A stretch of 62,499 nt of DNA, taken from NCBI GenBank assembly GCA_902785605.1, contig CACZZL010000016.1:1-62499 (forward strand), given 5' to 3'. The notes under the pieces were generated by a model. The model ran no database searches. It was not told the DNA's origin and was given only the letters and a program-made list of their open reading frames with translations. Positions 1 through 62,499 of this stretch are shown here, piece after piece. The stretch is from an uncultured Bacteroidales bacterium. GTDB lineage: Bacteria > Bacteroidota > Bacteroidia > Bacteroidales > Paludibacteraceae. The position numbers were made by a program, and so were the translations under genes. Position 1 is the stretch's first letter, and the number at the start of each line of letters is the position of its first letter.

Positions 1-91
1 CGTCAATGCCCTCTATCTTGCCGTAGAAGCATCCGTCTTTCTCGGAGAAATTCACTGTCCCGAGATATCCTTTATAACTGATCGTATTCAT
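1..91 (-). CDS. hicB: HicB-type antitoxin, N-terminal part (runs off the window)
   Basis: Thirty codons are visible. The protein starts MNTISYKGYLGTVNFSEKDG and continues CFYGKIEGID, the beta-strand start typical of HicB partially degraded RNase-H-fold antitoxins (Y-x-G-x-V-x-F-S-x-x-D-x-x-F-x-G-x-I-x-G-I). HicB binds and neutralises HicA and usually represses the operon. It follows hicA by 8 bp, the usual toxin-first order of hicAB. A purine run GGAGGG lies 4 bp before the ATG, which is unusual in a phylum that rarely uses Shine-Dalgarno pairing and may raise antitoxin translation. The C-terminal DNA-binding part is outside the window. Confidence 0.8.
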   Translation of the reverse strand, partial: MNTISYKGYLGTVNFSEKDGCFYGKIEGID

Positions 92-99
92 AGTCCCTC

Positions 100-357
100 C
101 TATTTTAGATATCCTTTTGATTGCAATTCTTCTAATACTTGCCGCAACGCATACATCTTAACAATGTTGCCGGGATGCGGTTTATGGAGCATTATCGGGT
201 GCCCCTCTTTGTCCTTAAAGATAACACGCGATCCGGACGTTTTCCCTTTATTCGATTTCGTATAGCCAAATATCATCAGCAGCCGCTCTAACTCGTCAAA
301 TGTAAAGTTCGAGGGAAGCGTCAGAAACCGCTCGACTAATTTGTCTTTTGTACTCAT
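100..357 (-). CDS. hicA: HicA-like mRNA interferase toxin
   Basis: The 85-residue product starts MSTKDKLVERFLTLPSNFTF. I chose ATG 357 because the in-frame upstream start is TTG and would lie almost on the promoter. The central GSRVIFKDKEG and following MLHKPHPG with the conserved histidine, then a C-terminal helix (VKMYALRQVLEELQ), match the HicA double-stranded-RNA-binding fold, a ribosome-independent mRNA interferase. It lies directly upstream of hicB. It is slightly longer than the usual 60-80 residues owing to an N-terminal helix, a form common in Bacteroidota. Function is inferred from the family. Confidence 0.8.
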   Translation of the reverse strand: MSTKDKLVERFLTLPSNFTFDELERLLMIFGYTKSNKGKTSGSRVIFKDKEGHPIMLHKPHPGNIVKMYALRQVLEELQSKGYLK

Positions 358-372
358 ATTCCAAATTTTGTG

Positions 373-404
373 CAAAGGTAACTATTTTTTAGTTACAATC
401 CAAA
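373..404 (-). promoter_or_regulatory. Bacteroidota promoter of hicAB
   Basis: On the minus strand, TTTG (404-401), a 20-bp spacer and TACCTTTG (380-373) match the -33/-7 consensus exactly. The hicA ATG follows 15 bp after the -7 box, so the leader is very short. Confidence 0.8.
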
Positions 405-476
405 TATTTTTGCAAAAAAATGTAATTTTTCTTTCTTTTCCCCCATTTGGGGCCATTTTGGACTGACCAACACACC

Positions 477-500
477 AAAGGCAGCCCAGAAGCTGCCTTT
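477..500 (-). terminator. Hairpin at the end of the leftward operon
   Basis: AAAGGCAGC and GCTGCCTTT form a perfect 9-bp stem around a 6-nt loop. It lies between the end of the small peptide gene and the hicAB promoter. There is no strong U-tract, so this is a weak or processed terminator at best. The remaining sequence between 405 and 578 shows nothing else recognisable. Confidence 0.5.
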
Positions 501-578
501 GATTGTTGAATGCCTTACCAGAGACTCTCGAACGCATCTCATTCGCATCCCGAACGTCCCTGTAGGATGTTTGTTGAG

Positions 579-707
579 TTATTCTCCGATGGTTTCTCCG
601 GGTTGCTGAGAAGATGTACCACCATCAAAGATACTTGCGCAGATGATAGTCATTGACTTCATTGCCTCAACGTTTACTTTCGGTTGATTATATATTTTCT
701 TATTCAT
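579..707 (-). CDS. Small 42-residue peptide, unknown function
   Basis: The ORF starts MNKKIYNQPKVNVEAMKSMT, continues IICASIFDGGTSSQQP and ends GETIGE then TAA. I do not recognise a named family. Its layout, a lysine-rich start, a short hydrophobic centre with one cysteine and a Gly/Ser/Gln tail, resembles the many short, poorly studied peptides encoded in Bacteroidales genomes. It lies 45 bp downstream of the large secreted-protein gene and before a hairpin at 477-500, so it is probably the last gene of that transcript. There is no cleavable signal peptide. A role as a secreted or signalling peptide is speculation. Confidence 0.5.
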   Translation of the reverse strand: MNKKIYNQPKVNVEAMKSMTIICASIFDGGTSSQQPGETIGE

Positions 708-752
708 AATTCCCAAGTTTTAATCGTTAATAAATATAATCATCAGCCTTTC

Positions 753-3700
753 TTATTTTACCAAACGACCTGTTGCATCGAACATCTTTTCTCCAAGGAT
801 GATATAGAGTTGTCCGTCGATCATTACCTTGCGCGGAGCCTCATCAGCATTCAGCGCATCAATGTCTGTTGCCACAGCAGGAGCACCGCTGATAGCAACG
901 CGGCGACGTGCACCACTCGGAGCGCTCGGAGAACCAATCTCATCCAACTTGATGTATGCACGGTGAGCAGGAAGCGTTACGCGGTCATCATCTACCAGAA
1001 TATAGCGGTTATTGCTGATAACGTAGTTGCCGTCCAACTCTGTTCCAGTAGCAGAGCTCAAATCTACGTACGTTCCGTAGAATCCGTTACCGTAGCCAGC
1101 CGTAGTCTTGTTCGTGGTGTTGTAGGTAACAGTGATGGTCGTTGTTGCATTACCAGTCTCTTCCGGCAGGAAGATATATGGCTTACCAGCTACCATAACG
1201 TTACCCTCAACCTCGTCGAAGTAAATCTTTTCGGCATCCTTACCTGCGATCTCAAACAACGTAGCGCCGCTCAGAATACCGCCATTCTTTACACACAGTG
1301 TACCATAGTTACCAACCTTCACGTCACGCTTGTACGTATCTACGTTTACACCATAGATCACGAAACGCTCATTACCAGAAACGATGATAGTAGTCGGTTG
1401 TGCGTTATCCTCAATCGTAAAGTTATAGGAATTCGGTGCACTTGCCAATTCATATGTAGTTGTAGAACCCGTCAAAGCTGCATCTGCTGAAATTGGAGTA
1501 TCTTGAGTTCCATTAGCCTTCAGAGTTACAGATTTATCTTTCCACCCTGCGGCATGGAAGTTCAGTTTAGTGGTATGAGCCGGTACAATAATTGCTACAG
1601 ATCCATTTGTGCCGTTGACACCAACTTTAATCGCCTCGTAACTAACTTCATTAATTACAACAGTAGCATTAGAAGCTTTTGTGCTGGCATCAGCTGTCAA
1701 AACAATATTACTTGTATACGTTACAATCCATTTATCTTGGATGGTCATCGTAACTGTTACCTCTTTCGTCGTTGCGCCTGTAGCGGAAATAGTCAGCTTC
1801 TCGCTGTAATTACCCGGAGCAAGAGAAGTATTCGGAGTAATGGTGATATCACCGCTTGCCGCCAAGTTCTCCGGATCAATGCTAAATGCCGTACCCGAGA
1901 TCAATGCAGTTGCACCTGTACTGATATTCGACAAGGTTACTGCTACTGCCTGTGATGCCAGAGGATTACCCTGCGGAACAGAACCGAACTCTACCAACGT
2001 CTGATCAACCGAGATCTCAGGTTGTGTTGCAGAAATACCGGTTGCTGTCAAATTAGCTGTTACAGAAGCGTTGGTGCAAGATACTTGCAGTTGTGCCTCG
2101 AAGTTACCAATTTCACCTACTTCTGGAGCAAAGGTCACAGTTACCTTGTTCGCATCAATAGCACTTACTTCGAACTTATCTGCATCAGTACCAATAATCT
2201 CTGCCGCCAAGTCACCTGTACACATCGCATTTGCAGTAATCGTGAATTCTTGCGATTTAGTAAGACCCTCTTTTACTTCGCCAAATGCATAAGAAGTCGG
2301 ATCCAGTGTAATCTCTGCCGGATAAACTGCATTGACACCAAAGATAACAAAACGTTTCTGGCTTGCTGCAGTAATGGTAATCTCTGTCGGAGCAGTTACG
2401 GCCTTATCAAGAGTGATTTCATAGAAGTAATCATACGGCACTTTACTGTCGTCAATATCAAATGTAGATCCAGTTCCGGCAATTGATGCATCGGATATAA
2501 TTGCTTGCTCTTTAGGCTCGTTGAAACAAGCACCAGAGATAGTAACATTCGCAGCATCTCCGTTCCAAGCGATGATGTGTGCGTATAAATTTGTTGTACC
2601 TGCCGGAATAGTAAAGGTAGCTGAGCTTGATTTATTTGCCTTAAGTGCATCAATATTTTCAGTTCCAATTACAACGGCTACATCAACGTCACTCGATAAA
2701 TTTGTAACATTGCTCGTATATACGGTTGCCCATGGGTTTAAAGGAATTGGCTCAAACACCGCTGTAATCGTTGTATTAGCGCCAATATTGCTAATCGTGC
2801 AAGAATTACCATCAATGACTCCCACAGTTCCGTTAGTTGCGGTAACAGATGCCAAATAATAGTAAGCTTCAGGAGTAGCGGTCAGCACCGTACTTGTCAC
2901 ATTGCCCGGTAACTCATCCAAACATTGTGTACCTTCTACGGACAATTCGAATGAGCCATGCTCTGTAGCTCCCTTAGTAATGACTGCGCTGTTCGTACAA
3001 TATCCAAGAACCGTAACGTTATAATTAACACTTTGGCCACCGTAGGAAACCGTAATCTCTTGCTCGCCGAGTGTGTTAGCATCGTATCCGCTCCATGTAC
3101 ATGCAGGATTCTCCTGTACTGCCTCAGCAGCAAAATGCGTCGAGTTGTATGTAGCTGTAACTACCATATGCTCGTGCGAGAAGGCATCACCTTTTGTAAA
3201 CTCAACAGGATAGGCTGTTCCGTCATTACTCAATTCCAGACTAACAACACGTTTGGTGCGCTCGATGATCCTATTGCCTGTATTCAATTCATTACCACCA
3301 GTATTGTGATAAAGAAGATTTCCTCTTACAACAACTACGTCACCAAGTGCAATATCTGTTGCAGCTGTAAAGTTATCTCCATCAAAATCTTGGCCGCGGA
3401 ACGCTTGCAGTTGGTTACTTGTTGTTCCGTCATCCGAAATGTAGTATGTATAATTTCCGTATTGAGAACTAAATTCAACTAATTCGCTTACAATACCGGT
3501 AACGTAAGCACCTGTCTTTTGTTCTGCTGTACCAGTTCCAATAATTTCAATTGCTTGAGCAACGGTTAACGGAACTATCTTCGTGAAGTCAGCAGTTGCT
3601 TCCTCACTATTAGTCCAATCGGTCTTTTTCGCAACAGCCTTGATATTTGCATTAGCATCAATGGTGAACGGATCTGCATAAAGAGTCTCGTCTCCGTCGT

Positions 3701-5573
3701 TAAGCTTGTAATAGATAGCAGCGCCATCAGTTGCACAAGTGATACTTACTTCTGTCGTGCCCCAGAAATTCTCAGTTCCAGAAATAACCGGAGTCTTCGG
3801 TTTCAAAACATATGTAGCTTCAGCCGGATCCGAATCATCCATACCCTCCTTATATGCATAAGCCTTGATGACCATATCCTTATCAACGGTGATTGCTTCA
3901 TTATAAACTGTTCCGTGGTCTGCATCAGGATCATCTCCATTCGTTGTATACTTGATTTTAGCACCTGCCGTACCACAGCTCAACGTCACGCTCTGTGCCG
4001 TGTTGTACGTTCCTTGTGCGACACCAAATGTCGGAGTAGCACATTTCGATGTAGCCACACAAGTAGTCATGTAGTCCGAAGTTGAACCTCCTTCAGTGTA
4101 TTTATAGAATTTAGGAACAACTGGGTTTGTATTAGTGTTGGTATAGCCGCGGAAGGTAGTAGTTCCGTTTCTTCCTATATAACGCGTGGTATTTTCATCA
4201 TTCGTTTTAATATATCCTGTTACGCTCTCAATTACATACAACTTACGAGCACCTGTACCAACACGCATATTGTCGTTACTCTTTGAGGCCGCTGTAGTGT
4301 TACAATACAACCATGTGGTAGTAGAACCATTCGGATAGAAAGTATATCCATCTGTAGAGTTTCCCGAAATATTCCATTTCAGATTATTAGGTACCGTACT
4401 CGTAATTTCACCCTCTTCGACAGTAATTCCTACGGCTGCAACCTCATTACTTGCACCTCCATCATTTTGCAATGCATAATCACTTGCATCGGCGAACACG
4501 AAAATATCATCTTCCGTCAAATCACCTATACTTGTTAAAGTCCAACTCGGATCGCCAGCCTCTACATGTGCAAATACAGCATAATATGTTACTGCACCTG
4601 CCACATCTGGCATTGCACTTGCACTCGTGTAAATGGATATTCCACTTAATTTGCTATCTTCAAGATCTGTGGCCTTGCCATCCCACTTATTAGTAGCCCA
4701 TCCAATAAAGGTAGTACTGCTACCATCACAAGCTGCCGGAGTTGCAGGGAATACCGGTTTTTCTCCTTCATAGACTTGAGTGGTAACAGACGTGTTACCG
4801 TTGTTGTCCCATATAACAGTATAATCAGGAATAGCCTCAAAATTGATTCGTACTGTACAATCCGAAATCGGTGTTACTGTGAATACATTATTGCTTTGAG
4901 AAACCGTAGCCGCACCGCTTGTTACAGTATACGCAGGAGATGCATAGCGACAATTAGCTGCCGGGCTTCCAGTAATAGCATTTCCTTCTAACGAAACCGT
5001 TCCATAGGTTGTGTTATTCGATTCTGCTGTAATGGTATACGAAGTGGTTTCTTCTGATAATTTTAGTAATGAAATATCATTAGGGTATGTACCGCTCGAG
5101 TAATTAGTATTTGCATAGGTTTTATACTCGTAGTCTGTAGAGTTTGTGTATCCTAAGAAGCGGCTTTCGCTATCTACAAATTTCCACTTCGAAGATGCAT
5201 ATGTGATGGTCCATGCATTTCCACTAGTGGCATAGTTCATTCTTCCTTTATTACTTCCTGTCTGGTACGACATATAATAAGTGGTGGCAGCAGCGGATTT
5301 TAGTTTCCAGTTAGTAGACGATGCTTCTAATATCCACACGTATGTTTCATTTCCAGACAATCCTGTGGTACTGTATGTGTCTGTTGTTTGAGCCTTATTA
5401 GATGTTACCTGATTAATGAGGGCATGTCCATCTTGCAGAATAATGTACTTTGCTCCATTTTCCAAAGCAGTCGTGCTGGTAACAGCTGTAGCTTGGTAAG
5501 TGGTTGCCCACACTTGCCCGATGCTGAGGACGGCCATCAGCAGACAGGCGAAAAATAGTTTTAATTTTCTCAT
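753..5573 (-). CDS. Large secreted multi-domain Ig-type surface protein with short C-terminal sorting tag
   Basis: A 1606-residue protein. A Sec signal peptide (residues 1-23, KLKLFFACLLMAVLSIGQ then VWA) is followed by a beta-rich head, a WDNNGN/EGEKPVFPATP module ending GAVTYYAVF (InlB-like repeat, about 250-340), two chitobiase C-terminal-like modules (about 510-665, e.g. GAKIKYTTNGDDPD), an OB-fold-like module (AQAIEIIGTGT to SDDGTTSNQLQAFRG, about 670-780), Ig-like modules, a choice-of-anchor-D-like module (SYAFGEVKEG) and a duplicated YTSN...RFVI(F/Y)GVN domain pair. It ends IDGQLYIILGEKMFDATG plus RLVK, the compact tag shared with the secreted amylases here, which I infer directs T9SS export. 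No catalytic motif was seen, so it may be an adhesin or matrix protein. It lies last but one in a leftward run behind toxin-antitoxin genes. Confidence 0.75.
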   Translation of the reverse strand: MRKLKLFFACLLMAVLSIGQVWATTYQATAVTSTTALENGAKYIILQDGHALINQVTSNKAQTTDTYSTTGLSGNETYVWILEASSTNWKLKSAAATTYYMSYQTGSNKGRMNYATSGNAWTITYASSKWKFVDSESRFLGYTNSTDYEYKTYANTNYSSGTYPNDISLLKLSEETTSYTITAESNNTTYGTVSLEGNAITGSPAANCRYASPAYTVTSGAATVSQSNNVFTVTPISDCTVRINFEAIPDYTVIWDNNGNTSVTTQVYEGEKPVFPATPAACDGSSTTFIGWATNKWDGKATDLEDSKLSGISIYTSASAMPDVAGAVTYYAVFAHVEAGDPSWTLTSIGDLTEDDIFVFADASDYALQNDGGASNEVAAVGITVEEGEITSTVPNNLKWNISGNSTDGYTFYPNGSTTTWLYCNTTAASKSNDNMRVGTGARKLYVIESVTGYIKTNDENTTRYIGRNGTTTFRGYTNTNTNPVVPKFYKYTEGGSTSDYMTTCVATSKCATPTFGVAQGTYNTAQSVTLSCGTAGAKIKYTTNGDDPDADHGTVYNEAITVDKDMVIKAYAYKEGMDDSDPAEATYVLKPKTPVISGTENFWGTTEVSITCATDGAAIYYKLNDGDETLYADPFTIDANANIKAVAKKTDWTNSEEATADFTKIVPLTVAQAIEIIGTGTAEQKTGAYVTGIVSELVEFSSQYGNYTYYISDDGTTSNQLQAFRGQDFDGDNFTAATDIALGDVVVVRGNLLYHNTGGNELNTGNRIIERTKRVVSLELSNDGTAYPVEFTKGDAFSHEHMVVTATYNSTHFAAEAVQENPACTWSGYDANTLGEQEITVSYGGQSVNYNVTVLGYCTNSAVITKGATEHGSFELSVEGTQCLDELPGNVTSTVLTATPEAYYYLASVTATNGTVGVIDGNSCTISNIGANTTITAVFEPIPLNPWATVYTSNVTNLSSDVDVAVVIGTENIDALKANKSSSATFTIPAGTTNLYAHIIAWNGDAANVTISGACFNEPKEQAIISDASIAGTGSTFDIDDSKVPYDYFYEITLDKAVTAPTEITITAASQKRFVIFGVNAVYPAEITLDPTSYAFGEVKEGLTKSQEFTITANAMCTGDLAAEIIGTDADKFEVSAIDANKVTVTFAPEVGEIGNFEAQLQVSCTNASVTANLTATGISATQPEISVDQTLVEFGSVPQGNPLASQAVAVTLSNISTGATALISGTAFSIDPENLAASGDITITPNTSLAPGNYSEKLTISATGATTKEVTVTMTIQDKWIVTYTSNIVLTADASTKASNATVVINEVSYEAIKVGVNGTNGSVAIIVPAHTTKLNFHAAGWKDKSVTLKANGTQDTPISADAALTGSTTTYELASAPNSYNFTIEDNAQPTTIIVSGNERFVIYGVNVDTYKRDVKVGNYGTLCVKNGGILSGATLFEIAGKDAEKIYFDEVEGNVMVAGKPYIFLPEETGNATTTITVTYNTTNKTTAGYGNGFYGTYVDLSSATGTELDGNYVISNNRYILVDDDRVTLPAHRAYIKLDEIGSPSAPSGARRRVAISGAPAVATDIDALNADEAPRKVMIDGQLYIILGEKMFDATGRLVK

Positions 5574-5597
5574 AATGTTTGAGATTTTTAGTTAATA

Positions 5598-5666
5598 TTA
5601 TTGTTTGTTATTTTGTTGCTTATTTCCTTTTTCTAAGCGGTCGAACCATGCTTCTCCGCTTGGCAT
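5598..5666 (-). CDS. Candidate 22-residue ORF or gene remnant
   Basis: ATG at 5666 opens a short frame reading MPSGEAWFDRLEKGNKQQ then NNKQ and TAA. It is in the same frame as the preceding 67-residue ORF but separated from it by TGA and TAA, so it could be a detached C-terminal end of that protein or an independent mini-ORF. The last ten codons overlap the repeated junction sequence AAATAAGCAACAAA found after two other genes of this cluster. Translation is unproven. Confidence 0.35.
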   Translation of the reverse strand: MPSGEAWFDRLEKGNKQQNNKQ

Positions 5667-5681
5667 TTGTTTGCCACGTTA

Positions 5682-5885
5682 TCAAAGCCATGACGCCATC
5701 TCCCGTTTAAAGTCCTCATGGGATGTTCCCATACCTTTGCGCGCTTCAGCGGTCGACTCGGCCAGCATTTTGCGAATGTTAGTCGTTAGACGCTCGTGCA
5801 TCTCATCAAGCGTCATGTAGTGCGACAACTCCGACGACTCTATTATGTCGTATGTCATCTGATTGGTTGCTGGTATGGCACTCAT
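5682..5885 (-). CDS. Small acidic protein of the toxin-antitoxin cluster, antitoxin-like
   Basis: A 67-residue protein starting MSAIPATNQMTYDIIESSEL, then SHYMTLDEMHERLTTNIRKM and LAES. It looks mostly helical. The MTYDIIES...LDEMHERL pattern resembles small antitoxin-type proteins of Bacteroidales, but I cannot name a family. It starts with the same ATGAGTGC context and is preceded by the same junction repeat as the antitoxin gene at 6243-6467, suggesting that these genes came together as cassettes. No toxin partner directly follows; only the 22-codon remnant does. Confidence 0.5.
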   Translation of the reverse strand: MSAIPATNQMTYDIIESSELSHYMTLDEMHERLTTNIRKMLAESTAEARKGMGTSHEDFKREMASWL

Positions 5886-5928
5886 ACTAATTGATATTTT
5901 TAGTGGTTATTTTTGTTGCTTATTTCTC
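5877..5928 (-). repeat. Repeated gene-junction sequence, copy B
   Basis: On the minus strand this runs from the stop of the 108-residue gene to the start of the next: AAATAAGCAACAAA, then a TAAC-rich A/T stretch, then TAGTATGAGTGC. It matches copy A (6460-6507) at both ends and copy C (5598-5628) over the first half. The stop codon of one gene and the start of the next are both inside the repeat. Confidence 0.65.
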
Positions 5929-6246
5929 TTCTGGATTATAATTCAACTTGTCGTGTACTGCATCGTGGTAGTACAAAACGCGTTCTCCGTCTGGCAGTGC
6001 ATATATCTTGTACGCGAAATGAAAACCTTCCGCATATAGCTCCAAGTATCCGGCTTCTTTCCAATCTCGCCTATATGGCTCCGTATGAACTGTTCCCGCT
6101 TTGTCCGCAAAGTCATACATGGCTTTCTCCAGACGATCGATTTTGGCCACAACGGTTGGATAATCAAGTGAGATGTGCTTTTTCATACTAACATCGTAGA
6201 ACTCATCAAGCACTTGATATACCAACTTATCAATATACACTCTCAT
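5920..6246 (-). CDS. RelE/ParE-like toxin candidate of a toxin-antitoxin pair
   Basis: A 108-residue protein beginning MRVYIDKLVYQVLDEFYDVS, with a long central helix (YPTVVAKIDRLEKAMYDFAD) and a C-terminal beta region (YRRDWKEAGYLELYAEGFHF, then AYKIYALPDGERVLYYHDAV). A helical start followed by beta strands carrying W, E/K and Y/H residues is consistent with the RelE/ParE superfamily, but the match is weak. Its ATG overlaps the stop of the upstream small gene as ATGA, the usual antitoxin-then-toxin coupling. It may block translation or gyrase; that is inference. Confidence 0.5.
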   Translation of the reverse strand: MRVYIDKLVYQVLDEFYDVSMKKHISLDYPTVVAKIDRLEKAMYDFADKAGTVHTEPYRRDWKEAGYLELYAEGFHFAYKIYALPDGERVLYYHDAVHDKLNYNPEEK

Positions 6247-6467
6247 GCTTGATAGTACGCACGTGCCTTTTCACGCAACTGGTTCATTGCTTGGTGTAGT
6301 GGCATGCCTTTCTCTGCTAATTCCTCTTCAGTAATCTGCTCGCAAAGTGGGCGTATCTTGATGCTCTCGATGTACTCGAGTACCTCGTTAAGACGCTGCT
6401 CATCTTCTACCATTGAGCCCATCGCTTTCAAAAAGCGCCTGCTTGCTATTGCTTGTGCTGCACTCAT
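6243..6467 (-). CDS. Antitoxin candidate paired with the 5920-6246 gene
   Basis: A 74-residue, mostly helical, acidic protein starting MSAAQAIASRRFLKAMGSMV with the tail NQLREKARAYYQA. I placed the start at ATG 6467 rather than the longer in-frame ATG at 6527, because the longer version would overlap the end of the dinD-like gene and the ATGAGTGC context is shared with the gene at 5885. Its position immediately before and overlapping (4 bp) a toxin-like ORF suggests a type II antitoxin. Family assignment is not certain. Confidence 0.5.
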   Translation of the reverse strand: MSAAQAIASRRFLKAMGSMVEDEQRLNEVLEYIESIKIRPLCEQITEEELAEKGMPLHQAMNQLREKARAYYQA

Positions 6468-6507
6468 ACTATTTAATTTTTTGTTTGTTATTTGTTGCTT
6501 ATTTATC
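6460..6507 (-). repeat. Repeated gene-junction sequence, copy A
   Basis: Minus strand: AAATAAGCAACAAATAAC, an A/T stretch, then TAGTATGAGTGC. The segment joins the stop of the dinD-like gene (its last codons are GATAAATAA) to the start of the antitoxin candidate. See copy B at 5877-5928 and copy C at 5598-5628. Confidence 0.65.
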
Positions 6508-7347
6508 TTCTTCAAACGGCAGCTCATCAGGCGGTTGAGTGAAGTTCAGGGCGCGTTTGTTGGAAATGACGGTGTCTCCCAACTCTTGCTCTAACTGCTT
6601 GCGGGCGACATGTGCTACATTACCTCCACGGTGAGCGATATTAGCGTTCTCAGCAAAGCCTTTCGGGTTCTCTCGTTTGCTCATCTCTGTCGCGGCCGCC
6701 TCTGCCAAGCCATTCAGCATCAACTCCACATTCGTCATGTTATCCCGCAGGTTCTCTTTGCGCAGACCTTTATATTCCTTGTATTGTTTTGTGGTCATTC
6801 CGCTCCAAGCTTGAGAGATGATATCGGTCAGCGAAGCATAGTCCTTTTTCTCATCCATTCCTCCGCGCTTCCACTCATCGGTGAGCCCTTTGCGAATCTC
6901 AATGGTCTTGATACGTTGGTTGATCCATGCTTCCGAATAACCCAAACGGCGATAGTCCTTGATGGCCTGCTCAATACTCAACTCCGGATCTTGCAGTTGG
7001 TTCAAGCGCTCCTGGCCTAATGATGCCAGCCATAACTTGAACGGCTCTGCCTTCTTGCTCGGGATCGATTGTATTAACCGGAAAACCTGCTCTGTATCAG
7101 CTACATCCGTAAGACGCATCTTGCCATCCGGGGCAGGCAATTTCAACTGTCCGATTTTTTCGGACACTTCACTTCCTTCTGATTCTAACTTGTGTTTTAA
7201 GTCACTCCAATACTTACGAGGACGATCCGTTTCTGTTAACACTTGGATAACATCCACAACCGAGAAGAAGTATTTCTCCTTCTCGCTATCCCAGACGTAG
7301 CGTACTTGCTGTCCCTCGAACAATTGTATTTGGTTTTCTTCAGCCAT
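6499..7347 (-). CDS. dinD: DinD-like / BRO-N domain DNA-damage-inducible protein
   Basis: A 282-residue protein. Residues 8-110 (IQLFEGQQVRYVWDSEKEKY, FFSVVDVIQVLTETDRPRKY, WSDLKHKL) form a BRO/antirepressor N-terminal domain. The central part (LSIEQAIKDYRRLGYSEAWI) and the C-terminal EENQIQ/ENLRDNMTNVEL-type helices match the DinD family, SOS-induced in Escherichia coli, where DinD inhibits RecA filaments. It heads the toxin-antitoxin run and ends inside the junction repeat. A 170-nt structured leader separates it from its promoter. No other phage genes are near, so it is probably a stress or accessory gene rather than part of a prophage. Confidence 0.75.
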   Translation of the reverse strand: MAEENQIQLFEGQQVRYVWDSEKEKYFFSVVDVIQVLTETDRPRKYWSDLKHKLESEGSEVSEKIGQLKLPAPDGKMRLTDVADTEQVFRLIQSIPSKKAEPFKLWLASLGQERLNQLQDPELSIEQAIKDYRRLGYSEAWINQRIKTIEIRKGLTDEWKRGGMDEKKDYASLTDIISQAWSGMTTKQYKEYKGLRKENLRDNMTNVELMLNGLAEAAATEMSKRENPKGFAENANIAHRGGNVAHVARKQLEQELGDTVISNKRALNFTQPPDELPFEEDK

Positions 7348-7410
7348 CTTTCTATTAAACGAAAAAGAAACAAAACCCTATAGTGGTCCTGTTTCTTAAA
7401 GCGCGCACAC

Positions 7411-7440
7411 TTTACTCTCGGACGTCAGCCCGGAGGTAAA
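7411..7440 (-). promoter_or_regulatory. Imperfect hairpin in the dinD leader
   Basis: TTTAC(C)TCCGG and CCGAGAGTAAA pair around a loop containing the palindrome GACGTC. A second short stem follows at about 7363-7393 (GAAACA and TGTTTC, then a T-run). Both lie in the 170-nt untranslated leader and could form an attenuator. Function is unknown. Confidence 0.35.
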
Positions 7441-7520
7441 ATGTTGATATGCCGCTGTTTGATGCATCATAAAGTAGTGTCATTAACCGTTGGTACTTAT
7501 GGTGTTTTCAAAATTCGGTG

Positions 7521-7552
7521 CAAAGGTACGAAAAATTTTTGATATATGCAAG
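7521..7552 (-). promoter_or_regulatory. Promoter of the dinD/toxin-antitoxin operon
   Basis: On the minus strand CTTG (7552-7549), a 20-bp spacer and TACCTTTG (7528-7521). It is about 170 bp from the first start codon at 7347. Confidence 0.75.
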
Positions 7553-7610
7553 CGTTTTATGAAATAATTTTTTTTTGTCATTTTGACCTATCATTTCCAA
7601 ATTGAGAACC

Positions 7611-7660
7611 CGTATTGCCTCCGTATTGCCTCCGTATAGCCTCCGTATAGCCTCCGTATA
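7611..7660. repeat. 11-bp tandem repeat, four full units plus a partial
   Basis: Units CGTATTGCCTC (twice) and CGTATAGCCTC (twice) followed by a partial CGTATA. It is non-coding, between the dinD promoter and the end of the helix-hairpin-helix gene. It looks like a slippage-prone locus. The rest of 7553-7680 holds no gene. Confidence 0.85.
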
Positions 7661-7680
7661 AACCCCGAGCGGGTTTGGCG

Positions 7681-9600
7681 TCAAAAAGTACCCCGCAGCA
7701 GCACATGGATATCCGTCCTGGTCATCGAGCGGTTGTGAGCTGTTGCCCAACTCTTCTCATAGATTGTTTCGCTGAGGCGGCAATAGAGTGCGATGTGAGG
7801 ATGAGCCTGCCATTTGAGGCAGAGATACGCCCGGCCGCCCAAACCGTAACTGGCCGGAATCGAGAACGCATAGAGCACATCGTGCTCGTAGAGGTAAATG
7901 CGGTTGTCCCAGTTGCGGGCATCGAAGAACTGTGCTCGCAGGCGAAGAGCAAGTGGTACACGACTGAAACTGTATGCCACGTCCTGCGCCAAACTGACAC
8001 CGTAAGGTAAAGGTGATTGGTTATTGGTGATAGGTGATTGGTTATAATCCGCGGTTGTTCTCAGACTCCATTCGCCCTTACTCCAATCGAACTGTGCCCG
8101 GGCAGAGTAGGTGGACGTGGCGCCTTTCTTTCGTGCACGCAAGCGAAGAGAAAGCCACCATTGGTGATTGGTGATTGGTGATTGGTTATTGTTGATTTTA
8201 GATTGGTGATTGTAGCGCACTTCGCCGAGGAGATCGTAGCCGAGCGTGCCGGGTTGGGGAATGCCGTACTTGACTCCGCTGAAGTAGAACACATCCGCAT
8301 AGCCGCTGAAACGCCATTTGCGCAGACGTGTGATCTCAAAACCCAGGTATCCGCCGTTCTCGTCACCCAGACGCGAAGTCTCGGAGAACGCATAGCCCAG
8401 CGCGTTGTCGAAATAGGGCGAGTAATAGCGGTAGAGTGCAACTAGTGACACCCCATCGGTGGGGTAGAAACGGGAGCCGATGATCGTGCCAGAACCCCAT
8501 TTCTCGTTCTGCGCGGTCGCTACTTCTCCGAACAGGTCGAACCAGCCGTGGTTATACCGAAACGAGGCCCCGATAACGGCTTGGTTGTACCCGCGAAAAT
8601 AGTGTTGGTTATACGCGGCGTTGTTGTACGGGCGTATACTATCCGACCAGAGTTTCTCGGCTGCGGTCAGTTGCACTTCCAGCCGCTTATGGCGCAGCGT
8701 GAGATTCGCTCCAAGCACATGTCTCCACGTGCTGTCATTGGCATGACTCATAGAGTATAACGCGCTGACATCCAATCGGGTAGCCTTGCCCCAGTTCCAT
8801 CGACACGTAGCCCCGATACCATGTAACGCCGCACCATCTACCGACGAGTAATAACGCAACCCTTCGCGCGTCTGACCCGCTGAGGCTACGTAACTCGATT
8901 TGCCGGAATGGAACGCCGGCGCGAACACGAGTCCTTGGCCAAATGAGGCCTGGAAATTACCCGCCACAAGGCTGTGCAAATGACCGATGTCCCGCAACTG
9001 AAGATACGCTCCGTACTGCAGGTCTTTTGCTTCTCCTCCTGCCGGCCTTCGTAACTGTGCGCCGAATGTGACACGACGTTGAAAATCAAAACGATAACGA
9101 CCCTGCACGTACATAGGATCGGACCCCTCAAATGACTCTATGTTACGAGCATCCAAACGGACAACGAGTTCGTGTTTCGCGTGCGCGAACACCTCGCGCG
9201 CGTACATTTTATTATTAGTGTTCTCCGCCTCTCGGCTGTCAGCTATTTGCACGAAGGGCAGAAGGTTGCGGATGTCGTAGTCGGCGAGCGAATGAATCAA
9301 CCGAAGCTCATAGAGCGATTCGAACGGGTGTCTGTCCGCGTAGGCGAGAATGTCGTCTATCTGACGCGGCGAGAGGAAATAGAGTCGGGCGAGTTCTTCA
9401 TCCGATGTGTGGTTAAGGTCAATTGGCGCATCGTGTAGCGCGTACAAGTCCGTTTGGAGTTGCTCATAATCGGTCTCGCTGAACTCCGAAACGGCATTGT
9501 AGATGTCCAATATGATATCCTCCAGCGTCTGTCCCAAGGCAGACGAGGTGCCAAACATGGTACAAAGTACAAAGAATATGACGCTCAGATGCTGTTTCAC
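7681..9600 (-). CDS. Helix-hairpin-helix outer-membrane beta-barrel protein
   Basis: A 639-residue protein. I chose GTG 9600 (the upstream in-frame start is TTG inside the -7 region); it gives MKQHLSVIFFVLCTMFGTSS then ALGQ, a signal peptide. Residues of about 40-105 (DLNHTSDEELARLYFLSPRQ, FESLYELRLIHSLADYD) are a ComEA-like helix-hairpin-helix pair. The rest is a long array of amphipathic strands rich in Y, R and G typical of an outer-membrane barrel. Its role is unknown; homologues occur across Bacteroidota. Two heptad-repeat blocks are inside the gene (8012-8047 and 8160-8213), coding NQSPITNNQ-type loops between strands. The -7 box ends only 4 bp before GTG, so the mRNA may be leaderless. 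Confidence 0.7.
   Translation of the reverse strand: MKQHLSVIFFVLCTMFGTSSALGQTLEDIILDIYNAVSEFSETDYEQLQTDLYALHDAPIDLNHTSDEELARLYFLSPRQIDDILAYADRHPFESLYELRLIHSLADYDIRNLLPFVQIADSREAENTNNKMYAREVFAHAKHELVVRLDARNIESFEGSDPMYVQGRYRFDFQRRVTFGAQLRRPAGGEAKDLQYGAYLQLRDIGHLHSLVAGNFQASFGQGLVFAPAFHSGKSSYVASAGQTREGLRYYSSVDGAALHGIGATCRWNWGKATRLDVSALYSMSHANDSTWRHVLGANLTLRHKRLEVQLTAAEKLWSDSIRPYNNAAYNQHYFRGYNQAVIGASFRYNHGWFDLFGEVATAQNEKWGSGTIIGSRFYPTDGVSLVALYRYYSPYFDNALGYAFSETSRLGDENGGYLGFEITRLRKWRFSGYADVFYFSGVKYGIPQPGTLGYDLLGEVRYNHQSKINNNQSPITNHQWWLSLRLRARKKGATSTYSARAQFDWSKGEWSLRTTADYNQSPITNNQSPLPYGVSLAQDVAYSFSRVPLALRLRAQFFDARNWDNRIYLYEHDVLYAFSIPASYGLGGRAYLCLKWQAHPHIALYCRLSETIYEKSWATAHNRSMTRTDIHVLLRGTF
8012..8047 (-). 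repeat. Heptad repeat block inside the HHH gene (1)
   Basis: Five units of 7 bp (GGTGATT, GGTTATT, GGTGATA, GGTGATT, GGTTATA) on the plus strand. They code YNQSPITNNQSPLP in the gene. Confidence 0.9.
8160..8213 (-). repeat. Heptad repeat block inside the HHH gene (2)
   Basis: About seven 7-bp units, mostly ATTGGTG with variants ATTGTTG and ATTTTAG. They code NHQSKINNNQSPITNHQ between two barrel strands. Confidence 0.9.
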
Positions 9601-9604
9601 GATG

Positions 9605-9635
9605 CAAAAGTACAACTTTTTTTGTATATATCAAA
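9605..9635 (-). promoter_or_regulatory. Promoter of the HHH gene, overlapping its divergent partner
   Basis: TTTG (9635-9632), a 19-bp spacer and TACTTTTG (9612-9605) on the minus strand. The -33 box lies inside the spacer of the divergent plus-strand promoter 9621-9652, so two polymerases cannot bind at once. Confidence 0.75.
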
Positions 9636-9652
9636 ATTTTTTTGTACCTTTG
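9621..9652 (+). promoter_or_regulatory. Promoter of the flippase-like gene
   Basis: TTTG (9621-9624), a 20-bp spacer and TACCTTTG (9645-9652). The start codon is 9 bp downstream. The stretch 9626-9655 is identical over 30 bp to 55917-55946, another divergent promoter region. Confidence 0.85.
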
Positions 9653-9661
9653 CACAAAATT

Positions 9662-10525
9662 ATGACCAAACGCAGGGTTTATCATATCATCGAATGGGTT
9701 ATCGCACTCGCCGGCTGCGGTTTTCTGGTGTGGAAATTAGCCACCTACGACGACTACGCGGGGCTGTGGGCCACACTGTGCGGCATGGGCTCCAAGCAGT
9801 GGAGCGCATTAGCACTCTGCGTAGTGCTGATGCCGCTCAATATGACCCTCGAAGCTTGGCGTTGGCGCACCCTGATTCCGATGTCCTGGCGCGAAGCCCA
9901 TCAGCAGGTGTATTACAGTAAGTTAGCCGGCCTGATCACCCCTTGGAAACTCGGGGAATACCCCGCGAGAGCGGTCCTCCGCAATGAATGGGCGCAGACG
10001 CTCTCCATGGGAGCAGTAGGCTCGGCCACCATGACGATGGCGATCGTCATAGCCGGCCTAGGAAGCCTAGTCGTCCTAGGAAGCCCGGGAACCCTAGTCG
10101 ACGCGATGTATTTTCTCCTCGTTAGTGCCGTGTTGCTCCTACTGATTCTTATGCTGGCCTTAGCTCCGCGTCTGTTGCGGCGCTGGGCCGTAGTCTCCCA
10201 CCAACTGGTGCTCGTGAGCGTCGGACAGAGTCTCATCCGTTTGCTCTGCTGGTGCGTACAACTCTACTTGGTCCTTTTTGCCATAGACGGCCTAGGAGAC
10301 CTGGGATTCTTAGGAGGCCTGGGACAGAGCGCAGTTTACTACCTGCTCGTAACCGTCACACCGAATGTGCCGATTGCGGAAGCAGGCATACGCGGAGCAT
10401 GGGCGGTAGTGCTGTTCGGAAGCGTCAATGCAGCCTTAGCCGGCGTGCTGCTCTGGGCAATAAACACGCTATTACCCTGTCTCATTTGGCCTTTTTTATC
10501 AAAAAAAGATAAAAAATTTGCATAA
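9662..10525 (+). CDS. Flippase-like / lysylphosphatidylglycerol synthase TM-region membrane protein
   Basis: A 287-residue integral membrane protein starting MTKRRVYHIIEWVIALAGCG. The start was chosen at the ATG 9 bp after the promoter; the longer frame reads through the promoter. About eight hydrophobic segments and the motif MTLEAWRWRTLIP...YYSKLAGLITPWKLGEYPAR match the LPG_synthase_TM (UPF0104, AglD/YbhN-like) family, thought to flip lipid-linked substrates. It has no catalytic GNAT domain. Two blocks of exact 9-bp (three-codon) repeats code GLGSLVVLGSPGTLV and GLGDLGFLGGLG in transmembrane segments. Its end overlaps the malQ promoter. Confidence 0.75.
   Translation: MTKRRVYHIIEWVIALAGCGFLVWKLATYDDYAGLWATLCGMGSKQWSALALCVVLMPLNMTLEAWRWRTLIPMSWREAHQQVYYSKLAGLITPWKLGEYPARAVLRNEWAQTLSMGAVGSATMTMAIVIAGLGSLVVLGSPGTLVDAMYFLLVSAVLLLLILMLALAPRLLRRWAVVSHQLVLVSVGQSLIRLLCWCVQLYLVLFAIDGLGDLGFLGGLGQSAVYYLLVTVTPNVPIAEAGIRGAWAVVLFGSVNAALAGVLLWAINTLLPCLIWPFLSKKDKKFA
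10055..10099 (+). repeat. 9-bp repeat block inside the flippase-like gene (1)
   Basis: Five units of 9 bp built on CCTAGG (GGCCTAGGA, AGCCTAGTC, GTCCTAGGA, AGCCCGGGA, ACCCTAGTC). In frame it gives GLG-SLV-VLG-SPG-TLV. Confidence 0.85.
10289..10324 (+). repeat. 9-bp repeat block inside the flippase-like gene (2)
   Basis: Four units: GGCCTAGGA, GACCTGGGA, TTCTTAGGA, GGCCTGGGA, coding GLGDLGFLGGLG. Related to 36824-36860 in rsmH. Confidence 0.85.
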
Positions 10526-10548
10526 TCCAAAAAAATGTTGTAAATTTG
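10517..10548 (+). promoter_or_regulatory. Promoter of malQ
   Basis: TTTG (10517-10520), a 20-bp spacer and TAAATTTG (10541-10548). The -33 box is within the last codons of the upstream gene. Confidence 0.75.
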
Positions 10549-10562
10549 CAGCGAATTTGTGG

Positions 10563-10588
10563 GCATACCGTTATACCGGTATACCGTG
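10563..10588 (+). promoter_or_regulatory. Palindrome in the malQ leader, candidate operator
   Basis: TATACCGGTATA (10572-10583) is a perfect 12-bp palindrome inside a three-unit 8-bp repeat (CATACCGT, TATACCGG, TATACCGT). It lies between the -7 box and the malQ start, where a maltose-responsive repressor could act. No regulator gene is nearby. Confidence 0.4.
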
Positions 10589-10617
10589 ATCCCGAAAAAT
10601 AACTAATACTATATATC

Positions 10618-13221
10618 ATGAACATTAATTTTCAAATTCACTATCGTGCCGAGTATGGGCAGTCTCTGTGCGTGATCGAGACGCAAGAGTCGATTCTGGG
10701 TTGGACCGAGAAATCACCGTTGGTATTGAATTGTCAGGGAACGGATTTCTGGCAGTGCAATGTGCCTATCAGTGATTTTCCGACAGGAATAGCGTACAAG
10801 TACGCGATCCGTTTGCAAGATGGCGGTTTCATCTATGAGGCCGGTGAACCGCGTCATTTGGCACTCAAGGCATCGGACAAGAACATCGTTGTTCGCGATG
10901 CTTGGCAAGCCAGTACCTACGAGGACAGTTTCTATACCACCGCGTTCGTCAAAGCGCTGTTCCATCGTGAGAAACCCGCTAAGGCCAAAGCGCCGAAGGG
11001 CTCTATCCGTTTCTCCATTGACCTGCCGCAGATCCTGCCGACACAAGGTGTGGCAATCATCGGAAACTGCGACGCGCTGGGTAACTGGGAGCCGGACGGC
11101 AAACTGCCGATGTCCGACGCTGAGTTCCCGCTGTGGCGTGCGGACATTGATGTAAAGGGCCAGGACGTCGTCGAGTACAAGTATGTCATCTATGACCTCA
11201 AGTCCGGCGCGATTGTGGACACCGAGTGGGGTGAGAATCGCCAGATATGGGGCGTTGAGAAAGGACATGTGATCTACGAGAACGACCGTTGTTTCCGTCG
11301 TACCCAGCCGCGTTGGAAGGGAGCCGGCGTAGCCGTTCCTGTCTTCTCGCTGCGTAGCGCAGAGGGCTTCGGTATCGGTGAGTTCCAGGATCTGAAGAAG
11401 ATGGCCGATTGGGCTGCGGCTACCGGTCAGCAGATGATCCAGACGCTGCCGATCAACGATACGACGCTTCGTCACAACAACCTCGACAGTTATCCGTACA
11501 ATGCTGTATCCGTATTCGCATTGCATCCGATCTATATCAACATCGAGAAGATGGGTCGTCTCACGCCGGCACAGCAGAAGAAGTACGAGGCTAAGAAAGC
11601 CGAACTGAACGCGCTGACGTTTGCGGACTACCAGAACGTGTATGACGCGAAGATGGTGTTCTTCAAAGCGCTGTACAAACAAGACAAAGATGCGTTGTTC
11701 TCGTCCGAGGAGTACAAGGCCTTTATTAAGAAAAACGACAGCTGGTTGGAGCCGTACGCTGCATTCCTGGCAAAGCGCGACAAACAACCGAAAGATTTCT
11801 ATAAGTTCCTGCAGTTCCACGCAGACAAGCAGTTGGCAGACGCTGTTGCTTATGCGCACTCGATCGGCGTAGCTATGAAGGGTGATATACCTATCGGCAT
11901 CTCGCCGGATTCGGTTGATGCCGCTGTTTATCCGGAGTTGTTCAACCTGGATGCTTCGGCAGGTGCTCCGCCCGATGATTTCTCGATCAGCGGTCAGAAC
12001 TGGGGCTTCCCGACCTATAACTGGGACGAGATGGCGAAGGATAACTTCGGCTGGTGGCGTGCACGTTTCCAAAAGATGCAGGACTATTTCGATGCATACC
12101 GTGTTGACCATATCCTCGGTTTCTTCCGTATCTGGCAAATGCGCAAGCAGGATGTATGGGGATTGTGCGGACATTTTGTTCCGGCACTGCCGTACAGCTA
12201 CGATGACCTCTGCGCACAGGGCGTGTGCCTCGATTGGGATCGTATGACCAAGCCGTATATCCGCTCGAACTTCTTGGGCGACGTGCTCGGCTTCGATACC
12301 GAGTGGGCTAAAGCGAATGCGCTCAACACACACGACGGATACGTCTACTATTTCCGTCCGGAGTTTGATACGCAGGCCAAAGTACAGGAATGGGCAGACC
12401 GTCTGCTCGGCGATGAGAAACAGCTCAAAGCCAGCGGTTTGAGCGCCGAGGCGGTGCATAATATCTGCAACGGACTCATCTATCTGCATTGCGAAGTGCT
12501 GTTCGTCGAAGATCAGCGTCGTCCGGGATGGCTCCATCCGCGTATCTCGATCTACCAGAGTCACTCGTTCAACGAGCTCTATAGCGATCAGAAAGAGGTT
12601 CTTATGCGCATCTATAACGAGTATTTCTTCCGTCGTCACACCCAGTTCTGGCGTGATTCGGCGATGCGTAAGCTGCCGACGCTGATTGGTGCAACGCATA
12701 TGCTCTGCTGCGGCGAGGACCTCGGTATGGTGCCTGCTTGTGTGCCTGATGTAATGCACGAGTTGCAGATCCTCAGCCTTGAGATCCAGCGTATGCCGAA
12801 AGATCCGACCGTTAAGTTCGCTCACCCGGCTGATGCTCCGTATCAGAGCGTCTGCACCACCGGTACGCACGATATGAACCCGCTACGTGCATGGTGGGAA
12901 GAGGACCGTGCGGTGACCCAGCGTTTCTACAACGAGCAGATGGGTTGGTGGGGTGAAGCTCCGCAAGAGATGAGCCCGGAGATCGCTGAGTTCATCATCA
13001 ACCAGCACATGTACAGCCCTGCTATGTGGACCATTCTGCCGCTGCAGGATTGGTTGGCAATTGATGGCGACGTGCGTATCAAAGATCAGTTCGCAGACCG
13101 TATTAATGTGCCGGCTAACCCGCGTCATTTCTGGAACTACAGAATGCACCTCAGCCTCGAAGAGTTGATGAAGTGCGACAAGCTGAACGCAAAGATTAAG
13201 AAACTAACCAGTGTTAGATAA
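10618..13221 (+). CDS. malQ: 4-alpha-glucanotransferase with two CBM20 domains (GH77)
   Basis: An 867-residue protein with no signal peptide, so cytoplasmic. It transfers alpha-1,4-glucan chains between maltodextrins. Residues 1-105 and about 120-230 are two starch-binding CBM20 domains (second: IIGNCDALGNWEPDGKLPMS). GH77 spans about 240-860. The predicted nucleophile is D497 (YRVDHILGFFRIW), the acid/base E700 (CCGEDLGMVP) and the stabiliser D752 (TGTHDMNPLRAWW). The architecture and length are those of the Bacteroidota/plant DPE2-like type. It has its own promoter, and the zinc-ribbon gene follows by 26 bp. It would process dextrins released by the secreted amylases encoded from 17738 on. 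Confidence 0.95.
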   Translation: MNINFQIHYRAEYGQSLCVIETQESILGWTEKSPLVLNCQGTDFWQCNVPISDFPTGIAYKYAIRLQDGGFIYEAGEPRHLALKASDKNIVVRDAWQASTYEDSFYTTAFVKALFHREKPAKAKAPKGSIRFSIDLPQILPTQGVAIIGNCDALGNWEPDGKLPMSDAEFPLWRADIDVKGQDVVEYKYVIYDLKSGAIVDTEWGENRQIWGVEKGHVIYENDRCFRRTQPRWKGAGVAVPVFSLRSAEGFGIGEFQDLKKMADWAAATGQQMIQTLPINDTTLRHNNLDSYPYNAVSVFALHPIYINIEKMGRLTPAQQKKYEAKKAELNALTFADYQNVYDAKMVFFKALYKQDKDALFSSEEYKAFIKKNDSWLEPYAAFLAKRDKQPKDFYKFLQFHADKQLADAVAYAHSIGVAMKGDIPIGISPDSVDAAVYPELFNLDASAGAPPDDFSISGQNWGFPTYNWDEMAKDNFGWWRARFQKMQDYFDAYRVDHILGFFRIWQMRKQDVWGLCGHFVPALPYSYDDLCAQGVCLDWDRMTKPYIRSNFLGDVLGFDTEWAKANALNTHDGYVYYFRPEFDTQAKVQEWADRLLGDEKQLKASGLSAEAVHNICNGLIYLHCEVLFVEDQRRPGWLHPRISIYQSHSFNELYSDQKEVLMRIYNEYFFRRHTQFWRDSAMRKLPTLIGATHMLCCGEDLGMVPACVPDVMHELQILSLEIQRMPKDPTVKFAHPADAPYQSVCTTGTHDMNPLRAWWEEDRAVTQRFYNEQMGWWGEAPQEMSPEIAEFIINQHMYSPAMWTILPLQDWLAIDGDVRIKDQFADRINVPANPRHFWNYRMHLSLEELMKCDKLNAKIKKLTSVR

Positions 13222-13247
13222 CTAATTATTTACAAAAAAACAAAATT

Positions 13248-13658
13248 ATGATCTCTTATTGTCCTCAATGCGGCAAACCTATTGCCGATGATGTAGCTTT
13301 CTGCCCGAACTGCGGTGCTTCGATGAAAGCAACCCCTCAAGCACAGCCTCAGGCTCAACCTCAGGCTGATCAAGCTTCGCAACAAGTAGCACAAATGCCG
13401 AAAGACTACCTTATTTGGTCGATCCTTTCTATTTTGTTCTGCTTCTGGCCTCTTGGCGTATATGCCATTATCTTGTCCAATGATGTAAAAAGCTTATGGA
13501 ATAACGGACGCTATCAAGAAGCTAAAGATAAATCCGATAGCGCAAAGAAGATGAATATCATCTGCTTGATTATCGGGTGCGCGAAATGGTTGTTTGTAAT
13601 TATATTCCTGATCATATACTTTGTGATCATTTTTGGCGCAGTATTATCCAATATGTAA
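13248..13658 (+). CDS. Zinc-ribbon / CD225 (dispanin)-like small membrane protein
   Basis: A 136-residue protein. Residues 5-24 hold two CxxC pairs (CPQCGKPIADDVAFCPNCG), a zinc ribbon. A Q/P-rich linker (PQAQPQAQPQADQ) follows. Then come two hydrophobic segments (LIWSILSILFCFWPLGVYAI and IICLIIGCAKWLFVIIFLII) flanking a VKSLWNNGRYQEAKDKSDSA helix, the CD225/dispanin arrangement. Function is unknown in bacteria. It lies 26 bp after malQ with no separate promoter visible, and a strong terminator follows. Confidence 0.75.
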   Translation: MISYCPQCGKPIADDVAFCPNCGASMKATPQAQPQAQPQADQASQQVAQMPKDYLIWSILSILFCFWPLGVYAIILSNDVKSLWNNGRYQEAKDKSDSAKKMNIICLIIGCAKWLFVIIFLIIYFVIIFGAVLSNM

Positions 13659-13677
13659 TAGTTGCAAATTAACTACA

Positions 13678-13710
13678 AAAAAACGAGTTCGTGAAGGACT
13701 CGTTTTTTTT
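13678..13710. terminator. Bidirectional terminator between the zinc-ribbon gene and ispH
   Basis: AAACGAGT and ACTCGTTT form an 8-bp stem with a loop of about 9 nt. An A-run before and a T-run after allow termination of both converging transcripts. Confidence 0.9.
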
Positions 13711-13713
13711 GTG

Positions 13714-14640
13714 TTATAGTGTCTCCAGTTTCGCTTTCACTTGCTCCATCAGCCACAACGGTGTGCTGGTGGCGCCGCATATTCCGACCTTCAAGTCGGG
13801 ATTTTTGGATTTGTGATTTATGATTTCAAATTTCAAATTTTCGACTTCGTCGGGCGAAGAGACGAAATAGGTGTGCTCGTTCGCTTCCTTACAGTGGTTG
13901 AACAGCACTTTTGCGTTGCTGCTCTTGGTGCCTCCGACGAAGAAGACAATGTCGTTGCTCCGGGCGAAGTCCTGCAACTGCGCTACGCGGTTAGCCACAT
14001 TGCGGCAGATGGTGTCGTGGTATTCGAAAGAGGCGCTTTCTTCTCGACATCTCGAGGTCTCGAGGTCTCGACATTTCGACCGGCGCGCCTCGATGGAAGC
14101 AACCAGTTCTTGAAAACCTTCGACGGATTTGGTGGTCTGCGAGAAGAGGTAGATCGGCCGGTTAAAATCAAGCCGGTCGAGTTGGTCCGGGGACTCGATG
14201 ACGATCGCGGTGTTATTCGTTTGACCTTGCAAACCAATCACCTCCGCGTGCCCGGGTTTGCCGTAGATGACGATCTGTGGCGGTTGGGGTTCGTCATTGC
14301 GGTGCGTCTCGTAGCAGGCACGGATTCGATCCTGCAGTTTCTTAACGACCGGGCAGGTGGCATCGATGACCTCAATGCCGCGTTGCTGTGCGATCCAATA
14401 GGTGGAAGGCGGTTCGCCGTGTGCACGAAGCAGGACACGGGAGTGGGAGGGTAAGGTGCGCAGGTCATCATAATCGATGGTGCGCAGACCCAGCAGTTCG
14501 AGCCGCGCTACTTCCTGTCCATTGTGCACAATGTCGCCGAGACAACAGAGCGAGCCGTTCTGCAACTCGCTTTCTGCCGCTTTGATGGCACGGGTAACAC
14601 CGAAGCAGAAACCACTATTGGTGTCGATCGAACAAGTCAT
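13714..14640 (-). CDS. ispH: 4-hydroxy-3-methylbut-2-enyl diphosphate reductase
   Basis: A 308-residue [4Fe-4S] enzyme, the last step of the MEP isoprenoid pathway. Cluster cysteines are C12 (SGFCFGV), C96 (DATCPVVKK) and C212 (DTICRNVANR); the substrate motifs RAHGEPPS and GGTKSSNAKVL are present. It starts inside the end of cmk (26-bp overlap), and the order porQ-cmk-ispH is also found in Porphyromonas. Two repeat blocks interrupt it: octads at 14041-14080 (KCRDLETSRCRE, just before the third cysteine) and heptads at 13801-13842 (KFEIINHKSKNP). Both lie at expected loops, so the enzyme should still work. Confidence 0.95.
   Translation of the reverse strand: MTCSIDTNSGFCFGVTRAIKAAESELQNGSLCCLGDIVHNGQEVARLELLGLRTIDYDDLRTLPSHSRVLLRAHGEPPSTYWIAQQRGIEVIDATCPVVKKLQDRIRACYETHRNDEPQPPQIVIYGKPGHAEVIGLQGQTNNTAIVIESPDQLDRLDFNRPIYLFSQTTKSVEGFQELVASIEARRSKCRDLETSRCREESASFEYHDTICRNVANRVAQLQDFARSNDIVFFVGGTKSSNAKVLFNHCKEANEHTYFVSSPDEVENLKFEIINHKSKNPDLKVGICGATSTPLWLMEQVKAKLETL
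13801..13842 (-). repeat. Heptad repeat block inside ispH
   Basis: On the coding strand AATTTGA, AATTTGA, AATCATA, AATCACA, AATCCAA, AAATCCC. It codes LKFEIINHKSKNPDL near the C terminus. Confidence 0.85.
14041..14080 (-). repeat. 8-bp repeat block inside ispH
   Basis: Units TCGACATC, TCGAGGTC, TCGAGGTC, TCGACATT (plus strand). The coding strand carries GAGACCTCGAGA, shared with the block at 17017-17053 in trmO. Confidence 0.85.
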
Positions 14641-15280
14641 AGATGACTTTCATCTGTTCCTCGCGGGTGAGGTTGCTGTTATCCACTACGATCGCATCGT
14701 CGGCTTGGCGAAGCGGTGACTCGGCGCGGTGGGTGTCGCGGTAGTCGCGGTCGTTGACATCAGCGAGTACGGCAGCGAAATCCGGCTTCTCCCCTTTCTC
14801 TACCAACTCGTCGTACCGGCGCTGTGCACGCACTTCCGGCGAAGCGGTGAGGAAGAGCTTGAGTTCGGCGTTCGGGAACACGACCGTGCCTATGTCGCGG
14901 CCGTCCATGACGATGCCTTTGGCTTCACCCATTCGTTGCTGCTGTGCTACGAGGAAAGCCCGCACCTCTTTGATCTGCGAGATACGGCTGGCGCAGTTAC
15001 CGGCTTCCAGTGTACGGATCTGCGATTCGACATCTTCCCCGTTGAGCGTCACATGCTGAGCTCCGTCCACGAGGATGAAGCCGACTTGGATGTTCGGCAG
15101 GGCCGCAATGATGTCTGCCGGCTCGGTGAGGTTATGACGAAGCGTGTAGAGCCCGATGGCACGGTACATAGCTCCGGTGTCCACGTAGGTGTAGCCGGCG
15201 TACTTGGCAAGCGCTTTGGCAATTGTTGATTTGCCGCAAGAGGAATAGCCGTCGATAGCAACAATGATTGGATTAGCCAT
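14615..15280 (-). CDS. cmk: Cytidylate kinase
   Basis: A 221-residue NMP kinase that phosphorylates CMP and dCMP. P-loop GYSSCGKSTIAKAL at residues 11-24, then DTGAMYRA and the MDGRDIGTVVFPNAELKLFL motif typical of Cmk, with RRYDE in the lid. The length is normal. It is the middle gene of porQ-cmk-ispH; porQ ends 5 bp upstream and ispH overlaps its end. No repeat block is inside. Confidence 0.95.
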   Translation of the reverse strand: MANPIIVAIDGYSSCGKSTIAKALAKYAGYTYVDTGAMYRAIGLYTLRHNLTEPADIIAALPNIQVGFILVDGAQHVTLNGEDVESQIRTLEAGNCASRISQIKEVRAFLVAQQQRMGEAKGIVMDGRDIGTVVFPNAELKLFLTASPEVRAQRRYDELVEKGEKPDFAAVLADVNDRDYRDTHRAESPLRQADDAIVVDNSNLTREEQMKVIYDLFDRHQ

Positions 15281-15285
15281 TTTAT

Positions 15286-16407
15286 TTATTTCATTAATGA
15301 ATTGATATCTAATGTGAGTCCTAACTGGTAGGAGAAATTGGCTTTGGTGAGCTGGCTGACCGCAAAACCGACGCGGGCCTGTTTAATCTTGACTCCTGCG
15401 CCGAGGCCGAAGCCGGCCAACGAACGCTGGTCTGCGAGGTTGAGTTCGGCGCGGCGACGGTGGTTGTAACTGAGCGCGATGTAGAACTTCTCGCTCTTGG
15501 GCACAATCTCCACCGCCCAGATTGTGTGGCGGAACAGCATATCGTACCATTTGACATCGTGCGGGATGATGTCTCCGGTTGTCGGGCTCTTGTCCAGGCT
15601 GGTCCATTCGTAATTGAGATACCAGGTCTGCATGTTGTGTATCTGCAGGTGGAACCGCAACGGGGCATGCTTGACGCGGTAGGTGAGACCGAGTTGGAGG
15701 TTGAGCGGCAGCATCTCGTGATTCGAACCGCCTTCGGCGGAGTAGAATCCTTTGATCTGCCATCCTATGTTCTGCAGCACAAGACCCATCTGGAACGTGG
15801 AGTCGGGTGTCTGGAAGTGCGCACCGACGTCGGCTCCAATCGCGAACGAACTGTAACTCTCGTAGATGGAGTAGACGGGTTTGAGTGTGACACCTATCTT
15901 CCAACAGGGGTGCAGTTGGCGCGCGTACATGACATCAATAAGGATATCGCGTGCGCCGAACGATCCGCCGGTCAGGTTACCGTCCTGGTCGGCGTACTGC
16001 ATGCGGCCGTAGTCGAGGTAATGGAGCCCGACTGCGAAGTAGTTGGGCTTATCGGGCTCGCCTTCAATAGCAGGTTCGATCTTAGAACGTCCGAAGTTAT
16101 GCCCGTATAAGGCAGAGCCGAACATGGTGCCCGGGAGGTAATAGGAGTAGTTGAGTTGCAGCGTCATGTGGCTCTCGTTGTGCAGAAGGGCAGGGTTGCA
16201 CATACCCATCGAAATGTCTCCGTCGCTGAGGCTGACGTTGCTGCCGCCCAAGGCGTTCAGACGCGACGAGACCGGCAGACTCATGAACGAGAACACCGAT
16301 CGCCCTGCGCTGGATACCTGCGCCTGGCAAAATGCAAAATGAAAGATGAAAAATGAAAGGATCATCCATCCTCTCCATTCGAATCTATGTATGCTTCCTT
16401 TTTTCAC
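15286..16407 (-). CDS. porQ: Type IX secretion system protein PorQ
   Basis: A 373-residue outer-membrane barrel protein. The start is GTG 16407, giving a basic N-region (KKGSIHRFEWRGW) before the hydrophobic core; ATG 16365 is an alternative. The mature part (SAGRSVFSFMSLPVSSRLNA, LGGSNVSLSDGDISMGMCNP) is the PorQ/PorV-type start, followed by many strands (GLHYLDYGRMQYADQDGNLT). PorQ is thought to work with PorU/V/Z in the cell-surface attachment complex that cleaves CTDs. Synteny with cmk and ispH supports the call. Oddly, the signal-peptide core FFIFHFAF is coded by a heptad DNA repeat (16328-16360). Confidence 0.85.
   Translation of the reverse strand: MKKGSIHRFEWRGWMILSFFIFHFAFCQAQVSSAGRSVFSFMSLPVSSRLNALGGSNVSLSDGDISMGMCNPALLHNESHMTLQLNYSYYLPGTMFGSALYGHNFGRSKIEPAIEGEPDKPNYFAVGLHYLDYGRMQYADQDGNLTGGSFGARDILIDVMYARQLHPCWKIGVTLKPVYSIYESYSSFAIGADVGAHFQTPDSTFQMGLVLQNIGWQIKGFYSAEGGSNHEMLPLNLQLGLTYRVKHAPLRFHLQIHNMQTWYLNYEWTSLDKSPTTGDIIPHDVKWYDMLFRHTIWAVEIVPKSEKFYIALSYNHRRRAELNLADQRSLAGFGLGAGVKIKQARVGFAVSQLTKANFSYQLGLTLDINSLMK
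16328..16360 (-). repeat. Heptad repeat coding the PorQ signal-peptide core
   Basis: On the coding strand TTTCATT, TTTCATC, TTTCATT, TTGCATT, TTGCC. The product is SFFIFHFAFCQ. Confidence 0.85.
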
Positions 16408-16447
16408 GTTTTGCGTAAAGCCACACTACTGCAATTAAAATCGACTG

Positions 16448-16479
16448 CAAAGGTACAACAATTTTTGCATATATGCAAG
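16448..16479 (-). promoter_or_regulatory. Promoter of porQ-cmk-ispH
   Basis: CTTG, a 20-bp spacer and TACCTTTG (16455-16448) on the minus strand, 41 bp before the GTG start. Confidence 0.8.
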
Positions 16480-16488
16480 AAGAAAAGC

Positions 16489-16517
16489 AAAAAACGACCC
16501 TTGTGAGGTCGTTTTTT
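16489..16517 (-). terminator. Terminator after tRNA-Phe
   Basis: AAAACGACC and GGTCGTTTT form the stem with a 7-nt loop, followed on the minus strand by a T-run. It directly follows the tRNA 3' end. Confidence 0.85.
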
Positions 16518-16519
16518 GT

Positions 16520-16591
16520 GGTGCCACCGAGAATCGAACTAGGGACACAAGGATTTTCAGTCCTTTGCTCTACCAACTGAGCTATGGCACC
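16520..16591 (-). tRNA. tRNA-Phe (anticodon GAA)
   Basis: A 72-nt cloverleaf on the minus strand. Acceptor GGTGCCA pairs with TGGCACC; the D arm is GCTC...GAGC, the anticodon loop CTGAAAA with GAA, and the T loop TTCGATT. CCA is not encoded. Its own promoter and a conserved hairpin leader precede it, and a terminator follows. Confidence 0.95.
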
Positions 16592-16654
16592 TCGCTTGCA
16601 CTAGAACTCGCGTGACTCGCGAATCATCGCTCGATGACGCTACGTTCTGTGCTG

Positions 16655-16684
16655 CGCTCTCCCCAAAAATTAAAATTTTCGGGG
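16655..16684 (-). promoter_or_regulatory. Conserved hairpin in the tRNA-Phe leader
   Basis: The minus-strand 30 nt (CCCCGAAAATTTTAATTTTT, then GGGGAGAGCG) are identical to 49801-49830 upstream of tRNA-Leu. CCCC...GGGG with an A/T-rich palindromic core folds into one long hairpin. It lies about 63 nt before the tRNA. Confidence 0.7.
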
Positions 16685-16728
16685 GCCCCGGAGGACTCCG
16701 TCCAACTTTCATTTTTGGAAAGCGGCTG

Positions 16729-16760
16729 CAAAAGTACTGCTTTTTTTTGACATGTGCAAA
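16729..16760 (-). promoter_or_regulatory. Promoter of tRNA-Phe
   Basis: TTTG, a 20-bp spacer and TACTTTTG on the minus strand. The whole 20-bp spacer is identical to that of the sufT-like gene (51972-51991) and ends in TCA(8)GCAG, shared with two other tRNA promoters. Confidence 0.85.
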
Positions 16761-16797
16761 TTTTTTTGCATTTTTTTTGCATTTTAGCTCATTTTTC

Positions 16798-16828
16798 TTG
16801 CATTTGTGCCATTTTTTTTGTAATTTTG
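16798..16828 (+). promoter_or_regulatory. Promoter of trmO
   Basis: TTG (16798-16800), a 20-bp spacer and TAATTTTG (16821-16828). The start codon is 8 bp downstream. Confidence 0.8.
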
Positions 16829-16836
16829 CAGCCGTT

Positions 16837-17637
16837 ATGGAACTAAAAGTGATTGCTTATGCCCGCAACGGGCACACGGATAAATTCGGCATTCCTCGCC
16901 AGAGTCGGGACGAGAGTCCGATTGTTACGCGTATCGTTTTTGAACCCGAATTTCGGGTTGCGGAAGCCCTTCGTGGCATCGAAGGGTACAGCCATCTGTG
17001 GCTGATATGGGGTTTTTCGGAGACCTCGAGATCTCGAGATGCCGAAACTTCGACTGATTCATGGAACCCGACGGTTAGGCCGCCGCGGTTGGGAGGTAAT
17101 ACGCGAATGGGGGTGTTCGCTACGCGGAGTCCGTATCGGCCTAATCCGTTAGGACTATCCAGTGTCCGGCTGATAGCCGTCCGCATAAATGAAAAATTAA
17201 AAATTAAAAATGAAAAATTATCCGAGATACCGACTGAGAAGGGCAGTTTTGAACTGATTGTGAGCGGAGCGGATCTGTTGGACGGGACACCGATCTATGA
17301 CATCAAGCCGTATTTGAGTTTTTCGGATAGTCATGAAGCGGCGCAAAACGGCTTCGCGGAGGAGACGAAAGACTATCGTTTGGAGGTTGATTGGGGGCTC
17401 TCAAAACGGTTGGTGACCCGAGAATGGACCGATAATGGACCGACATTGGACCGAGAACGGACCGATGAAGTTTCGGAAGAATGGATGCGGGATGTGACCT
17501 ATATTCTGTCGCAAGATCCTCGCCCGGCCTATCAGGATGACCCGTCGCGGGAGTATAAACTGGACTATGCGGGGTACACGATAACATTTATTGTGGACCG
17601 ACAAACAGTGCATGTCAAAAAAATTGTGAAAATATAG
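16837..17637 (+). CDS. trmO: tRNA (N6-threonylcarbamoyl-A37) methyltransferase, TrmO/TsaA type
   Basis: A 266-residue protein from ATG 16837; the longer frame reads through the promoter. It starts MELKVIAYARNGHTDKFGIP, then PIVTRIVFEPEFRVAEALRG, IEGYSHLWLIWGF, and the SAM-dependent TrmO signature TRSPYRPNPLGLSSVRL. It methylates t6A37 in certain tRNAs. The C-terminal domain (KDYRLEVDW...YKLDYAGY) is present. Three repeat blocks of different period sit inside: 8 bp (ETSRSRDAETST), 7 bp (KLKIKNEKLS) and 11 bp (WTDNGPTLDRERTDEV). All are in frame and between conserved motifs. Confidence 0.9.
   Translation: MELKVIAYARNGHTDKFGIPRQSRDESPIVTRIVFEPEFRVAEALRGIEGYSHLWLIWGFSETSRSRDAETSTDSWNPTVRPPRLGGNTRMGVFATRSPYRPNPLGLSSVRLIAVRINEKLKIKNEKLSEIPTEKGSFELIVSGADLLDGTPIYDIKPYLSFSDSHEAAQNGFAEETKDYRLEVDWGLSKRLVTREWTDNGPTLDRERTDEVSEEWMRDVTYILSQDPRPAYQDDPSREYKLDYAGYTITFIVDRQTVHVKKIVKI
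17017..17053 (+). repeat. 8-bp repeat block inside trmO
   Basis: Around CCTCGAGA, TCTCGAGA, TGCCGAAA. It codes SETSRSRDAETST and shares GAGACCTCGAGA with the ispH block on the coding strand. Confidence 0.8.
17187..17220 (+). repeat. Heptad repeat block inside trmO
   Basis: AAATGAA, AAATTAA, AAATTAA, AAATGAA, AAATTA. It codes NEKLKIKNEKL. Confidence 0.9.
17425..17468 (+). repeat. 11-bp repeat block inside trmO
   Basis: Four units TGGACCGATAA, TGGACCGACAT, TGGACCGAGAA, CGGACCGATGA. It codes WTDNGPTLDRERTDE. Confidence 0.85.
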
Positions 17638-17674
17638 AAAAAGTCACTTTTTATAAAAAAAATGGCGCGCGCGC

Positions 17675-17705
17675 TTGCATATGTGCGGAAAAAGTTGTAT
17701 CTTTG
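17675..17705 (+). promoter_or_regulatory. Promoter of the starch locus
   Basis: TTG (17675-17677), a 20-bp spacer and TATCTTTG (17698-17705), 32 bp before the first amylase start. No other promoter is evident up to 28015, so the eight genes may form one transcript. Confidence 0.8.
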
Positions 17706-17737
17706 CAGCCGTTTAAAATGATAAAACAAGACAGACC

Positions 17738-19204
17738 ATGAAAAAATGTATTCTTTTTGTAGTTTCAATGCTTATGACAGCTCCGCTGCTACGTGCGGAG
17801 AATGCAGGTGTGCCTTCGGAGAGTGAAGATGTGATGCTGCAGGCTTTCTATTGGAACAGTTATAATGCCAATGAGTCCACTACCAAGTTCGGTCGTACCA
17901 AATGGATTGATTTGCTGAAAGATACGGCTGCTATCAATGCCAATTTTGATTTGGTATGGTTTCCGCCGAGTGCCGGTCCGATGGGTAATGGTGTGGGCTA
18001 TTCGGCTCGCCAATACAGCAATCAGGATAGCGATTGGGGAACGAAAGCCAAGTTGCAGGAGTTGATCACCGCGCTTCACAAGGGAAATACGAAAGTGCTG
18101 GCAGATGTGGTGCTGAATCACCGCGGAAACAGCAACAGCTGGTGCACGTTCTATCAGGATAATTTTGGCAGTTATGGCACGTATCAGTTGACGCAGAAAC
18201 ATATTGTGAGCAACGATGAGTGCTTCACGAACAAGAGTTCGTCTTGCTACAATGCGTCCTCGTCGGACCGCGGCGCGTATGATACGGGCGATAACTTCGA
18301 CGGTGCACGTGATCTGGATCACACGAGCGAGTTTGTGCAGAACTGGTCGAAGGCGTACACGCAGTGGTTGCTGGGTGAAATGAAGTACGACGGTTTTCGG
18401 TATGATATGACGCTTGGTTTTCACGGCCGGTATCTGAAGTTATATAATGAGGCGGCACAACCGTATATCTCCGTGTCGGAGTTGTGGCACAGCATCGACC
18501 GTCAGAAACAGCACTTGCAGGAGTGCGAGTACAACACGATGGTGTTTGATTTTCAGATGAAGTACTCGATGAGGGGTATTGTGGACGGCTCGTACGGCAA
18601 GCTGAATGTGAACAAATCGTTTGAGGGTCTGCGCAAGCACGGTCTGTCGCGTTATTCGGTGACGTTTATTGACAACCATGACACTTTTGATCGCGGCACC
18701 GCGTACGGCGATAACCAGTATACGAAGAGTACGGATCTGACGACAGCAACGAACAAGGATGTTGTGCTTCAGGCAAGTGCGTATATGCTGATGATGCCGG
18801 GTATCCCGTGTGTGTTCTATCCGCATTGGTACAGTTACAAGTCGGAGATCAACGAGTTGATCGCAGTTCGTAAGCGTGTTGGTATTCACAGCGAATCGCA
18901 AGTGTTGGAAGAGACAAGCGGTCAATATCAGTACAGTGCGACCGTTCAGGGGCATCGCGGTCAGGTGATTGTTCGCGTAGGTAAGTACCGCAGTAAGACG
19001 GTTCCGGAGGGATTCGAACTGGCTGTAGAAGGCGGTGACAGAGGACAATACTCGGTGTATGTGAAGATGGGGAATGAGGCAGTGGAGAATGTGGAAGCAG
19101 AGCAACCCGCTGTGCGGAAGATCATCTATAACGGACATGTCTATATCCTTCGTGAGGGACAGACCTATACATTAACGGGATCAGAAATTAAAATAGGAGA
19201 ATAG
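17738..19204 (+). CDS. Secreted alpha-amylase (GH13) with short C-terminal tag
   Basis: A 488-residue enzyme that hydrolyses alpha-1,4 links in starch. Signal peptide: residues 1-20. The TIM barrel starts at DVMLQAFYWNSYN. Nucleophile D223 (GFRYDMTLGF), acid/base E248 (SVSELWH), stabiliser D315 (FIDNHDTF); the calcium-site region is LADVVLNHRGN. Unlike the next two paralogues it lacks the N-terminal YGILVNG module. It ends in NGHVYILREGQTYTLTG, a variant of the shared sorting tag. It is the first gene of the locus, 3 bp before the next. Confidence 0.95.
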   Translation: MKKCILFVVSMLMTAPLLRAENAGVPSESEDVMLQAFYWNSYNANESTTKFGRTKWIDLLKDTAAINANFDLVWFPPSAGPMGNGVGYSARQYSNQDSDWGTKAKLQELITALHKGNTKVLADVVLNHRGNSNSWCTFYQDNFGSYGTYQLTQKHIVSNDECFTNKSSSCYNASSSDRGAYDTGDNFDGARDLDHTSEFVQNWSKAYTQWLLGEMKYDGFRYDMTLGFHGRYLKLYNEAAQPYISVSELWHSIDRQKQHLQECEYNTMVFDFQMKYSMRGIVDGSYGKLNVNKSFEGLRKHGLSRYSVTFIDNHDTFDRGTAYGDNQYTKSTDLTTATNKDVVLQASAYMLMMPGIPCVFYPHWYSYKSEINELIAVRKRVGIHSESQVLEETSGQYQYSATVQGHRGQVIVRVGKYRSKTVPEGFELAVEGGDRGQYSVYVKMGNEAVENVEAEQPAVRKIIYNGHVYILREGQTYTLTGSEIKIGE

Positions 19205-19207
19205 CAG

Positions 19208-21019
19208 ATGAAACGAATTTTGGGTATCGGATTGTTCTGTCTTTGTGCCGCGATTTCGTGGGCAGGGAACTACGGTATTTTAGTGAACGGGACGACTTAT
19301 TTCGCCGGCGAGTTAACCGGTGAATTTGAGGGTTTTACCCAGTACCTGGCACATGTGCAGGTTGCGAACGGTGATCAGTTGAAGTTGTATGATGCAGAGA
19401 ATCAGGCTGCTTGGGTTGTGAATCTGAATACCTATTCGGTAGCGGGTTTCACGCGCGACGGTGATCACTACAATGCGACAGTGAGCGGATGCTACGATTT
19501 CTACATCAAGTTGAAGTACGAGCAAGACGAGTTGTATATCGGAGCCGGCAGTAACTGCGGTGAGGGTATCAATATTCAGGATATCTACATGGGTGCAGTG
19601 CCGCATCAATGTGAGGCTGTGCTGATGCAGGCTTTTTACAATGAGTCGTACAGCTCGACAGCTCCGGGTGTGAGTGAGTACGGAGATACCAAATGGACGA
19701 CCTTGACCCCGCAGGCAGCGGAGTTAGGTGCCTATTTCGACTATATCTGGCTGCCGCCGAGTGCCAACGGAGACGGCATGGGGTATCACCCCAAACAATA
19801 TAGCAACCAGAACTCGAACTGGGGTACGCGTGCGGAGTTGGAAGCGCTGATCAGTGCACTACATGCGAATAACTGTAAGGTGGTAGCGGATATCGTCATT
19901 AACCACTGTACGGGTTGGACCAGTTGGTGTGACTTCCCGACAATGGACTTCGGTGAGTACGGTGTGTTCAACCCTGATGCCAGTTATATCTGTCAGGACG
20001 ACGAGGTGAACGCACCGTGGAACCAGCCGACAGAAGAGAATCCGGGTTCGGGTGCTTGCTGGGGCACGGCTACAGGTAGTTACGATGACGGTGAGAACTG
20101 GGACGGTGCGCGTGATTGGAGTCATGACAACGTCTATGTGCAACAGATGTTCATCGCGTATCTGAAGTGGATGCGTAATGTGATGCACTATGACGGTTTC
20201 CGCTACGACAAGGGTGACGGATTCAATAACTGGCACCATTGGCACTATAACTCCGAGTCCAGACCGGAGATTGCGTTCATGGAGTGCTATAAGGGAACGG
20301 ACGATATCTGGTCGCGTGTTCAAGGCGCTAACTATGACTTGATGGCCTTGGATTTTGATCTCAAATGGCATGTCTTCAATTCAATAGCGGGTTGGGACTA
20401 TAGTCGCGGTCGCGGTGATTGTATCATGAGTCGCGGCAACGGTCGTCATTCGGTGACGTTCATCGAGAGTCACGATTGGTTCTTGCGTCCGGATAATGAG
20501 AATGAGTTCGGCGGTCGCGGTAACTCGATGACGCCGGCACTGAAAGCTCGTCTGCTGCAAGCGAATGCGTTGTTGCTGTCAATGCCGGGTGTGCCCTGTG
20601 TGTTCTATCCGCATTGGTACAAATACAAAGCGGATTTGAAACCGATGATCCTGGCGCGTAAGTGGGCAGGAGTGCACAGCGAGAGTACGGTAGAGAACGA
20701 GTACGCGACGACAACGGGTTATCAGGCAACGGTAGTGGGTAAGCACGGTTGGTTGATCCTGTGCCTGGGTGATCGAGCCAACGGTCAAGGCTTCGGTCCG
20801 GATTATACCTTAGCGGCCAGCAATTATAGTACCCAAGAAGGGCATAACGAGAGTTATGAGATCTGGGTGAACAGCAGTGCGGAAAGACCGACAGACATTG
20901 AGGAGGTTAATGGCGAATGGCAAAAGGCGAAGGGTGAGAAGTTCATTGAGAACGGACATCTCTATATCCGCTGCGGTGAGCAGGTGTATGACGTAATGGG
21001 ACAATTAATTAACAAATAA
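19208..21019 (+). CDS. Secreted alpha-amylase (GH13) with N-terminal binding module and C-terminal tag
   Basis: A 603-residue protein. Signal peptide 1-19. Residues 20-120 form a beta module (YGILVNGTTYFAGE to GCYDFYIKLKYEQDELYIG) also found in the next two proteins and probably starch-binding. The GH13 barrel follows: D334 (GFRYDKGDGF), E359 (FMECYKG), D423 (ESHDWF). The end is NGHLYIRCGEQVYDVMG. A heptad repeat (20909-20937) codes NGEWQKAKG exactly at the junction of linker and tag. Gaps to both neighbours are 3-4 bp. Confidence 0.95.
   Translation: MKRILGIGLFCLCAAISWAGNYGILVNGTTYFAGELTGEFEGFTQYLAHVQVANGDQLKLYDAENQAAWVVNLNTYSVAGFTRDGDHYNATVSGCYDFYIKLKYEQDELYIGAGSNCGEGINIQDIYMGAVPHQCEAVLMQAFYNESYSSTAPGVSEYGDTKWTTLTPQAAELGAYFDYIWLPPSANGDGMGYHPKQYSNQNSNWGTRAELEALISALHANNCKVVADIVINHCTGWTSWCDFPTMDFGEYGVFNPDASYICQDDEVNAPWNQPTEENPGSGACWGTATGSYDDGENWDGARDWSHDNVYVQQMFIAYLKWMRNVMHYDGFRYDKGDGFNNWHHWHYNSESRPEIAFMECYKGTDDIWSRVQGANYDLMALDFDLKWHVFNSIAGWDYSRGRGDCIMSRGNGRHSVTFIESHDWFLRPDNENEFGGRGNSMTPALKARLLQANALLLSMPGVPCVFYPHWYKYKADLKPMILARKWAGVHSESTVENEYATTTGYQATVVGKHGWLILCLGDRANGQGFGPDYTLAASNYSTQEGHNESYEIWVNSSAERPTDIEEVNGEWQKAKGEKFIENGHLYIRCGEQVYDVMGQLINK
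20909..20937 (+). repeat. Heptad repeat at the amylase linker-tag junction (1)
   Basis: AATGGCG, AATGGCA, AAAGGCG, AAGGGT. It codes NGEWQKAKG between IEEV and EKFIENG. The paralogue at 22755-22781 carries a different repeat at the same place. Confidence 0.9.
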
Positions 21020-21023
21020 TACA

Positions 21024-22862
21024 ATGAAAAAGATTTTGACATTTTTTGCAGCCGCGTTGATGACGTTGAGCGTGTCGGCTGCAAGTTATGGTATTCTGGT
21101 GAACGGCAAGATGTATTTTGCCGGAGATGCAGCAGGTGAGTTTGAAGGATTTCAGCAGTACTTGGCGCATGTGAATGTGAAGAGCGGTGATTATTGTCAG
21201 TTGTACGATGCTGATAATAAAGCTGCATGGGTAGTAGATCTGAATACGTATTCAGAAGCCGGTTTTACCCGTAATGGGGACAAGTACGAAGTGAAGGTGA
21301 CGGGTTGCTACGATTTCTACATCAAGTTGAAGTACGAGCAAGACGAGTTGTATATCGGTAATGGTAGCAACTGCGGTGACGGTGTGGATATCACCCAAGA
21401 GGATCCGCAGCCGAGTTACGGCGGAGCCGCTCCTGCGCAGTGCCCGGATGTTGTGCTGCAGGCGTTCTACTGGGACAGTTATCAAGATCCTACTAAAACC
21501 GGCAGTACAACTGCCGTATATGGTCGCACGAAATGGATAGACCATTTAAATGCAAAGAACGGTACGAGTGCAGAGGAGATCGGTCAATGGTTCGACCTTA
21601 TTTGGCTGCCGCCTATGAGCAAAGCAACCGGTGGTACGGGCTATCACCCGGTGAACTATAGCAATTTGGATAGTGACTGGGGAACGAAGACCAAGTTGAC
21701 AGAGTTGATTAATGTACTCCACCAGAACGGAGCGCGCGTGGTAGCGGATATCGTGATCAACCATGCGGATGCCAAGCAGGGTTGGTGTAATTTTGATACG
21801 TACAATTTCGGAGAGTACGGTACCTTCTCTCCCGATGGTTCGTATATATGCAGCACAGATGAGATGAATACTTCCTCTGCAGCGGGTGCTTGTAAGGGAT
21901 CTGCAACCGGAAATCCGGATGACGGATACGGTGACGAGGCCAACTATGCCGCTTCGCGCGATTGGGATCATACCAATCCGAATGTACAAGCGATGTTCAA
22001 AGCATATCTGAAATGGCTGCGTAATGTTGTCAAAGTGGATGGTTTCCGTTATGACTACTGCAAAGGTTTCAAGAATACGCACATCAACGATTACAACTCG
22101 GCTTCCAAACCGTATTTCTCGGTGATGGAGATGTGGGATGGTAATACAGAGACTTTGAAATATCACCTGAATGAAGCAGGTTGGAACACGCTGACGTTTG
22201 ACTTCGCAATGAAGTACACAGCGTTCAACAACGGAATCGCTTCGGATAATTACTGCTCGTTGAAGGGGGCAGGTCTGCCGGGTGCAGGTGCTTCGCGTTA
22301 TGCGGTTACGTTCCTGGATAGTCATGACTCGTTCCTGCGTGATGGCAATGAGTTCTGCGGTGAAGGTAACTCGATGACCGTTTGCCGTGACAAGATTATG
22401 CAGTGTTATGCTTATCTGCTCTCGATGCCGGGTGTTCCGTTGGTATTCTATCCGCATTGGGTGACGTTCAAGGACGAACTGAAGCCGCTTATCAACGCGC
22501 GTTATAAAACAGGTGTACACAGCGAGAGTAGTGTAAATGACGAGTGCGGCAACGGCTATTACAAAGCTACTATCTATGGTAAGAACGGCGAGATCCGTTT
22601 GTTGGTAGGCCCGAACTCGGGTTACAACAGCACTCCGAGCGGCTATACACTGGCCGGTAAGGGTAACAACTACGGTGTGTACTATAAGACCACCAGTGCG
22701 CGCGGTGACAAGAACACCGAACGTACGGATCGTACGCAGGGCATTGAAGAGGTTACCGGTAACGGGTTACGGGTTACGGGAGAGAAGTTCATTGAGAACG
22801 GTCAGCTCTATATCCGCTGCGGCGAGCAGGTGTATGACATCATGGGAAATCGTGTAAAATAA
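21024..22862 (+). CDS. Secreted alpha-amylase (GH13), paralogue with binding module and C-terminal tag
   Basis: A 612-residue protein. Signal peptide 1-19 (ILTFFAAALMTLSVSA). The N-terminal module runs from about 20-120 (YGILVNGKMYFAGD). GH13: D344 (GFRYDYCKGF), E369 (VMEMWDG), D435 (DSHDSF). The tag is NGQLYIRCGEQVYDIMG. It is clearly a duplicate of the preceding gene, but the linker before the tag is coded by a different heptad repeat (TGNGLRVTG). Secretion by T9SS is inferred from the tag. Confidence 0.95.
   Translation: MKKILTFFAAALMTLSVSAASYGILVNGKMYFAGDAAGEFEGFQQYLAHVNVKSGDYCQLYDADNKAAWVVDLNTYSEAGFTRNGDKYEVKVTGCYDFYIKLKYEQDELYIGNGSNCGDGVDITQEDPQPSYGGAAPAQCPDVVLQAFYWDSYQDPTKTGSTTAVYGRTKWIDHLNAKNGTSAEEIGQWFDLIWLPPMSKATGGTGYHPVNYSNLDSDWGTKTKLTELINVLHQNGARVVADIVINHADAKQGWCNFDTYNFGEYGTFSPDGSYICSTDEMNTSSAAGACKGSATGNPDDGYGDEANYAASRDWDHTNPNVQAMFKAYLKWLRNVVKVDGFRYDYCKGFKNTHINDYNSASKPYFSVMEMWDGNTETLKYHLNEAGWNTLTFDFAMKYTAFNNGIASDNYCSLKGAGLPGAGASRYAVTFLDSHDSFLRDGNEFCGEGNSMTVCRDKIMQCYAYLLSMPGVPLVFYPHWVTFKDELKPLINARYKTGVHSESSVNDECGNGYYKATIYGKNGEIRLLVGPNSGYNSTPSGYTLAGKGNNYGVYYKTTSARGDKNTERTDRTQGIEEVTGNGLRVTGEKFIENGQLYIRCGEQVYDIMGNRVK
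22755..22781 (+). repeat. Heptad repeat at the amylase linker-tag junction (2)
   Basis: ACCGGTA, ACGGGTT, ACGGGTT, ACGGGA. It codes TGNGLRVTG between IEEV and EKFIENG and has the same 27-bp length as the different repeat in the upstream paralogue. Confidence 0.9.
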
Positions 22863-22883
22863 ACTTTAAAACAAATTGATACA

Positions 22884-23765
22884 ATGAAAAAGATTTTTAG
22901 CATTTTTACAGCAGCGTTGATGACGTTGAGTATGTCGGCTGCAAGTTATGGTATTTTGGTGAACGGCAATACGTATTTTGCCGGGACGCACACGGATGAT
23001 TTTGAGGGTTTTCAGCAGTATCTGGCACATGTGCAACTGAATGCCGGTGACTATTGCCAATTGTGCGACGCAGAGAATCGTGCGGTTTGGGCTGTGGATC
23101 TGAACCCGGCTTCGGTAGCCGGTTTTACCCGTAATGGTGACAAGTATGAGGTGAGCGTGAGCGGTTGCTATGATTTCTACATCAAACTCAAATACGAAGC
23201 AGATGAGTTGTATATCGGCCCGGGATCGGACTGCGGTGAAGGTATTGATATCAGCGGTCAAGGCGGAGGCCAAGGCGGCGAAGGTGGTGAAGATGAAGAT
23301 GTCAACTACTACGCTATCGGTTGGATTAACGGCGCTGATCACGGCGAGGCTGCGTATGATACCTATGAGGATCAGTTCTTGTTCGTGGACGGTAAGCTGA
23401 CCATCGATTGCCAGATGGGTAGTTATATCGCTATCAAGGATCATATGGGCAATTTCTACTACTCCAAGACGGAGACGACAATCGCCAACGAGTCGGTGAC
23501 GATGGAGTGGGCCAACGGATGGCAGGGATGCCAGAAATGGGCTATTCCGGAGGGCGTCAACTACATCATCATTCGCAGCGCTGCCTACAAGAACAAACTG
23601 GTGTTGGAGCGCGTAGACAAAGCGACGTATGATGCTTATCACTATAACACGCAGGGCATCGAGAAGACGGAAGTGAGCGAGAAAGCGCATAAGGTGATCA
23701 TTGACGGTCAACTGCGTATCGTTCGCGGAGACAAGATCTTTGATGCAACCGGTCGTCAGTTGTAA
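22884..23765 (+). CDS. Secreted non-catalytic starch-binding-type protein with C-terminal tag
   Basis: A 293-residue protein. Its signal peptide and N-terminal module (YGILVNGNTYFAGT to IKLKYEADELYIG, residues 19-120) are close copies of those in the two upstream amylases. A glycine-rich linker (GQGGGQGGEGGEDED) follows, then a second beta domain of about 110 residues (YYAIGWINGADHGEAAYDTY ... WKWAIPEGVN-like, with several W and Y). There is no GH13 barrel. It ends DGQLRIVRGDKIFDATG. By context it would hold starch at the cell surface, a role filled by SusE/SusF in other species; this is inference. Confidence 0.75.
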   Translation: MKKIFSIFTAALMTLSMSAASYGILVNGNTYFAGTHTDDFEGFQQYLAHVQLNAGDYCQLCDAENRAVWAVDLNPASVAGFTRNGDKYEVSVSGCYDFYIKLKYEADELYIGPGSDCGEGIDISGQGGGQGGEGGEDEDVNYYAIGWINGADHGEAAYDTYEDQFLFVDGKLTIDCQMGSYIAIKDHMGNFYYSKTETTIANESVTMEWANGWQGCQKWAIPEGVNYIIIRSAAYKNKLVLERVDKATYDAYHYNTQGIEKTEVSEKAHKVIIDGQLRIVRGDKIFDATGRQL

Positions 23766-23787
23766 TTGAAAAATCAAGTATATTGAT

Positions 23788-25806
23788 ATGCGCAAGTTGT
23801 TTGTAAGTTTGGTTGGTTTGTGTGTGCTCGCTTTGGGCACATACGCAGCCAACTGGAATGATGTGGCAGGTGTGACACCGACGGAGAAAGCACGTCCTGC
23901 AGGAGTCAGTAACGGTATTTACTATGGTTCGGATGGCACATCCGTGACGTTGTGTACCTATGCTGCCAGCAAAACGCAGTCTGCCAAACGTGTGTTCCTG
24001 ATTGGTGATATGACCAATTGGAAACTCAGTGCGGACTATCAGTTGTACAAGGACGGTAACTATTTCTGGATCACGCTGACGGGCTTGACTCCCGGACAGG
24101 AGTACCGTTTTCAGTACGCAGTTGAGCGTGCGGATGGCGTGAAGAAACAGATCTCCGATCTGTATTCGGAGAAAGTGCTGCATCCGGACGATCAGTATGA
24201 ACCGAAGAGCGTAGATCCGGATTTGTTGAGTTATCCCTCCGGCGCAGACGGCTATGTGACGGTGATTCAACCCGGTAAGCCGGCTTTCCAATGGTCGGAT
24301 GCAACGCTGAACTTCCAACGCCCGAACAAGAACAACTTGGTCATTTATGAGTTGTGGATCTACGACTATACCGAAGGTCGTTCGCTGAAAGGATTGATGA
24401 AACGTCTGGACTATATCCAGAACTTGGGTGTGAACGCGATCGAGCTGATGCCGATCTGCGAGTTTGACGGAAACTATAACTGGGGCTACTCGCCGAATCA
24501 CTATTTCGCGCCGGATAAGGCCTATGGTACGGAGACGATGTACAAGGAGTTCATCGACGAGTGCCACAAACGCGGAATAGCGGTGATCCTGGATATGGTG
24601 TTCAACCATGCGACAGGCCTGAACCCGATGAACAAACTCTATCCGTACGGTACGGATCTGGCCAATAACCCCTGGTTCAATGTCAGCGCTCCGCACAGCG
24701 ATAATGTGTACGAGGACTGGAACCATGGTTTTGCACCGGCGAAGGAGATGTTCACCCGTGCGCTGAAGTACTGGCTGACGGAGTACAAAGTGGACGGATT
24801 CCGTTTGGACCTCAGTCACGGTCTGTGTTCGGATCAACCCAACACCTCGGTAGCCAACCTCAAATACTACTACGACAACGGTGTCAAATCTGTGGCTCCG
24901 GATGCGTATATGATTTTGGAACATTGGGGTGGTAACATGGGCACGGAGCGTCCGCAGTTGATCAGTTATGGCATGCAGTGTTGGAACAATACAACGAATG
25001 CGTATTGCCAAACGGCGATGGGATGGTTGAAAGAAGGCGATGGTTTTGGCGATGCGAATAAGGACGGCTATGTCTCTTATTGCGAGAGCCATGACGAGGA
25101 GCGAATGCAGTATAAAGCAAAGAAATATGGAAACGGTGATCTGCAGACGAACACGGATGCACGTTTGGGACGTGTAGCGGAGAACGTGGCTTTCAATGTG
25201 TTGCTGAACGGATCGCATATGCTTTGGATGTGGGAAGAGATCGGATATGATTTCTCGATCAATAGCGATCTCGATCACCCGAACGACTATAATGAGAAAT
25301 ACCGTTGTAGCAAGAAACCTCGTCCGGAGATTCGTAGCTATTTCACCAAAGCAGCCCGTGTAGATGCTTTCACCAAATGTGCACAGGTTATCACGCTGCG
25401 TACGCAGTTGATGCCGCAGGTGTTTGAGGGCAATCCGACCAGTGTGTCTGTTGGAACAGGAGCCAAACTGCGCAAGATCCAGTGGAGTAGCGATGTGTTT
25501 GTGGCGGCTAACTTCGACGTGACAGGCAATCAGGCGGTCACCTTGCCTGACGGTACATGGTACGACTATCTGAATGGAGCCACACGTGCGAACGGAACTT
25601 ACACATTGGCTCCGGGTGAGTTGAAGGTGTTCACGGGCACACCGGTTCAAGCGCCTACGTTCGCGGACATCCAGAAACGAGACCATCAGGGGATAGAAGA
25701 CGTGGAGGCACCGGAGATCCGTGCGACTAAGTACGTGAAGGACGGACAGATCTATATCCAACGCGGTGAACGAATCTATACAATTACCGGACAAGTGGTA
25801 CAATAA
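23788..25806 (+). CDS. Secreted GH13 enzyme with CBM48-like domain and C-terminal tag
   Basis: A 672-residue protein. Signal peptide 1-20. Residues of about 60-130 (RVFLIGDMTNWKLSADYQLY, FWITLTGLTPGQEYRFQYAV) form a CBM48-like domain. The GH13 barrel starts at NLVIYELWIYDYTEGRSLKG. D341 (GFRLDLSHG), E378 (ILEHWGG), D436 (ESHDEER). This layout suggests pullulanase- or branching-enzyme-like activity on alpha-1,6 links, but specificity cannot be read from motifs. It ends DGQIYIQRGERIYTITG. Its stop TAA overlaps the next ATG by one base. Confidence 0.85.
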   Translation: MRKLFVSLVGLCVLALGTYAANWNDVAGVTPTEKARPAGVSNGIYYGSDGTSVTLCTYAASKTQSAKRVFLIGDMTNWKLSADYQLYKDGNYFWITLTGLTPGQEYRFQYAVERADGVKKQISDLYSEKVLHPDDQYEPKSVDPDLLSYPSGADGYVTVIQPGKPAFQWSDATLNFQRPNKNNLVIYELWIYDYTEGRSLKGLMKRLDYIQNLGVNAIELMPICEFDGNYNWGYSPNHYFAPDKAYGTETMYKEFIDECHKRGIAVILDMVFNHATGLNPMNKLYPYGTDLANNPWFNVSAPHSDNVYEDWNHGFAPAKEMFTRALKYWLTEYKVDGFRLDLSHGLCSDQPNTSVANLKYYYDNGVKSVAPDAYMILEHWGGNMGTERPQLISYGMQCWNNTTNAYCQTAMGWLKEGDGFGDANKDGYVSYCESHDEERMQYKAKKYGNGDLQTNTDARLGRVAENVAFNVLLNGSHMLWMWEEIGYDFSINSDLDHPNDYNEKYRCSKKPRPEIRSYFTKAARVDAFTKCAQVITLRTQLMPQVFEGNPTSVSVGTGAKLRKIQWSSDVFVAANFDVTGNQAVTLPDGTWYDYLNGATRANGTYTLAPGELKVFTGTPVQAPTFADIQKRDHQGIEDVEAPEIRATKYVKDGQIYIQRGERIYTITGQVVQ

Positions 25807-26444
25807 TGTATATCGCGGTAGCAGGAAATATCGGAGCAGGAAAGACGACGCTGACCAAGATGTTAGCGCGCTATTACGGTTGGGAGCCGCGCTTTGAGAG
25901 CGTGAGTTTCAACCCGTACCTGGAGGACTACTATGGGGATATTAACCGCTGGGCGTTCTGCCTGGAGACGTATTTCCTCAAGGAGCGTTTCAAGGACATG
26001 ATGGCGGTGCAGAAAGCTACGCACACCATCGTGCAGGACCGTTCTATCTACGAGGGCGTGTACGTGTTCGTGCGCAATAACTACGAGCGCGGAGACCTCA
26101 GTAAACGGGACTATGAGACGTTCATGGAACTGTTCGACCTGATGAAGTCACAGATGAAAATGCCGGACATGATGATTTATTTGCGTAAGTCTGTGCCGGC
26201 ACTCATTGCGCAGATACAGAAACGCGGCCGTGACTATGAGCAGACGATGCAGATAGACTACCTGCGCGGACTGAACGACAAGTATGAAGATTTCATCTTC
26301 AAGCAGTATGAAGGCCGTGTGCTCGTCATCGAGTCGGACGGAATGGATTTTGAGAACAACCCTGCCGACTTCCGCACGGTTATCAACAAAGTGGATGCCG
26401 AGTTGTTCGGCCTCTTTAGCGAAACTAACTGGAATAAAAATTAA
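25806..26444 (+). CDS. Deoxynucleoside kinase (first of a tandem pair)
   Basis: A 212-residue dNK-family kinase that phosphorylates deoxynucleosides for salvage. P-loop GNIGAGKTTLTKM (residues 7-19), the catalytic motif QDRSIYEGVYVF (DRS), and the lid region IQKRGRDYEQ. Substrate (dA/dG or other) cannot be assigned. It is translationally coupled to the upstream amylase by a TAATG overlap and lies 12 bp before its paralogue. Confidence 0.9.
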   Translation: MYIAVAGNIGAGKTTLTKMLARYYGWEPRFESVSFNPYLEDYYGDINRWAFCLETYFLKERFKDMMAVQKATHTIVQDRSIYEGVYVFVRNNYERGDLSKRDYETFMELFDLMKSQMKMPDMMIYLRKSVPALIAQIQKRGRDYEQTMQIDYLRGLNDKYEDFIFKQYEGRVLVIESDGMDFENNPADFRTVINKVDAELFGLFSETNWNKN

Positions 26445-26456
26445 TACGATTACAAT

Positions 26457-27104
26457 ATGCACATAGCTGTAGCAGGAAACATCGGGTGCGGCAAAACCAC
26501 CCTGACGAACATGTTAGCCAAACATTATGGCTGGGAACCGCGTTTTGAGAGCGTGGAGTATAACCCGTACTTGGCGGATTTCTATGCCGATATGGCACGA
26601 TGGTCGTTCAACTTGCAGATCTACTTCCTCAACAAACGCTTCAAGGACGTGGTAGAGATCGGTAAGTCGGATAAGTACATCATTCAGGACCGCACTATCT
26701 ACGAGGACGCACGTATTTTTGCACCGAACCTCCATGACCAGGGGATGATGTCCGATCGCGATTTTGAGAATTATCAGGACCTGTTCGATCTGATGATGTC
26801 GCTGGTTAAGATGCCGGACCTGCTCATTTATGTGCGTGCTTCGCTGCCTACGCTCGTAGCGCAGATCCAGAAACGTGCCCGCGGATACGAGCAGCAGATG
26901 AAACTGGACTATCTGCAGGGCTTGAACGACAAGTACGAGAACTGGATCAAGGACTACAAGGGCAATCTGCTCATTGTGGATGGCGACCATATCAAGTTCG
27001 GCGACAACCCCGAGGATTTCCGCTGGGTAACCGACCATATTGATGCCCAGCTGTTCGGTCTCTTCCCCTTCGAGAGCGAAGAAAAAACAGGCAAAGAGAT
27101 CTGA
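26457..27104 (+). CDS. Deoxynucleoside kinase (second of a tandem pair)
   Basis: A 215-residue paralogue of the preceding kinase, roughly half identical by eye (AGNIGCGKTTLTNMLAKHYG, WEPRFESVEYNPYLADFY). The DR motif is QDRTIYEDARIFA. Tandem dNK pairs with different base preferences, or heterodimers, are known from lactobacilli; a similar division is possible here. Its TGA overlaps the xer ATG (TGATG). Confidence 0.9.
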   Translation: MHIAVAGNIGCGKTTLTNMLAKHYGWEPRFESVEYNPYLADFYADMARWSFNLQIYFLNKRFKDVVEIGKSDKYIIQDRTIYEDARIFAPNLHDQGMMSDRDFENYQDLFDLMMSLVKMPDLLIYVRASLPTLVAQIQKRARGYEQQMKLDYLQGLNDKYENWIKDYKGNLLIVDGDHIKFGDNPEDFRWVTDHIDAQLFGLFPFESEEKTGKEI

Positions 27105-28015
27105 TGATTCAGCATTTCCTTGATTACATATCCATAGAGCGGAAGTACTCGCAGCGCACGGTAGAAGCCTACCACGACGATCTGCGGGACTTCTGTCGTT
27201 TTATGGCATGGGAGATCGAGGATTTTAATCCGGACGAGGTCGATGAATCGGATGTGAAAGCATGGATGCTGGATATGATCGAGCAGCAACACCAATCGCC
27301 CCGTTCGGTCAAACGCCGGCTGTCAGCCCTCCGCAGTTTCTATAAGTTCCTGCTGCGGCAGAAGAAAGTGGACCGTGATATCACCGCGCGTATCATTCCG
27401 CCAAAGGCCGATAAGCCTTTACCGGTTTTCTTCCGTCAGGAAGAGATGGCGGCAGCGGAGGCGAATGGGCTGCGACGTGAGGAGGAAGGGGACGACTTTG
27501 ACACGATCCGTGATAACCTGATCATCGAACTGCTGTACCAAACCGGAATGCGTCAGGCGGAGCTGCTCAACCTGCGCGATGCGGACCTGGACCTGACACA
27601 AGGGCAGGTGCGAATCTTCGGTAAGCGACGCAAGGAGCGTGTCGTGCCAATCGGGGAGAAGTTAATAGAGCAGATCCGTCGGTACATGGACGTGCGTGAA
27701 CCGCAACACCCTCAGACTTTCTTTGTGCGCAAGGCGCGAAACGGCGAATGGGGACCGCTGACAAAAAGCGGGCTGTACAGCATCGTACGTACGCGGATGG
27801 GGGAGGTGAGTACGCTCAAGAAACACTCGCCGCACGTGCTGCGACACACGTTTGCAACGGCGATGTTGGATAACGGTGCGGATATACGCACCATTCAAAC
27901 GCTACTCGGGCACGCGTCCCTCAGTACCACGCAAGTCTATACGCACACAACGTTCGAACAGATCAAGCGCGTCTATATGGAGACGCATCCCCGAGCGAAA
28001 AAAGACACGGATTAG
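27104..28015 (+). CDS. Tyrosine recombinase, XerC/XerD family
   Basis: A 303-residue protein. The N-terminal SAM-like core-binding domain runs over 1-85 (LDYISIERKYSQRTVEAYHD). The catalytic residues are all present: R in YQTGMRQAELLNL, K in GKRRKERVVPI, HxxR in HVLRHTFAT, H in LLGHASLSTT and Y in VYTHTTF. The length and the ending VYMETHPRAKKD are typical of chromosomal Xer, so chromosome-dimer resolution is more likely than mobility. The stop overlaps the murG stop on the other strand. Confidence 0.9.
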   Translation: MIQHFLDYISIERKYSQRTVEAYHDDLRDFCRFMAWEIEDFNPDEVDESDVKAWMLDMIEQQHQSPRSVKRRLSALRSFYKFLLRQKKVDRDITARIIPPKADKPLPVFFRQEEMAAAEANGLRREEEGDDFDTIRDNLIIELLYQTGMRQAELLNLRDADLDLTQGQVRIFGKRRKERVVPIGEKLIEQIRRYMDVREPQHPQTFFVRKARNGEWGPLTKSGLYSIVRTRMGEVSTLKKHSPHVLRHTFATAMLDNGADIRTIQTLLGHASLSTTQVYTHTTFEQIKRVYMETHPRAKKDTD

Positions 28016-29079
28016 TGTCGTGCCAGTTTCATTACCTCTTCGGCAATGCGTTTGGCAGAATCGGTTTGAGCCAGTTTCAATACGTTCGTATGAAGTGCCT
28101 CAAGCCGTTTGTTGTCTTGTATGAGTTCCAGCGCGGTCGGAATAAGCTTCTCTGCCGCCTCGATATCCTTGACGAGCACAGCCGCCTCTTTGTTGACTAA
28201 CGCCAAGGCATTGTGCGTCTGATGGTCCTCGGCTACGTTCGGTGAGGGCACCAGAATAGACGGCTTGCCGAGCAGACAGAGTTCGCTGATAGACGAAGCT
28301 CCTGCACGGGAGATAACAAGGTCCGCTTGAGCATACCGATCCGGCATGTCAGACAGGAAATCCAGACACTCGATGTTACTCGGTTTGCCGGCTGCTTCCC
28401 AGGCCGCTTTGCATTTCTCGTAATACCCTTTACCCGTCTGCCAAACAACATGGATACCGCTCTTAGTCAGTTGCGGTAACGCCGCCTTGACGGCCTCGTT
28501 GATGGTCCGCGCACCCAGACTACCGCCAATGATAAGCAGGTTCTTTCCGCTTTCTACTTTCCGCTTCCCGCTCAGCAGGTTCTGCCGCACGGGATTGCCG
28601 GTGAGGATGATCTTATCGGCCGGGAAGAAGCGCTCCATGCCTTCGTACGCCACACAGATCTTGGCCGCTTTGTTACGAAGGATCTTGTTGGTCACACCTG
28701 CAAAACCGTTTTGCTCCTGCAGCAGAATCGGAATACCCATCTTCGATGCTTGCCACATCGCCGCGCCGGAAGCGTAGCCGCCGACACCGACACCTACGTC
28801 CGGTCTGAAATCGCGGATGATCTTCTTCACCTGACGCAGTGACTTGGCCAGGTCCATCATCACCGACACGTTCTTCCACGGCTGGGCGCGGTTGAATCCG
28901 CGTACCGGCAGGCCGACGATCTTATACCCTGCTTGCGGCACACGCTCCATCTCCATGCGTCCGAGCGCACCGACAAACAAAATCTCTGCCTCCGGATCCA
29001 GTTCCTTCAGCGCATTGGCAATGCTCACTGCGGGGAATATATGTCCTCCGGTTCCCCCTCCGGAAATCAAATATCTCAT
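28012..29079 (-). CDS. murG: UDP-N-acetylglucosamine-N-acetylmuramyl-(pentapeptide) pyrophosphoryl-undecaprenol transferase
   Basis: A 355-residue GT28 enzyme making lipid II. I chose ATG 29079 (MRYLISGGGTGGHIFPAVSI); the upstream in-frame start is TTG inside the ftsW end. The GGGTGGH loop, GGYASGAAM and the C-terminal nucleotide site (SRAGASSISELCLLGKPSIL, then VPSPNVAEDHQ) are complete. It is the last gene of this dcw cluster: murC and ftsQAZ, expected next, are not here. Its stop overlaps that of xer, with no terminator visible between. Confidence 0.95.
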   Translation of the reverse strand: MRYLISGGGTGGHIFPAVSIANALKELDPEAEILFVGALGRMEMERVPQAGYKIVGLPVRGFNRAQPWKNVSVMMDLAKSLRQVKKIIRDFRPDVGVGVGGYASGAAMWQASKMGIPILLQEQNGFAGVTNKILRNKAAKICVAYEGMERFFPADKIILTGNPVRQNLLSGKRKVESGKNLLIIGGSLGARTINEAVKAALPQLTKSGIHVVWQTGKGYYEKCKAAWEAAGKPSNIECLDFLSDMPDRYAQADLVISRAGASSISELCLLGKPSILVPSPNVAEDHQTHNALALVNKEAAVLVKDIEAAEKLIPTALELIQDNKRLEALHTNVLKLAQTDSAKRIAEEVMKLARH

Positions 29080-29080
29080 A

Positions 29081-30316
29081 TTATTCAAGTGTTACAATAG
29101 GTACATCCTCTTCGCTCTCTTCCTTGGTCTCTTGCACGCGGTCACGAAGCATCAGTTGCTCCCGACTCACACCCATCATGATGCCGAAATAGATCGAGGT
29201 GATGAGCACCGACGTACCGCCTCGGCTGATGAGCGGTAGCGGCTGTCCGGTGACAGGACCCAAACCAACGGCTACAAGCATCGAGATGAGCGCCTGACAA
29301 GTGATCATCAGGGCCAGACCCATGGTCATCAACATAGCCGGCATATCGGAGTACCGGCTCGACACATTGCAGGCACGGAACAGGATTGCCAGGTAGATAA
29401 AGATGAGGAAAGCGGCTCCAACGATACCGGACTCTTCCACAATGATGGCGAAGATATAGTCCGCGAACGCCAAAGGCAGGTAATCGCGCTCCTTGCTGTT
29501 ACCGGGCAGCACACCGAACGGTGACGAACCGCCGCGGGCAACCGCGACCGCCGAATAGACCTCTTGGATGTTCTCGTCCGTGAGCACGTATTTGGATTCA
29601 TCGCTGTGTACCAAATGACGGTCAATACGGGCCACCCAAGTCGTTGCGCGTTTGAATGGCCCGTGCATCTGTTTGTCCCTGCGAACAAAACCGAACTCCA
29701 CGATGGTGTATCCCAAACCTAATACCAGCAACGCAATTCCGACGACTGAAAGCGTGTATTTCCACGGAATACGCGCCAGTATCCACAGGCAGAAGATGAT
29801 GAGCCCGATGAGCACCGCTGTAGACAGGTTAGATGCCATGATCGGCAGCATCACAACAGCCGCGATGATGAGGGTGCGGAAGAAATACTTCTTCTTGTCC
29901 TCTTCCGTCCGGATGCGCGCCAGCTGGTCCGCAATGACGATGATCAGACTCAGCTTCGCCAACTCGGACGGCTGGAACGTGATACCGGCGATGCGCACCC
30001 ACCGTGCTGCACCGTTGACGGTCACCGTCAGCGGATTACCGGGAATCATGGTCGAGAACACCAGCAGCGTACTGATGCCTAACAGCACGTAACCTCCGAG
30101 TCGCACCCAGTTGGTCGGAATGAACTGAATGCCGAACGCCGCAATCACACCCAGCACGATGAACACCATCTGTTGTCCGATGGGTCCCAGCGCGGAATGA
30201 TGGGAGTACACGAGCGTAGAAGACGCCGAGAACAGCGAGATAATGGCTACGATGATCAGGGCTACGAACAGGCCCCAATAGGTGCGGTCAATATGTTGCC
30301 AATTGATTTTTTTCAT
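29081..30316 (-). CDS. ftsW: Lipid II polymerase FtsW (SEDS family)
   Basis: A 411-residue protein with about ten membrane segments. The SEDS signatures FQPSELAKLSLIIVIADQLA and PVTGQPLPLISRGGTSVLIT are present; the second holds the conserved loop near the C terminus. It polymerises septal glycan with the cognate PBP encoded upstream. Its ATG overlaps the murD stop (ATGA). Confidence 0.95.
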   Translation of the reverse strand: MKKINWQHIDRTYWGLFVALIIVAIISLFSASSTLVYSHHSALGPIGQQMVFIVLGVIAAFGIQFIPTNWVRLGGYVLLGISTLLVFSTMIPGNPLTVTVNGAARWVRIAGITFQPSELAKLSLIIVIADQLARIRTEEDKKKYFFRTLIIAAVVMLPIMASNLSTAVLIGLIIFCLWILARIPWKYTLSVVGIALLVLGLGYTIVEFGFVRRDKQMHGPFKRATTWVARIDRHLVHSDESKYVLTDENIQEVYSAVAVARGGSSPFGVLPGNSKERDYLPLAFADYIFAIIVEESGIVGAAFLIFIYLAILFRACNVSSRYSDMPAMLMTMGLALMITCQALISMLVAVGLGPVTGQPLPLISRGGTSVLITSIYFGIMMGVSREQLMLRDRVQETKEESEEDVPIVTLE

Positions 30317-31596
30317 AGTCTCTTCACCGCTGCCATGAACTGCTCACCGCGGTCTTCGTACGATTTGAACAGGTCGAAGCTGGCACAGCACGGACTGAGT
30401 AACACCGTGTCGCCTTCGCGTGCTGCATGATAAGCTCCCTCAATAGCGTCGTGCAGGTTGTCGGTGTCGATGATATTCAAACCGAACCCGCCGAAATGTT
30501 CCCGCAACTTCTCGTTATGCAAGCCCATGAACACCAGTGTGTGACATTTCTCTTTCACCAACTCGTCGATCTCGCTGTAGTCATTCCCCTTGTCCTTACC
30601 GCCTAAGATCAGCACGGTCGGTGTGGTCATGGACTCCAGCGCGTACCAGCACGAATTGACATTAGTTGCCTTGCTGTCGTTGATCCAGCGCACTCCTTTG
30701 ACGGTCGCTACATACTGCAAACGATGCGGCACGCCTTGGAACGTCATCAGGCTCTCGCGAATCACATCTTTCTTTATATTGAGCACGTTGGCGGCAATCG
30801 TTGCTGCCATCGAATTGAGCACATTATGCCGTCCCTTCAGTGCCAATTCATCTTCTCCGACAGGCAGCGGATTAGGCTGCGTGAAACCGTACGGGTAGAG
30901 GGTCGCTCCCAACTGAATCTTTTTCATCTCCCTGTCAATAACAGGGTCCTCTGACCAGTAGATGAACGAGTCCTCTTTAGTCTGATTGCGTGTGATTCTG
31001 AACTTCGCGTCGATATAGTTCTGGAACTTGAAGTCGTAGCGGTCCAGATGGTCCGGTGTGATGTTGAGCAAGATCGCTACATCGGCTTTGAAATCGTACA
31101 TGTTATCCAACTGGAACGAACTCAACTCGATCACGTAGTAGTCGTGATCCTCATGGGCTACCTGCAACGCCAACGAGTTGCCGATATTACCCGCCAGGCC
31201 CACATTGAGTCCGGCTTGCTTGAGGATATAGAAAATGAGCGAAGTGGTGGTCGTCTTACCGTTCGAACCCGTGATACAGATCATTTTCGCGTTCGTGTAG
31301 CGCGCTGCAAACTCGATCTCCGAGATGATAGGCGTGCCCTGGGCCTGCAACTTCTGAATCAGCGGAGCGGTCAACGGGATACCCGGTGACTTAACCACTT
31401 CATCGGCATTGAGAATCAGCTCCTCCGTGTGCTTGCCGTCTTCCCATTTCACACCGTTCTGATCCAGCAATGCACGGTACGGCTCGGTGATGGTGCCGCA
31501 GTCACTCACGAACACATCAAACCCTTTCTCCTTGGCGAGGATGGCAGCGCCGCTACCGCTCTCGCCTGCTCCCAACACAACAATTCGCTTGCTCAT
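30313..31596 (-). CDS. murD: UDP-N-acetylmuramoyl-L-alanine--D-glutamate ligase
   Basis: A 427-residue Mur ligase. N-terminal UDP-binding VLGAGESGSGAAILAKEKGF, ATP loop CITGSNGKTTTTSLIFYILK and the RHNVLNSMAATIAA motif of the central domain. C-terminal LGGKDKGNDYSEIDEL is typical of MurD. It is 2 bp after mraY and coupled to ftsW. Confidence 0.95.
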   Translation of the reverse strand: MSKRIVVLGAGESGSGAAILAKEKGFDVFVSDCGTITEPYRALLDQNGVKWEDGKHTEELILNADEVVKSPGIPLTAPLIQKLQAQGTPIISEIEFAARYTNAKMICITGSNGKTTTTSLIFYILKQAGLNVGLAGNIGNSLALQVAHEDHDYYVIELSSFQLDNMYDFKADVAILLNITPDHLDRYDFKFQNYIDAKFRITRNQTKEDSFIYWSEDPVIDREMKKIQLGATLYPYGFTQPNPLPVGEDELALKGRHNVLNSMAATIAANVLNIKKDVIRESLMTFQGVPHRLQYVATVKGVRWINDSKATNVNSCWYALESMTTPTVLILGGKDKGNDYSEIDELVKEKCHTLVFMGLHNEKLREHFGGFGLNIIDTDNLHDAIEGAYHAAREGDTVLLSPCCASFDLFKSYEDRGEQFMAAVKRL

Positions 31597-31598
31597 AA

Positions 31599-32870
31599 TT
31601 AACGGATTTTCAAAGTTAATATCGTAATAGCTGCCAGGATCAAAGTCACGATGCAGAACCGCAGCACGATCTTGTTCTCATGATGCAGGTTCTTACTGCC
31701 CTTGAACACAATGGCGCATGTGGGGTCGTTCTTGAGTACCTGATCGACCGACGTGCGGAAATGGTCATGCAACGGCGTCCGTTTCCAGATACGCACATGA
31801 CGGCCGCGTTTCTTGTTGAACTTATACACCTGCGTCTGCAATATCACGCTCACGCTCTCCATGAGGAAGATACCGCACAGCACCGGCACCATGAGCTCCT
31901 TGTGAATGATCATCGCGCACACGCCGATGATACCGCCTACGGTCAGACTGCCCGTGTCACCCAGGAACACCTGTGCCGGGAAGCCGTTGAACCAGAGGTA
32001 ACCCACCAGTGCCCCGACAAAAGAAGCTAGGAACACCACCAACTCTTCACTGCCCGGGATGTACATCACATCGAAATACTCGGCCCATACGACACTACCG
32101 CTCGTGTAGGCGAGAATGAGCAAGGCGATTCCGATGATCGCCGAGTTACCGGCACACATACCGTCCATGCCGTCGTTCAGGTTCGCACCGTTGCTTACCG
32201 CGGCCACAATGAACACCGTCAGCAGCACAAAGAAGATCCAGCCGGCACGGTATTTATTCTCCTCGCCCAACCACGAGAACAGGTCGGCGTAGTTGAAGTT
32301 ATGATGCTTCACGAACGGGATCGTCGTCTGCGTGGACTTGATCTCCGGCGTCTTCTCCACGACGGTGATGTTGTTCTCAATATGACTCGTCACCACTTCG
32401 TTCATGGTCGCAGCCGGCGCAAAACGCAGCGTCAGACCGACGATCAGTCCCAGCGCCACCTGTCCGCCTATCTTCACCCAGCCGTTCAGACCGTCTTTGT
32501 TCTTGCGGAAGGTCTTGATGTAATCGTCTGCAAAACCAAGCGCACCCATCAGCACGGTGGTGACCAGCATCAGGATCATATAGACGTTGCTCAACTTACC
32601 CAGCAGCAGACACGGTAGCAGAATAGCGCCTATGACGATCAGTCCGCCCATCGTCGGCACCCCTTTCTTGTTCACGTTGAACGGGTCGGTCTTCTCATCA
32701 CGCTGCGTCTCGCTGATGTTGTGACGCTTCATGTAATTGATGAACCAGTTGCCGAACCAAACGCTCACGCACAGAGCCAGCACGCCGGCTGTGATGGCGC
32801 GAAACGAGATGTAGGTGAACAGCCGCGCACCCAACACATCGCTGAAATGATTAAACAGAGAGTATAACAT
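31599..32870 (-). CDS. mraY: Phospho-N-acetylmuramoyl-pentapeptide transferase
   Basis: A 423-residue membrane enzyme that makes lipid I. Motifs GVPTMGGLIVIGAILLPCLL, DDYIKTFRKNKDGL, NLNDGMDGMCAGN (catalytic Asp region) and FLGDTGSLTVGGIIG plus KRGRHVRIWKRTPLHDHF with the conserved HDH-type end. The length, including a central insertion of about 60 residues (TSHIENNITVVEKTPEIKST), is that of the Bacteroidota type. Confidence 0.95.
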   Translation of the reverse strand: MLYSLFNHFSDVLGARLFTYISFRAITAGVLALCVSVWFGNWFINYMKRHNISETQRDEKTDPFNVNKKGVPTMGGLIVIGAILLPCLLLGKLSNVYMILMLVTTVLMGALGFADDYIKTFRKNKDGLNGWVKIGGQVALGLIVGLTLRFAPAATMNEVVTSHIENNITVVEKTPEIKSTQTTIPFVKHHNFNYADLFSWLGEENKYRAGWIFFVLLTVFIVAAVSNGANLNDGMDGMCAGNSAIIGIALLILAYTSGSVVWAEYFDVMYIPGSEELVVFLASFVGALVGYLWFNGFPAQVFLGDTGSLTVGGIIGVCAMIIHKELMVPVLCGIFLMESVSVILQTQVYKFNKKRGRHVRIWKRTPLHDHFRTSVDQVLKNDPTCAIVFKGSKNLHHENKIVLRFCIVTLILAAITILTLKIR

Positions 32871-32888
32871 AATAACACAAATTACAAA

Positions 32889-34352
32889 TCAACAATATCG
32901 TTTTACGATCTCATGGTCGTCAAAATGGTGCTTGACACCCTTGATGATCTGATAGTCCTCGTGTCCCTTGCCGGCCACCAGGATCACATCGCCTTTCTGC
33001 GCCAGCGTGCAAGCCGTCTGGATCGCTGCCGCACGGTCTTCGATCACCAGCGTGCTGCGCAATTCCTCTTCGGTCAGACCGTCCGTCATGTCCTTGATAA
33101 TATCCTGCGGCTCCTCGTCCCGCGGGTTGTCGCTGGTCAGAATGAGCTGCTCACTGCCGCGTTTGGCGATCTGGGCCATCATCGGACGTTTGCCCTTATC
33201 GCGGTTGCCGCCACAACCGACTACCGTAATGAGCTTACTGCCTTCTTTCTTGATCTCGCGGATAGTCTGAATCACATTATCCACCGCGTCGGGCGTATGG
33301 GCGTAGTCCACAATAGCTGTCCAGCCTTTGGCGCTGTGGATTGTCTCGAAGCGTCCGTTCACCGGCTTGAGCGTACTCAGTATCCGCAGCACGTCCAACT
33401 CCTCAAAACCCAGACACAGCGCCGCACCGTAGATACAGAGCAGGTTGCTCACGTTGAACCGGCCTACGAGCGGCACGAACACCTCTTTGCCGTTGATACT
33501 CAGCATCATCCCGTCGAACCCTTCCTCTAAGATCTGCGCTTTGTAATCCGCCAACGCACGGGTAGAGTAGGTGTGCACCGTCGCCTTGCAGTTCTGCGTC
33601 ATCACGAGTCCGTTCTTATCATCTTTATTGGTAACGGCAAACGCACTCTTCTTCAGTCCGTCGAACAGCCTTCTCTTGGTGTCTCGGTAGTTATCGAAGG
33701 TCTTGTGGTAGTCGATATGATCGCGTGTGAGGTTGGTGAACAGCGCCCCGTCAAAATCCAAACCCGCAATGCGCTCCTGCGCAATCGAGTGACTGCTCAC
33801 CTCCATGAACGCGTACGCACAACCCGCATCCACCATTCGCCGTAACAACCCGTTTAACTCGATCGCATCAGGGGTGGTGTGCGTAGCCGGCACCGCTTCG
33901 TCCTCGATATAGTTGACCACGGTGGACAGCAGTCCGGCCTTGTGCCCTAACGCGCGCACGAGTTTATATAACAAGGTCGCGATCGTCGTCTTGCCGTTCG
34001 TACCCGTCACACCGACCAGCGTCAACTGCTTACTCGGCTCACCGAACCATCGGCTCGCCAGCAGTCCCAAGGCCTTGTCCGTGTTCTCGACCAGGATAAA
34101 GGTTACGGGTGAGGGGTTACGGGTTACGGGGGAAGGCAGATACTCCCTGTCAGAGAGAACCACCGCTGCCGCGCCTTTGGCGACACAACCATCAATGAAC
34201 GTGTGTCCATCTACTGCTGTGCCGACCTGGGCGACAAACAAGTCGCCTTCGCCAATCTTACGACTGTCGAAATGCAGACTTTTAATCTCTTTGTCCGTAC
34301 TGCCGACTACCTCAATCGGCTCAATAACAGCTAATAATTCGCTTAGTATCAT
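32889..34352 (-). CDS. murE: UDP-N-acetylmuramoyl-L-alanyl-D-glutamate--2,6-diaminopimelate ligase
   Basis: A 487-residue Mur ligase. ATP loop VGVTGTNGKTTIATLLYKLV. The DNPRDEEP motif marks specificity for meso-diaminopimelate rather than lysine. A heptad repeat block (34101-34133) codes LPSPVTRNPSPVTF near residues 75-90, in the UDP-binding domain. The same 30 bp occur inverted in mazG. It lies between ftsI and mraY in the dcw cluster. Confidence 0.95.
   Translation of the reverse strand: MILSELLAVIEPIEVVGSTDKEIKSLHFDSRKIGEGDLFVAQVGTAVDGHTFIDGCVAKGAAAVVLSDREYLPSPVTRNPSPVTFILVENTDKALGLLASRWFGEPSKQLTLVGVTGTNGKTTIATLLYKLVRALGHKAGLLSTVVNYIEDEAVPATHTTPDAIELNGLLRRMVDAGCAYAFMEVSSHSIAQERIAGLDFDGALFTNLTRDHIDYHKTFDNYRDTKRRLFDGLKKSAFAVTNKDDKNGLVMTQNCKATVHTYSTRALADYKAQILEEGFDGMMLSINGKEVFVPLVGRFNVSNLLCIYGAALCLGFEELDVLRILSTLKPVNGRFETIHSAKGWTAIVDYAHTPDAVDNVIQTIREIKKEGSKLITVVGCGGNRDKGKRPMMAQIAKRGSEQLILTSDNPRDEEPQDIIKDMTDGLTEEELRSTLVIEDRAAAIQTACTLAQKGDVILVAGKGHEDYQIIKGVKHHFDDHEIVKRYC
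34101..34133 (-). repeat. Heptad repeat block inside murE
   Basis: Plus strand GGTTACG, GGTGAGG, GGTTACG, GGTTACG, GG. Bases 34101-34130 are identical to the reverse complement of 50445-50474 in mazG. Confidence 0.95.
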
Positions 34353-34357
34353 AGTAC

Positions 34358-36151
34358 TTATCGTTTATCCAATACCCGTTCACCTTTCTTCCAGATGTAA
34401 CATCCCGTATACGCCATCGTCTTCTCGGCGATCACACGCACCAGACTGCCGCAGTCCATTCCGGCATCGTACGGGTACTGCGGATCCTCGATCATACAGA
34501 TGCAGGTATAACGCGGGTTCTCCTCCGGGAAATAGCCGACAAACGTCATGCGGTGATGCTTACCCGAGTAGCCGTGCCCGGGAATATACAACTGTGCCGT
34601 ACCTGTCTTACCGGCAATCGAAACCAGGTTCGACTGCGCCTTCCGGCTCCATTGGCGTTTGGCTGCCGTGCCCAGGTGATCGTCCCATACGACATCATGC
34701 AGTGCGCTTTGGATATCGCGCAAGGTGCGTTTGCCGCAGATAGACGACTTGACCACTTGCGGACGGAAGGTCTTCACGTTCTCGCCGTTCTGCTGAATAG
34801 CCGTCACCAGCATAGGCCGCATCATCTTGCCGTTATTGGCCAGCGCGTTGTAGAACATCAGAATCTGCATCGGGCTCAACTCGACCGAGTAGCCGTAACT
34901 CATCTTACTCAGCGTCACCGTGTCGCGCGGTACATCAATACGCACCTTGTCCGCGCCCGGGATCTCACAGTACACGCTGTCCATCAACCCCATCTTCTCA
35001 ATGCGACGAACGAACTTCTTTGCCGAGCCTTCATAACTGCGGGTGATCAACTTAGCCAACGCAATGTTACTCGACACCGCCAAGGCCGACCGAACGGTCA
35101 GCACCGTGTCCATCGGGTGCGCGTCGGTATGTTTGACCGTGAAGTATTTCCAGGGCGTACGGCTGACACTGACCGTGTCGTCGATATCGATCTTGCCGTC
35201 ATCCAGAGCTGCTAACAGCGCAATCGTCTTGAACGTCGAACCCGGCTCTACACGTTGCACCGCATGGTTTTGCGCTTCGTAGTACTTACCGTCCTCGCCG
35301 CGGTCCAGATTCGCCACCGCGCGGATATAACCCGTCTGCGTCTCCATCAATATGCAGCAACCCCACTTGGCGTTCTTCTCGGTCACCTTAGCCAGCAGCG
35401 CATTCTCTACCATGTCCTGCAGGTTGGCATCGATCGTGGTCAACACGTCCAAGCCGTCTTTCGCCTCTTCGACCGTCACCGACTCGTACCGCCCGCCGAT
35501 CTTCTGAATATTACTCAACCCGTCTTCGCCGCGTAACTCCTCGTCGAATCGTTTCTCCAAACCCGAGTTGCCGTGACCGCCTTCGCCGTAGATGCCGCCG
35601 ATGGTGCGGCTGGCCAGTATACCGTACGGTTTGATGCGGCGGTGCTGGTCCTCAAAGAAAATACCGCTTTTGTACTTGCCTTTCTTGATCAGCGAGTTCT
35701 CCAGCAACGCTTGCCGCTGCAGGTAATTGATACGATGATCACATACCTTGAGTCGTTTCTCGCCCTTGAGGTACGCATGCACAATGCGCGTCTTGTATTC
35801 GGCTTGCGTGTGCTCGCCTACAATCGTCGCCAGGTCCTTGGCCAACGAATCGATATGGGCATGGAACAGCGCATCGTTCTTCTCGTGCAACGCGGGTACG
35901 CGCGTATCCATATACATATAATATTGCGGCATACTGCTGGCCAACAGACGACCGTTGCAGTCCAGTATGTTACCGCGTGTCGCCGCAATAGGCCGCACGG
36001 TCGGCACCTGTTTCTCGGCCACCTTGAGCCATTCGTCGCGCTCCACGGTCTGCACGTAGATGATCTTGCCCAATACGGCGAAGAAACCGATCAGGATGAA
36101 AATAAAAATGATGGCAAACCGCCAAACTGTGTTTCGTTGTTCGTCAGACAT
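34358..36151 (-). CDS. ftsI: Penicillin-binding protein 3 / FtsI-type transpeptidase
   Basis: A 597-residue class B PBP. One membrane anchor (residues 13-34), a pedestal domain (RPIAATRGNILDCNGRLLAS), then the transpeptidase with S305TFK, SSN in AVSSNIALAKL and KTG in SIAGKTGTAQLY. It crosslinks septal peptidoglycan with FtsW. It stops shortly after the transpeptidase domain (KTMAYTGCYIWKKGERVLDK), so there is no C-terminal PASTA domain, which many Bacteroidota FtsI/SpoVD proteins have. Confidence 0.95.
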   Translation of the reverse strand: MSDEQRNTVWRFAIIFIFILIGFFAVLGKIIYVQTVERDEWLKVAEKQVPTVRPIAATRGNILDCNGRLLASSMPQYYMYMDTRVPALHEKNDALFHAHIDSLAKDLATIVGEHTQAEYKTRIVHAYLKGEKRLKVCDHRINYLQRQALLENSLIKKGKYKSGIFFEDQHRRIKPYGILASRTIGGIYGEGGHGNSGLEKRFDEELRGEDGLSNIQKIGGRYESVTVEEAKDGLDVLTTIDANLQDMVENALLAKVTEKNAKWGCCILMETQTGYIRAVANLDRGEDGKYYEAQNHAVQRVEPGSTFKTIALLAALDDGKIDIDDTVSVSRTPWKYFTVKHTDAHPMDTVLTVRSALAVSSNIALAKLITRSYEGSAKKFVRRIEKMGLMDSVYCEIPGADKVRIDVPRDTVTLSKMSYGYSVELSPMQILMFYNALANNGKMMRPMLVTAIQQNGENVKTFRPQVVKSSICGKRTLRDIQSALHDVVWDDHLGTAAKRQWSRKAQSNLVSIAGKTGTAQLYIPGHGYSGKHHRMTFVGYFPEENPRYTCICMIEDPQYPYDAGMDCGSLVRVIAEKTMAYTGCYIWKKGERVLDKR

Positions 36152-36152
36152 C

Positions 36153-36470
36153 TTAGTTAAGGATTTTGGTAGGTGGTTTAGTGTTTTCTTGCAGCGTGCT
36201 GCCGTTCTCCTGCAGCGCTTTGATGATCTGGCTCTGCCGCGTGGTGTTGGTCAACTCGGCACTGATGGTCATGTACCGAAACTTGGCATCCAGCATCTCT
36301 TTCTTCGTATCCGTCAGACGGTGTTGCTGCTTGACCGCCTGATAGCCTGTCAGGATATACAGGAACACGAGCGCGACAATGAGCCCGATGAGCGGATACT
36401 GCTCTCGGATTCGTTTGCTGCGGAGCAGATCTCCGTTCAGCCAACTCTGTATGTCGTGCGCATCGGCCAT
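36153..36470 (-). CDS. ftsL: FtsL-like cell-division protein
   Basis: A 105-residue bitopic protein. A cytoplasmic start (MADAHDIQSWLNGDLLRSKR) is followed by one membrane segment (YPLIGLIVALVFLYILTGYQ) and a periplasmic coiled coil (KQQHRLTDTKKEMLDAKFRY, MTISAELTNTTRQ). The position between rsmH and ftsI, the size and the topology define FtsL in this phylum; sequence conservation is low. It is 1 bp from both neighbours. Confidence 0.85.
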   Translation of the reverse strand: MADAHDIQSWLNGDLLRSKRIREQYPLIGLIVALVFLYILTGYQAVKQQHRLTDTKKEMLDAKFRYMTISAELTNTTRQSQIIKALQENGSTLQENTKPPTKILN

Positions 36471-36471
36471 A

Positions 36472-37413
36472 TCATCCTTTCTTTTCGGCTACTCTCAATT
36501 TTGCGCTACGGCTGCGCGGGTTGCTTTCCACTTCCTCCGCGCAAGCCGTACGCCCCTTCTCTAGTATCGTAAACGGCGTCAGTATATTGCCGTAAAAATC
36601 TTTCTCTATCTCTCCTTCCAGGTTACCGCTCCTCAGGAAATTCTTCACCAACCGGTCTTCCAGCGAGTGGTACGTCAGTATCGCTATTCGTCCTCCGGGT
36701 TTGAGCAGATCCCGTGCTGCTACCAGCATCTCCCGTAGCGCACCCATCTCATCGTTCACCTCAATGCGCAGCGCCTGGAACAAACGCGCCAGATCTTTTT
36801 TGGCATTGGTTGGTATATCTAGTTCTCCTAGGTTCCCTAGGTTGCCTAGGCTTCCTAGTCTAACATTCAACGCTGCGGCAACCAGGTCCTCCGTGCGCTC
36901 AATCGGTTTCTGTGCGCGTGCCCGGCAGATGTTGCGTGCAATTCCGCGACCGTTCTTCAACTCGCCGTACAACCACAAGATCTGCGCCAACTCCTCTTCA
37001 CTGTATCCGTTTACGATATCTGCTGCCGTACGTTTGGCGGTCTGGTTCATGCGCATGTCCAACGGCGCACTGAACCGAAAACTGAATCCGCGCTCCGGGC
37101 AGTCGAAATGATGAAAACTAACTCCCAAATCGGCCAACAGACCGTCTATCTGCTCCACACCGTAGAAGTCCATCCAGTTGCGTAAGTACCGGAAATTACT
37201 GTGCACGAACGTCCACCGCTCATCCTCTATCGCGTTCTGCAGTGCATCCTTGTCCTGATCAAAAGAGTAGAGGTGTCCTGCGCCGGCTTCCAGGATGGCA
37301 CGACTATGTCCGCCGCCGCCGAACGTCACATCCACATAGACGCCCTCGGGCTTGATGTTCAAACCCTCGATCGTCTCGTTCAACATCGCCGGTATGTGGT
37401 ACACGTTGTCCAT
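36472..37413 (-). CDS. rsmH: 16S rRNA (cytosine-1402-N4)-methyltransferase
   Basis: A 313-residue SAM-dependent enzyme. Start YHIPAMLNETIEGLNIKPEG, SAM site YVDVTFGGGGHSRAIL, then LLADLGVSFHHFDCPERGFS and the end motif ILTYHSLEDRLVKNFLR. A 9-bp repeat block (36824-36860) codes LGSLGNLGNLGELDIP in the helical insertion domain. The start overlaps the mraZ stop (TGATG). Confidence 0.95.
   Translation of the reverse strand: MDNVYHIPAMLNETIEGLNIKPEGVYVDVTFGGGGHSRAILEAGAGHLYSFDQDKDALQNAIEDERWTFVHSNFRYLRNWMDFYGVEQIDGLLADLGVSFHHFDCPERGFSFRFSAPLDMRMNQTAKRTAADIVNGYSEEELAQILWLYGELKNGRGIARNICRARAQKPIERTEDLVAAALNVRLGSLGNLGNLGELDIPTNAKKDLARLFQALRIEVNDEMGALREMLVAARDLLKPGGRIAILTYHSLEDRLVKNFLRSGNLEGEIEKDFYGNILTPFTILEKGRTACAEEVESNPRSRSAKLRVAEKKG
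36824..36860 (-). repeat. 9-bp repeat block inside rsmH
   Basis: Units of CCTAGGTTC, CCTAGGTTG, CCTAGGCTT, CCTAG on the plus strand. It codes LGSLGNLGNLGEL. Same core as the repeats at 10055 and 10289. Confidence 0.85.
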
Positions 37414-37865
37414 CAGCTCTTCTTACTCATCTTGGCACGCAGACGTGCAGCCAACTCGGTTTGACTCAACTTCTTATTCGCAAACGTCTCCGGTGCCCAC
37501 AACGCAAAGCGGTTCAGCATGCCCACAAACAGCACGTCCTGCTGGGCACCGATGGTCTCCAGGTTCTTTTTCTGCAACAACACACGACCCTGGCCGTCCA
37601 TCTCCAGATACTCTGCATCGGCCATGAACTGCATCAGAATGAGCTGATCCTCCGGATCCCACTCGTCGAGCACTTGACGCATCTGCTCCACCTTCTCATT
37701 CCATACCTGCTCCGGGTAGAACATCAGACATTCATTGTCCGTGTCCCGACGCATCACAATACGCTTCGACTCGGCCTCTGCCAGAATCTTACGATAAGCT
37801 GCCGGTACGAAAATGCGTCCCTTCTCGTCCAGCCTTGCCTCAATATTTCCAATGAATGTTTGCAT
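37413..37865 (-). CDS. mraZ: Transcriptional regulator MraZ
   Basis: A 150-residue protein with two SpoVT/AbrB-like halves: FIGNIEARLDEKGRIFVPAA and DAEYLEMDGQGRVLLQKKNL, each with the DxxGR motif. It forms rings that bind repeats upstream of its own operon and controls the dcw genes. First gene of the cluster. Candidate binding repeats are at 37921-37935. Confidence 0.95.
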   Translation of the reverse strand: MQTFIGNIEARLDEKGRIFVPAAYRKILAEAESKRIVMRRDTDNECLMFYPEQVWNEKVEQMRQVLDEWDPEDQLILMQFMADAEYLEMDGQGRVLLQKKNLETIGAQQDVLFVGMLNRFALWAPETFANKKLSQTELAARLRAKMSKKS

Positions 37866-37894
37866 AATTCTCCACTTGTTATTGAAATTCGCTG

Positions 37895-37935
37895 CAAAGA
37901 TACAAAAAATTTTTCATATTCACCACATTTCCCCA
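37895..37935 (-). promoter_or_regulatory. mraZ promoter -7 box and candidate MraZ operator
   Basis: TATCTTTG (37902-37895) is the -7 box; the -33 box is poor. In that region lie TGGGG (37935-37931) and TGGTG (37925-37921), 5 bp apart, like the TGGGN-N5 direct repeats bound by MraZ in other bacteria. An operator over the -33 would allow autorepression. Confidence 0.5.
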
Positions 37936-37983
37936 CAAAAAAATTTATTAATTATTTTATTAACAGGTTTTCTACAATTACAC

Positions 37984-38024
37984 ACACAACAAAACTCGCA
38001 CAAATTCAGCGATTTGTGCGAGTT
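37984..38024 (-). terminator. Terminator after the C10 peptidase gene
   Basis: AACTCGCACAAAT and ATTTGTGCGAGTT form a perfect 13-bp stem with a 6-nt loop, followed on the minus strand by TTTTGTTG. Confidence 0.85.
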
Positions 38025-38065
38025 ATTAACAATTTAATAAAAACGTGGTGAAAAATGGAGGGCGA

Positions 38066-39136
38066 TTACATTTTCTGTCCTTGCACCGTATAACGAACGC
38101 CATTACGCTCGATGATTAACTGACCGTCTTGAATCAACTTGTGCACATTCGTCTCATCTGCTTCTACGGTTTCAATGTCCTGTGACGTGGGGTAGATGTA
38201 GTACACCATCTGCAGGTTGTAACCCGAGTAATTGTCTCCCCCCGGCTCTTGCAGGTTGGTCAGCAGACAGTAGCAGTTACCGACGCCTCCCCAGCCCCAA
38301 TTGACATGGTAGTAATACTCACCGTCCATCACCTTATAGCCGTCTATCACAAAGCAGTGACCCGTTTGGCCCATAGCCGGGAAACCGGCGAAGATAAGCG
38401 GGTGACCGGCTGCCAGTTCCGGACGTACTACGTCCTCACCCCAATAATAAATCGTCTCTTCCGGATTCGAACTGTTCAGCGTGCTGATGAACTGCACGTT
38501 CTTGCTGTAACCGAAGTTGTTCTTCAGCAGACCGTCCATCTTGGCCAGATTGGCACCGCTGCCGTCCTTGGAGTAGTTCATGCTCAGCGACGCACCGCAA
38601 ACCAGCATCAGCGTAGCAACCGCATCGGCCTGCTTAGTTGTGTACCCGTGCTGGTACTCCTCCAGCATGTTATTCCAATCAAACGGATAGTCCTCCAGGT
38701 TGATGGTTCGCGCACCGTCGTTACCACCGGTGTACGTGAACGTACCGGTTCCGTTAGCAGGATATTGGTAATAACGCATCACCTGAGCCATGGCCGTTGC
38801 TACACAACCGGTCACGGCACGACCGCCGTTCAGGTACGGACACTTATTGTTATACGGTGTGCCTTGGTCGTAATTGATATTGCCCAATAACGGCTCTACC
38901 GCATCGTCGCTGTCCGAGTACTCCATCACGAAGAACTCCTCTGCCGAAGCGCCTTGGGCAATCTGCTCCAGGGCACGCACGTAGCGGTCGAAGAAACTGC
39001 GCTGTTCAGGGGTGAAAGCAGCTGACTGCAGATCCGTATTCGGATCGTCGAAATAAACCGGTTGAAAAGGCTTTGCCTGACCGGTAATGCTGATGGCTGC
39101 CATCAGCAGGGCTGTGAACAAGTATTGAACTTTCAT
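38066..39136 (-). CDS. Secreted C10-family cysteine protease (streptopain-like) with C-terminal tag
   Basis: A 356-residue protein. Signal peptide 1-21. A prodomain-like part (about 22-85) is followed by the peptidase with catalytic C111 (VTGCVATAMAQVMRYY) and H260 (GQTGHCFVIDGYK), then HVNWGWGG. It ends DGQLIIERNGVRYTVQG plus QKM, the shared compact tag, so export to the surface by T9SS is likely. Relatives include SpeB and Porphyromonas PrtT. It lies 22 bp after the M6 protease gene, forming a two-gene protease operon. Confidence 0.9.
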   Translation of the reverse strand: MKVQYLFTALLMAAISITGQAKPFQPVYFDDPNTDLQSAAFTPEQRSFFDRYVRALEQIAQGASAEEFFVMEYSDSDDAVEPLLGNINYDQGTPYNNKCPYLNGGRAVTGCVATAMAQVMRYYQYPANGTGTFTYTGGNDGARTINLEDYPFDWNNMLEEYQHGYTTKQADAVATLMLVCGASLSMNYSKDGSGANLAKMDGLLKNNFGYSKNVQFISTLNSSNPEETIYYWGEDVVRPELAAGHPLIFAGFPAMGQTGHCFVIDGYKVMDGEYYYHVNWGWGGVGNCYCLLTNLQEPGGDNYSGYNLQMVYYIYPTSQDIETVEADETNVHKLIQDGQLIIERNGVRYTVQGQKM

Positions 39137-39158
39137 AGGCCAGTGTTTGTATGTTACG

Positions 39159-41939
39159 TTAGTAAGATAATATCTTCGCTTGTATATCTTTGCGGCTCAT
39201 TGAACCGGAGTAGTATTTTAGCAAGTACAATTCCCCGACGGGCAGCGCCGGCAGGCTGATGCGACCCGTACTATAGGCCGGACGAAGGCGTGCTAACAGT
39301 TCGCCCGTGGAACTGTAGATGGCAAGGAAATGTTGGCCGTCGGCCGCCTCGGGGAACACGACATCGAATTGTCCTTCGCCGGTACGGATCACCTCCAACT
39401 GCGGCTTGTCCGTCGCACTGCGCGTCCGAACGGCATACGGTTCGCACAACGGACTGTAATGCGGATCGCACCCTTTGGCCTCGTACGCCTGCATCGTGTA
39501 GTAATAGGTCGTCGCGGGCTCCAATTGACGGAACACGATCTCGTGCGTCGAACCGTCGATGTAATAGTCCTTCAACTTATACACGTACCGGATATCCCGG
39601 TCGAACACCGCGCTCCAGTTATCCACGGCCACGCCTCCGTTGCCGGCGGTGTGGGTGTAGACCAGACGGAACTGCCGCCATTGGCGCGTCGTGTCCAGCT
39701 CCACCGTCCGATAGACGTTCTTCGTCGTCCGCTGAATAGATAGCTTACCCGCTTTCTCCCATTCCTGCCCGTCTCTCGAGCCCAGCAGACTCAGTGTGCC
39801 TCCCGGCGTCTCTTCCGCACTGGTAGGCGTGTAGTTATTGCTGATCCACAAGATGATCGCCTTCGGCGCGTACAGGTACATCGGGGTCTGAATCAACTGA
39901 CCGGTTGTGGTGAACAGCACCGCATCACCGGACAACGACACTTGCGACTGCGCACGGACGAAATTGGCATCCCAGCCGTGCTCACGAATCGAATCCATCG
40001 AACCGAACTGATCAAACGTCTCCGTCTCTTCGCTCTCGCCTTCACTCACCGTGTACAGCATGTAGTAGAACTCCTCCGCGTCCTCTTGCGGTTCCCACAG
40101 GAGATTGAACGACGTGGACCCCAGGTTCGTCACCGTGTCAATGACCGGTGTTGTGATATACGTCGGCCGGGGCGAACGGCCCGCTAAGGTCGTCAGCGTA
40201 CCCGTCTTACCATCCGCAGTCTCGGCGGTCAGATACGCATAACTGTAACTGCAGTTCTGACGCGAAGGCAGGAACACCACCTGAATCGGCAGGCTGTAAG
40301 CACTGTCCGGTAGCACCCGGATCCATGCTGTGTCTTGGTTGCTGAACCACTGTACTCCCCGGTCCGGACTGAACCGGAAGGCCGCGGACGATACCGTCAG
40401 ACAGAGCGAGTCTTGGGTAATGCCCTGGATTCGCAGCACAGCTTGAGCCGTGTCGTACTGAACAGGCTGAGCGTCGTACGTCGTCTCGATAACCAACTCA
40501 TCGGTCTCGAACGACAGCATCTCGTCGGCCGAACCGCCTACCTGCATCGAGATACACAGGTCGCTTCGCTGACGAATCTGACGGAAGGCCAGGCTGTCCA
40601 GACTCTTGCCGTCGTTGAACGTCGGCACCCAGGACGTGCGCAGCGTCGAGCCGGGGAAAACATCGGCGGCCGTACTCTGGCTCGCCTGCTCATACCCCGC
40701 ACTCACGATATCAAAACCCAACGGACGCTCGTTATTGAACGTGTTGTAGTCCCAGTTCGTCTGGTTGAATGTGATGCGCGAAACGAGCAAACCCGGGGCG
40801 ACCAAGGCCTCCTTACCGGCATCCCATCCCACACACTGACGGTTCTCAATCAAAAAATACTCACTCGGGTTCGGCGAGGTCGGCTTCATATTATGCGGTG
40901 CGTCGGCAATCAGATATGCCGTGTTGGCACTCTCAATCGGCTCCAGCGTCCGCATACCCGATTCACAGATCTGCTCCGGCGTCAACCAGCCCATCACAAA
41001 CCGCTCAAAAGCCGTATACGAGGGCGGGGTAGAACCGTCGTTGTTGTAACTGCCCGAGCACATTACATCCCAAGTCCCGACCGTGTAGTTCTTGCCGTTA
41101 TCCGTGTCGTACAGGTCCGGCAGACCCAGCGCGTGACCGAACTCATGGCAGTACGTCCCGATACCCGCCTGCACCTTACCACCGCTGCTGCGGTACTCGG
41201 AGATCATCAGGTAGCCGCTCAGGTACTTGCCCTTGTAACTCTTACTGTTCGAGATCGCGCTGTAGTGCGGCCAGATCGTACGCTCTTCGCCGCCTTCCGC
41301 CTCGTTATAACCCGCTACCACAATGGACAGGTTATCCACCGTGCCGTCGTTGTCGTTGTCGTACAGACTGAAATCCACACCGGCATCCGCTGCCAACTGC
41401 GCCGCCTCGGTCACTAACTCCTTGGCGCGTATGTTATGGTTCGTCGCCACACCGCTGCTGTTGTACTTATTGGCGCCGTAGTACTCCATCTCATGACTCA
41501 GGTTATACGGTCCGAACACATCGTACTCCAGCAGCAACTGACCGTTCGAACTCGCTTCGTAATACGTGCGCACCGAACCCGTCGCATGCGGGTTACTGCC
41601 GCCGTTGCCGTTGAACAAATCATCGAACTGACCCACCGGATCCGCTATCGTGAAACTGAGGTCCGTGAAATTGACCAACACCACCGGAATCCGCACCGTG
41701 CCCTTTCGTGGTACATACGCACTGCGTAACTCCCGCTGCGGCGCTTTGAACGGACGGATCAACTCCTCATCTGCCTCCGGCTTATCGCCGTAGTACGACC
41801 AATGCTCGTCGCCGTGCAGCCACACTGTATCCATACGACCATCGGTCGTGATCCGAACAATCGGCTCACGACTCGCCGGAACAGCCAGCATACCCATGCT
41901 GAACACGGCAAACAAGATGATGGATACTACCTTACGCAT
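39159..41939 (-). CDS. Secreted M6-family metalloprotease (immune inhibitor A-like) with full T9SS-type CTD
   Basis: A 926-residue protein. Signal peptide 1-20. Zinc site H265-E-F-G-H269-ALGLPD, followed by DLYDTDNG. The central beta domains include a carbohydrate/jelly-roll-like part (FDQFGSMDSIREHGWDANFV) and a fibronectin-type part. The last about 75 residues (QHFLAIYSSTGELLARLRPA, then GRISLPALPVGELYLLKYY) look like a classic T9SS type A CTD, in contrast to the short tag of the other secreted proteins. M6 enzymes degrade host or dietary proteins. First gene of the protease pair. Confidence 0.9.
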   Translation of the reverse strand: MRKVVSIILFAVFSMGMLAVPASREPIVRITTDGRMDTVWLHGDEHWSYYGDKPEADEELIRPFKAPQRELRSAYVPRKGTVRIPVVLVNFTDLSFTIADPVGQFDDLFNGNGGSNPHATGSVRTYYEASSNGQLLLEYDVFGPYNLSHEMEYYGANKYNSSGVATNHNIRAKELVTEAAQLAADAGVDFSLYDNDNDGTVDNLSIVVAGYNEAEGGEERTIWPHYSAISNSKSYKGKYLSGYLMISEYRSSGGKVQAGIGTYCHEFGHALGLPDLYDTDNGKNYTVGTWDVMCSGSYNNDGSTPPSYTAFERFVMGWLTPEQICESGMRTLEPIESANTAYLIADAPHNMKPTSPNPSEYFLIENRQCVGWDAGKEALVAPGLLVSRITFNQTNWDYNTFNNERPLGFDIVSAGYEQASQSTAADVFPGSTLRTSWVPTFNDGKSLDSLAFRQIRQRSDLCISMQVGGSADEMLSFETDELVIETTYDAQPVQYDTAQAVLRIQGITQDSLCLTVSSAAFRFSPDRGVQWFSNQDTAWIRVLPDSAYSLPIQVVFLPSRQNCSYSYAYLTAETADGKTGTLTTLAGRSPRPTYITTPVIDTVTNLGSTSFNLLWEPQEDAEEFYYMLYTVSEGESEETETFDQFGSMDSIREHGWDANFVRAQSQVSLSGDAVLFTTTGQLIQTPMYLYAPKAIILWISNNYTPTSAEETPGGTLSLLGSRDGQEWEKAGKLSIQRTTKNVYRTVELDTTRQWRQFRLVYTHTAGNGGVAVDNWSAVFDRDIRYVYKLKDYYIDGSTHEIVFRQLEPATTYYYTMQAYEAKGCDPHYSPLCEPYAVRTRSATDKPQLEVIRTGEGQFDVVFPEAADGQHFLAIYSSTGELLARLRPAYSTGRISLPALPVGELYLLKYYSGSMSRKDIQAKILSY

Positions 41940-41947
41940 TTCGGCTG

Positions 41948-41979
41948 CAAAGTTACAAAAAAAATATCAAACTGCCAAA
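41948..41979 (-). promoter_or_regulatory. Promoter of the M6-C10 protease operon
   Basis: TTTG (41979-41976), a 20-bp spacer and TAACTTTG (41955-41948) on the minus strand; the ATG is 8 bp downstream. Confidence 0.8.
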
Positions 41980-42003
41980 TATTTCTCTTTTTTTGTGTCA
42001 AAA

Positions 42004-42033
42004 ACTGAAAAAAGCCGCCTGATATCAGGCGGC
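42004..42033 (-). terminator. Terminator of the SusC/D operon
   Basis: GCCGCCTGATATCAGGCGGC (42014-42033) is a perfect 20-bp palindrome followed by TTTTTTC on the minus strand. Confidence 0.9.
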
Positions 42034-42055
42034 CTCTTTCACAAAGAACTTCGGA

Positions 42056-43252
42056 TTAGTGTTTGAAACGGAAAACGCGAACGTTCTTGTCTTGCATTTG
42101 CTTCTCAAGGCTGGCCTTCAGTGCCGGGTTCTCGCTGATCACCGGTACCTGAATCGGCTTGAGAGCAGCTGCCTCGTCTGCCGACGGAAGCTCACCGTAG
42201 ATCGAAGTGATCTGCTCGCTCCAGTGAATGTCCTCGTCAACGAGACTGAGCGTTTCGTCCTCATTCTCCTCAATCTTCATACCAAAAGTGTAGTCCAGCG
42301 GAGTGTACTTAGCTACACAGTAGTCGATACCGCACATGTACTTCGAAGCAGGGAATACATTATTCAGAGACACGATGGCCTCGTCACATACTGCATCCGG
42401 AATATAGCTGCCGTAGTAGCCCTCTGCCTCAGCATTGTACTCATACGAATTCAGGGTAGCACCCTCGAACAACTCACCGGCTGCTTTCAGATACGTGCTG
42501 TAATCTCCTTTTTCGTTGTATGCGGCAACGAACTGCTTCATCTGGTTCACATACTCAGCCTCGTCCGAGATCTTACCCGGATGACCCTCTTTCATGTACT
42601 GGATGTCGTCAGTTACACCCCACTCGCCCAAGCAGAAGAGCGTACCTTTGTCGCGGTTGTTCAGATAAGCGGTAGCGTAGTACATCGGAGCTTGGATCTC
42701 AATGATCACACCCTGCTCGGTACCGTCCAGATGACCGGAGTTGTTTACATAGAAACCGTCGCTGAACAAATCCAGTGTAGCCAGTGCCTTGTAAGCGTAG
42801 TAGGTCTCACCCGACGATGCCTGGATCGTATCTACTTTGTACTCACCGGTCTCCGGATCCAGCGCATACGTTGTATCCGCGTCCCCAACGAAAGCACCTG
42901 TGAACAGAAGAGCCTCCATGTACGTCTTAACCGATACGTGGCAGGAGTCCTTCGCCTCACCTACAGAAGCGTAGATGTAGCACTCACCGTAAGCAACGGC
43001 ATCCACTACACCGCGGTTGGTAACAACGGCGATCGTTGTGTCGCTACTGCTCCATACAACGGTTGCACTCGGATCTGCCGGACTCAGCGTTGCGCTCAAA
43101 CGAACACTCGGCTCAACCTCGGTCAGAACAACCTCATGAGGATTAATCGTGATGGTTACATCACCCGTAGGTTTGTCGGGATCGTTACCCTTACATCCTA
43201 CAAAACATGCTGCACCTGCTAACAGGGCTGCGAACAAAATTTGCTTTTTCAT
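42056..43252 (-). CDS. Surface lipoprotein with bacterial Ig-like domain
   Basis: About 398 residues from ATG 43252 (MKKQILFAALLAGAACFVGC); a start four codons upstream is possible. The lipobox is GAACFVGC. Residues of about 25-110 form a Big_2 Ig-like domain (VSVRLSATLSPADPSA-type, TVVWSSSDTTIAVVTNRGVV). The rest is unassigned; it contains many acidic and aromatic residues. As the third gene behind SusC and SusD it is probably a ligand-binding outer-surface lipoprotein, the SusE-like position. The substrate is unknown: no enzyme or regulator is in the operon. Confidence 0.75.
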   Translation of the reverse strand: MKKQILFAALLAGAACFVGCKGNDPDKPTGDVTITINPHEVVLTEVEPSVRLSATLSPADPSATVVWSSSDTTIAVVTNRGVVDAVAYGECYIYASVGEAKDSCHVSVKTYMEALLFTGAFVGDADTTYALDPETGEYKVDTIQASSGETYYAYKALATLDLFSDGFYVNNSGHLDGTEQGVIIEIQAPMYYATAYLNNRDKGTLFCLGEWGVTDDIQYMKEGHPGKISDEAEYVNQMKQFVAAYNEKGDYSTYLKAAGELFEGATLNSYEYNAEAEGYYGSYIPDAVCDEAIVSLNNVFPASKYMCGIDYCVAKYTPLDYTFGMKIEENEDETLSLVDEDIHWSEQITSIYGELPSADEAAALKPIQVPVISENPALKASLEKQMQDKNVRVFRFKH

Positions 43253-43282
43253 AACTTGAATCATTTTTTTAAGTTAATATGC

Positions 43283-44986
43283 TTACTTTATGATAACCCG
43301 CTTCGGGGCATTGGTTGTCGTGTTAATAGACGGGTTGTACGAACTCTCCGAACTCGGCATCTGGAATGTGTACTCCGGTCCCGGCTCGATGTCAGCTCCT
43401 CCATTGGCACTGTGGTTAGCACCGCGTTTGCGCTTCGTGTTACCCTGTACCTCAGCAGCCAGACGACGGAAGGTCTGCAGGCCGTATCCTTCACCCCACA
43501 TCTCAACACGCCAGTTATACTCAATCGCTGCCAACAGATTGGTGTGGTTCAGACCACTCTTCCAGGCGCTGTACTCGCTGTCCATACCGGTCGCAACACG
43601 CTCGTCCGTGATCGCGCACAGATATGTGATCGCATCGGCGTCGTTCTTCAGACGATAGCTGGCCTCGGCCGCAATCAGGTACATCGATTCAATACGCATG
43701 AACACGTTGTCGCTCAACCACTCACGGTCAATATCATCCGACTTGGTCGAATAGCGGTTAGCAGCCGAGAAGAACTTACCGTCCGGGCAGTACTTATACG
43801 TAGCGTTCACCGAACCGTCGTTGAACCATCCCTTACGGGCATCGTAGTCCGGAATCAGGTTATACAGGTTCTCGTCAATCGCTTTCGTGTCACCGGCCCA
43901 GGCGTAACTGTACGAGTGGATATCCACCTGACCGAAGAACGAAGCCAAACCGCCAGCTGTCTCTACCGTCACATCCTGACCCCACATCCACGAGTTGTTG
44001 TTGATGTTGTTGAAACCGGTCTCGAGCAGATCGTTTCTCGACAGGACGGTGGCCGTCGTGCTGCTGATAGCCAACAGCGCATAGTCACGGGCATTGGTGT
44101 ACGCGTTCGTGAACGACTCACCGTGTCCGTTCGTCTTACCTTTGTTCAGGTACGAGTAAGCCAATATACCGGCTGCTATACTCTTGTCAACCGCCAACTT
44201 CGAACCGCGCTGAACCTCCGAGAAAGCTGTGAAATAATCGATCGCGTTCGTCAAATCGCTCTCTACCTGTGCATATACCTGACCCATCGTAGCCAAGGGT
44301 TGTGCAGCCTCCATGTTGTTCTCGTTATACAACGGGAAACACAATTCGGTATCGAAATCATTGATATCCTTCGACACTTCGCAGTACAGCATCAACAGGT
44401 TGCTGTAGATGTATCCGCGCATCGTCAACGCTTGTGCGTAGCAGTTAGCCAACTCCGACTCGGTCTCCGTGTACGTAGCCAAGGTGTCACCGGCTGCATC
44501 GATCGTGTAATACACGATGCTGCTGCCTTTGGTGTTCACCGTGTTCGGCAGACCGCATACAGCGACACGCTTGATCACATTGTCAGCCGAAGCGCTGTTA
44601 CCGCCTTGGGCGGCGAACAACACCGCGTTCACGTTGTGAAGCATACTATAGTAGTAGTACCAGATATATGCCGTACGACCCGTACGACCCTGGCCCTGCT
44701 CGTCCGTGTAGAACCAACCGTAGGTGTAGTTCGTCAGTGCCATATCACCGCACATCAGATCACCGTACATATCGATCGAACGCTTACCGAACGCGTCATG
44801 ATCACTCACCGAGTACATCATCGAGTAGATACCGCGCATCGAACCCTCCAACTGATTCGCCAGTTGCTCGTATTGACCTTGTGTGATGGTCGATCCGTAC
44901 GGATCACGGGTCAGGAAACTGTCCCCGCAAGATACCATCACGGCTGCACTAAACAGTACAATTGCTATTCTATATACATTTTTCAT
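43283..44986 (-). CDS. SusD/RagB-family nutrient-binding lipoprotein
   Basis: A 567-residue protein with lipobox AAVMVSC (C20). The helical TPR-like SusD fold is visible in NQLEGSMRGIYSMMYSVSDH, YYYYSMLHNVNAVLFAAQG and the C-terminal RLKNDADAITYLCAITDERV, with YNWRVEMWGEGYGLQTFRRL typical of SusD. It works with the SusC porin as a hinged lid. It lies between susC and the Ig-like lipoprotein gene. Confidence 0.95.
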   Translation of the reverse strand: MKNVYRIAIVLFSAAVMVSCGDSFLTRDPYGSTITQGQYEQLANQLEGSMRGIYSMMYSVSDHDAFGKRSIDMYGDLMCGDMALTNYTYGWFYTDEQGQGRTGRTAYIWYYYYSMLHNVNAVLFAAQGGNSASADNVIKRVAVCGLPNTVNTKGSSIVYYTIDAAGDTLATYTETESELANCYAQALTMRGYIYSNLLMLYCEVSKDINDFDTELCFPLYNENNMEAAQPLATMGQVYAQVESDLTNAIDYFTAFSEVQRGSKLAVDKSIAAGILAYSYLNKGKTNGHGESFTNAYTNARDYALLAISSTTATVLSRNDLLETGFNNINNNSWMWGQDVTVETAGGLASFFGQVDIHSYSYAWAGDTKAIDENLYNLIPDYDARKGWFNDGSVNATYKYCPDGKFFSAANRYSTKSDDIDREWLSDNVFMRIESMYLIAAEASYRLKNDADAITYLCAITDERVATGMDSEYSAWKSGLNHTNLLAAIEYNWRVEMWGEGYGLQTFRRLAAEVQGNTKRKRGANHSANGGADIEPGPEYTFQMPSSESSYNPSINTTTNAPKRVIIK

Positions 44987-45004
44987 ATTCGTTCCTCCTT
45001 TGTT

Positions 45005-48000
45005 TTAGAATTGGAATTTGATACCGCCCATAACTGTGGACAGCGGAGTGTACTGATAGGAGTCCGATGTACCGGTGAAACTTGCCATCGGGTTGTAACC
45101 GCGACGAGCCGAAGCCAATGCGATGTTATCAGCCGATACATAGATGTCCATCGATTTGAACTTGATCTTCTCCATCCATTTCTTCGGGAATTTATAACCC
45201 ACGCGGATGTTGTTCAGACTCAGGAACGACAGGCTGGTCAAGAAACGGGTCGAAGCCATGTTCGCATACAAATCCGCACCGTTGCTCAGACGCGGAACAG
45301 CGTTCACACCCTGTGCTACCACAGCGGCTTTCTGCTCGTCCGTCATCAGCGAGTTCCATGCATTACGCATATCTACGTGCCAGTTACATTTACCGATCTT
45401 GTCACTGTTCATCAACTCCGCATAAACCACATCGTATCCGTATCCGCCGATACCGTACGAACAGGTTGCAGACAGCGAGAAGCCGTGTACTTCCAAATCA
45501 ATTCCGAAACCACCGGCAAAACCCGGAATACGGCTCTTGCCAACATAGTTACTACCTGCGTAGCGGGAGTCATTACCGGAGATCAACTGAGTCGCCAGCA
45601 CATCCTCCACTTTCTTGCCCGGGTAGTATTTCTGCATATACTCATATACGTTCGCCACGTAGTTGTTACCCGAACGACCGTAGATCTGCAGGTTGTCAGC
45701 GCTGTTCGCACCACCGAATCCACCCAGACTCGGGTCGTAGTAACCTACGTACTGCGCTTCACCCTTCTCGTTGATACCGGCGTACTCCGGCAGGTTCCAG
45801 TCGTACGGGCTGTGACCTACTGCCAGCGAACCGGCCATGATCATGTCCTCATCCGTCTCCAGATACTCCGGCAACTTGGTGATCTTGTGCGAGTAGTGAG
45901 CTCCGTTCACACGGATATCCAACTTCACATTACGCATATCCACTGCGTGGATGTCGAACTGCAACTCCACACCCTGGTTCTGCATCGCACCACCGTTGAT
46001 AGGTACCGACGAGTAACCCAGCGACGGAGCTACCGGACGATAGAACAACATGTTGTCCGTGTATTTCCAGAAGTAGTCGATCTCTGCGTCTACGTACTTG
46101 TTGATACCGAATTCCAAACCGAGGTCAATGATCTGACTACGCTCCCAGGTCAGGTCCGGACTACCCTTCTGTGCCCATACGTAACCAACCTCACCGTCCA
46201 CATACTCAACCGAGTACAGGTCTTGGAACAGCTGGGTCGAGATACCGCCTTGGTTACCTAACACACCCCAGCTCAGACGTAACTTACCGTCTTTCAACCA
46301 ATCTTTCGCACCTTCCATGAACGTCTCGTTGGTGAACATCCACGTCGCACCTACCGATCCGAAGTGACCCCAACGGTGACCCTTGGCGAACTTACTCGAA
46401 CCGTCGGCACGGTAGTTACCGGTGATACCGTAGCGCTCGTTGTAGATATACGATACCGTTGCCAGGTACGACTCCAATGCCGTCGAGTTGGTGGCCGAAG
46501 TGATCGTCGTGTTCTGGATGGCGTTACCCAACTCCAGCGCGTTCTCACCTTCCGGTACCGCTACGTGGCTCTTCGATCCGTAGGTCCACGAACTGCGGGC
46601 TACCTGCGTCTCGTGACCGACCATCGCACGAATCGAGTGCTCGTTGAATGTCTTGTTGTACTCCAACAACTGCTGTGCTGTGATCCACATCTGCTCGTCT
46701 TGCTCTACCGCAATACGACCGATACCGCCTGCATCACCGTAGTAGGGGTTCGTGAACTCCGACTCCTTCGCACCGCGGTACTGCAGGTTGGCGTTGATCG
46801 TTAACTTCAAGTCTTTGTACAACTTGAACTCCAACGAACCACCGGCCATCACATAGTGCTGAACGATGTTATCACGGTCATAACGGAGCGAACCCGCCGG
46901 GTTGATACCCGAACCGAACGGACGGCCATAACCCTCGAACATACCGTAGTCATACGCATTACCGCCTGTCTTCGGATCCACCTGAATACTGCCGTCTGCG
47001 TTATACAGGAATACCGGGAACACCGGTGCCATCTGGTTCACATACACGAAACCGCTGTTCATGTTGTCACCCTGACCGGCTCTGTTCTGAACCGAATAGG
47101 TGTACGCCATGTTCACGTTTCCTTTCAACCATTTCTTCGGCTGGAAGTCCACGTTGCTACGTACCGTAAAACGATCGTAAGTCGAACCGATATAGTAACC
47201 TTCGTCTTTCAAATAACCGATAGACGTGAAGTACGTCGTCTTCTCTGTACCGCCGGAGATCTTCACCGTTGCGTCGAACTTCTGACCAACGCGGAAGATC
47301 GCGTCGCGCCAACTCAACAGGTTGTCCATGCCCGGTTTGTACTGGATGCCGTCTTCTGCGCCCAGGAACTTACCGTTGTTACCAATCAACTTCGTACCGG
47401 TCGGGTTCGTGTTGATCGTACCGTCCGGGTTCACGATCTGCCATAGGTTATACGGCTCCGGAATACCCTTCGGACCAAACAGCATGTTACCTGCGTCCGT
47501 AGCCTTACCGGTCTCCGTAGCACGCGAGCTGGCGTTATACAAACTCATCCATGCCATCTCCACAAACTCCTGCGGATCGGTGATCACGTCGTACATCGGC
47601 AACAGACGCATGTTGGCACCGTACTTGATATCGACATCAATGCGGCCCTGCTCACCCGACGTACCTTTCTTGGTCGTGATCACGATCACACCGTTCGCAC
47701 CGCGGCTACCGTACAGAGACGTAGCGGTCGCGTCCTTCAGAATAGTGGTGCTCGCGATATCGCCCGGATCAATCGTTGAGATATACGCTGCCTCGTACGG
47801 CACACCGTCCACGATATACAACGGAGCGGAACTGGCATTGAGCGAACCGATACCACGGATACGTACACTCGCTGCTTCACCCGGCTGACCCGTAGTGGTC
47901 ACAACCTGTACACCGGCTACCTCACCGGCCAATGCCTTCGAGATCTCGGTTGGACTCTTCTTCTCGATATCATCCGCGTTCACCGCCTGAGCCGATCCCG

Positions 48001-48340
48001 CAAACGATCCTTTGCTGACGTTACCGTAACCGGTCACAACGACCTCTTGAATAACCTCGCTGTTCTCCTGCAGCACAATGCGCAGGTTCTTACCCACAGC
48101 TACCTCTTGGGTGGCCATTCCCACAAAACTAACGATCAGCGTCTTCACAGACTCCGATACGCTCATCTCGAACGAACCGTCAATGTCCGAGATCGTACCT
48201 TGTGTGGTACCCTTGGCCTGGATGCTGGCACCGATAATCGCCTCACCCTTGCCGTCTACTACCACACCGCTTACTTGCTGATCAGCGTAGATGCCTAAGC
48301 TGAGCGCAACAAGAAACAAAAGTGTAAAAATCTTTTTCAT
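45005..48340 (-). CDS. SusC/RagA-family TonB-dependent outer-membrane porin
   Basis: A 1111-residue protein. Signal peptide 1-19. A carboxypeptidase-D-like domain follows (VSGVVVDGKGEAIIGASIQA), then the TonB box region EVIQEVVVTGYGNVSKG, the plug (PLYIVDGVPYEAAYISTIDP, TSLYGSRGANGVIVITTKKG) and a 22-strand barrel ending GGIKFQF. It imports oligomers in a TonB-dependent way. Substrate unassigned: amylases are not adjacent, and there are no glycosidases, sigma/anti-sigma or hybrid sensor genes next to it. Confidence 0.95.
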   Translation of the reverse strand: MKKIFTLLFLVALSLGIYADQQVSGVVVDGKGEAIIGASIQAKGTTQGTISDIDGSFEMSVSESVKTLIVSFVGMATQEVAVGKNLRIVLQENSEVIQEVVVTGYGNVSKGSFAGSAQAVNADDIEKKSPTEISKALAGEVAGVQVVTTTGQPGEAASVRIRGIGSLNASSAPLYIVDGVPYEAAYISTIDPGDIASTTILKDATATSLYGSRGANGVIVITTKKGTSGEQGRIDVDIKYGANMRLLPMYDVITDPQEFVEMAWMSLYNASSRATETGKATDAGNMLFGPKGIPEPYNLWQIVNPDGTINTNPTGTKLIGNNGKFLGAEDGIQYKPGMDNLLSWRDAIFRVGQKFDATVKISGGTEKTTYFTSIGYLKDEGYYIGSTYDRFTVRSNVDFQPKKWLKGNVNMAYTYSVQNRAGQGDNMNSGFVYVNQMAPVFPVFLYNADGSIQVDPKTGGNAYDYGMFEGYGRPFGSGINPAGSLRYDRDNIVQHYVMAGGSLEFKLYKDLKLTINANLQYRGAKESEFTNPYYGDAGGIGRIAVEQDEQMWITAQQLLEYNKTFNEHSIRAMVGHETQVARSSWTYGSKSHVAVPEGENALELGNAIQNTTITSATNSTALESYLATVSYIYNERYGITGNYRADGSSKFAKGHRWGHFGSVGATWMFTNETFMEGAKDWLKDGKLRLSWGVLGNQGGISTQLFQDLYSVEYVDGEVGYVWAQKGSPDLTWERSQIIDLGLEFGINKYVDAEIDYFWKYTDNMLFYRPVAPSLGYSSVPINGGAMQNQGVELQFDIHAVDMRNVKLDIRVNGAHYSHKITKLPEYLETDEDMIMAGSLAVGHSPYDWNLPEYAGINEKGEAQYVGYYDPSLGGFGGANSADNLQIYGRSGNNYVANVYEYMQKYYPGKKVEDVLATQLISGNDSRYAGSNYVGKSRIPGFAGGFGIDLEVHGFSLSATCSYGIGGYGYDVVYAELMNSDKIGKCNWHVDMRNAWNSLMTDEQKAAVVAQGVNAVPRLSNGADLYANMASTRFLTSLSFLSLNNIRVGYKFPKKWMEKIKFKSMDIYVSADNIALASARRGYNPMASFTGTSDSYQYTPLSTVMGGIKFQF

Positions 48341-48400
48341 TGTTTGTTATTATATATATTTTATTAATGTTTACGTACGCGTATAATACGAAAAATCGCA

Positions 48401-48432
48401 CAAAGGTACGACTTTTTTTTGATATGACCAAA
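48401..48432 (-). promoter_or_regulatory. Promoter of the SusC/D operon
   Basis: TTTG (48432-48429), a 20-bp spacer and TACCTTTG (48408-48401) on the minus strand, about 60 bp before the susC-like start. Confidence 0.85.
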
Positions 48433-48502
48433 TATTTTGGCCAAAAAATGCTAAAATTCTTGAAAATTATCAGTTTTTCTTACATTTTTGACATTTTTGT
48501 CG

Positions 48503-49744
48503 TCATTCATATGTCAAAATGTAAGTATTCGAGACTTCGAACAACTCTTGTGCAATTTGTTGCAACCGACGGGCATCCGTTTGTTCAATCTTTCGCATCG
48601 TCTCTTCCCATTCCGGGGCATAACCGCGGTACAAAACGGACTTGGCCAAACTCAACGCACTGTTCTCCTGATTCTGCGCAGAGATCGCCAACTGACCGCG
48701 TAACTGCACCAACGCATGACGCAGCGCCGCGTCCGAAAGCGGCGTGTCCCTCAGCTTGTCCAATTCCTTACGAACCAGCGAATGACTCAAGCTGTAGTCC
48801 TCCGGGTCACACGCCCAATAGACGCACCAATACCCCGTGTCACTCAGCGGTGTGTAGGTCGACTCCACGGTATAAACGAGCCCTTTTGCTTCGCGCAAAC
48901 TCAGGTTCAGACGGCTGTTCAGGCTTCCGCCGCCTAAGATATTATTCAGCAGAAACATCCCCAACTGATCCTCATGACCGATCGGGTACGCCCTGCCGCC
49001 TAACATCGCATGCACCTGATGCGTATGTTTCTTATAACTCGCCTGCCGCTCTGCGGCAAACGGAGTGCTTCCTTTCGCCTTTAACCTTTCGCCTCTCGCC
49101 TTTATCCCCCCGAACTCCTTTTCCGCCAACCGGAAGAACCGCTCCGGCTTCACATTGCCCTGACAGAACACCACCATCCGATCCGGGGTGTAGTTGCGCT
49201 CCATCCACCGCTTTGCGTAGTCCGGCTTCGAAGACAGGTGTTTCAGCGTCTTTTTGGTGCCTAAGATAGGCTGCGCCAAGGGGCTGCCGGCAAACACCAA
49301 TCCCTCAAAATCATCGTAGATCAATTCGCTCGGCTGGTCGTTGTAACTCTCGATCTCATCCAATATCACCATTCGCTCCTTGTCCGTCTCCTCTTTCTTG
49401 AAACTCGGCTCCAGCACCATCTCCGCAATCAAATGCAAGCTCAACTGCACGTGCTCGCACAGCGTCGCGGCGTAGAACGTGGTCTCCTCCTTCGTCGTGT
49501 ATGCATTCACTTCGCTTCCCACACCTTCCAGTGCCTGAATGATCTGACGGGCCGAATGGTGCGCTGTGCCCTTGAAAACACAGTGCTCGATATAATGCGC
49601 CATTCCGTTCTCTTCCGGCGCCTCATCCCGCGTACCGGCACCCACCATCACCCCCACATACGCTACCGGAGACGGGGTCTGTCGGTGCACAATTTTGACA
49701 CCGTTTGGCAAAATATGATAAAAAGTTTGCGAATTTACTTGCAT
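48503..49744 (-). CDS. M16-family zinc peptidase
   Basis: A 413-residue protein, half the length of pitrilysins, as in the processing-peptidase-type subgroup. The inverted zinc motif HYIEH is at 50-54 (NGMAHYIEHCVFKGTAHHSA) with the downstream Glu helix (VNAYTTKEETTFYA). The second domain begins at PLAQPILGTKKTLKH. No clear signal peptide. A heptad repeat block (49070-49106) codes GIKARGERLKAKGS in a loop between the domains. Its start overlaps the divergent tRNA-Leu promoter. Confidence 0.9.
   Translation of the reverse strand: MQVNSQTFYHILPNGVKIVHRQTPSPVAYVGVMVGAGTRDEAPEENGMAHYIEHCVFKGTAHHSARQIIQALEGVGSEVNAYTTKEETTFYAATLCEHVQLSLHLIAEMVLEPSFKKEETDKERMVILDEIESYNDQPSELIYDDFEGLVFAGSPLAQPILGTKKTLKHLSSKPDYAKRWMERNYTPDRMVVFCQGNVKPERFFRLAEKEFGGIKARGERLKAKGSTPFAAERQASYKKHTHQVHAMLGGRAYPIGHEDQLGMFLLNNILGGGSLNSRLNLSLREAKGLVYTVESTYTPLSDTGYWCVYWACDPEDYSLSHSLVRKELDKLRDTPLSDAALRHALVQLRGQLAISAQNQENSALSLAKSVLYRGYAPEWEETMRKIEQTDARRLQQIAQELFEVSNTYILTYE
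49070..49106 (-). repeat. Heptad repeat block inside the M16 peptidase gene
   Basis: Coding strand AAAGGCG, AGAGGCG, AAAGGTT, AAAGGCG, AAAGGA. It codes IKARGERLKAKGS. Confidence 0.9.
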
Positions 49745-49769
49745 ATTTCAAAAAAAAGCAGTAATTTTG
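49739..49769 (+). promoter_or_regulatory. Promoter of tRNA-Leu
   Basis: TTG (49739-49741), a 20-bp spacer ending TCA(8)GCAG, and TAATTTTG (49762-49769). Confidence 0.8.
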
Positions 49770-49800
49770 CACGAAATTTAACTCACCCCTCAATTGGGGA

Positions 49801-49830
49801 CCCCGAAAATTTTAATTTTTGGGGAGAGCG
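49801..49830 (+). promoter_or_regulatory. Conserved hairpin in the tRNA-Leu leader
   Basis: The 30 nt starting CCCCGAAAATTTT and ending GGGGAGAGCG are identical to the tRNA-Phe leader element (16684-16655, minus strand). The tRNA begins 67 nt downstream. Confidence 0.7.
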
Positions 49831-49897
49831 GAGGCACAAGTCGTCCCGTCGATTTAGCGGAGCGGTATCGACATCACGACCTTGTTGCCGAACGCGA

Positions 49898-49979
49898 GCG
49901 GCATTGGCGGAATTGGTAGACGCGCCAGACTTAGGATCTGGTTCCGAGAGGAGTGAAAGTTCGAGTCTTTTATGCCGCA
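49898..49979 (+). tRNA. tRNA-Leu (anticodon TAG)
   Basis: An 82-nt class II tRNA. Acceptor GCGGCAT pairs with ATGCCGC; the anticodon stem CCAGA/TCTGG encloses CTTAGGA with TAG. A long variable arm (TTCCGAGAGGAGT) and a T arm with TTCGAGT follow. CCA is not encoded. Its 3' end overlaps the last codons of mazG on the opposite strand by 10 bp. Confidence 0.95.
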
Positions 49980-50791
49980 TTCTTTGCTTCGTTCCAGAGC
50001 TCATCCATCTCGGCGAGCGTCATGTCCTTCAACTCCTTGCCTTGCTCTTTCGCCTTGGCTTCTACGTAATTGAATCGCCGAATGAACTTCAGGTTCGTCT
50101 GCTCCAGTGCATTATCCGGCCGGATCTTATAGAGTCGTGCGGCATTAATCAGTGCGAACAATACATCCCCGAATTCCGCTTCCATACATTCGCCATTCGC
50201 CCTTTCGCCATTCGCCTTTACTTCTTCTTCGAACTCTGCGATTTCTTCTTTGACTTTCGCCCACACATCCTCTTTCTTCTCCCAATCGAACCCCACATTC
50301 GCCACCTTGTCCTGAATCCGATACGCCTTCACCAAGCTCGGCAGACTGTCCGGTATACCGCCCAACACGGTCTTGTTCCCGCCTTTCTCCTTGAGCTTCA
50401 CCTGCTCCCACAGCTTACTCACCTCTTCAGCGTTTTCTACTTTTCCCGTAACCCGTAACCCCTCACCCGTAACCTCTCCATATACATGGGGATGGCGGTA
50501 TATCAATTTATCGCTAATCCGGTTACATACATCCGCGATATCGAATTCGCCGGTCTCACTTCCCATCTTGGCGTAGAACACGACGTGTAGCAGCACGTCC
50601 CCGAGCTCTTTGCTGATCTCGTTCATGTCGTGCCGCGAAATCGCCGTCGCCAATTCGTAGGTCTCCTCAATCGTGTTCTGCCGTAGGCTGTCGAAGGTCT
50701 GCTTGCGGTCCCACGGACATTTCTCCCTCAGGTCGTCCATGATATCCAACAACCGCCCGAACGCCTGTAATTGTTCTTCTCTCGTATGCAT
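49970..50791 (-). CDS. mazG: Nucleoside triphosphate pyrophosphohydrolase MazG
   Basis: A 273-residue protein that cleaves NTPs/dNTPs to monophosphates. Two MazG domains: REKCPWDRKQTFDSLRQNTI with EETYEL and ELGDVLLHVVFYA; then VKEEIAEFEEE and EAEFGDVLFALINAARLYKI. Two heptad blocks are inside: EVTGEGLRVTGK (50445-50480) just after HPHVYG, and EVKANGERANGE (50187-50221) in the second domain just before EAEFGD. Both are loop positions. It follows lpxH by 21 bp of 8-bp repeat. Confidence 0.95.
   Translation of the reverse strand: MHTREEQLQAFGRLLDIMDDLREKCPWDRKQTFDSLRQNTIEETYELATAISRHDMNEISKELGDVLLHVVFYAKMGSETGEFDIADVCNRISDKLIYRHPHVYGEVTGEGLRVTGKVENAEEVSKLWEQVKLKEKGGNKTVLGGIPDSLPSLVKAYRIQDKVANVGFDWEKKEDVWAKVKEEIAEFEEEVKANGERANGECMEAEFGDVLFALINAARLYKIRPDNALEQTNLKFIRRFNYVEAKAKEQGKELKDMTLAEMDELWNEAKNAA
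50187..50221 (-). repeat. Heptad repeat block inside mazG (1)
   Basis: Coding strand AAAGGCG, AATGGCG, AAAGGGCG, AATGGCG. It codes VKANGERANGE. Shares TAAAGGCGAATGGCGAA with a pepP block. Confidence 0.9.
50445..50480 (-). repeat. Heptad repeat block inside mazG (2)
   Basis: Coding strand GGTTACG, GGTGAGG, GGTTACG, GGTTACG, GG. It codes EVTGEGLRVTGK. Identical over 30 bp to the murE block but in the opposite orientation relative to the gene. Confidence 0.95.
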
Positions 50792-50796
50792 CTTCC

Positions 50797-50830
50797 CAAA
50801 TTCCCTAATTCACTAATTCCCTAATTCGTA
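50797..50830 (-). repeat. 8-bp repeat at the lpxH-mazG junction
   Basis: Plus strand ATTCCCTA, ATTCACTA, ATTCCCTA, ATTCG. It codes the last residues of LpxH (YELGN), supplies its TAG stop and fills the gap to mazG. Confidence 0.85.
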
Positions 50831-51607
50831 ATTATGCAGGCTCAATCGCCCGTGGTTATCCAACTTCGCATACGTCCACTGTTGGAAACAGTCGCCCAAC
50901 AGCACCACCCGGCTGCCGCTCGCAATCTGCAGATCCAATTCAATATGCCGGTGACCGAAGATGTAATAATCGCGGTGATTACCCTGATTCTCCTGCTCTT
51001 TGGCGAACAGTACCAACTCTTCCTTGTTCTCGCCCTTGTACGGACACGGGTTCGCAATCTCCTTCAGCCGGCTCTTCTTGGCCCAGTTGTAACCGAAATA
51101 ATTACCCCAACTCGGCGGCAGACAGCGGAAACAGAACTGCAGGAACGGGCTGTTGAACACTTTCTTCAAAAAAATGAACCGCTTGATCTTCCGCCGTATA
51201 CGCTTCGGGTAATACGTCTTCCAATCACTCGGTAACACGCCGTCACCGTGTGCCAGGTAGATCGATTTACCGTAGCGCTGAATCGTACAAGGCTCATAGT
51301 GCACCTCCGCGCCGGTCAGATTACCCAACCCGCCAAATGTCCACTGATCATGGTTGCCCGTGAAAATATGAACATGGATACCCTTCTTTGCCAACTTCCT
51401 TAATTCCTTGCAGAACGGGGAATATTGGCGTTTGCTCTTGTCGTGAATGAAATACTCGAACCAGAAATCGAACATATCACCCATCATATAAATCGAAACG
51501 GCATCCTTACTCATCTCCTCCAACAGGTCAATGAGCTTCTTCTGGTGCGCCCAGCTCCTTTCTATCGCCAGACTACCTAAGTGTGCATCGCTTAAAAAAT
51601 AGATCAT
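50813..51607 (-). CDS. lpxH: UDP-2,3-diacylglucosamine diphosphatase
   Basis: A 264-residue calcineurin-like phosphoesterase of lipid A synthesis. Metal motifs FLSDAHLGS, GDMFDFWFE, FTGNHDQW, LAHGDGVL and FGHRHIELDL are complete. It would yield lipid X from UDP-diacylglucosamine at the inner membrane. Both ends sit in tandem repeats: its stop is in the 8-bp repeat and its start is preceded by the heptad block 51604-51636. Middle gene of sufT-lpxH-mazG. Confidence 0.9.
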   Translation of the reverse strand: MIYFLSDAHLGSLAIERSWAHQKKLIDLLEEMSKDAVSIYMMGDMFDFWFEYFIHDKSKRQYSPFCKELRKLAKKGIHVHIFTGNHDQWTFGGLGNLTGAEVHYEPCTIQRYGKSIYLAHGDGVLPSDWKTYYPKRIRRKIKRFIFLKKVFNSPFLQFCFRCLPPSWGNYFGYNWAKKSRLKEIANPCPYKGENKEELVLFAKEQENQGNHRDYYIFGHRHIELDLQIASGSRVVLLGDCFQQWTYAKLDNHGRLSLHNYELGN

Positions 51608-51636
51608 AAATCAAAAATCATAAATCATAAATCATA
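51604..51636 (-). repeat. Heptad repeat at the sufT-lpxH junction
   Basis: ATAAATC, AAAAATC, ATAAATC, ATAAATC, AT. It fills the intergenic gap and provides the TGA stop of the upstream gene. Confidence 0.9.
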
Positions 51637-51946
51637 GGAAGCCTAACTCCAGTTTGGCTTCCTCGGACATCATGTCCTTCGTCCACTCGGGCTCAAAAAC
51701 CAAATTCACATTCACATCCTTGATCCCTTCGACCGAACCTACTTTCTGACGAATATCCTCCACAATAAAATCACCGGCAGGACACGACGGCGCAGTCAGC
51801 GTCATCGTGATCTCACATACATCGTCGTCCTTCAACTCAATGCCGTAAATCAACCCCAAGTCATACACGTTCACCGGAATCTCCGGGTCAAACACGGTCT
51901 TGAGCATCTTTAATATCGCTTCTTCTTTTTCTAAAAACTCGTTCAT
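51632..51946 (-). CDS. DUF59/MIP18-family iron-sulfur assembly protein (SufT-like)
   Basis: A 104-residue protein. The DUF59 core runs from LKTVFDPEIPVNVYDLGLIY through CEITMTLTAPSCPAGDFIVE to VNLVFEPEWTKDMMS. The TAPSCPAG cysteine is the conserved one. The family helps insert Fe-S clusters. It is first in a leftward operon with lpxH and mazG. Its promoter spacer is identical to that of tRNA-Phe, so it may be expressed with stable RNAs. Confidence 0.9.
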   Translation of the reverse strand: MNEFLEKEEAILKMLKTVFDPEIPVNVYDLGLIYGIELKDDDVCEITMTLTAPSCPAGDFIVEDIRQKVGSVEGIKDVNVNLVFEPEWTKDMMSEEAKLELGFL

Positions 51947-51963
51947 AATTCACAAAGTGGCTG

Positions 51964-51995
51964 CAAAATTACTGCTTTTTTTTGACATGTGCAAG
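51964..51995 (-). promoter_or_regulatory. Promoter of sufT-like/lpxH/mazG
   Basis: CTTG, a 20-bp spacer and TAATTTTG (51971-51964). The spacer equals that of the tRNA-Phe promoter base for base. Confidence 0.85.
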
Positions 51996-52011
51996 AAAAA
52001 CTGACATTTTG

Positions 52012-52042
52012 GCAGAATTTTCTGCTTGGCACATAAATTGTA
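52012..52042 (+). promoter_or_regulatory. Possible sigma-54-like promoter of htpG with upstream inverted repeat
   Basis: TTGGCAC-ATAAA-TTGTA has GG and GT 10 bp apart; the consensus is GG-N10-GC. Just upstream GCAGAA and TTCTGC form an inverted repeat (52012-52025). No good TAnnTTTG box is seen before htpG. Tentative. Confidence 0.3.
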
Positions 52043-52075
52043 AATCAAAAATCAGAAATCAAAAATCAAAAATAA
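52041..52075 (+). repeat. Heptad repeat forming the htpG leader
   Basis: TAAATCA, AAAATCA, GAAATCA, AAAATCA, AAAATAA. It ends one base before the ATG, so nearly the whole 5' untranslated region is repeat. Confidence 0.9.
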
Positions 52076-52076
52076 T

Positions 52077-54011
52077 ATGAGCAAAGGTAATATTGGGGTA
52101 ACGTCAGATAACATCTTCCCCGTCATTAAGAAATTTTTGTATTCCGACCACGAGATCTTCCTCCGCGAACTGATCTCCAATGCCGTCGATGCTACGTCCA
52201 AACTCAAAACGCTCTCGTCCGTCGGCGAAGTGAAGGGCGACCTGGGTGATACGCGTGTGCGCGTGACTATTGATAAGGAAAAGAAAACACTCACCGTCTC
52301 CGATCACGGAATCGGCATGACCGCCGAAGAAGTGGATAAGTACATCAACCAAATTGCTTTCTCCGGCGCGGAGGAGTTCCTTAACCAATACAAGGACAAA
52401 GCCGAAGCCATCATCGGCCATTTCGGCCTCGGATTCTATTCCGCCTTCATGGTCTCCAAGAAAGTGGAAATCTTTAGCCAGTCCTACAAGGAAGACGCGA
52501 AAGCCGTACACTGGTCCTGCGAAGGCTCGCCCGAGTACACGATGGAGGACACCATCAAATCCGAACGAGGCACCGACATCGTCCTCCATATCGACGACGA
52601 GTTTAGCCAGTACCTTGAGGATGCTACCATCGAAGGGCTTTTGAAAAAATACTGTAAGTTCCTGCCCGTCGAAATAGCTTTCGGCAAGCGCAAAGAATGG
52701 AAAGACGGCAAGCAAGTCGAACTCGATGAGGAGAACATCATCAACGATACGACGCCTGCTTGGACCCGTAAGCCTGCGGATCTGACCGAAGAGGACTACG
52801 ACCACTTCTACCACGAACTGTACCCCATGCAGCTCGACGAACCGCTCTTCCACATCCACCTCAACGTGGACTACCCCTTCAACCTCACCGGTATCCTCTA
52901 TTTCCCGAAGATCAAGTCCAACCTTGACGTGCACCGTAACAAGATCCAGCTCTACTGCAACCAGGTCTACGTCACCGACGAAATCGAAAACATCGTGCCG
53001 GAGTACCTGACCCTGCTCCATGGTGTCATCGACAGCCCGGACATCCCGCTCAACGTCAGCCGTTCGTACCTGCAGTCGGATAACAACGTCAAGAAAATTA
53101 GCGGATACATCACCAAGAAGGTCGCGGACAAACTGGCTGAACTCTACAAAGCCGACAAGGACGACTTCGCCAAGAAATGGGACGACATCAAGATGTTCAT
53201 CCAGTTCGGCATGCTTACCGATGAGAAGTTCTACGAGAAAGCCACCTCGTTCGCGCTCTACAAGAACCTCAACGGCGACTACGCCACCCTCGATGAGTAC
53301 ATGGACAAAGTGCGTGAATCACAGGTCGATAAGGACGGAAACATGGTCCTGCTCTATACCAACGATCCCGATGCCCACTACACCTATATCGAGCGCGCCA
53401 AAGCCAAAGGATACGATGTGCTGCTCATGGACGGTGAGTTAGACGTGCACTGCATGTCCCAGGCCGAGCAGAAACGCGAACACCTCCGTTTCGTACGAAT
53501 CGACTCCGACACCATCGAGAACCTGATTCGCAAAGAGGATACGGCCCAGGATACCTACACCGACGAGCAGAAAGAGGGTCTGCGTAAGGCCTTCGAAGCC
53601 CTGCTGCCGTCTGCGGAAGACAAACTGCGGTACAATGTCACAACCGAAGCCGCTGCAGCCGACGCCCTGCCCGTCTTCCTGACCCAGAACGAGTTCATGC
53701 GCCGAATGAAAGAGATGTCCGCCCACCAGCAAGGCATGTCCTTCTACGGCTCCATGCCCGACTCCTACAACCTCGTCATCAACACCGCGCATCCGCTCAT
53801 TCAAGAGTTAGTGGGCAAAGAGACGAGCGAACAGGTGAACGAGGAAGTTGAGAATGACGGAAAGAAAGAGACCGTCGTTAAAACGGTCTATTCCTTGGCG
53901 AACGAAGATGAGCGTCTTAAACAACTCATCGACATCGCGCTGCTCGCAAGTGGTCAACTGAAAGGCGAAGCGCTCGCGAAGTTCGTGAACCGCTCGGTAG
54001 AGCTCCTGTAA
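52077..54011 (+). CDS. htpG: Molecular chaperone HtpG (Hsp90)
   Basis: A 644-residue protein. N-terminal GHKL ATPase: LRELISNAVDATSKL, DHGIGMTAEEVDKYINQIAF, then GLGFYSAFMV. Middle domain with LLHGVIDSPDIPLNVSRSYL. C-terminal dimer domain LINTAHPLIQELVGK. Length is normal for the phylum. The stop codon lies inside the heptad block 54008-54036 shared with the converging aminopeptidase gene. Confidence 0.95.
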   Translation: MSKGNIGVTSDNIFPVIKKFLYSDHEIFLRELISNAVDATSKLKTLSSVGEVKGDLGDTRVRVTIDKEKKTLTVSDHGIGMTAEEVDKYINQIAFSGAEEFLNQYKDKAEAIIGHFGLGFYSAFMVSKKVEIFSQSYKEDAKAVHWSCEGSPEYTMEDTIKSERGTDIVLHIDDEFSQYLEDATIEGLLKKYCKFLPVEIAFGKRKEWKDGKQVELDEENIINDTTPAWTRKPADLTEEDYDHFYHELYPMQLDEPLFHIHLNVDYPFNLTGILYFPKIKSNLDVHRNKIQLYCNQVYVTDEIENIVPEYLTLLHGVIDSPDIPLNVSRSYLQSDNNVKKISGYITKKVADKLAELYKADKDDFAKKWDDIKMFIQFGMLTDEKFYEKATSFALYKNLNGDYATLDEYMDKVRESQVDKDGNMVLLYTNDPDAHYTYIERAKAKGYDVLLMDGELDVHCMSQAEQKREHLRFVRIDSDTIENLIRKEDTAQDTYTDEQKEGLRKAFEALLPSAEDKLRYNVTTEAAAADALPVFLTQNEFMRRMKEMSAHQQGMSFYGSMPDSYNLVINTAHPLIQELVGKETSEQVNEEVENDGKKETVVKTVYSLANEDERLKQLIDIALLASGQLKGEALAKFVNRSVELL

Positions 54012-54036
54012 CCGGTAACCGGTAACCCGTAACCCC
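54008..54036. repeat. Heptad repeat between htpG and pepP stops
   Basis: GTAACCG, GTAACCG, GTAACCC, GTAACCC, CTATAA. It contains the htpG TAA and fills the whole convergent gap. Confidence 0.85.
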
Positions 54037-55877
54037 TATAACTCTATCGCCGCGCACTTGCGTGCAAGGAACTTAGCCTCGTCTGCATTCAGCAACGGGG
54101 CTGTTTCTTTGTACACCCGTACGTGGTACGCGTTGATCCAATCGATCTCGTCCTCCGTCATCAGGCTCATCTCGATCAGATTCGTGTCGTAGAAACAGAG
54201 CGTCAGCGTCTCGAACTGCAGCCACTCGTCTTCCGTCGTCGTTGCCTTCGTCGGCTTGGCGGGAATGACCGTGATCAGGTTCTCCGTACGAATACCCCAT
54301 TTATCGGTACGATAAATACCCGGCTCATCGGAGATGATATGACCCACTTCCAATGCGGTCGGGTTATTGTCCGTACGCACGTTCTGCGGACCCTCATGGC
54401 AGCCTAAGAAATGGCCGACACCGTGCCCCGTACCGTGACCGAACGTGATACCCGCTTCCCACATGTACTGTTTGGCGAGCGCGTCAAGTTGATTGCCTCT
54501 TGTGCCGCGCGGGAAACGTGCGCGTTGGAGGGCGATGTGTCCTTTGAGCACGTATGTGTAATCCAATTTAGCCTGCTGCGGGATCCGTCCGCCGAGCCAC
54601 ACTGTACGCGTGATATCCGTCGTGCCGTCCAGGTACTGACCGCCGCTATCCAGCAGCAGCATACCTTCCGGCTTCACCTCGGCGCACTGGTCCTTCGTGG
54701 CGGCATAATGCACAATAGCACCGTTGCCGTTGTATCCCGCAATCGTACCGAAACTCTCCTCCACGAAGTTCTCACCCATCATCCGGAACTCATGCAACTT
54801 CTCCATCAAATCCCACTCGGTCAACTTGCCATTCGCCGTTAACCATTCGCCATTCGCCTTTAGTTCTTCCAGCCACTTAAAGAACCTTGTCAGCGCAGCC
54901 GCATCTTGCCGCATCGCTATCCGTTCTCCTTCCAGCTCCACCGCATTCTTCTTCGCTTTGTCGATGAGAATGACCGATTTGGTATTCACCTTCTTGCATC
55001 CTTCCGGGATCGCTTCAAAGAGCGCTTCATTGACGCGAGCACCGTCGTACAGCACGGTACCACTGAGGCTTGCGATGTAATCGAAGACCGCCTCATAAGG
55101 CTTAATGTCTATATTGTTGAAATCCAAATAGTTCTGCGCCATCGTATCCACCTTGTTTGCATCCACAAACAGCGTGCACTTATCCGCCTCCAGTACTACA
55201 TAACTAATCACTACCGGGTTGTACTCCACATCGTTTCCGCGGATATTGAGCAACCACGCAATCTCATCCAGCGCGGAGATGATCATGGCCCACCCTTCGC
55301 CTTTAACCTTTACCCTTTCGCCTGCAAGCTTGCGCATCCGCGCGAGCTTGCTCTCCACCGTCTCTCCTGCAAAATCCGCAGAGTAGGGATACAGCTTATC
55401 CTGCGGGATAGCCGGACGACCCTCCGTCCAGATCGGCTTGATGAGATCAATGCTCTTCACCTCCATCCCTGCTTCTGAAAACTTCTCTTTCCACTCCTTG
55501 AAATCATTCACGCTGAACATCTCAGGATTCACACCAACCTTTGTACATTGTACATTGTTCATTGTACATTGATCACAGATCCATTCTGTGATGGATGGAC
55601 AATCCACATCGCTCTCCCGCATCAACTCGATCGTGCTGTCCTTCAGCTCAATGCCGGCCTGCAGGTAGTACCGGCTATCGGTCCACAGCAGCGCCCGGTC
55701 CATCGTCACTACCATCGTGCCGGCTTCGCCGTTGAAACCGCTCAACCACTGCATCTCGCACCAATGGCTGGCCATATATTCACTCGCGTGCGGGTCGTTT
55801 CCCGGTACCACATACACGCTTACTCCGTTCTCTTTCATCAGCGCACGCAGCGCTGCCAAACGCTCTAAAACTGTCAT
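54036..55877 (-). CDS. pepP: Xaa-Pro aminopeptidase (M24B, aminopeptidase P type)
   Basis: 613 residues from ATG 55877; the longer frame reads into the promoter. Two creatinase-like N-terminal domains are followed by the pita-bread domain with metal ligands in LLDSGGQYLDGTTDITRT, FGHGTGHGVGHFLGCHEGP and the later ENLITVIPA/LQFETLTLC. It releases N-terminal residues before proline. Three heptad blocks are inside: CTMNNVQCTK (55541-55572), GERVKVKGEG (55291-55324) and KANGEWLTANGK (54824-54863). Confidence 0.9.
   Translation of the reverse strand: MTVLERLAALRALMKENGVSVYVVPGNDPHASEYMASHWCEMQWLSGFNGEAGTMVVTMDRALLWTDSRYYLQAGIELKDSTIELMRESDVDCPSITEWICDQCTMNNVQCTKVGVNPEMFSVNDFKEWKEKFSEAGMEVKSIDLIKPIWTEGRPAIPQDKLYPYSADFAGETVESKLARMRKLAGERVKVKGEGWAMIISALDEIAWLLNIRGNDVEYNPVVISYVVLEADKCTLFVDANKVDTMAQNYLDFNNIDIKPYEAVFDYIASLSGTVLYDGARVNEALFEAIPEGCKKVNTKSVILIDKAKKNAVELEGERIAMRQDAAALTRFFKWLEELKANGEWLTANGKLTEWDLMEKLHEFRMMGENFVEESFGTIAGYNGNGAIVHYAATKDQCAEVKPEGMLLLDSGGQYLDGTTDITRTVWLGGRIPQQAKLDYTYVLKGHIALQRARFPRGTRGNQLDALAKQYMWEAGITFGHGTGHGVGHFLGCHEGPQNVRTDNNPTALEVGHIISDEPGIYRTDKWGIRTENLITVIPAKPTKATTTEDEWLQFETLTLCFYDTNLIEMSLMTEDEIDWINAYHVRVYKETAPLLNADEAKFLARKCAAIEL
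54824..54863 (-). repeat. Heptad repeat block inside pepP (1)
   Basis: Coding strand AAAGGCG, AATGGCG, AATGGTT, AACGGCG, AATGGC. It codes KANGEWLTANGK. Confidence 0.9.
55291..55324 (-). repeat. Heptad repeat block inside pepP (2)
   Basis: Coding strand AGGCGAA, AGGGTAA, AGGTTAA, AGGCGAA, GGGTG. It codes AGERVKVKGEGW. Confidence 0.9.
55541..55572 (-). repeat. Heptad repeat block inside pepP (3)
   Basis: Plus strand TACATTG, TACATTG, TTCATTG, TACATTG. It codes CTMNNVQCTK. Confidence 0.9.
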
Positions 55878-55895
55878 ATCACAAGAAATTTTGCG

Positions 55896-55926
55896 CAAAA
55901 TTACTAAATTATTTTGATATATCAAA
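55896..55926 (-). promoter_or_regulatory. Promoter of pepP, face-to-face with the MBL promoter
   Basis: TTTG (55926-55923), a 19-bp spacer and TAATTTTG (55903-55896) on the minus strand. Both -33 boxes lie in the 16-bp palindrome TTTTGATATATCAAAA (55912-55927). Confidence 0.8.
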
Positions 55927-55943
55927 ATTTTTTTGTACCTTTG
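55913..55943 (+). promoter_or_regulatory. Promoter of the MBL-dpm-argS operon
   Basis: TTTG (55913-55916), a 19-bp spacer and TACCTTTG (55936-55943). 55917-55946 is identical to 9626-9655. Confidence 0.85.
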
Positions 55944-55960
55944 CACGATTTTTTGATACT

Positions 55961-56803
55961 ATGGAGGAAAACGGACTCATATTTAGGTGCTTTGCCAGCG
56001 GAAGTAGCGGAAACTGCTACTACCTCGGCACACGTCAACGGGGAATACTCATTGACGCGGGCATCTCGGCGCGTTCGATACAGAAGTACCTGCGCGAGAT
56101 GGGCCTGGATTTCCAGAACATCATGGGTGTGCTCATCACCCACGACCACGCCGACCATATCCGTGCCGTAGGCACCCTCGGCGAACGCGTCCGCCTGCCG
56201 ATCTACACCACCGCAGCCATCCACGAGGGTATTGACCGGAACTACGGTGTGCGGGAGAAACTGCGGACCAGCCGGCGTTATTTCAACAAAGGGGAAGAGT
56301 GGGAACTGTTCGGCATGCGCATCAACACCTTCGGCATTGAGCACGACTCGACCGACTGCCTCGGTTACTGCATCGACTACCTCGGACAGCGTTTTGTGCT
56401 CATGACCGACTGCGGATCCGTCAACCCCGACATGGAGGCCTATATCCGTACGGCCAACCACCTCGTCATCGAGGCCAACCACGACGAGCATATGTTGCTC
56501 AACGGACCGTATCCCACTTACCTCAAGGAGCGTATCCTCAGCCCCCGCGGACACCAATCGAACGATGTGTGCGGCGAACTGCTGGAGCGTAACTGGCACC
56601 CCGAACTGCGCAACGTCTGGCTCTGTCACCTCTCGCTCGAGAACAACGACCCCGAGGTCGCCTTCGACACCGTCGCTTCCTACCTTGAGGAGATAGAGAT
56701 CATCCCCGGACAGGATATCTTCCTCAAACCCCTCGAGCGCACCGTCCCCAGCCCTGTTTATGCCCTCAACGATCAGATGATCGAAATGACCAATAACCAA
56801 TGA
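55961..56803 (+). CDS. MBL-fold metallo-hydrolase (YycJ/WalJ-like)
   Basis: A 280-residue protein. Start FRCFASGSSGNCYYLGTRQR, metal motif THDHADHIRAV (HxHxDH), then DCGSVNPDME and HLSLENNDPEVAF. These are features of the YycJ group, putative exonucleases linked to cell-wall and replication control. The last residues (EMTNNQ) and the TGA stop are coded by a heptad repeat. First gene of a three-gene operon. Confidence 0.85.
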   Translation: MEENGLIFRCFASGSSGNCYYLGTRQRGILIDAGISARSIQKYLREMGLDFQNIMGVLITHDHADHIRAVGTLGERVRLPIYTTAAIHEGIDRNYGVREKLRTSRRYFNKGEEWELFGMRINTFGIEHDSTDCLGYCIDYLGQRFVLMTDCGSVNPDMEAYIRTANHLVIEANHDEHMLLNGPYPTYLKERILSPRGHQSNDVCGELLERNWHPELRNVWLCHLSLENNDPEVAFDTVASYLEEIEIIPGQDIFLKPLERTVPSPVYALNDQMIEMTNNQ

Positions 56804-56816
56804 CAAATGACCAATT
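56784..56816 (+). repeat. Heptad repeat at the MBL-glycosyltransferase junction
   Basis: AAATGAC, CAATAAC, CAATGAC, AAATGAC, CAATT. It codes the MBL C terminus MTNNQ, its stop and the optional N terminus MTNDQLD of the next gene. Confidence 0.9.
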
Positions 56817-56820
56817 AGAT

Positions 56821-57555
56821 ATGGAACGTTTAGTTATTATTCCGACCTACAACGAAAAGGAAAATATCGAAGCCATCATCACCGCTGTGATGGAGTTACC
56901 GCTGGAGTTTAACGTGCTCGTCATCGACGACGGTTCGCCCGACGGCACCGCTGCTATCGTCAAGAACCTGATGGCGGGTAAGTTCAAGAACCGCGTCTTC
57001 CTCGTCGAGCGCTCCGGCAAACTGGGCCTCGGCACGGCGTATATCACCGGCTTCAAGTGGGCCATCGAGCACAAGGCCGATTACATCTTCGAGATGGATG
57101 CGGACTTCTCGCACAACCCGCAGGACCTGCTCAAGCTCTACGATGCGTGTGCCAACGGCGGAGCGGACCTCGCTATCGGTAGCCGTTATGTCACCGGTGT
57201 CAACGTCGTCAACTGGCCCATGGGGCGCGTGCTCATGTCCTACTTCGCATCCCAGTACGTACGCACCGTCCTCGATATCCGCATCCACGACACCACAGCC
57301 GGTTTCGTGTGCTACAAACGGCACCTGCTCGAGACCATCGAACTGGACAAGATCCGTTTCAAAGGCTATGCGTTCCAGATCGAGATGAAGTTCACTGCCC
57401 TCCAGTGCGGAGCCAAGGTCAAAGAGGTACCTATCATCTTCGTCAACCGTGTCCTCGGTACCAGCAAGATGAGCGGCGGCATCTTCTCCGAAGCACTCCT
57501 CGGTGTCGTACAACTCAAACTCGAGAGCCTCTCTCGCAAATATCCAAAGCTATAA
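56821..57555 (+). CDS. Polyprenol-phosphate mannose/glucose synthase-like GT2 glycosyltransferase
   Basis: About 244 residues from ATG 56821 (MERLVIIPTYNEKENIEAII); an ATG at 56800, overlapping the MBL stop as ATGA, would add the repeat-coded MTNDQLD. Motifs: NVLVIDDGSPDGTAAIV, EMDADFSHNPQDLLKLYDAC (DxD region) and RFKGYAFQIEMKF. The length fits single-domain Dpm1-type enzymes that load a sugar onto a lipid carrier; no membrane anchor is seen. It lies 6 bp before argS. Confidence 0.85.
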   Translation: MERLVIIPTYNEKENIEAIITAVMELPLEFNVLVIDDGSPDGTAAIVKNLMAGKFKNRVFLVERSGKLGLGTAYITGFKWAIEHKADYIFEMDADFSHNPQDLLKLYDACANGGADLAIGSRYVTGVNVVNWPMGRVLMSYFASQYVRTVLDIRIHDTTAGFVCYKRHLLETIELDKIRFKGYAFQIEMKFTALQCGAKVKEVPIIFVNRVLGTSKMSGGIFSEALLGVVQLKLESLSRKYPKL

Positions 57556-57561
57556 TCAACA

Positions 57562-59343
57562 ATGACATTAGAACAGCATATTTCTTTTTTGACTAAATCC
57601 GCTGTTAAGGCGCTTTATGACGTCGATGCAACCGACGAGCAGATCCAGTTGCAAAAAACCCGTCCGGAGTTCGAAGGCAACATCACCCTCGTCGTCTTCC
57701 CCTTCGTCAAACTCGCCCGCAAAGCCCCTGCTCAGGTGGCTACCGAGATCGGCGAATGGCTAATGGCGAAGGGTGAAGGGCTGATAGCTCGTTTTAACGC
57801 CGTACAGGGCTTCCTCAACCTCGTTATCGACGACACCTTCTGGGTTCACCAACTCGAGGCCATCGATGCGGACGCTCACTACGGTCAGCAGCCCGATCGT
57901 CATCAGCTCATGATGGTCGAGTACTCCTCGCCCAACACCAATAAGCCTTTGCACCTCGGCCACGTCCGCAACAACCTCCTCGGTTACTCCATCGCGCGTA
58001 TCCAGGAAGCCAACGGATGGCGCGTCGTCAAGACCAATATCGTCAACGACCGCGGAATCCATATCTGCAAATCCATGCTCGCGTGGCTGAAATTCGGCAA
58101 CGGCGAGACACCCGAGTCCTCCGGTAAGAAAGGCGATCACCTCATCGGGGACTACTACGTCCGTTTCGACAAGGAGTACAAAGCGCAGATAGCCGAGCTC
58201 ATGGCCAACGGCCTCGACGAAGAGACCGCCAAACGCGAAGCACCCCTCATGCGCGAGGCGCAGGAGATGCTCCGGAAATGGGAAGCCAACGACCCCGAGG
58301 TACGCGCGCTCTGGGCACGCATGAACGAATGGGTCTATGCCGGCTTCGACGAGACCTACCGCCGCATGGGTGTGTCGTTCGATAAGATCTACTACGAGTC
58401 CAACACCTACCTCGAGGGTAAGTCCGAAGTGGAGAAAGGACTCGCGTCCGGTCAGTTCTACCGCCGCGAAGACGGCTCCGTTTGGGCAGACCTCACCAAG
58501 GACGGGCTCGACGAGAAACTGCTGCTCCGTTCGGACGGCACCTCCGTCTATATGACCCAGGACATAGGCACCGCCAAACTGCGGTTCCAAGACTATCCGA
58601 TCGATAAGATGGTCTATGTCGTCGGCAACGAGCAGGAGTACCACTTCAAGGTGCTCTCTATCCTCCTTGACCGCCTCGGATTCCCCTTCGGCAAGGAACT
58701 CGTCCATTTCTCCTACGGCATGGTCGAACTGCCGAACGGTAAGATGAAATCGCGTGAAGGTACGGTCGTCGATGCCGATGACCTCATGGATAAGATGGTC
58801 GAAGATGCCCGCGAGATCTATCTCCAGAAAAATGACCAATCTACAATGTCCAATGTCCAATGCGACGAAGTCGCACGGATGGTAGGACTCGGTGCACTCA
58901 AGTACTTCATCTTGAAGGTGGACCCGCGTAAGAACATGCTCTTCAACCCCGCCGAGTCAATCGATTTCAACGGCAACACCGGTCCCTTCATCCAGTACAC
59001 CTACGCCCGTATTCAATCCGTCCTCCGCAAAGCGGAGGGAGCGGTTACGGGTTACGGGTTACAGGTTACGGGTCTTGATCCCAAGGAGCTCCAGCTCATT
59101 CAGCGCCTCACGGAGTACCCGGCGATCGTCCGCACGGCCGGTAACGATTTCTCCCCGGCCGTCATCTGTAACTACGCTTACGCGCTGGCGTGCGATTTCA
59201 ACTCGTTCTACCACGACTTAAGCATCCTCAACGAACCGGATGCGTCCAAACGGGCCCTCCGCCTGCTGCTGGCAAAGAACGTAGCGAAAGTGCTCTGCTC
59301 CTCCATGTCCCTGCTCGGCATCGAAATGCCCGAGCGCATGTGA
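57562..59343 (+). CDS. argS: Arginyl-tRNA synthetase
   Basis: A 593-residue class I synthetase. HIGH-like motif PNTNKPLHLGHVRNN, KMSK-like GKMKSREGTVVDADD, and a DALR C-terminal domain (CNYAYALACDFNSFYHDLSI). Three heptad blocks are inside: GEWLMAKGEGL (57751-57780) in the N-terminal domain, DQSTMSNVQC (58831-58863) shortly after the KMSK-like loop, and AVTGYGLQVTGL (59042-59072) before the anticodon-binding domain. The gene must be functional, so the repeats are tolerated. It ends 1 bp from the converging DUF2851 gene. Confidence 0.95.
   Translation: MTLEQHISFLTKSAVKALYDVDATDEQIQLQKTRPEFEGNITLVVFPFVKLARKAPAQVATEIGEWLMAKGEGLIARFNAVQGFLNLVIDDTFWVHQLEAIDADAHYGQQPDRHQLMMVEYSSPNTNKPLHLGHVRNNLLGYSIARIQEANGWRVVKTNIVNDRGIHICKSMLAWLKFGNGETPESSGKKGDHLIGDYYVRFDKEYKAQIAELMANGLDEETAKREAPLMREAQEMLRKWEANDPEVRALWARMNEWVYAGFDETYRRMGVSFDKIYYESNTYLEGKSEVEKGLASGQFYRREDGSVWADLTKDGLDEKLLLRSDGTSVYMTQDIGTAKLRFQDYPIDKMVYVVGNEQEYHFKVLSILLDRLGFPFGKELVHFSYGMVELPNGKMKSREGTVVDADDLMDKMVEDAREIYLQKNDQSTMSNVQCDEVARMVGLGALKYFILKVDPRKNMLFNPAESIDFNGNTGPFIQYTYARIQSVLRKAEGAVTGYGLQVTGLDPKELQLIQRLTEYPAIVRTAGNDFSPAVICNYAYALACDFNSFYHDLSILNEPDASKRALRLLLAKNVAKVLCSSMSLLGIEMPERM
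57751..57780 (+). repeat. Heptad repeat block inside argS (1)
   Basis: GGCGAAT, GGCTAAT, GGCGAAG, GGTGAAG, GG. It codes GEWLMAKGEG. Confidence 0.9.
58831..58863 (+). repeat. Heptad repeat block inside argS (2)
   Basis: AATGACC, AATCTAC, AATGTCC, AATGTCC, AATGC. It codes NDQSTMSNVQC. Confidence 0.9.
59042..59072 (+). repeat. Heptad repeat block inside argS (3)
   Basis: GGTTACG, GGTTACG, GGTTACA, GGTTACG, GG. It codes VTGYGLQVTG (after a C at 59042). Confidence 0.9.
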
Positions 59344-59344
59344 T

Positions 59345-60592
59345 TCAGAACAAGCGTAACTGTTTGTCTTGGAAAATTTGATAGCCCACCTCGCAGTTGA
59401 TACACTCGTGGTGCTGGCAATAATTCTGATAGAGGTGAAGCAATGCTTGCGAATCAGCGGCGTTCTTCACCTCTTGACCTAATATACGCCATTGGCGAAT
59501 GATCGTGTTGTTCTCCGGTGCAATCCGCTCCATGAGCGCCAAGGCCTCCTCCGCCTGCTGCGCATGGTTCCGGTAACGCGCGTATGCGTATTTATAAGGA
59601 ATAACAGTATTAATCAGCAATATATCAATACTGGCCTTGCCTATCTTATCGACCACGAACAGCTTCTCCAACTCGTTCAAATCCTGCTTGTCCAAAATCT
59701 TACTCAGCAGCGACTCGGACTGATAGAGCAGCTGTGCAAACTGCCGAATACGCAACTCGGGACTGTTCTGCGGACGTAGCCGCGCATGTTTCCATATACT
59801 CCCGTCCATCGGACTCAAGCCGAACTTGGTCCGCAAGAACGCATACTCCTTGGCGAGCGCTTCCCGGTCATCCGCATGGCAAAAACTGTTCGGTTCTAAA
59901 CCGCCGGCTTGTCCCATCAGCAGGGCAGTCAACTGAAACAGGTTATTGCGGTGTTTCTGCAAGTAGGATAGGGGCGTGTTAATCGCCAACTGCTCAAATG
60001 GCAGACTGTTCGTGTGAAAACCGAAATTCCTTGCTAATGAGATATAGAGCGCATGCTCCCAACTCCCTTTGGTGATCTCCAACAACCGCTCGATCGATGC
60101 CCGTTTGCACTCCAGCCTTTTGCGCAGCAACGTGCGCCGCCAACCTTCACTCAGCATCGCCGGGTCACGCACTAACTGCTCGGCACAACCGATACGCATG
60201 AACGCACTGTCCATCTGTTGCGCGCTCTCAAACAACCGGCTCAAATAGTCCTGATCACTCGGGTACTGCAACTCACACTGCGGCACCAACTCACCCCGTG
60301 AGTTATACACCGGCTTGTCTGCCGTCCGAACCACATGCAGGATCACACTGTCGTACGCCTTGTCCAGATGATGACGGTGCTTGACCCAATCCGTTGCACA
60401 CACGTGCAGCTCGATGTTACCGACCCATTCCTTACCGTCTATCCGCACCCGCGCATGACTGTAGTCCGGACCCGCATCGCGGTTGTGCTCCCCTACAGAG
60501 AGTATCTCCACGCTCCGTCCGTCCGTTGTCCGTTGCTCAAACCCTGCCCACAGACAATGCTCCCAGATGTAATGTAATACGATTTCCGGCAT
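59345..60592 (-). CDS. DUF2851 family protein
   Basis: A 415-residue protein without signal peptide or membrane segments. It starts MPEIVLHYIWEHCLWAGFEQ and contains GPDYSHARVRIDGKEWVGNI and ELHVCATDWVKHRHHLDKAY, the conserved N-terminal core of the DUF2851 family of Bacteroidota. A helical part follows, with a C-terminal cysteine cluster (HHECINCEVGYQIFQDKQ). Biochemical role unknown; the GPD...EVH-type N-terminal core has been compared to nuclease folds, but I cannot support that here. Confidence 0.8.
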   Translation of the reverse strand: MPEIVLHYIWEHCLWAGFEQRTTDGRSVEILSVGEHNRDAGPDYSHARVRIDGKEWVGNIELHVCATDWVKHRHHLDKAYDSVILHVVRTADKPVYNSRGELVPQCELQYPSDQDYLSRLFESAQQMDSAFMRIGCAEQLVRDPAMLSEGWRRTLLRKRLECKRASIERLLEITKGSWEHALYISLARNFGFHTNSLPFEQLAINTPLSYLQKHRNNLFQLTALLMGQAGGLEPNSFCHADDREALAKEYAFLRTKFGLSPMDGSIWKHARLRPQNSPELRIRQFAQLLYQSESLLSKILDKQDLNELEKLFVVDKIGKASIDILLINTVIPYKYAYARYRNHAQQAEEALALMERIAPENNTIIRQWRILGQEVKNAADSQALLHLYQNYCQHHECINCEVGYQIFQDKQLRLF

Positions 60593-60600
60593 TTCGACTG

Positions 60601-60632
60601 CAAAGGTACAACAAATTATTCAAATCTGCAAG
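60601..60632 (-). promoter_or_regulatory. Promoter of the DUF2851 gene
   Basis: CTTG, a 20-bp spacer and TACCTTTG (60608-60601) on the minus strand, 9 bp before the ATG. Confidence 0.8.
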
Positions 60633-60772
60633 ATTTGGACGTTTTTTTTGCATATGTTAGTTTTTTTTTGCTTCTACCCGGTGGTTTCCCTCGCCATTAA
60701 CTGCTTCGCCGTCTCTTCGGTTTTTCGGGAAGGGATCTATGCTCTCTTATGCGGAGTACCCGCAAGGGTAAA

Positions 60773-60795
60773 GTAATGGCTAATGGCTAAAGTAA
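60773..60795 (+). repeat. Short heptad repeat in the candidate RNA
   Basis: TAATGGC, TAATGGC, TAAAGTA. It belongs to the same AATGGC-type heptad class as the in-gene blocks. Confidence 0.7.
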
Positions 60796-60797
60796 GG

Positions 60798-60826
60798 AAA
60801 GCATCGCTTCGGCGGTGCTTTTTTCG
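60798..60826 (+). terminator. Terminator in the argS/tRNA intergenic region
   Basis: AAGCATCGC-TTCG-GCGGTGCTT has a UUCG-type loop and a following T-run. No coding gene precedes it on the plus strand, which supports a small RNA. Confidence 0.85.
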
Positions 60827-60947
60827 TATATATATATTAGGAACAGCGCATAGTGCGCGCATGCACGCGTAGGGATGTTGAAAAAGGGCAAATTGGTAAC
60901 GCAAAATGGCAAAATTGCATTTTTTTTGCATTTTTTTGTAAAAATAT

Positions 60948-60978
60948 TTTGTCAATTCAAAAAAAAGCAGTACCTTTG
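60948..60978 (+). promoter_or_regulatory. Promoter of the tRNA cluster
   Basis: TTTG (60948-60951), a 19-bp spacer ending TCA(8)GCAG, and TACCTTTG (60971-60978). Confidence 0.85.
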
Positions 60979-61032
60979 CACGCTTTTTCGTCGGAAGTGT
61001 CTCGACACGGTGAGATAAGAAGCGAATAAAAT

Positions 61033-61108
61033 GCCTCTATAGCTCAGTTGGTAGAGCACTAGATTTGTAATCCAGCGGTCGTTGGTTCGAGTCCGACTAG
61101 AGGCTCCA
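61033..61108 (+). tRNA. tRNA-Thr (anticodon TGT)
   Basis: Acceptor GCCTCTA pairs with TAGAGGC; anticodon loop TTTGTAA; T loop TTCGAGT. The discriminator T is followed by an encoded CCA. First of four tRNAs before tuf. Confidence 0.95.
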
Positions 61109-61123
61109 AGATCTTTGAAATTC

Positions 61124-61205
61124 GGGTGTGTTCCAGAGTGGCCAAATGGGGCAGACTGTAAATCTGCTGTCTTCGACTTCGGTGGTTCGAATCCATCCGC
61201 ACCCA
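61124..61205 (+). tRNA. tRNA-Tyr (anticodon GTA)
   Basis: A class II tRNA with a long variable arm (GTCTTCGACTTC). Acceptor GGGTGTG pairs with CGCACCC; anticodon stem GCAGA/TCTGC with loop CTGTAAA. Confidence 0.95.
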
Positions 61206-61235
61206 CACAATTGCGCGACAAAGCTGCAATTCTCC

Positions 61236-61308
61236 GCGAAAGTAGCTCAGTCGATAGAGCACTAGCCTTCCAAGCTGGGGGTCGCGGGTTTGAGTCCCGT
61301 CTTTCGCT
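61236..61308 (+). tRNA. tRNA-Gly (anticodon TCC)
   Basis: Acceptor GCGAAAG pairs with CTTTCGC; anticodon loop CTTCCAA; T loop TTTGAGT between CGGG- and CCCG-type stems. Confidence 0.95.
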
Positions 61309-61313
61309 CTTAT

Positions 61314-61385
<72 letters not shown>

Positions 61386-61429
61386 CTGATCGCGCTAACT
61401 GCGCGAACTCTGGTCACCAGAGAGAAATT

Positions 61430-61468
61430 AAGGTTGGTCAACGGTCAAACATTGACCGACCTTTTTTG
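61430..61468 (+). terminator. Hairpin terminator between the tRNA cluster and tuf
   Basis: AAGGTTGGTCAA pairs with TTGACCGACCTT (12 bp, one G-T pair), then a T-run. It could limit read-through from the tRNAs into tuf. Confidence 0.85.
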
Positions 61469-61488
61469 AAATTAAGAATTAATACAAA

Positions 61489-61516
61489 CAATTTTATTGT
61501 TTATTAACGTTAATAA
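61489..61516 (+). promoter_or_regulatory. Overlapping inverted repeats before tuf
   Basis: AAACAAT-TTT-ATTGTTT overlaps the perfect 16-bp palindrome TTATTAACGTTAATAA (61501-61516), 17 bp before the tuf start. No TAnnTTTG box is visible, so this may be the control region of tuf. Role unknown. Confidence 0.4.
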
Positions 61517-61533
61517 AAAATTAAAGAATTACT

Positions 61534-62499
61534 ATGGCAAAAGAAAAATTTGACCGTTCGAAACCGCACGTTAACATCGGTACCATCGGTCACGTTGACC
61601 ACGGAAAAACCACTCTGACCGCAGCCATCACTACCGTTTTGGCAAAGAAAGGTCTGTCTGAGCTCCGTTCGTTCGACTCTATCGACAATGCTCCGGAAGA
61701 GAAGGAGCGTGGTATTACTATTAACACCGCTCACGTTGAGTACCAGACGGCTAACCGTCACTACGCTCACGTAGACTGCCCGGGCCACGCTGACTATGTA
61801 AAGAACATGGTTACTGGTGCCGCTCAGATGGACGGTGCTATCATCGTAGTAGCTGCTACTGACGGTCCGATGCCTCAGACTCGTGAGCACATCCTCTTGG
61901 CTCGCCAAGTGAACGTACCGCGCCTGGTTGTATTCATGAACAAGTGCGATATGGTGGACGATCCGGAGATGCTCGACCTCGTTGAGATGGAGATGCGTGA
62001 GCTGTTGAGCTTCTATGAGTTCGACGGTGACAACACCCCGGTTATCCGCGGTTCTGCTCTTGGTGCACTGAACGGTGTTCCTGAGTGGGAGGAGAAAGTT
62101 CTGGAGTTGATGGACGCTTGCGACAACTGGATCCAGCTGCCGGTACGTGCCGTTGACAAACCGTTCCTGATGCCGGTTGAGGACGTATTCTCGATCACCG
62201 GTCGTGGAACTGTTGCAACTGGTCGTATCGAGACCGGTGTCATCAAAGTGGGTGACGAAGTTCAGCTCATCGGCCTCGGTTCTGAGGGCAAGAAGAGCGT
62301 TGTTACCGGCGTTGAGATGTTCCGTAAACTCCTCGATCAAGGTGAGGCAGGTGATAACGTAGGTCTGCTCCTCCGTGGTATCGACAAAGACGAGGTTAAG
62401 CGTGGTATGGTATTGACCCACCCGGGTTGCGTAAAACCGTACAGCGAGTTCAAGGCTTCCGTTTATATCTTGAAGAAAGAGGAAGGTGGCCGTCACACT
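61534..62499 (+). CDS. tuf: Elongation factor Tu, N-terminal 322 codons (runs off the window)
   Basis: Starts [20 protein letters not shown] and [13 protein letters not shown] (G1 loop GHVDHGKT). G2: RGITI; G3: [10 protein letters not shown]4: NKCD; then GSALGAL (G5). Domain 2 is [20 protein letters not shown]. It delivers aminoacyl-tRNA to the ribosome. The frame is open to the last base, so the gene is complete only beyond the window. It follows Thr-Tyr-Gly-Thr tRNAs, the same gene order as thrU-tyrU-glyT-thrT-tufB of Escherichia coli. Confidence 0.98.

Follow-up and report, generated by a model that had tools for sequence, protein, structure and literature searches.

How do short tandem repeats, most of them built from 7-bp units, come to lie in frame inside unrelated protein-coding genes? 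The question is raised by an uncultured Bacteroidales bacterium of the Paludibacteraceae (GCA_902785605.1, contig CACZZL010000016.1), a gut bacterium probably of ruminant origin, of which the stretch from 1 to 62,499, here called the window, was analysed. Of the 54 rows that Tandem Repeats Finder (TRF) listed in the window, 24 have period 7, and a stringent period score retained 10 period-7 arrays in comparison with a mean of 0 in 10 order-2 and 10 order-5 Markov resamples. An earlier note on this DNA had described a dispersed repeat class and proposed a genome scan with periods 6-12. In 462,499 bp of the same genome, composed of 20 stretches and the window, we found 145 arrays of period 4-24, of which 79 are of period 7, followed in frequency by periods 11, 21, 8 and 14; one order-2 and one order-5 resample of 462 kb gave none. 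The class is therefore real, with period-7 arrays far in excess of chance. No period-7 array was found in 308 kb from two other Paludibacteraceae genera, and the arrays are a trait of the genus.

When 96 arrays of the own genome were compared with a crude ORF set, 47 were located inside, 25 at the edges and 24 outside. Unit-order sharing among these arrays was 39 at the loosest setting and 6 at the strictest, against 26-28 and 0-2 in order-reversed controls, an excess that is only modest for the set as a whole. Sister species differ by gain or loss of 7, 14 or 21 bp. Low-complexity AT-rich units are frequent among the arrays, and the AT-rich families may owe their origin mostly to slippage.

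A more defined organisation appears in individual families. F1 is a 34-bp sequence, AATGTACAAAGGGACAATGTACAA[T/A]GTACAAAGG, in which an odd unit is preceded by exactly one ordinary unit in 62 of 63 copies and followed by two units in 49 of 63. Among 79 non-redundant copies, positions -4 to -1 flanking the search core are conserved at 96, 69, 92 and 86% and positions +20 to +28 at 68-97%, with background levels beyond; the ends of F1 are thus sharp. F3 also has a fixed order, its odd unit being preceded by two units in 9 of 11 copies and followed by one in 10 of 11. F2 is looser in unit order than F1 and F3, with one upstream unit in 17 of 26 copies and two in 8, and either one (11) or two (15) downstream. 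Since 17 of 54 F2 pattern matches in the loci examined lack the odd unit, the F2 genome counts include regular arrays, and several matches can fall in one array (e.g. G051 contig 27). The blocks had been described as simply short-period tandem repeats, which needs revision: given the fixed irregular order of F1 and F3 and the sharp ends of F1, the two families behave like short elements that are dispersed and on which slippage is superimposed.

F1 is present in 36 of the 81 genomes of the genus, with 20 matches in the own genome, 52 in G091 and 42 in G079, and in 0 of 245 genomes outside it; a letter-reversed F1 control has 0 matches in all 81. The murE and mazG copies of the own genome have 31 identical irregular bases in common, and L119 and L122 share 33 bp, which speaks for copying within a genome. 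The AAAGTTG family gave 16 non-redundant copies beside 23 letter-reversed control matches, the latter including redundant ones. F1 has no overall palindrome in its 34 bp and no terminal inverted repeats; three TGTACA-like palindromes lie inside it, and, judged from the bases, these TGTACA repeats could pair as a hairpin.

All six reading frames of F1 are open. Of its 85 copies, 73 were classed as coding and 12 were not; 47 of the 73 read in one hydrophilic frame (NVQRDNVQCTK) and 13 in an antisense hydrophobic frame (FVLCTLSLCT). The positions of the two readings differ, as 9 of the 13 antisense-frame copies but only 3 of the 47 hydrophilic-frame copies lie at most 45 codons from the upstream stop (Fisher p 8.5e-6). 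Seven of these nine antisense copies near N-termini resemble signal-peptide cores, suggesting that the N-terminal antisense readings are probably secretion signals. Repeats are present in frame in unrelated protein-coding genes, and replacement segments compared between sister species differ in length by a multiple of 3 in 32 of 47 cases. The proposal that the blocks are tolerated in essential genes and filtered for frame is supported.

The features of the window are collected in Table 1. In the loops of murE, pepP, rsmH, mazG, the M16 gene and argS the repeats differ from species to species, and between sister species one repeat has been exchanged for another within nearly identical flanks (e.g. 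L047 vs L052), the swapped stretches being only tens of bp long. Palindromic or hairpin elements occupy the same sites as the heptad repeats. At the pepP site at 54828, L056 alone has a similar insert among the 26 listed of 34 aligned rows (window included), and L045 has a different repeat; several other species carry other repeat sequences in the pepP loop EWICD...VGVNPE. The repeat part of a 101-base query taken from 8160 also has matches at 16 other places of the genome. The comparison in the murE-mazG region took in 14 genes, of which two ORFs with only 3 sequences were dropped; 7 of the 12 left (ftsI, a short ORF, mraZ, orf926, orf1111, the lpxH-like gene and SUF) have no site that is repeat-bearing in at least two species. 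Ten sites were counted in this region, at thresholds set without a shuffled control, that in orf567 being weak (hairpins in 2 of 16).

Table 1. Repeat arrays and elements of the window, with positions, strand and means of detection.
Feature	Position	Strand	Basis
Heptamer array, unit ATTGGTG/GGTGATT	8012..8046	.	TRF; matched by 8160 sequence
Heptamer array, unit ATTGGTG	8160..8212	.	TRF, period score
Heptamer array GATTT(G/A)T, ispH frame	13808..13840	.	TRF, period score
8-bp array TCTCGACA, ispH frame	14042..14080	.	TRF, period score
AAAATGA heptamer array, 5' part of porQ ORF, about residues 16-27	16327..16358	.	TRF, period score
AAATTAA/AAATGAA heptamer array within trmO	17187..17220	.	TRF, period score
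11-bp array CCGAGAATGGA, trmO frame, beyond TrmO domain match	17418..17465	.	TRF, period score
AATGGCG heptamer array, alpha-amylase gene	20909..20931	+	TRF
F2-type (GGTTACG) array, alpha-amylase gene	22751..22780	+	TRF, period score
F2-type element in murE; 31 bp equal to mazG copy, opposite orientation relative to gene	34101..34130	+	
9-bp array (CCTAGGTTC), hypervariable rsmH loop	36822..36858	.	TRF and loop comparison
F3-type (GGCGAAAGGTTAAAGGCGAA) element, hypervariable loop of M16 peptidase gene	49074..49093	-	
F3-like GGCGAAT/GGCGAAA array, mazG; closest orthologue L154 11 residues (33 bp) shorter there	50187..50216	-	
F2-type element, mazG (EVTGEGLRVTG); most relatives EAAAQ or similar	50445..50478	-	
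8-bp array TTCCCTAA, between mazG and lpxH-like gene	50793..50827	.	TRF, period score
ATAAATC heptamer array, gene junction	51599..51636	.	TRF, period score
AAATCAA heptamer array, htpG leader	52042..52073	.	TRF, period score
F2-type (GTTACCG) array, htpG stop	54008..54035	-	period score
F3-like GGCGAAT array, pepP	54828..54858	-	orthologue alignment
F3-like element, pepP	55296..55322	-	TRF
F1-like (TGTACAA, odd unit TGAACAA) element, pepP loop EWICD...VGVNPE	55541..55575	-	
AATGACC heptamer array, gene junction	56785..56815	.	TRF
argS AATGACC/AATGTCC array; other species SKDKVNTLQGI, net change one residue	58831..58862	+	
argS F2-type array, linker SVLRKA...LDPKEL, different repeats in different species	59043..59073	+	

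We consider it probable that many of the blocks are copies of very short dispersed element families, which have spread within the genomes of one Paludibacteraceae gut genus. An element of ~28-36 bp, about four degenerate heptamers, would arrive as a whole unit in essentially any sequence, and its survival would be set by translation: frame-keeping insertions or replacements in loops would persist if they read hydrophilic, and copies near N-termini if they read hydrophobic. Families rich in AT and in stops would last between genes. Once a copy is in place, slippage would gain or lose heptamers, and later arrivals would overwrite older ones. Our best guess for the copying step is short templated patching in replication or repair, in which the element fills a gap and a few host bases are lost; it is preferred because the events look like replacements without target duplication, although the sharp left end of F1 counts against random template switching. 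More tentatively, words of ~30 bp, heptad elements and matching hairpins alike, might be copied and pasted into genes in a genus-specific manner, overwriting more than inserting; essential proteins would thus have their loops and signal peptides rewritten again and again from a shared library, and six-frame-open words such as F1 would supply a hydrophilic loop in one direction and a secretion-signal core in the other.

The main alternative for the copying step is a dedicated mobile-element enzyme of no recognised kind. REP and REPIN sequences are short non-autonomous repeats moved by RAYT, and the present repeats are similar in their many short copies and in sharing their sites with hairpin elements; F1, unlike REP/REPIN, lies mostly in coding sequence. 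Such an enzyme is conceivable but rather doubtful: the sharp ends and full-length copies of F1, the genome-specific bursts, the hairpin that its TGTACA repeats could form and the palindromic elements at the same sites would all suit it, but RAYT (Y1 transposase, PF01797), over the cut-off in 21 of 81 genus genomes, is absent from the own genome (83.5% complete) and G079 and weak in G091. Reverse transcriptase, present in 20 of 81 genus genomes with two in G079, was likewise found neither in the own genome at that completeness nor in G091. The hallmarks of MITEs are also absent from F1, which has no terminal inverted repeats, as noted above, and no target-site duplication signal in 72 copies (the best of 450 offset/length combinations reaches 3 of 72, taken as noise); no clean F1 insertion junction was found opposite a highly identical sister allele that is strictly empty. 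Viral contigs contain no exact match to the F1 or F2 core, and plasmids none to F1. Ku (end joining) was found in 0 of 41 genomes, and not in the own genome at its 83.5% completeness.

That a slippage-prone polymerase makes heptamer arrays de novo, selection keeping those in loops and between genes, is unlikely as the general cause, even though the unit-number changes, the strong period-7 preference, the frequent AT-rich low-complexity units, the loose F2 order and the modest overall order sharing all accord with it, and heptamers have been proposed to mirror the polymerase footprint (PMC4692102). It is disfavoured for F1 and F3 by the nearly invariant odd-unit position and sharp ends of F1, the fixed order of F3 and the identical irregular 31-33 bp in unrelated genes; whole-segment swaps, moreover, are not slippage. 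Matches to MutS pass the family cut-off in 39 of 41 genomes, the own genome among them, which argues against slippage, and mismatch-repair loss was rejected on this finding. Interspecies homologous exchange in the gut, shuffling loop alleles without movement within genomes, would explain why close species share different loop alleles as a patchwork at the second argS site. The same element in unrelated genes of one genome refutes it as the sole cause, however, and swaps that span only tens of bp, with highly similar flanks on either side, render it very improbable. We give still less credence to convergence of hydrophilic low-complexity loops on similar DNA through codon use and protein constraint: most coding F1 copies do encode the same hydrophilic peptide, but the antisense copies near N-termini refute this for F1, and the 12 copies not classed as coding, the empty letter-reversed control and the restriction of F1 to the genus also speak against it.

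Cyanobacteria carry heptanucleotide short tandemly repeated repetitive (STRR) sequences, and small dispersed repeats (SDR) are also known from them. By description, F1 resembles the SDR as a ~20-30 bp-type unit found whole at many unrelated sites. Like STRRs, including the Calothrix heptanucleotide case, and the GGGNATC-type repeats of Xanthomonas and Nostoc (PMC4692102, available part), our repeats are degenerate heptamers at many loci, varying in length and sequence between close species. STRR-type repeats are described there as intergenic, whereas here they lie in frame inside essential genes, about half of the own arrays (47/96) and most F1 copies (73/85) being within coding sequence; loops swap repeats, and the free unit number and order of STRRs is replaced by fixed order in F1 and F3 and is partly retained in F2, the whole array set being only modestly ordered. 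TAACTGA direct repeats occur in Beggiatoaceae, Cyanobacteria and five Bacteroidetes (MacGregor 2015, PMC4679880, consulted as excerpts), where the author asks whether they are mobile now or were formerly. The earlier note knew of no description for Bacteroidales, but these include two sets in Paludibacter propionicigenes, with the unit TAACTGA only. Both systems have heptamer arrays, species-specific amplification, some location in ORFs and 7-nt indels between sister strains, but the TAACTGA system has one unit, found in its main genome chiefly immediately before start codons and in ORFs chiefly at protein ends, and frame-selected use and swapping at one loop, both seen here, do not appear in the excerpted description. 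Rickettsia palindromic elements (PMC10969869, in excerpt) also form families in frame in unrelated genes, several per genome, but are palindromic and ~100-150 bp long, in contrast to F1-F3, which are ~30 bp, heptad-built and not palindromic overall. Among small dispersed repeats and E. coli palindromic units or microdiversity loci, as here, repeats of ~20-37 bp are possibly mobile and variable segments are replacements, not insertions; the accessible text (PMC2884548) places palindromic units between genes and describes neither a heptad build nor a coding-frame filter for them or for small dispersed repeats. Closest in kind are the heptanucleotide repeats of cyanobacteria, Xanthomonas and Beggiatoaceae, together with small dispersed repeats and Rickettsia palindromic elements, and the kinship in kind to STRRs and Rickettsia elements that had been suggested is supported.

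Many bacteria have an excess of heptamer repeats, of which neither the origin nor the spread has been explained. Dozens of sequenced sister species with different elements in the same essential-gene loops make arrival, replacement and decay traceable, and the elements show selection on the reading frame of parasitic-looking DNA, since the same 34 bp is retained as a hydrophilic loop or a hydrophobic N-terminal core by direction. The genus offers a natural large-scale experiment in loop replacement in essential enzymes and a route for new peptide segments into proteins; if a dedicated enzyme drives the copying, few known mobile DNA units would be smaller than these elements. Because of species-specific inserts, the gene models and protein alignments of the genus call for caution.

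Within the window, the earlier note had counted about 30 blocks, giving no full list; with a stricter caller 23 arrays remain when every period is included. The two gaps that the note described hold for period 7, as no TRF period-7 row falls in 22780-34101 or in 34130-50187. The A-n-n-G-G phase is real: 42 GG pairs in 11 GG-bearing blocks are repeated after 7 bases, and 33 of them have A 3 bases upstream. The M16-gene block was recovered as an F3-type copy. The trmO block 16761-16827 is probably leader DNA, the TrmO domain starting at residue 76 of the ORF. Orthologues from other families were compared for argS alone, and those of other host genes within the genus. The block at 57751-57781 was rejected as ordinary conservation: nine other-family orthologues align there with a gap of at most 1 residue, and residues like IGEWL or IGEYL occur in several of them. 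These orthologues lack the repeat residues at the other two argS sites, the second and the third. In a predicted ArgS structure (27 sequences, mean pLDDT 72) the array at 58831 would begin in a coil, residues 424-430, and that at 59043 would sit in another, residues 492-506.

The short-period repeat blocks described in the earlier note were recovered by both Tandem Repeats Finder and an independent period-score caller in the window, which is the entire contig 16 of a 2.08-Mb, 83.5% complete genome. At a stringent score, the window contains 10 period-7 arrays, compared with a mean of 0 in 10 order-2 and 10 order-5 resamples, and 462,499 bp of its own genome contain 145 arrays (period 7 in 79), compared with 0 in two resamples; resampled DNA, the control named in the note, yielded no arrays.

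The best named matches of the window's argS are 73-90% identical and lie in 80 loci, many ruminant-derived, whose titles name Paludibacteraceae, Bacteroidales, Bacteroidia or Candidatus Colicola. The density of period-7 arrays per 100 kb is 17.1 in the own genome (GC 0.51), 13.7 in the 58 named loci whose argS is 81-90% identical (GC 0.50) and 7.0 in the 22 loci at 73-79% (GC 0.49), against 0 in two other genera of the family (307,612 bp, GC 0.46-0.48) and 0.7 in 16 genomes of the order (276,558 bp, GC 0.40). Since these outgroups are AT-richer, chance arrays should, if anything, be more numerous there. Judged by these densities, the trait is a property of the Paludibacteraceae gut genus holding this genome and its close relatives. 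In the own-genome sample, period-7 arrays have a GC of 0.43 inside ORFs versus 0.22-0.24 between genes or at edges, and the AT-rich, stop-rich families reside outside genes.

The arrays are real, but the term "short-period tandem repeats" does not fully describe dispersed elements (families F1-F3) of about four degenerate heptamers, one of them irregular (the odd unit): F1 and F3 have a fixed unit order and F1 a sharp left end, F2 being looser. The clearest family, F1, reads AATGTACAAAGGGACAATGTACAA[T/A]GTACAAAGG. It was searched with a 19-base core, and conservation was then read outside the core in 79 non-redundant copies, where it extends up to a sharp left limit and a softer right limit, with random sequence beyond. 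A single TGTACAA-like unit precedes the odd unit AGGGACAA in 62 of 63 copies; two units follow it in 49 of the 63. For F3 (GGCGAAAGGTTAGAGGC...), two units precede the odd unit in 9/11 copies and one follows in 10/11. F2 (GGTTACGGGTGACGGGTTACAGG) has one unit upstream in 17 and two in 8 of 26 copies, and one downstream in 11 and two in 15; the odd unit is missing from 17 of its 54 pattern matches. Identical irregular stretches also recur in unrelated loci: murE and mazG of the window have 31 bp in common, oriented oppositely with respect to the gene, and loci L119 and L122 have 33 bp in common.

In the 96 arrays of the own genome whose period is 7, 14 or 21, the units form 44 classes, the largest five with 10, 8, 8, 8 and 7 members. 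Across all 96, unit-order sharing exceeds order-reversed controls only modestly (39 vs 26-28, 18 vs 7-10 and 6 vs 0-2, by strictness). Letter-reversed controls gave 0 matches for the F2, F3 and ACAATGG cores and 1 for ATGACC; the AAAGTTG core gave 23 (redundant) beside 16 non-redundant copies. In view of this core and the modest order sharing, the AT-rich families may consist largely of slippage products.

We handled 82 genomes of the genus, drawn from a larger group, with F1 and F2 counts given over 81. Allowing one mismatch, F1 is present in 36 and absent from 45 (matches: own genome 20, genome G091 52, G079 42), its letter-reversed control giving 0 in all 81; outside the genus, F1 was found in 0/245 genomes from 172 other genera. 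With two mismatches, F1 counts rise to 43 (own) and 83 (G091), and F2 occurs in 32/81 genomes (own 42, G096 44, G051 35, G091 1), its counts taking in regular arrays and sometimes several matches within one array. The two families peak in different genomes.

Particular host loops carry different elements in different species. The murE loop before YILVENTD/FILVENTD holds GTTACG, ACAATGG, TGTACAA, ATCATCA or CAACAGC arrays among 30 genomes, the others having hairpins or merely a short turn, and the pepP loop before VGVNPE varies similarly (34 sequences aligned, 26 rows shown). Six array-free pepP loops (L009, L015, L020, L024, L026, L071) read NVQG (e.g. AATGTACAGGGC), which resembles the first F1 unit and could be either a remnant or a seed of F1. 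A short turn, SRAILEAGAGHLY, is retained in the rsmH of the window and of three others; in its place, other species have F1, CAATTCA arrays or hairpins. In argS, the third site is a linker with different repeats species by species; a structural model (27 sequences, mean pLDDT 72) predicts coil there and at the start of the second site. In the M16 gene loop, many species have period-11 (or 22-bp) repeats of unrelated sequence, as if the site favours that period. The murE-mazG region (12 genes, up to 21 genomes) has 147 variable sites, of which 10, defined by thresholds that lacked a shuffled control, hold repeats in at least two species; these sites lie in five genes, with repeats in 60/204 alleles and, added up site by site, 44 different unit labels. 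The other seven genes have no such site; two of them are large ORFs in which 54 and 50 sites vary.

In seven sister pairs of about 93-99% identity, 47 short segments between flanks of at least 85% identity were found replaced. The length difference is a multiple of 3 in 32 (p 1e-6), a share that differs by pair (L047/L052, 14/17; L031/L032, 4/12). In the L047/L052 pair (93.5%), the counterpart of F1 is an equally long hairpin element in argS (37 and 37 bp), an AATTACG array in a second gene and a hairpin in a third. Several swapped segments of this pair are exactly equal in length though unrelated in sequence (37/37, 41/41, 50/50); over all pairs, lengths are equal in 7/47. Unit number also changes by 7, 14 or 21 bp; overall, sister-species change looks like replacement plus slippage.

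How the copies are made is not well supported: no Ku, RT or Y1 transposase was found in the 83.5% complete own genome, where MutS is present, F1 shows no target duplication signal, and exact element copies are absent from viral contigs. Replacement without duplication suggests templated patching; the sharp ends suggest unit-wise movement. The rival, a dedicated enzyme, seems slightly less likely than patching. Over-represented heptamers and slippage are both established ideas (PMC4692102), and other papers describe TAACTGA arrays in Bacteroidetes including Paludibacter (PMC4679880), in-frame repeat families known as RPEs (PMC10969869) and replacement-type variable segments in E. coli (PMC2884548); in literature listings that leave out most subscription papers, none described this combination of features.

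Selection on the F1 reading frame is well supported. F1 has six open frames, F2 three and F3 two. By a crude ORF rule, 73 of 85 non-redundant F1 copies are coding, and 47 of these read NVQRDNVQCTK (p 1e-19 against a one-in-six expectation per frame). A Pfam scan of ten own-genome hosts with this reading gave the families Mfd/TRCF, pullulanase, RlmN, UPF0004/radical-SAM, UvrA, DHQ synthase, Mur ligase-alanine racemase fusion, ketoacyl synthase and small-domain methyltransferase; one host lacks a family at 1e-8. Thirteen copies read FVLCTLSLCT in one antisense frame, and 9 of them lie within 45 codons of the upstream stop, versus 3/47 forward-frame copies (Fisher 8.5e-6). On visual inspection, seven of these nine resemble signal peptides (e.g. 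MKRFSLFSIVLCTLSLCTWTKVQA, MRKIILAFVLCTLSLCPLFSQ); the antisense copies of L031 and L236 are the exceptions, and a suitably placed ATG start is missing in L216. The same scan of eight proteins with the antisense frame (these seven and L260) gave unrelated Pfam families or none: beta-helix protein, TPR, DUF4960, endonuclease I and outer-membrane efflux protein, with one T9SS sorting tail below cut-off and two without any family.

Positions of individual features (window nucleotides unless stated)
Feature	Position	Remark
CCCCGAAAATTTTAATTTTTGGGGAGAGCG, 30 bp	16655-16684; 49801-49830	opposite orientations
TGCAAAGGTACTGCTTTTTTTTGA	~16719-16753	
Adjoining alpha-amylase genes	19208-22862	
53-bp identical stretch in both	19490; 21306	
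ArgS, second site	residues 424-430	starts in predicted coil
ArgS, third site	residues 492-506	predicted coil between two helices
M16 gene loop	alignment columns 214-256	

The 53-bp identity of the alpha-amylase genes suggests a recent duplication or conversion. CCCCGAAAATTTTAATTTTTGGGGAGAGCG, with a near relative in L005, looks like another hairpin-type dispersed element. TGCAAAGGTACTGCTTTTTTTTGA and its variants recur in many own-genome leaders, and 21 positions of the sample carry its 16-mer TACTGCTTTTTTTTGA; presumably, TGCAAAGGTACTGCTTTTTTTTGA is a Bacteroidetes-type promoter.
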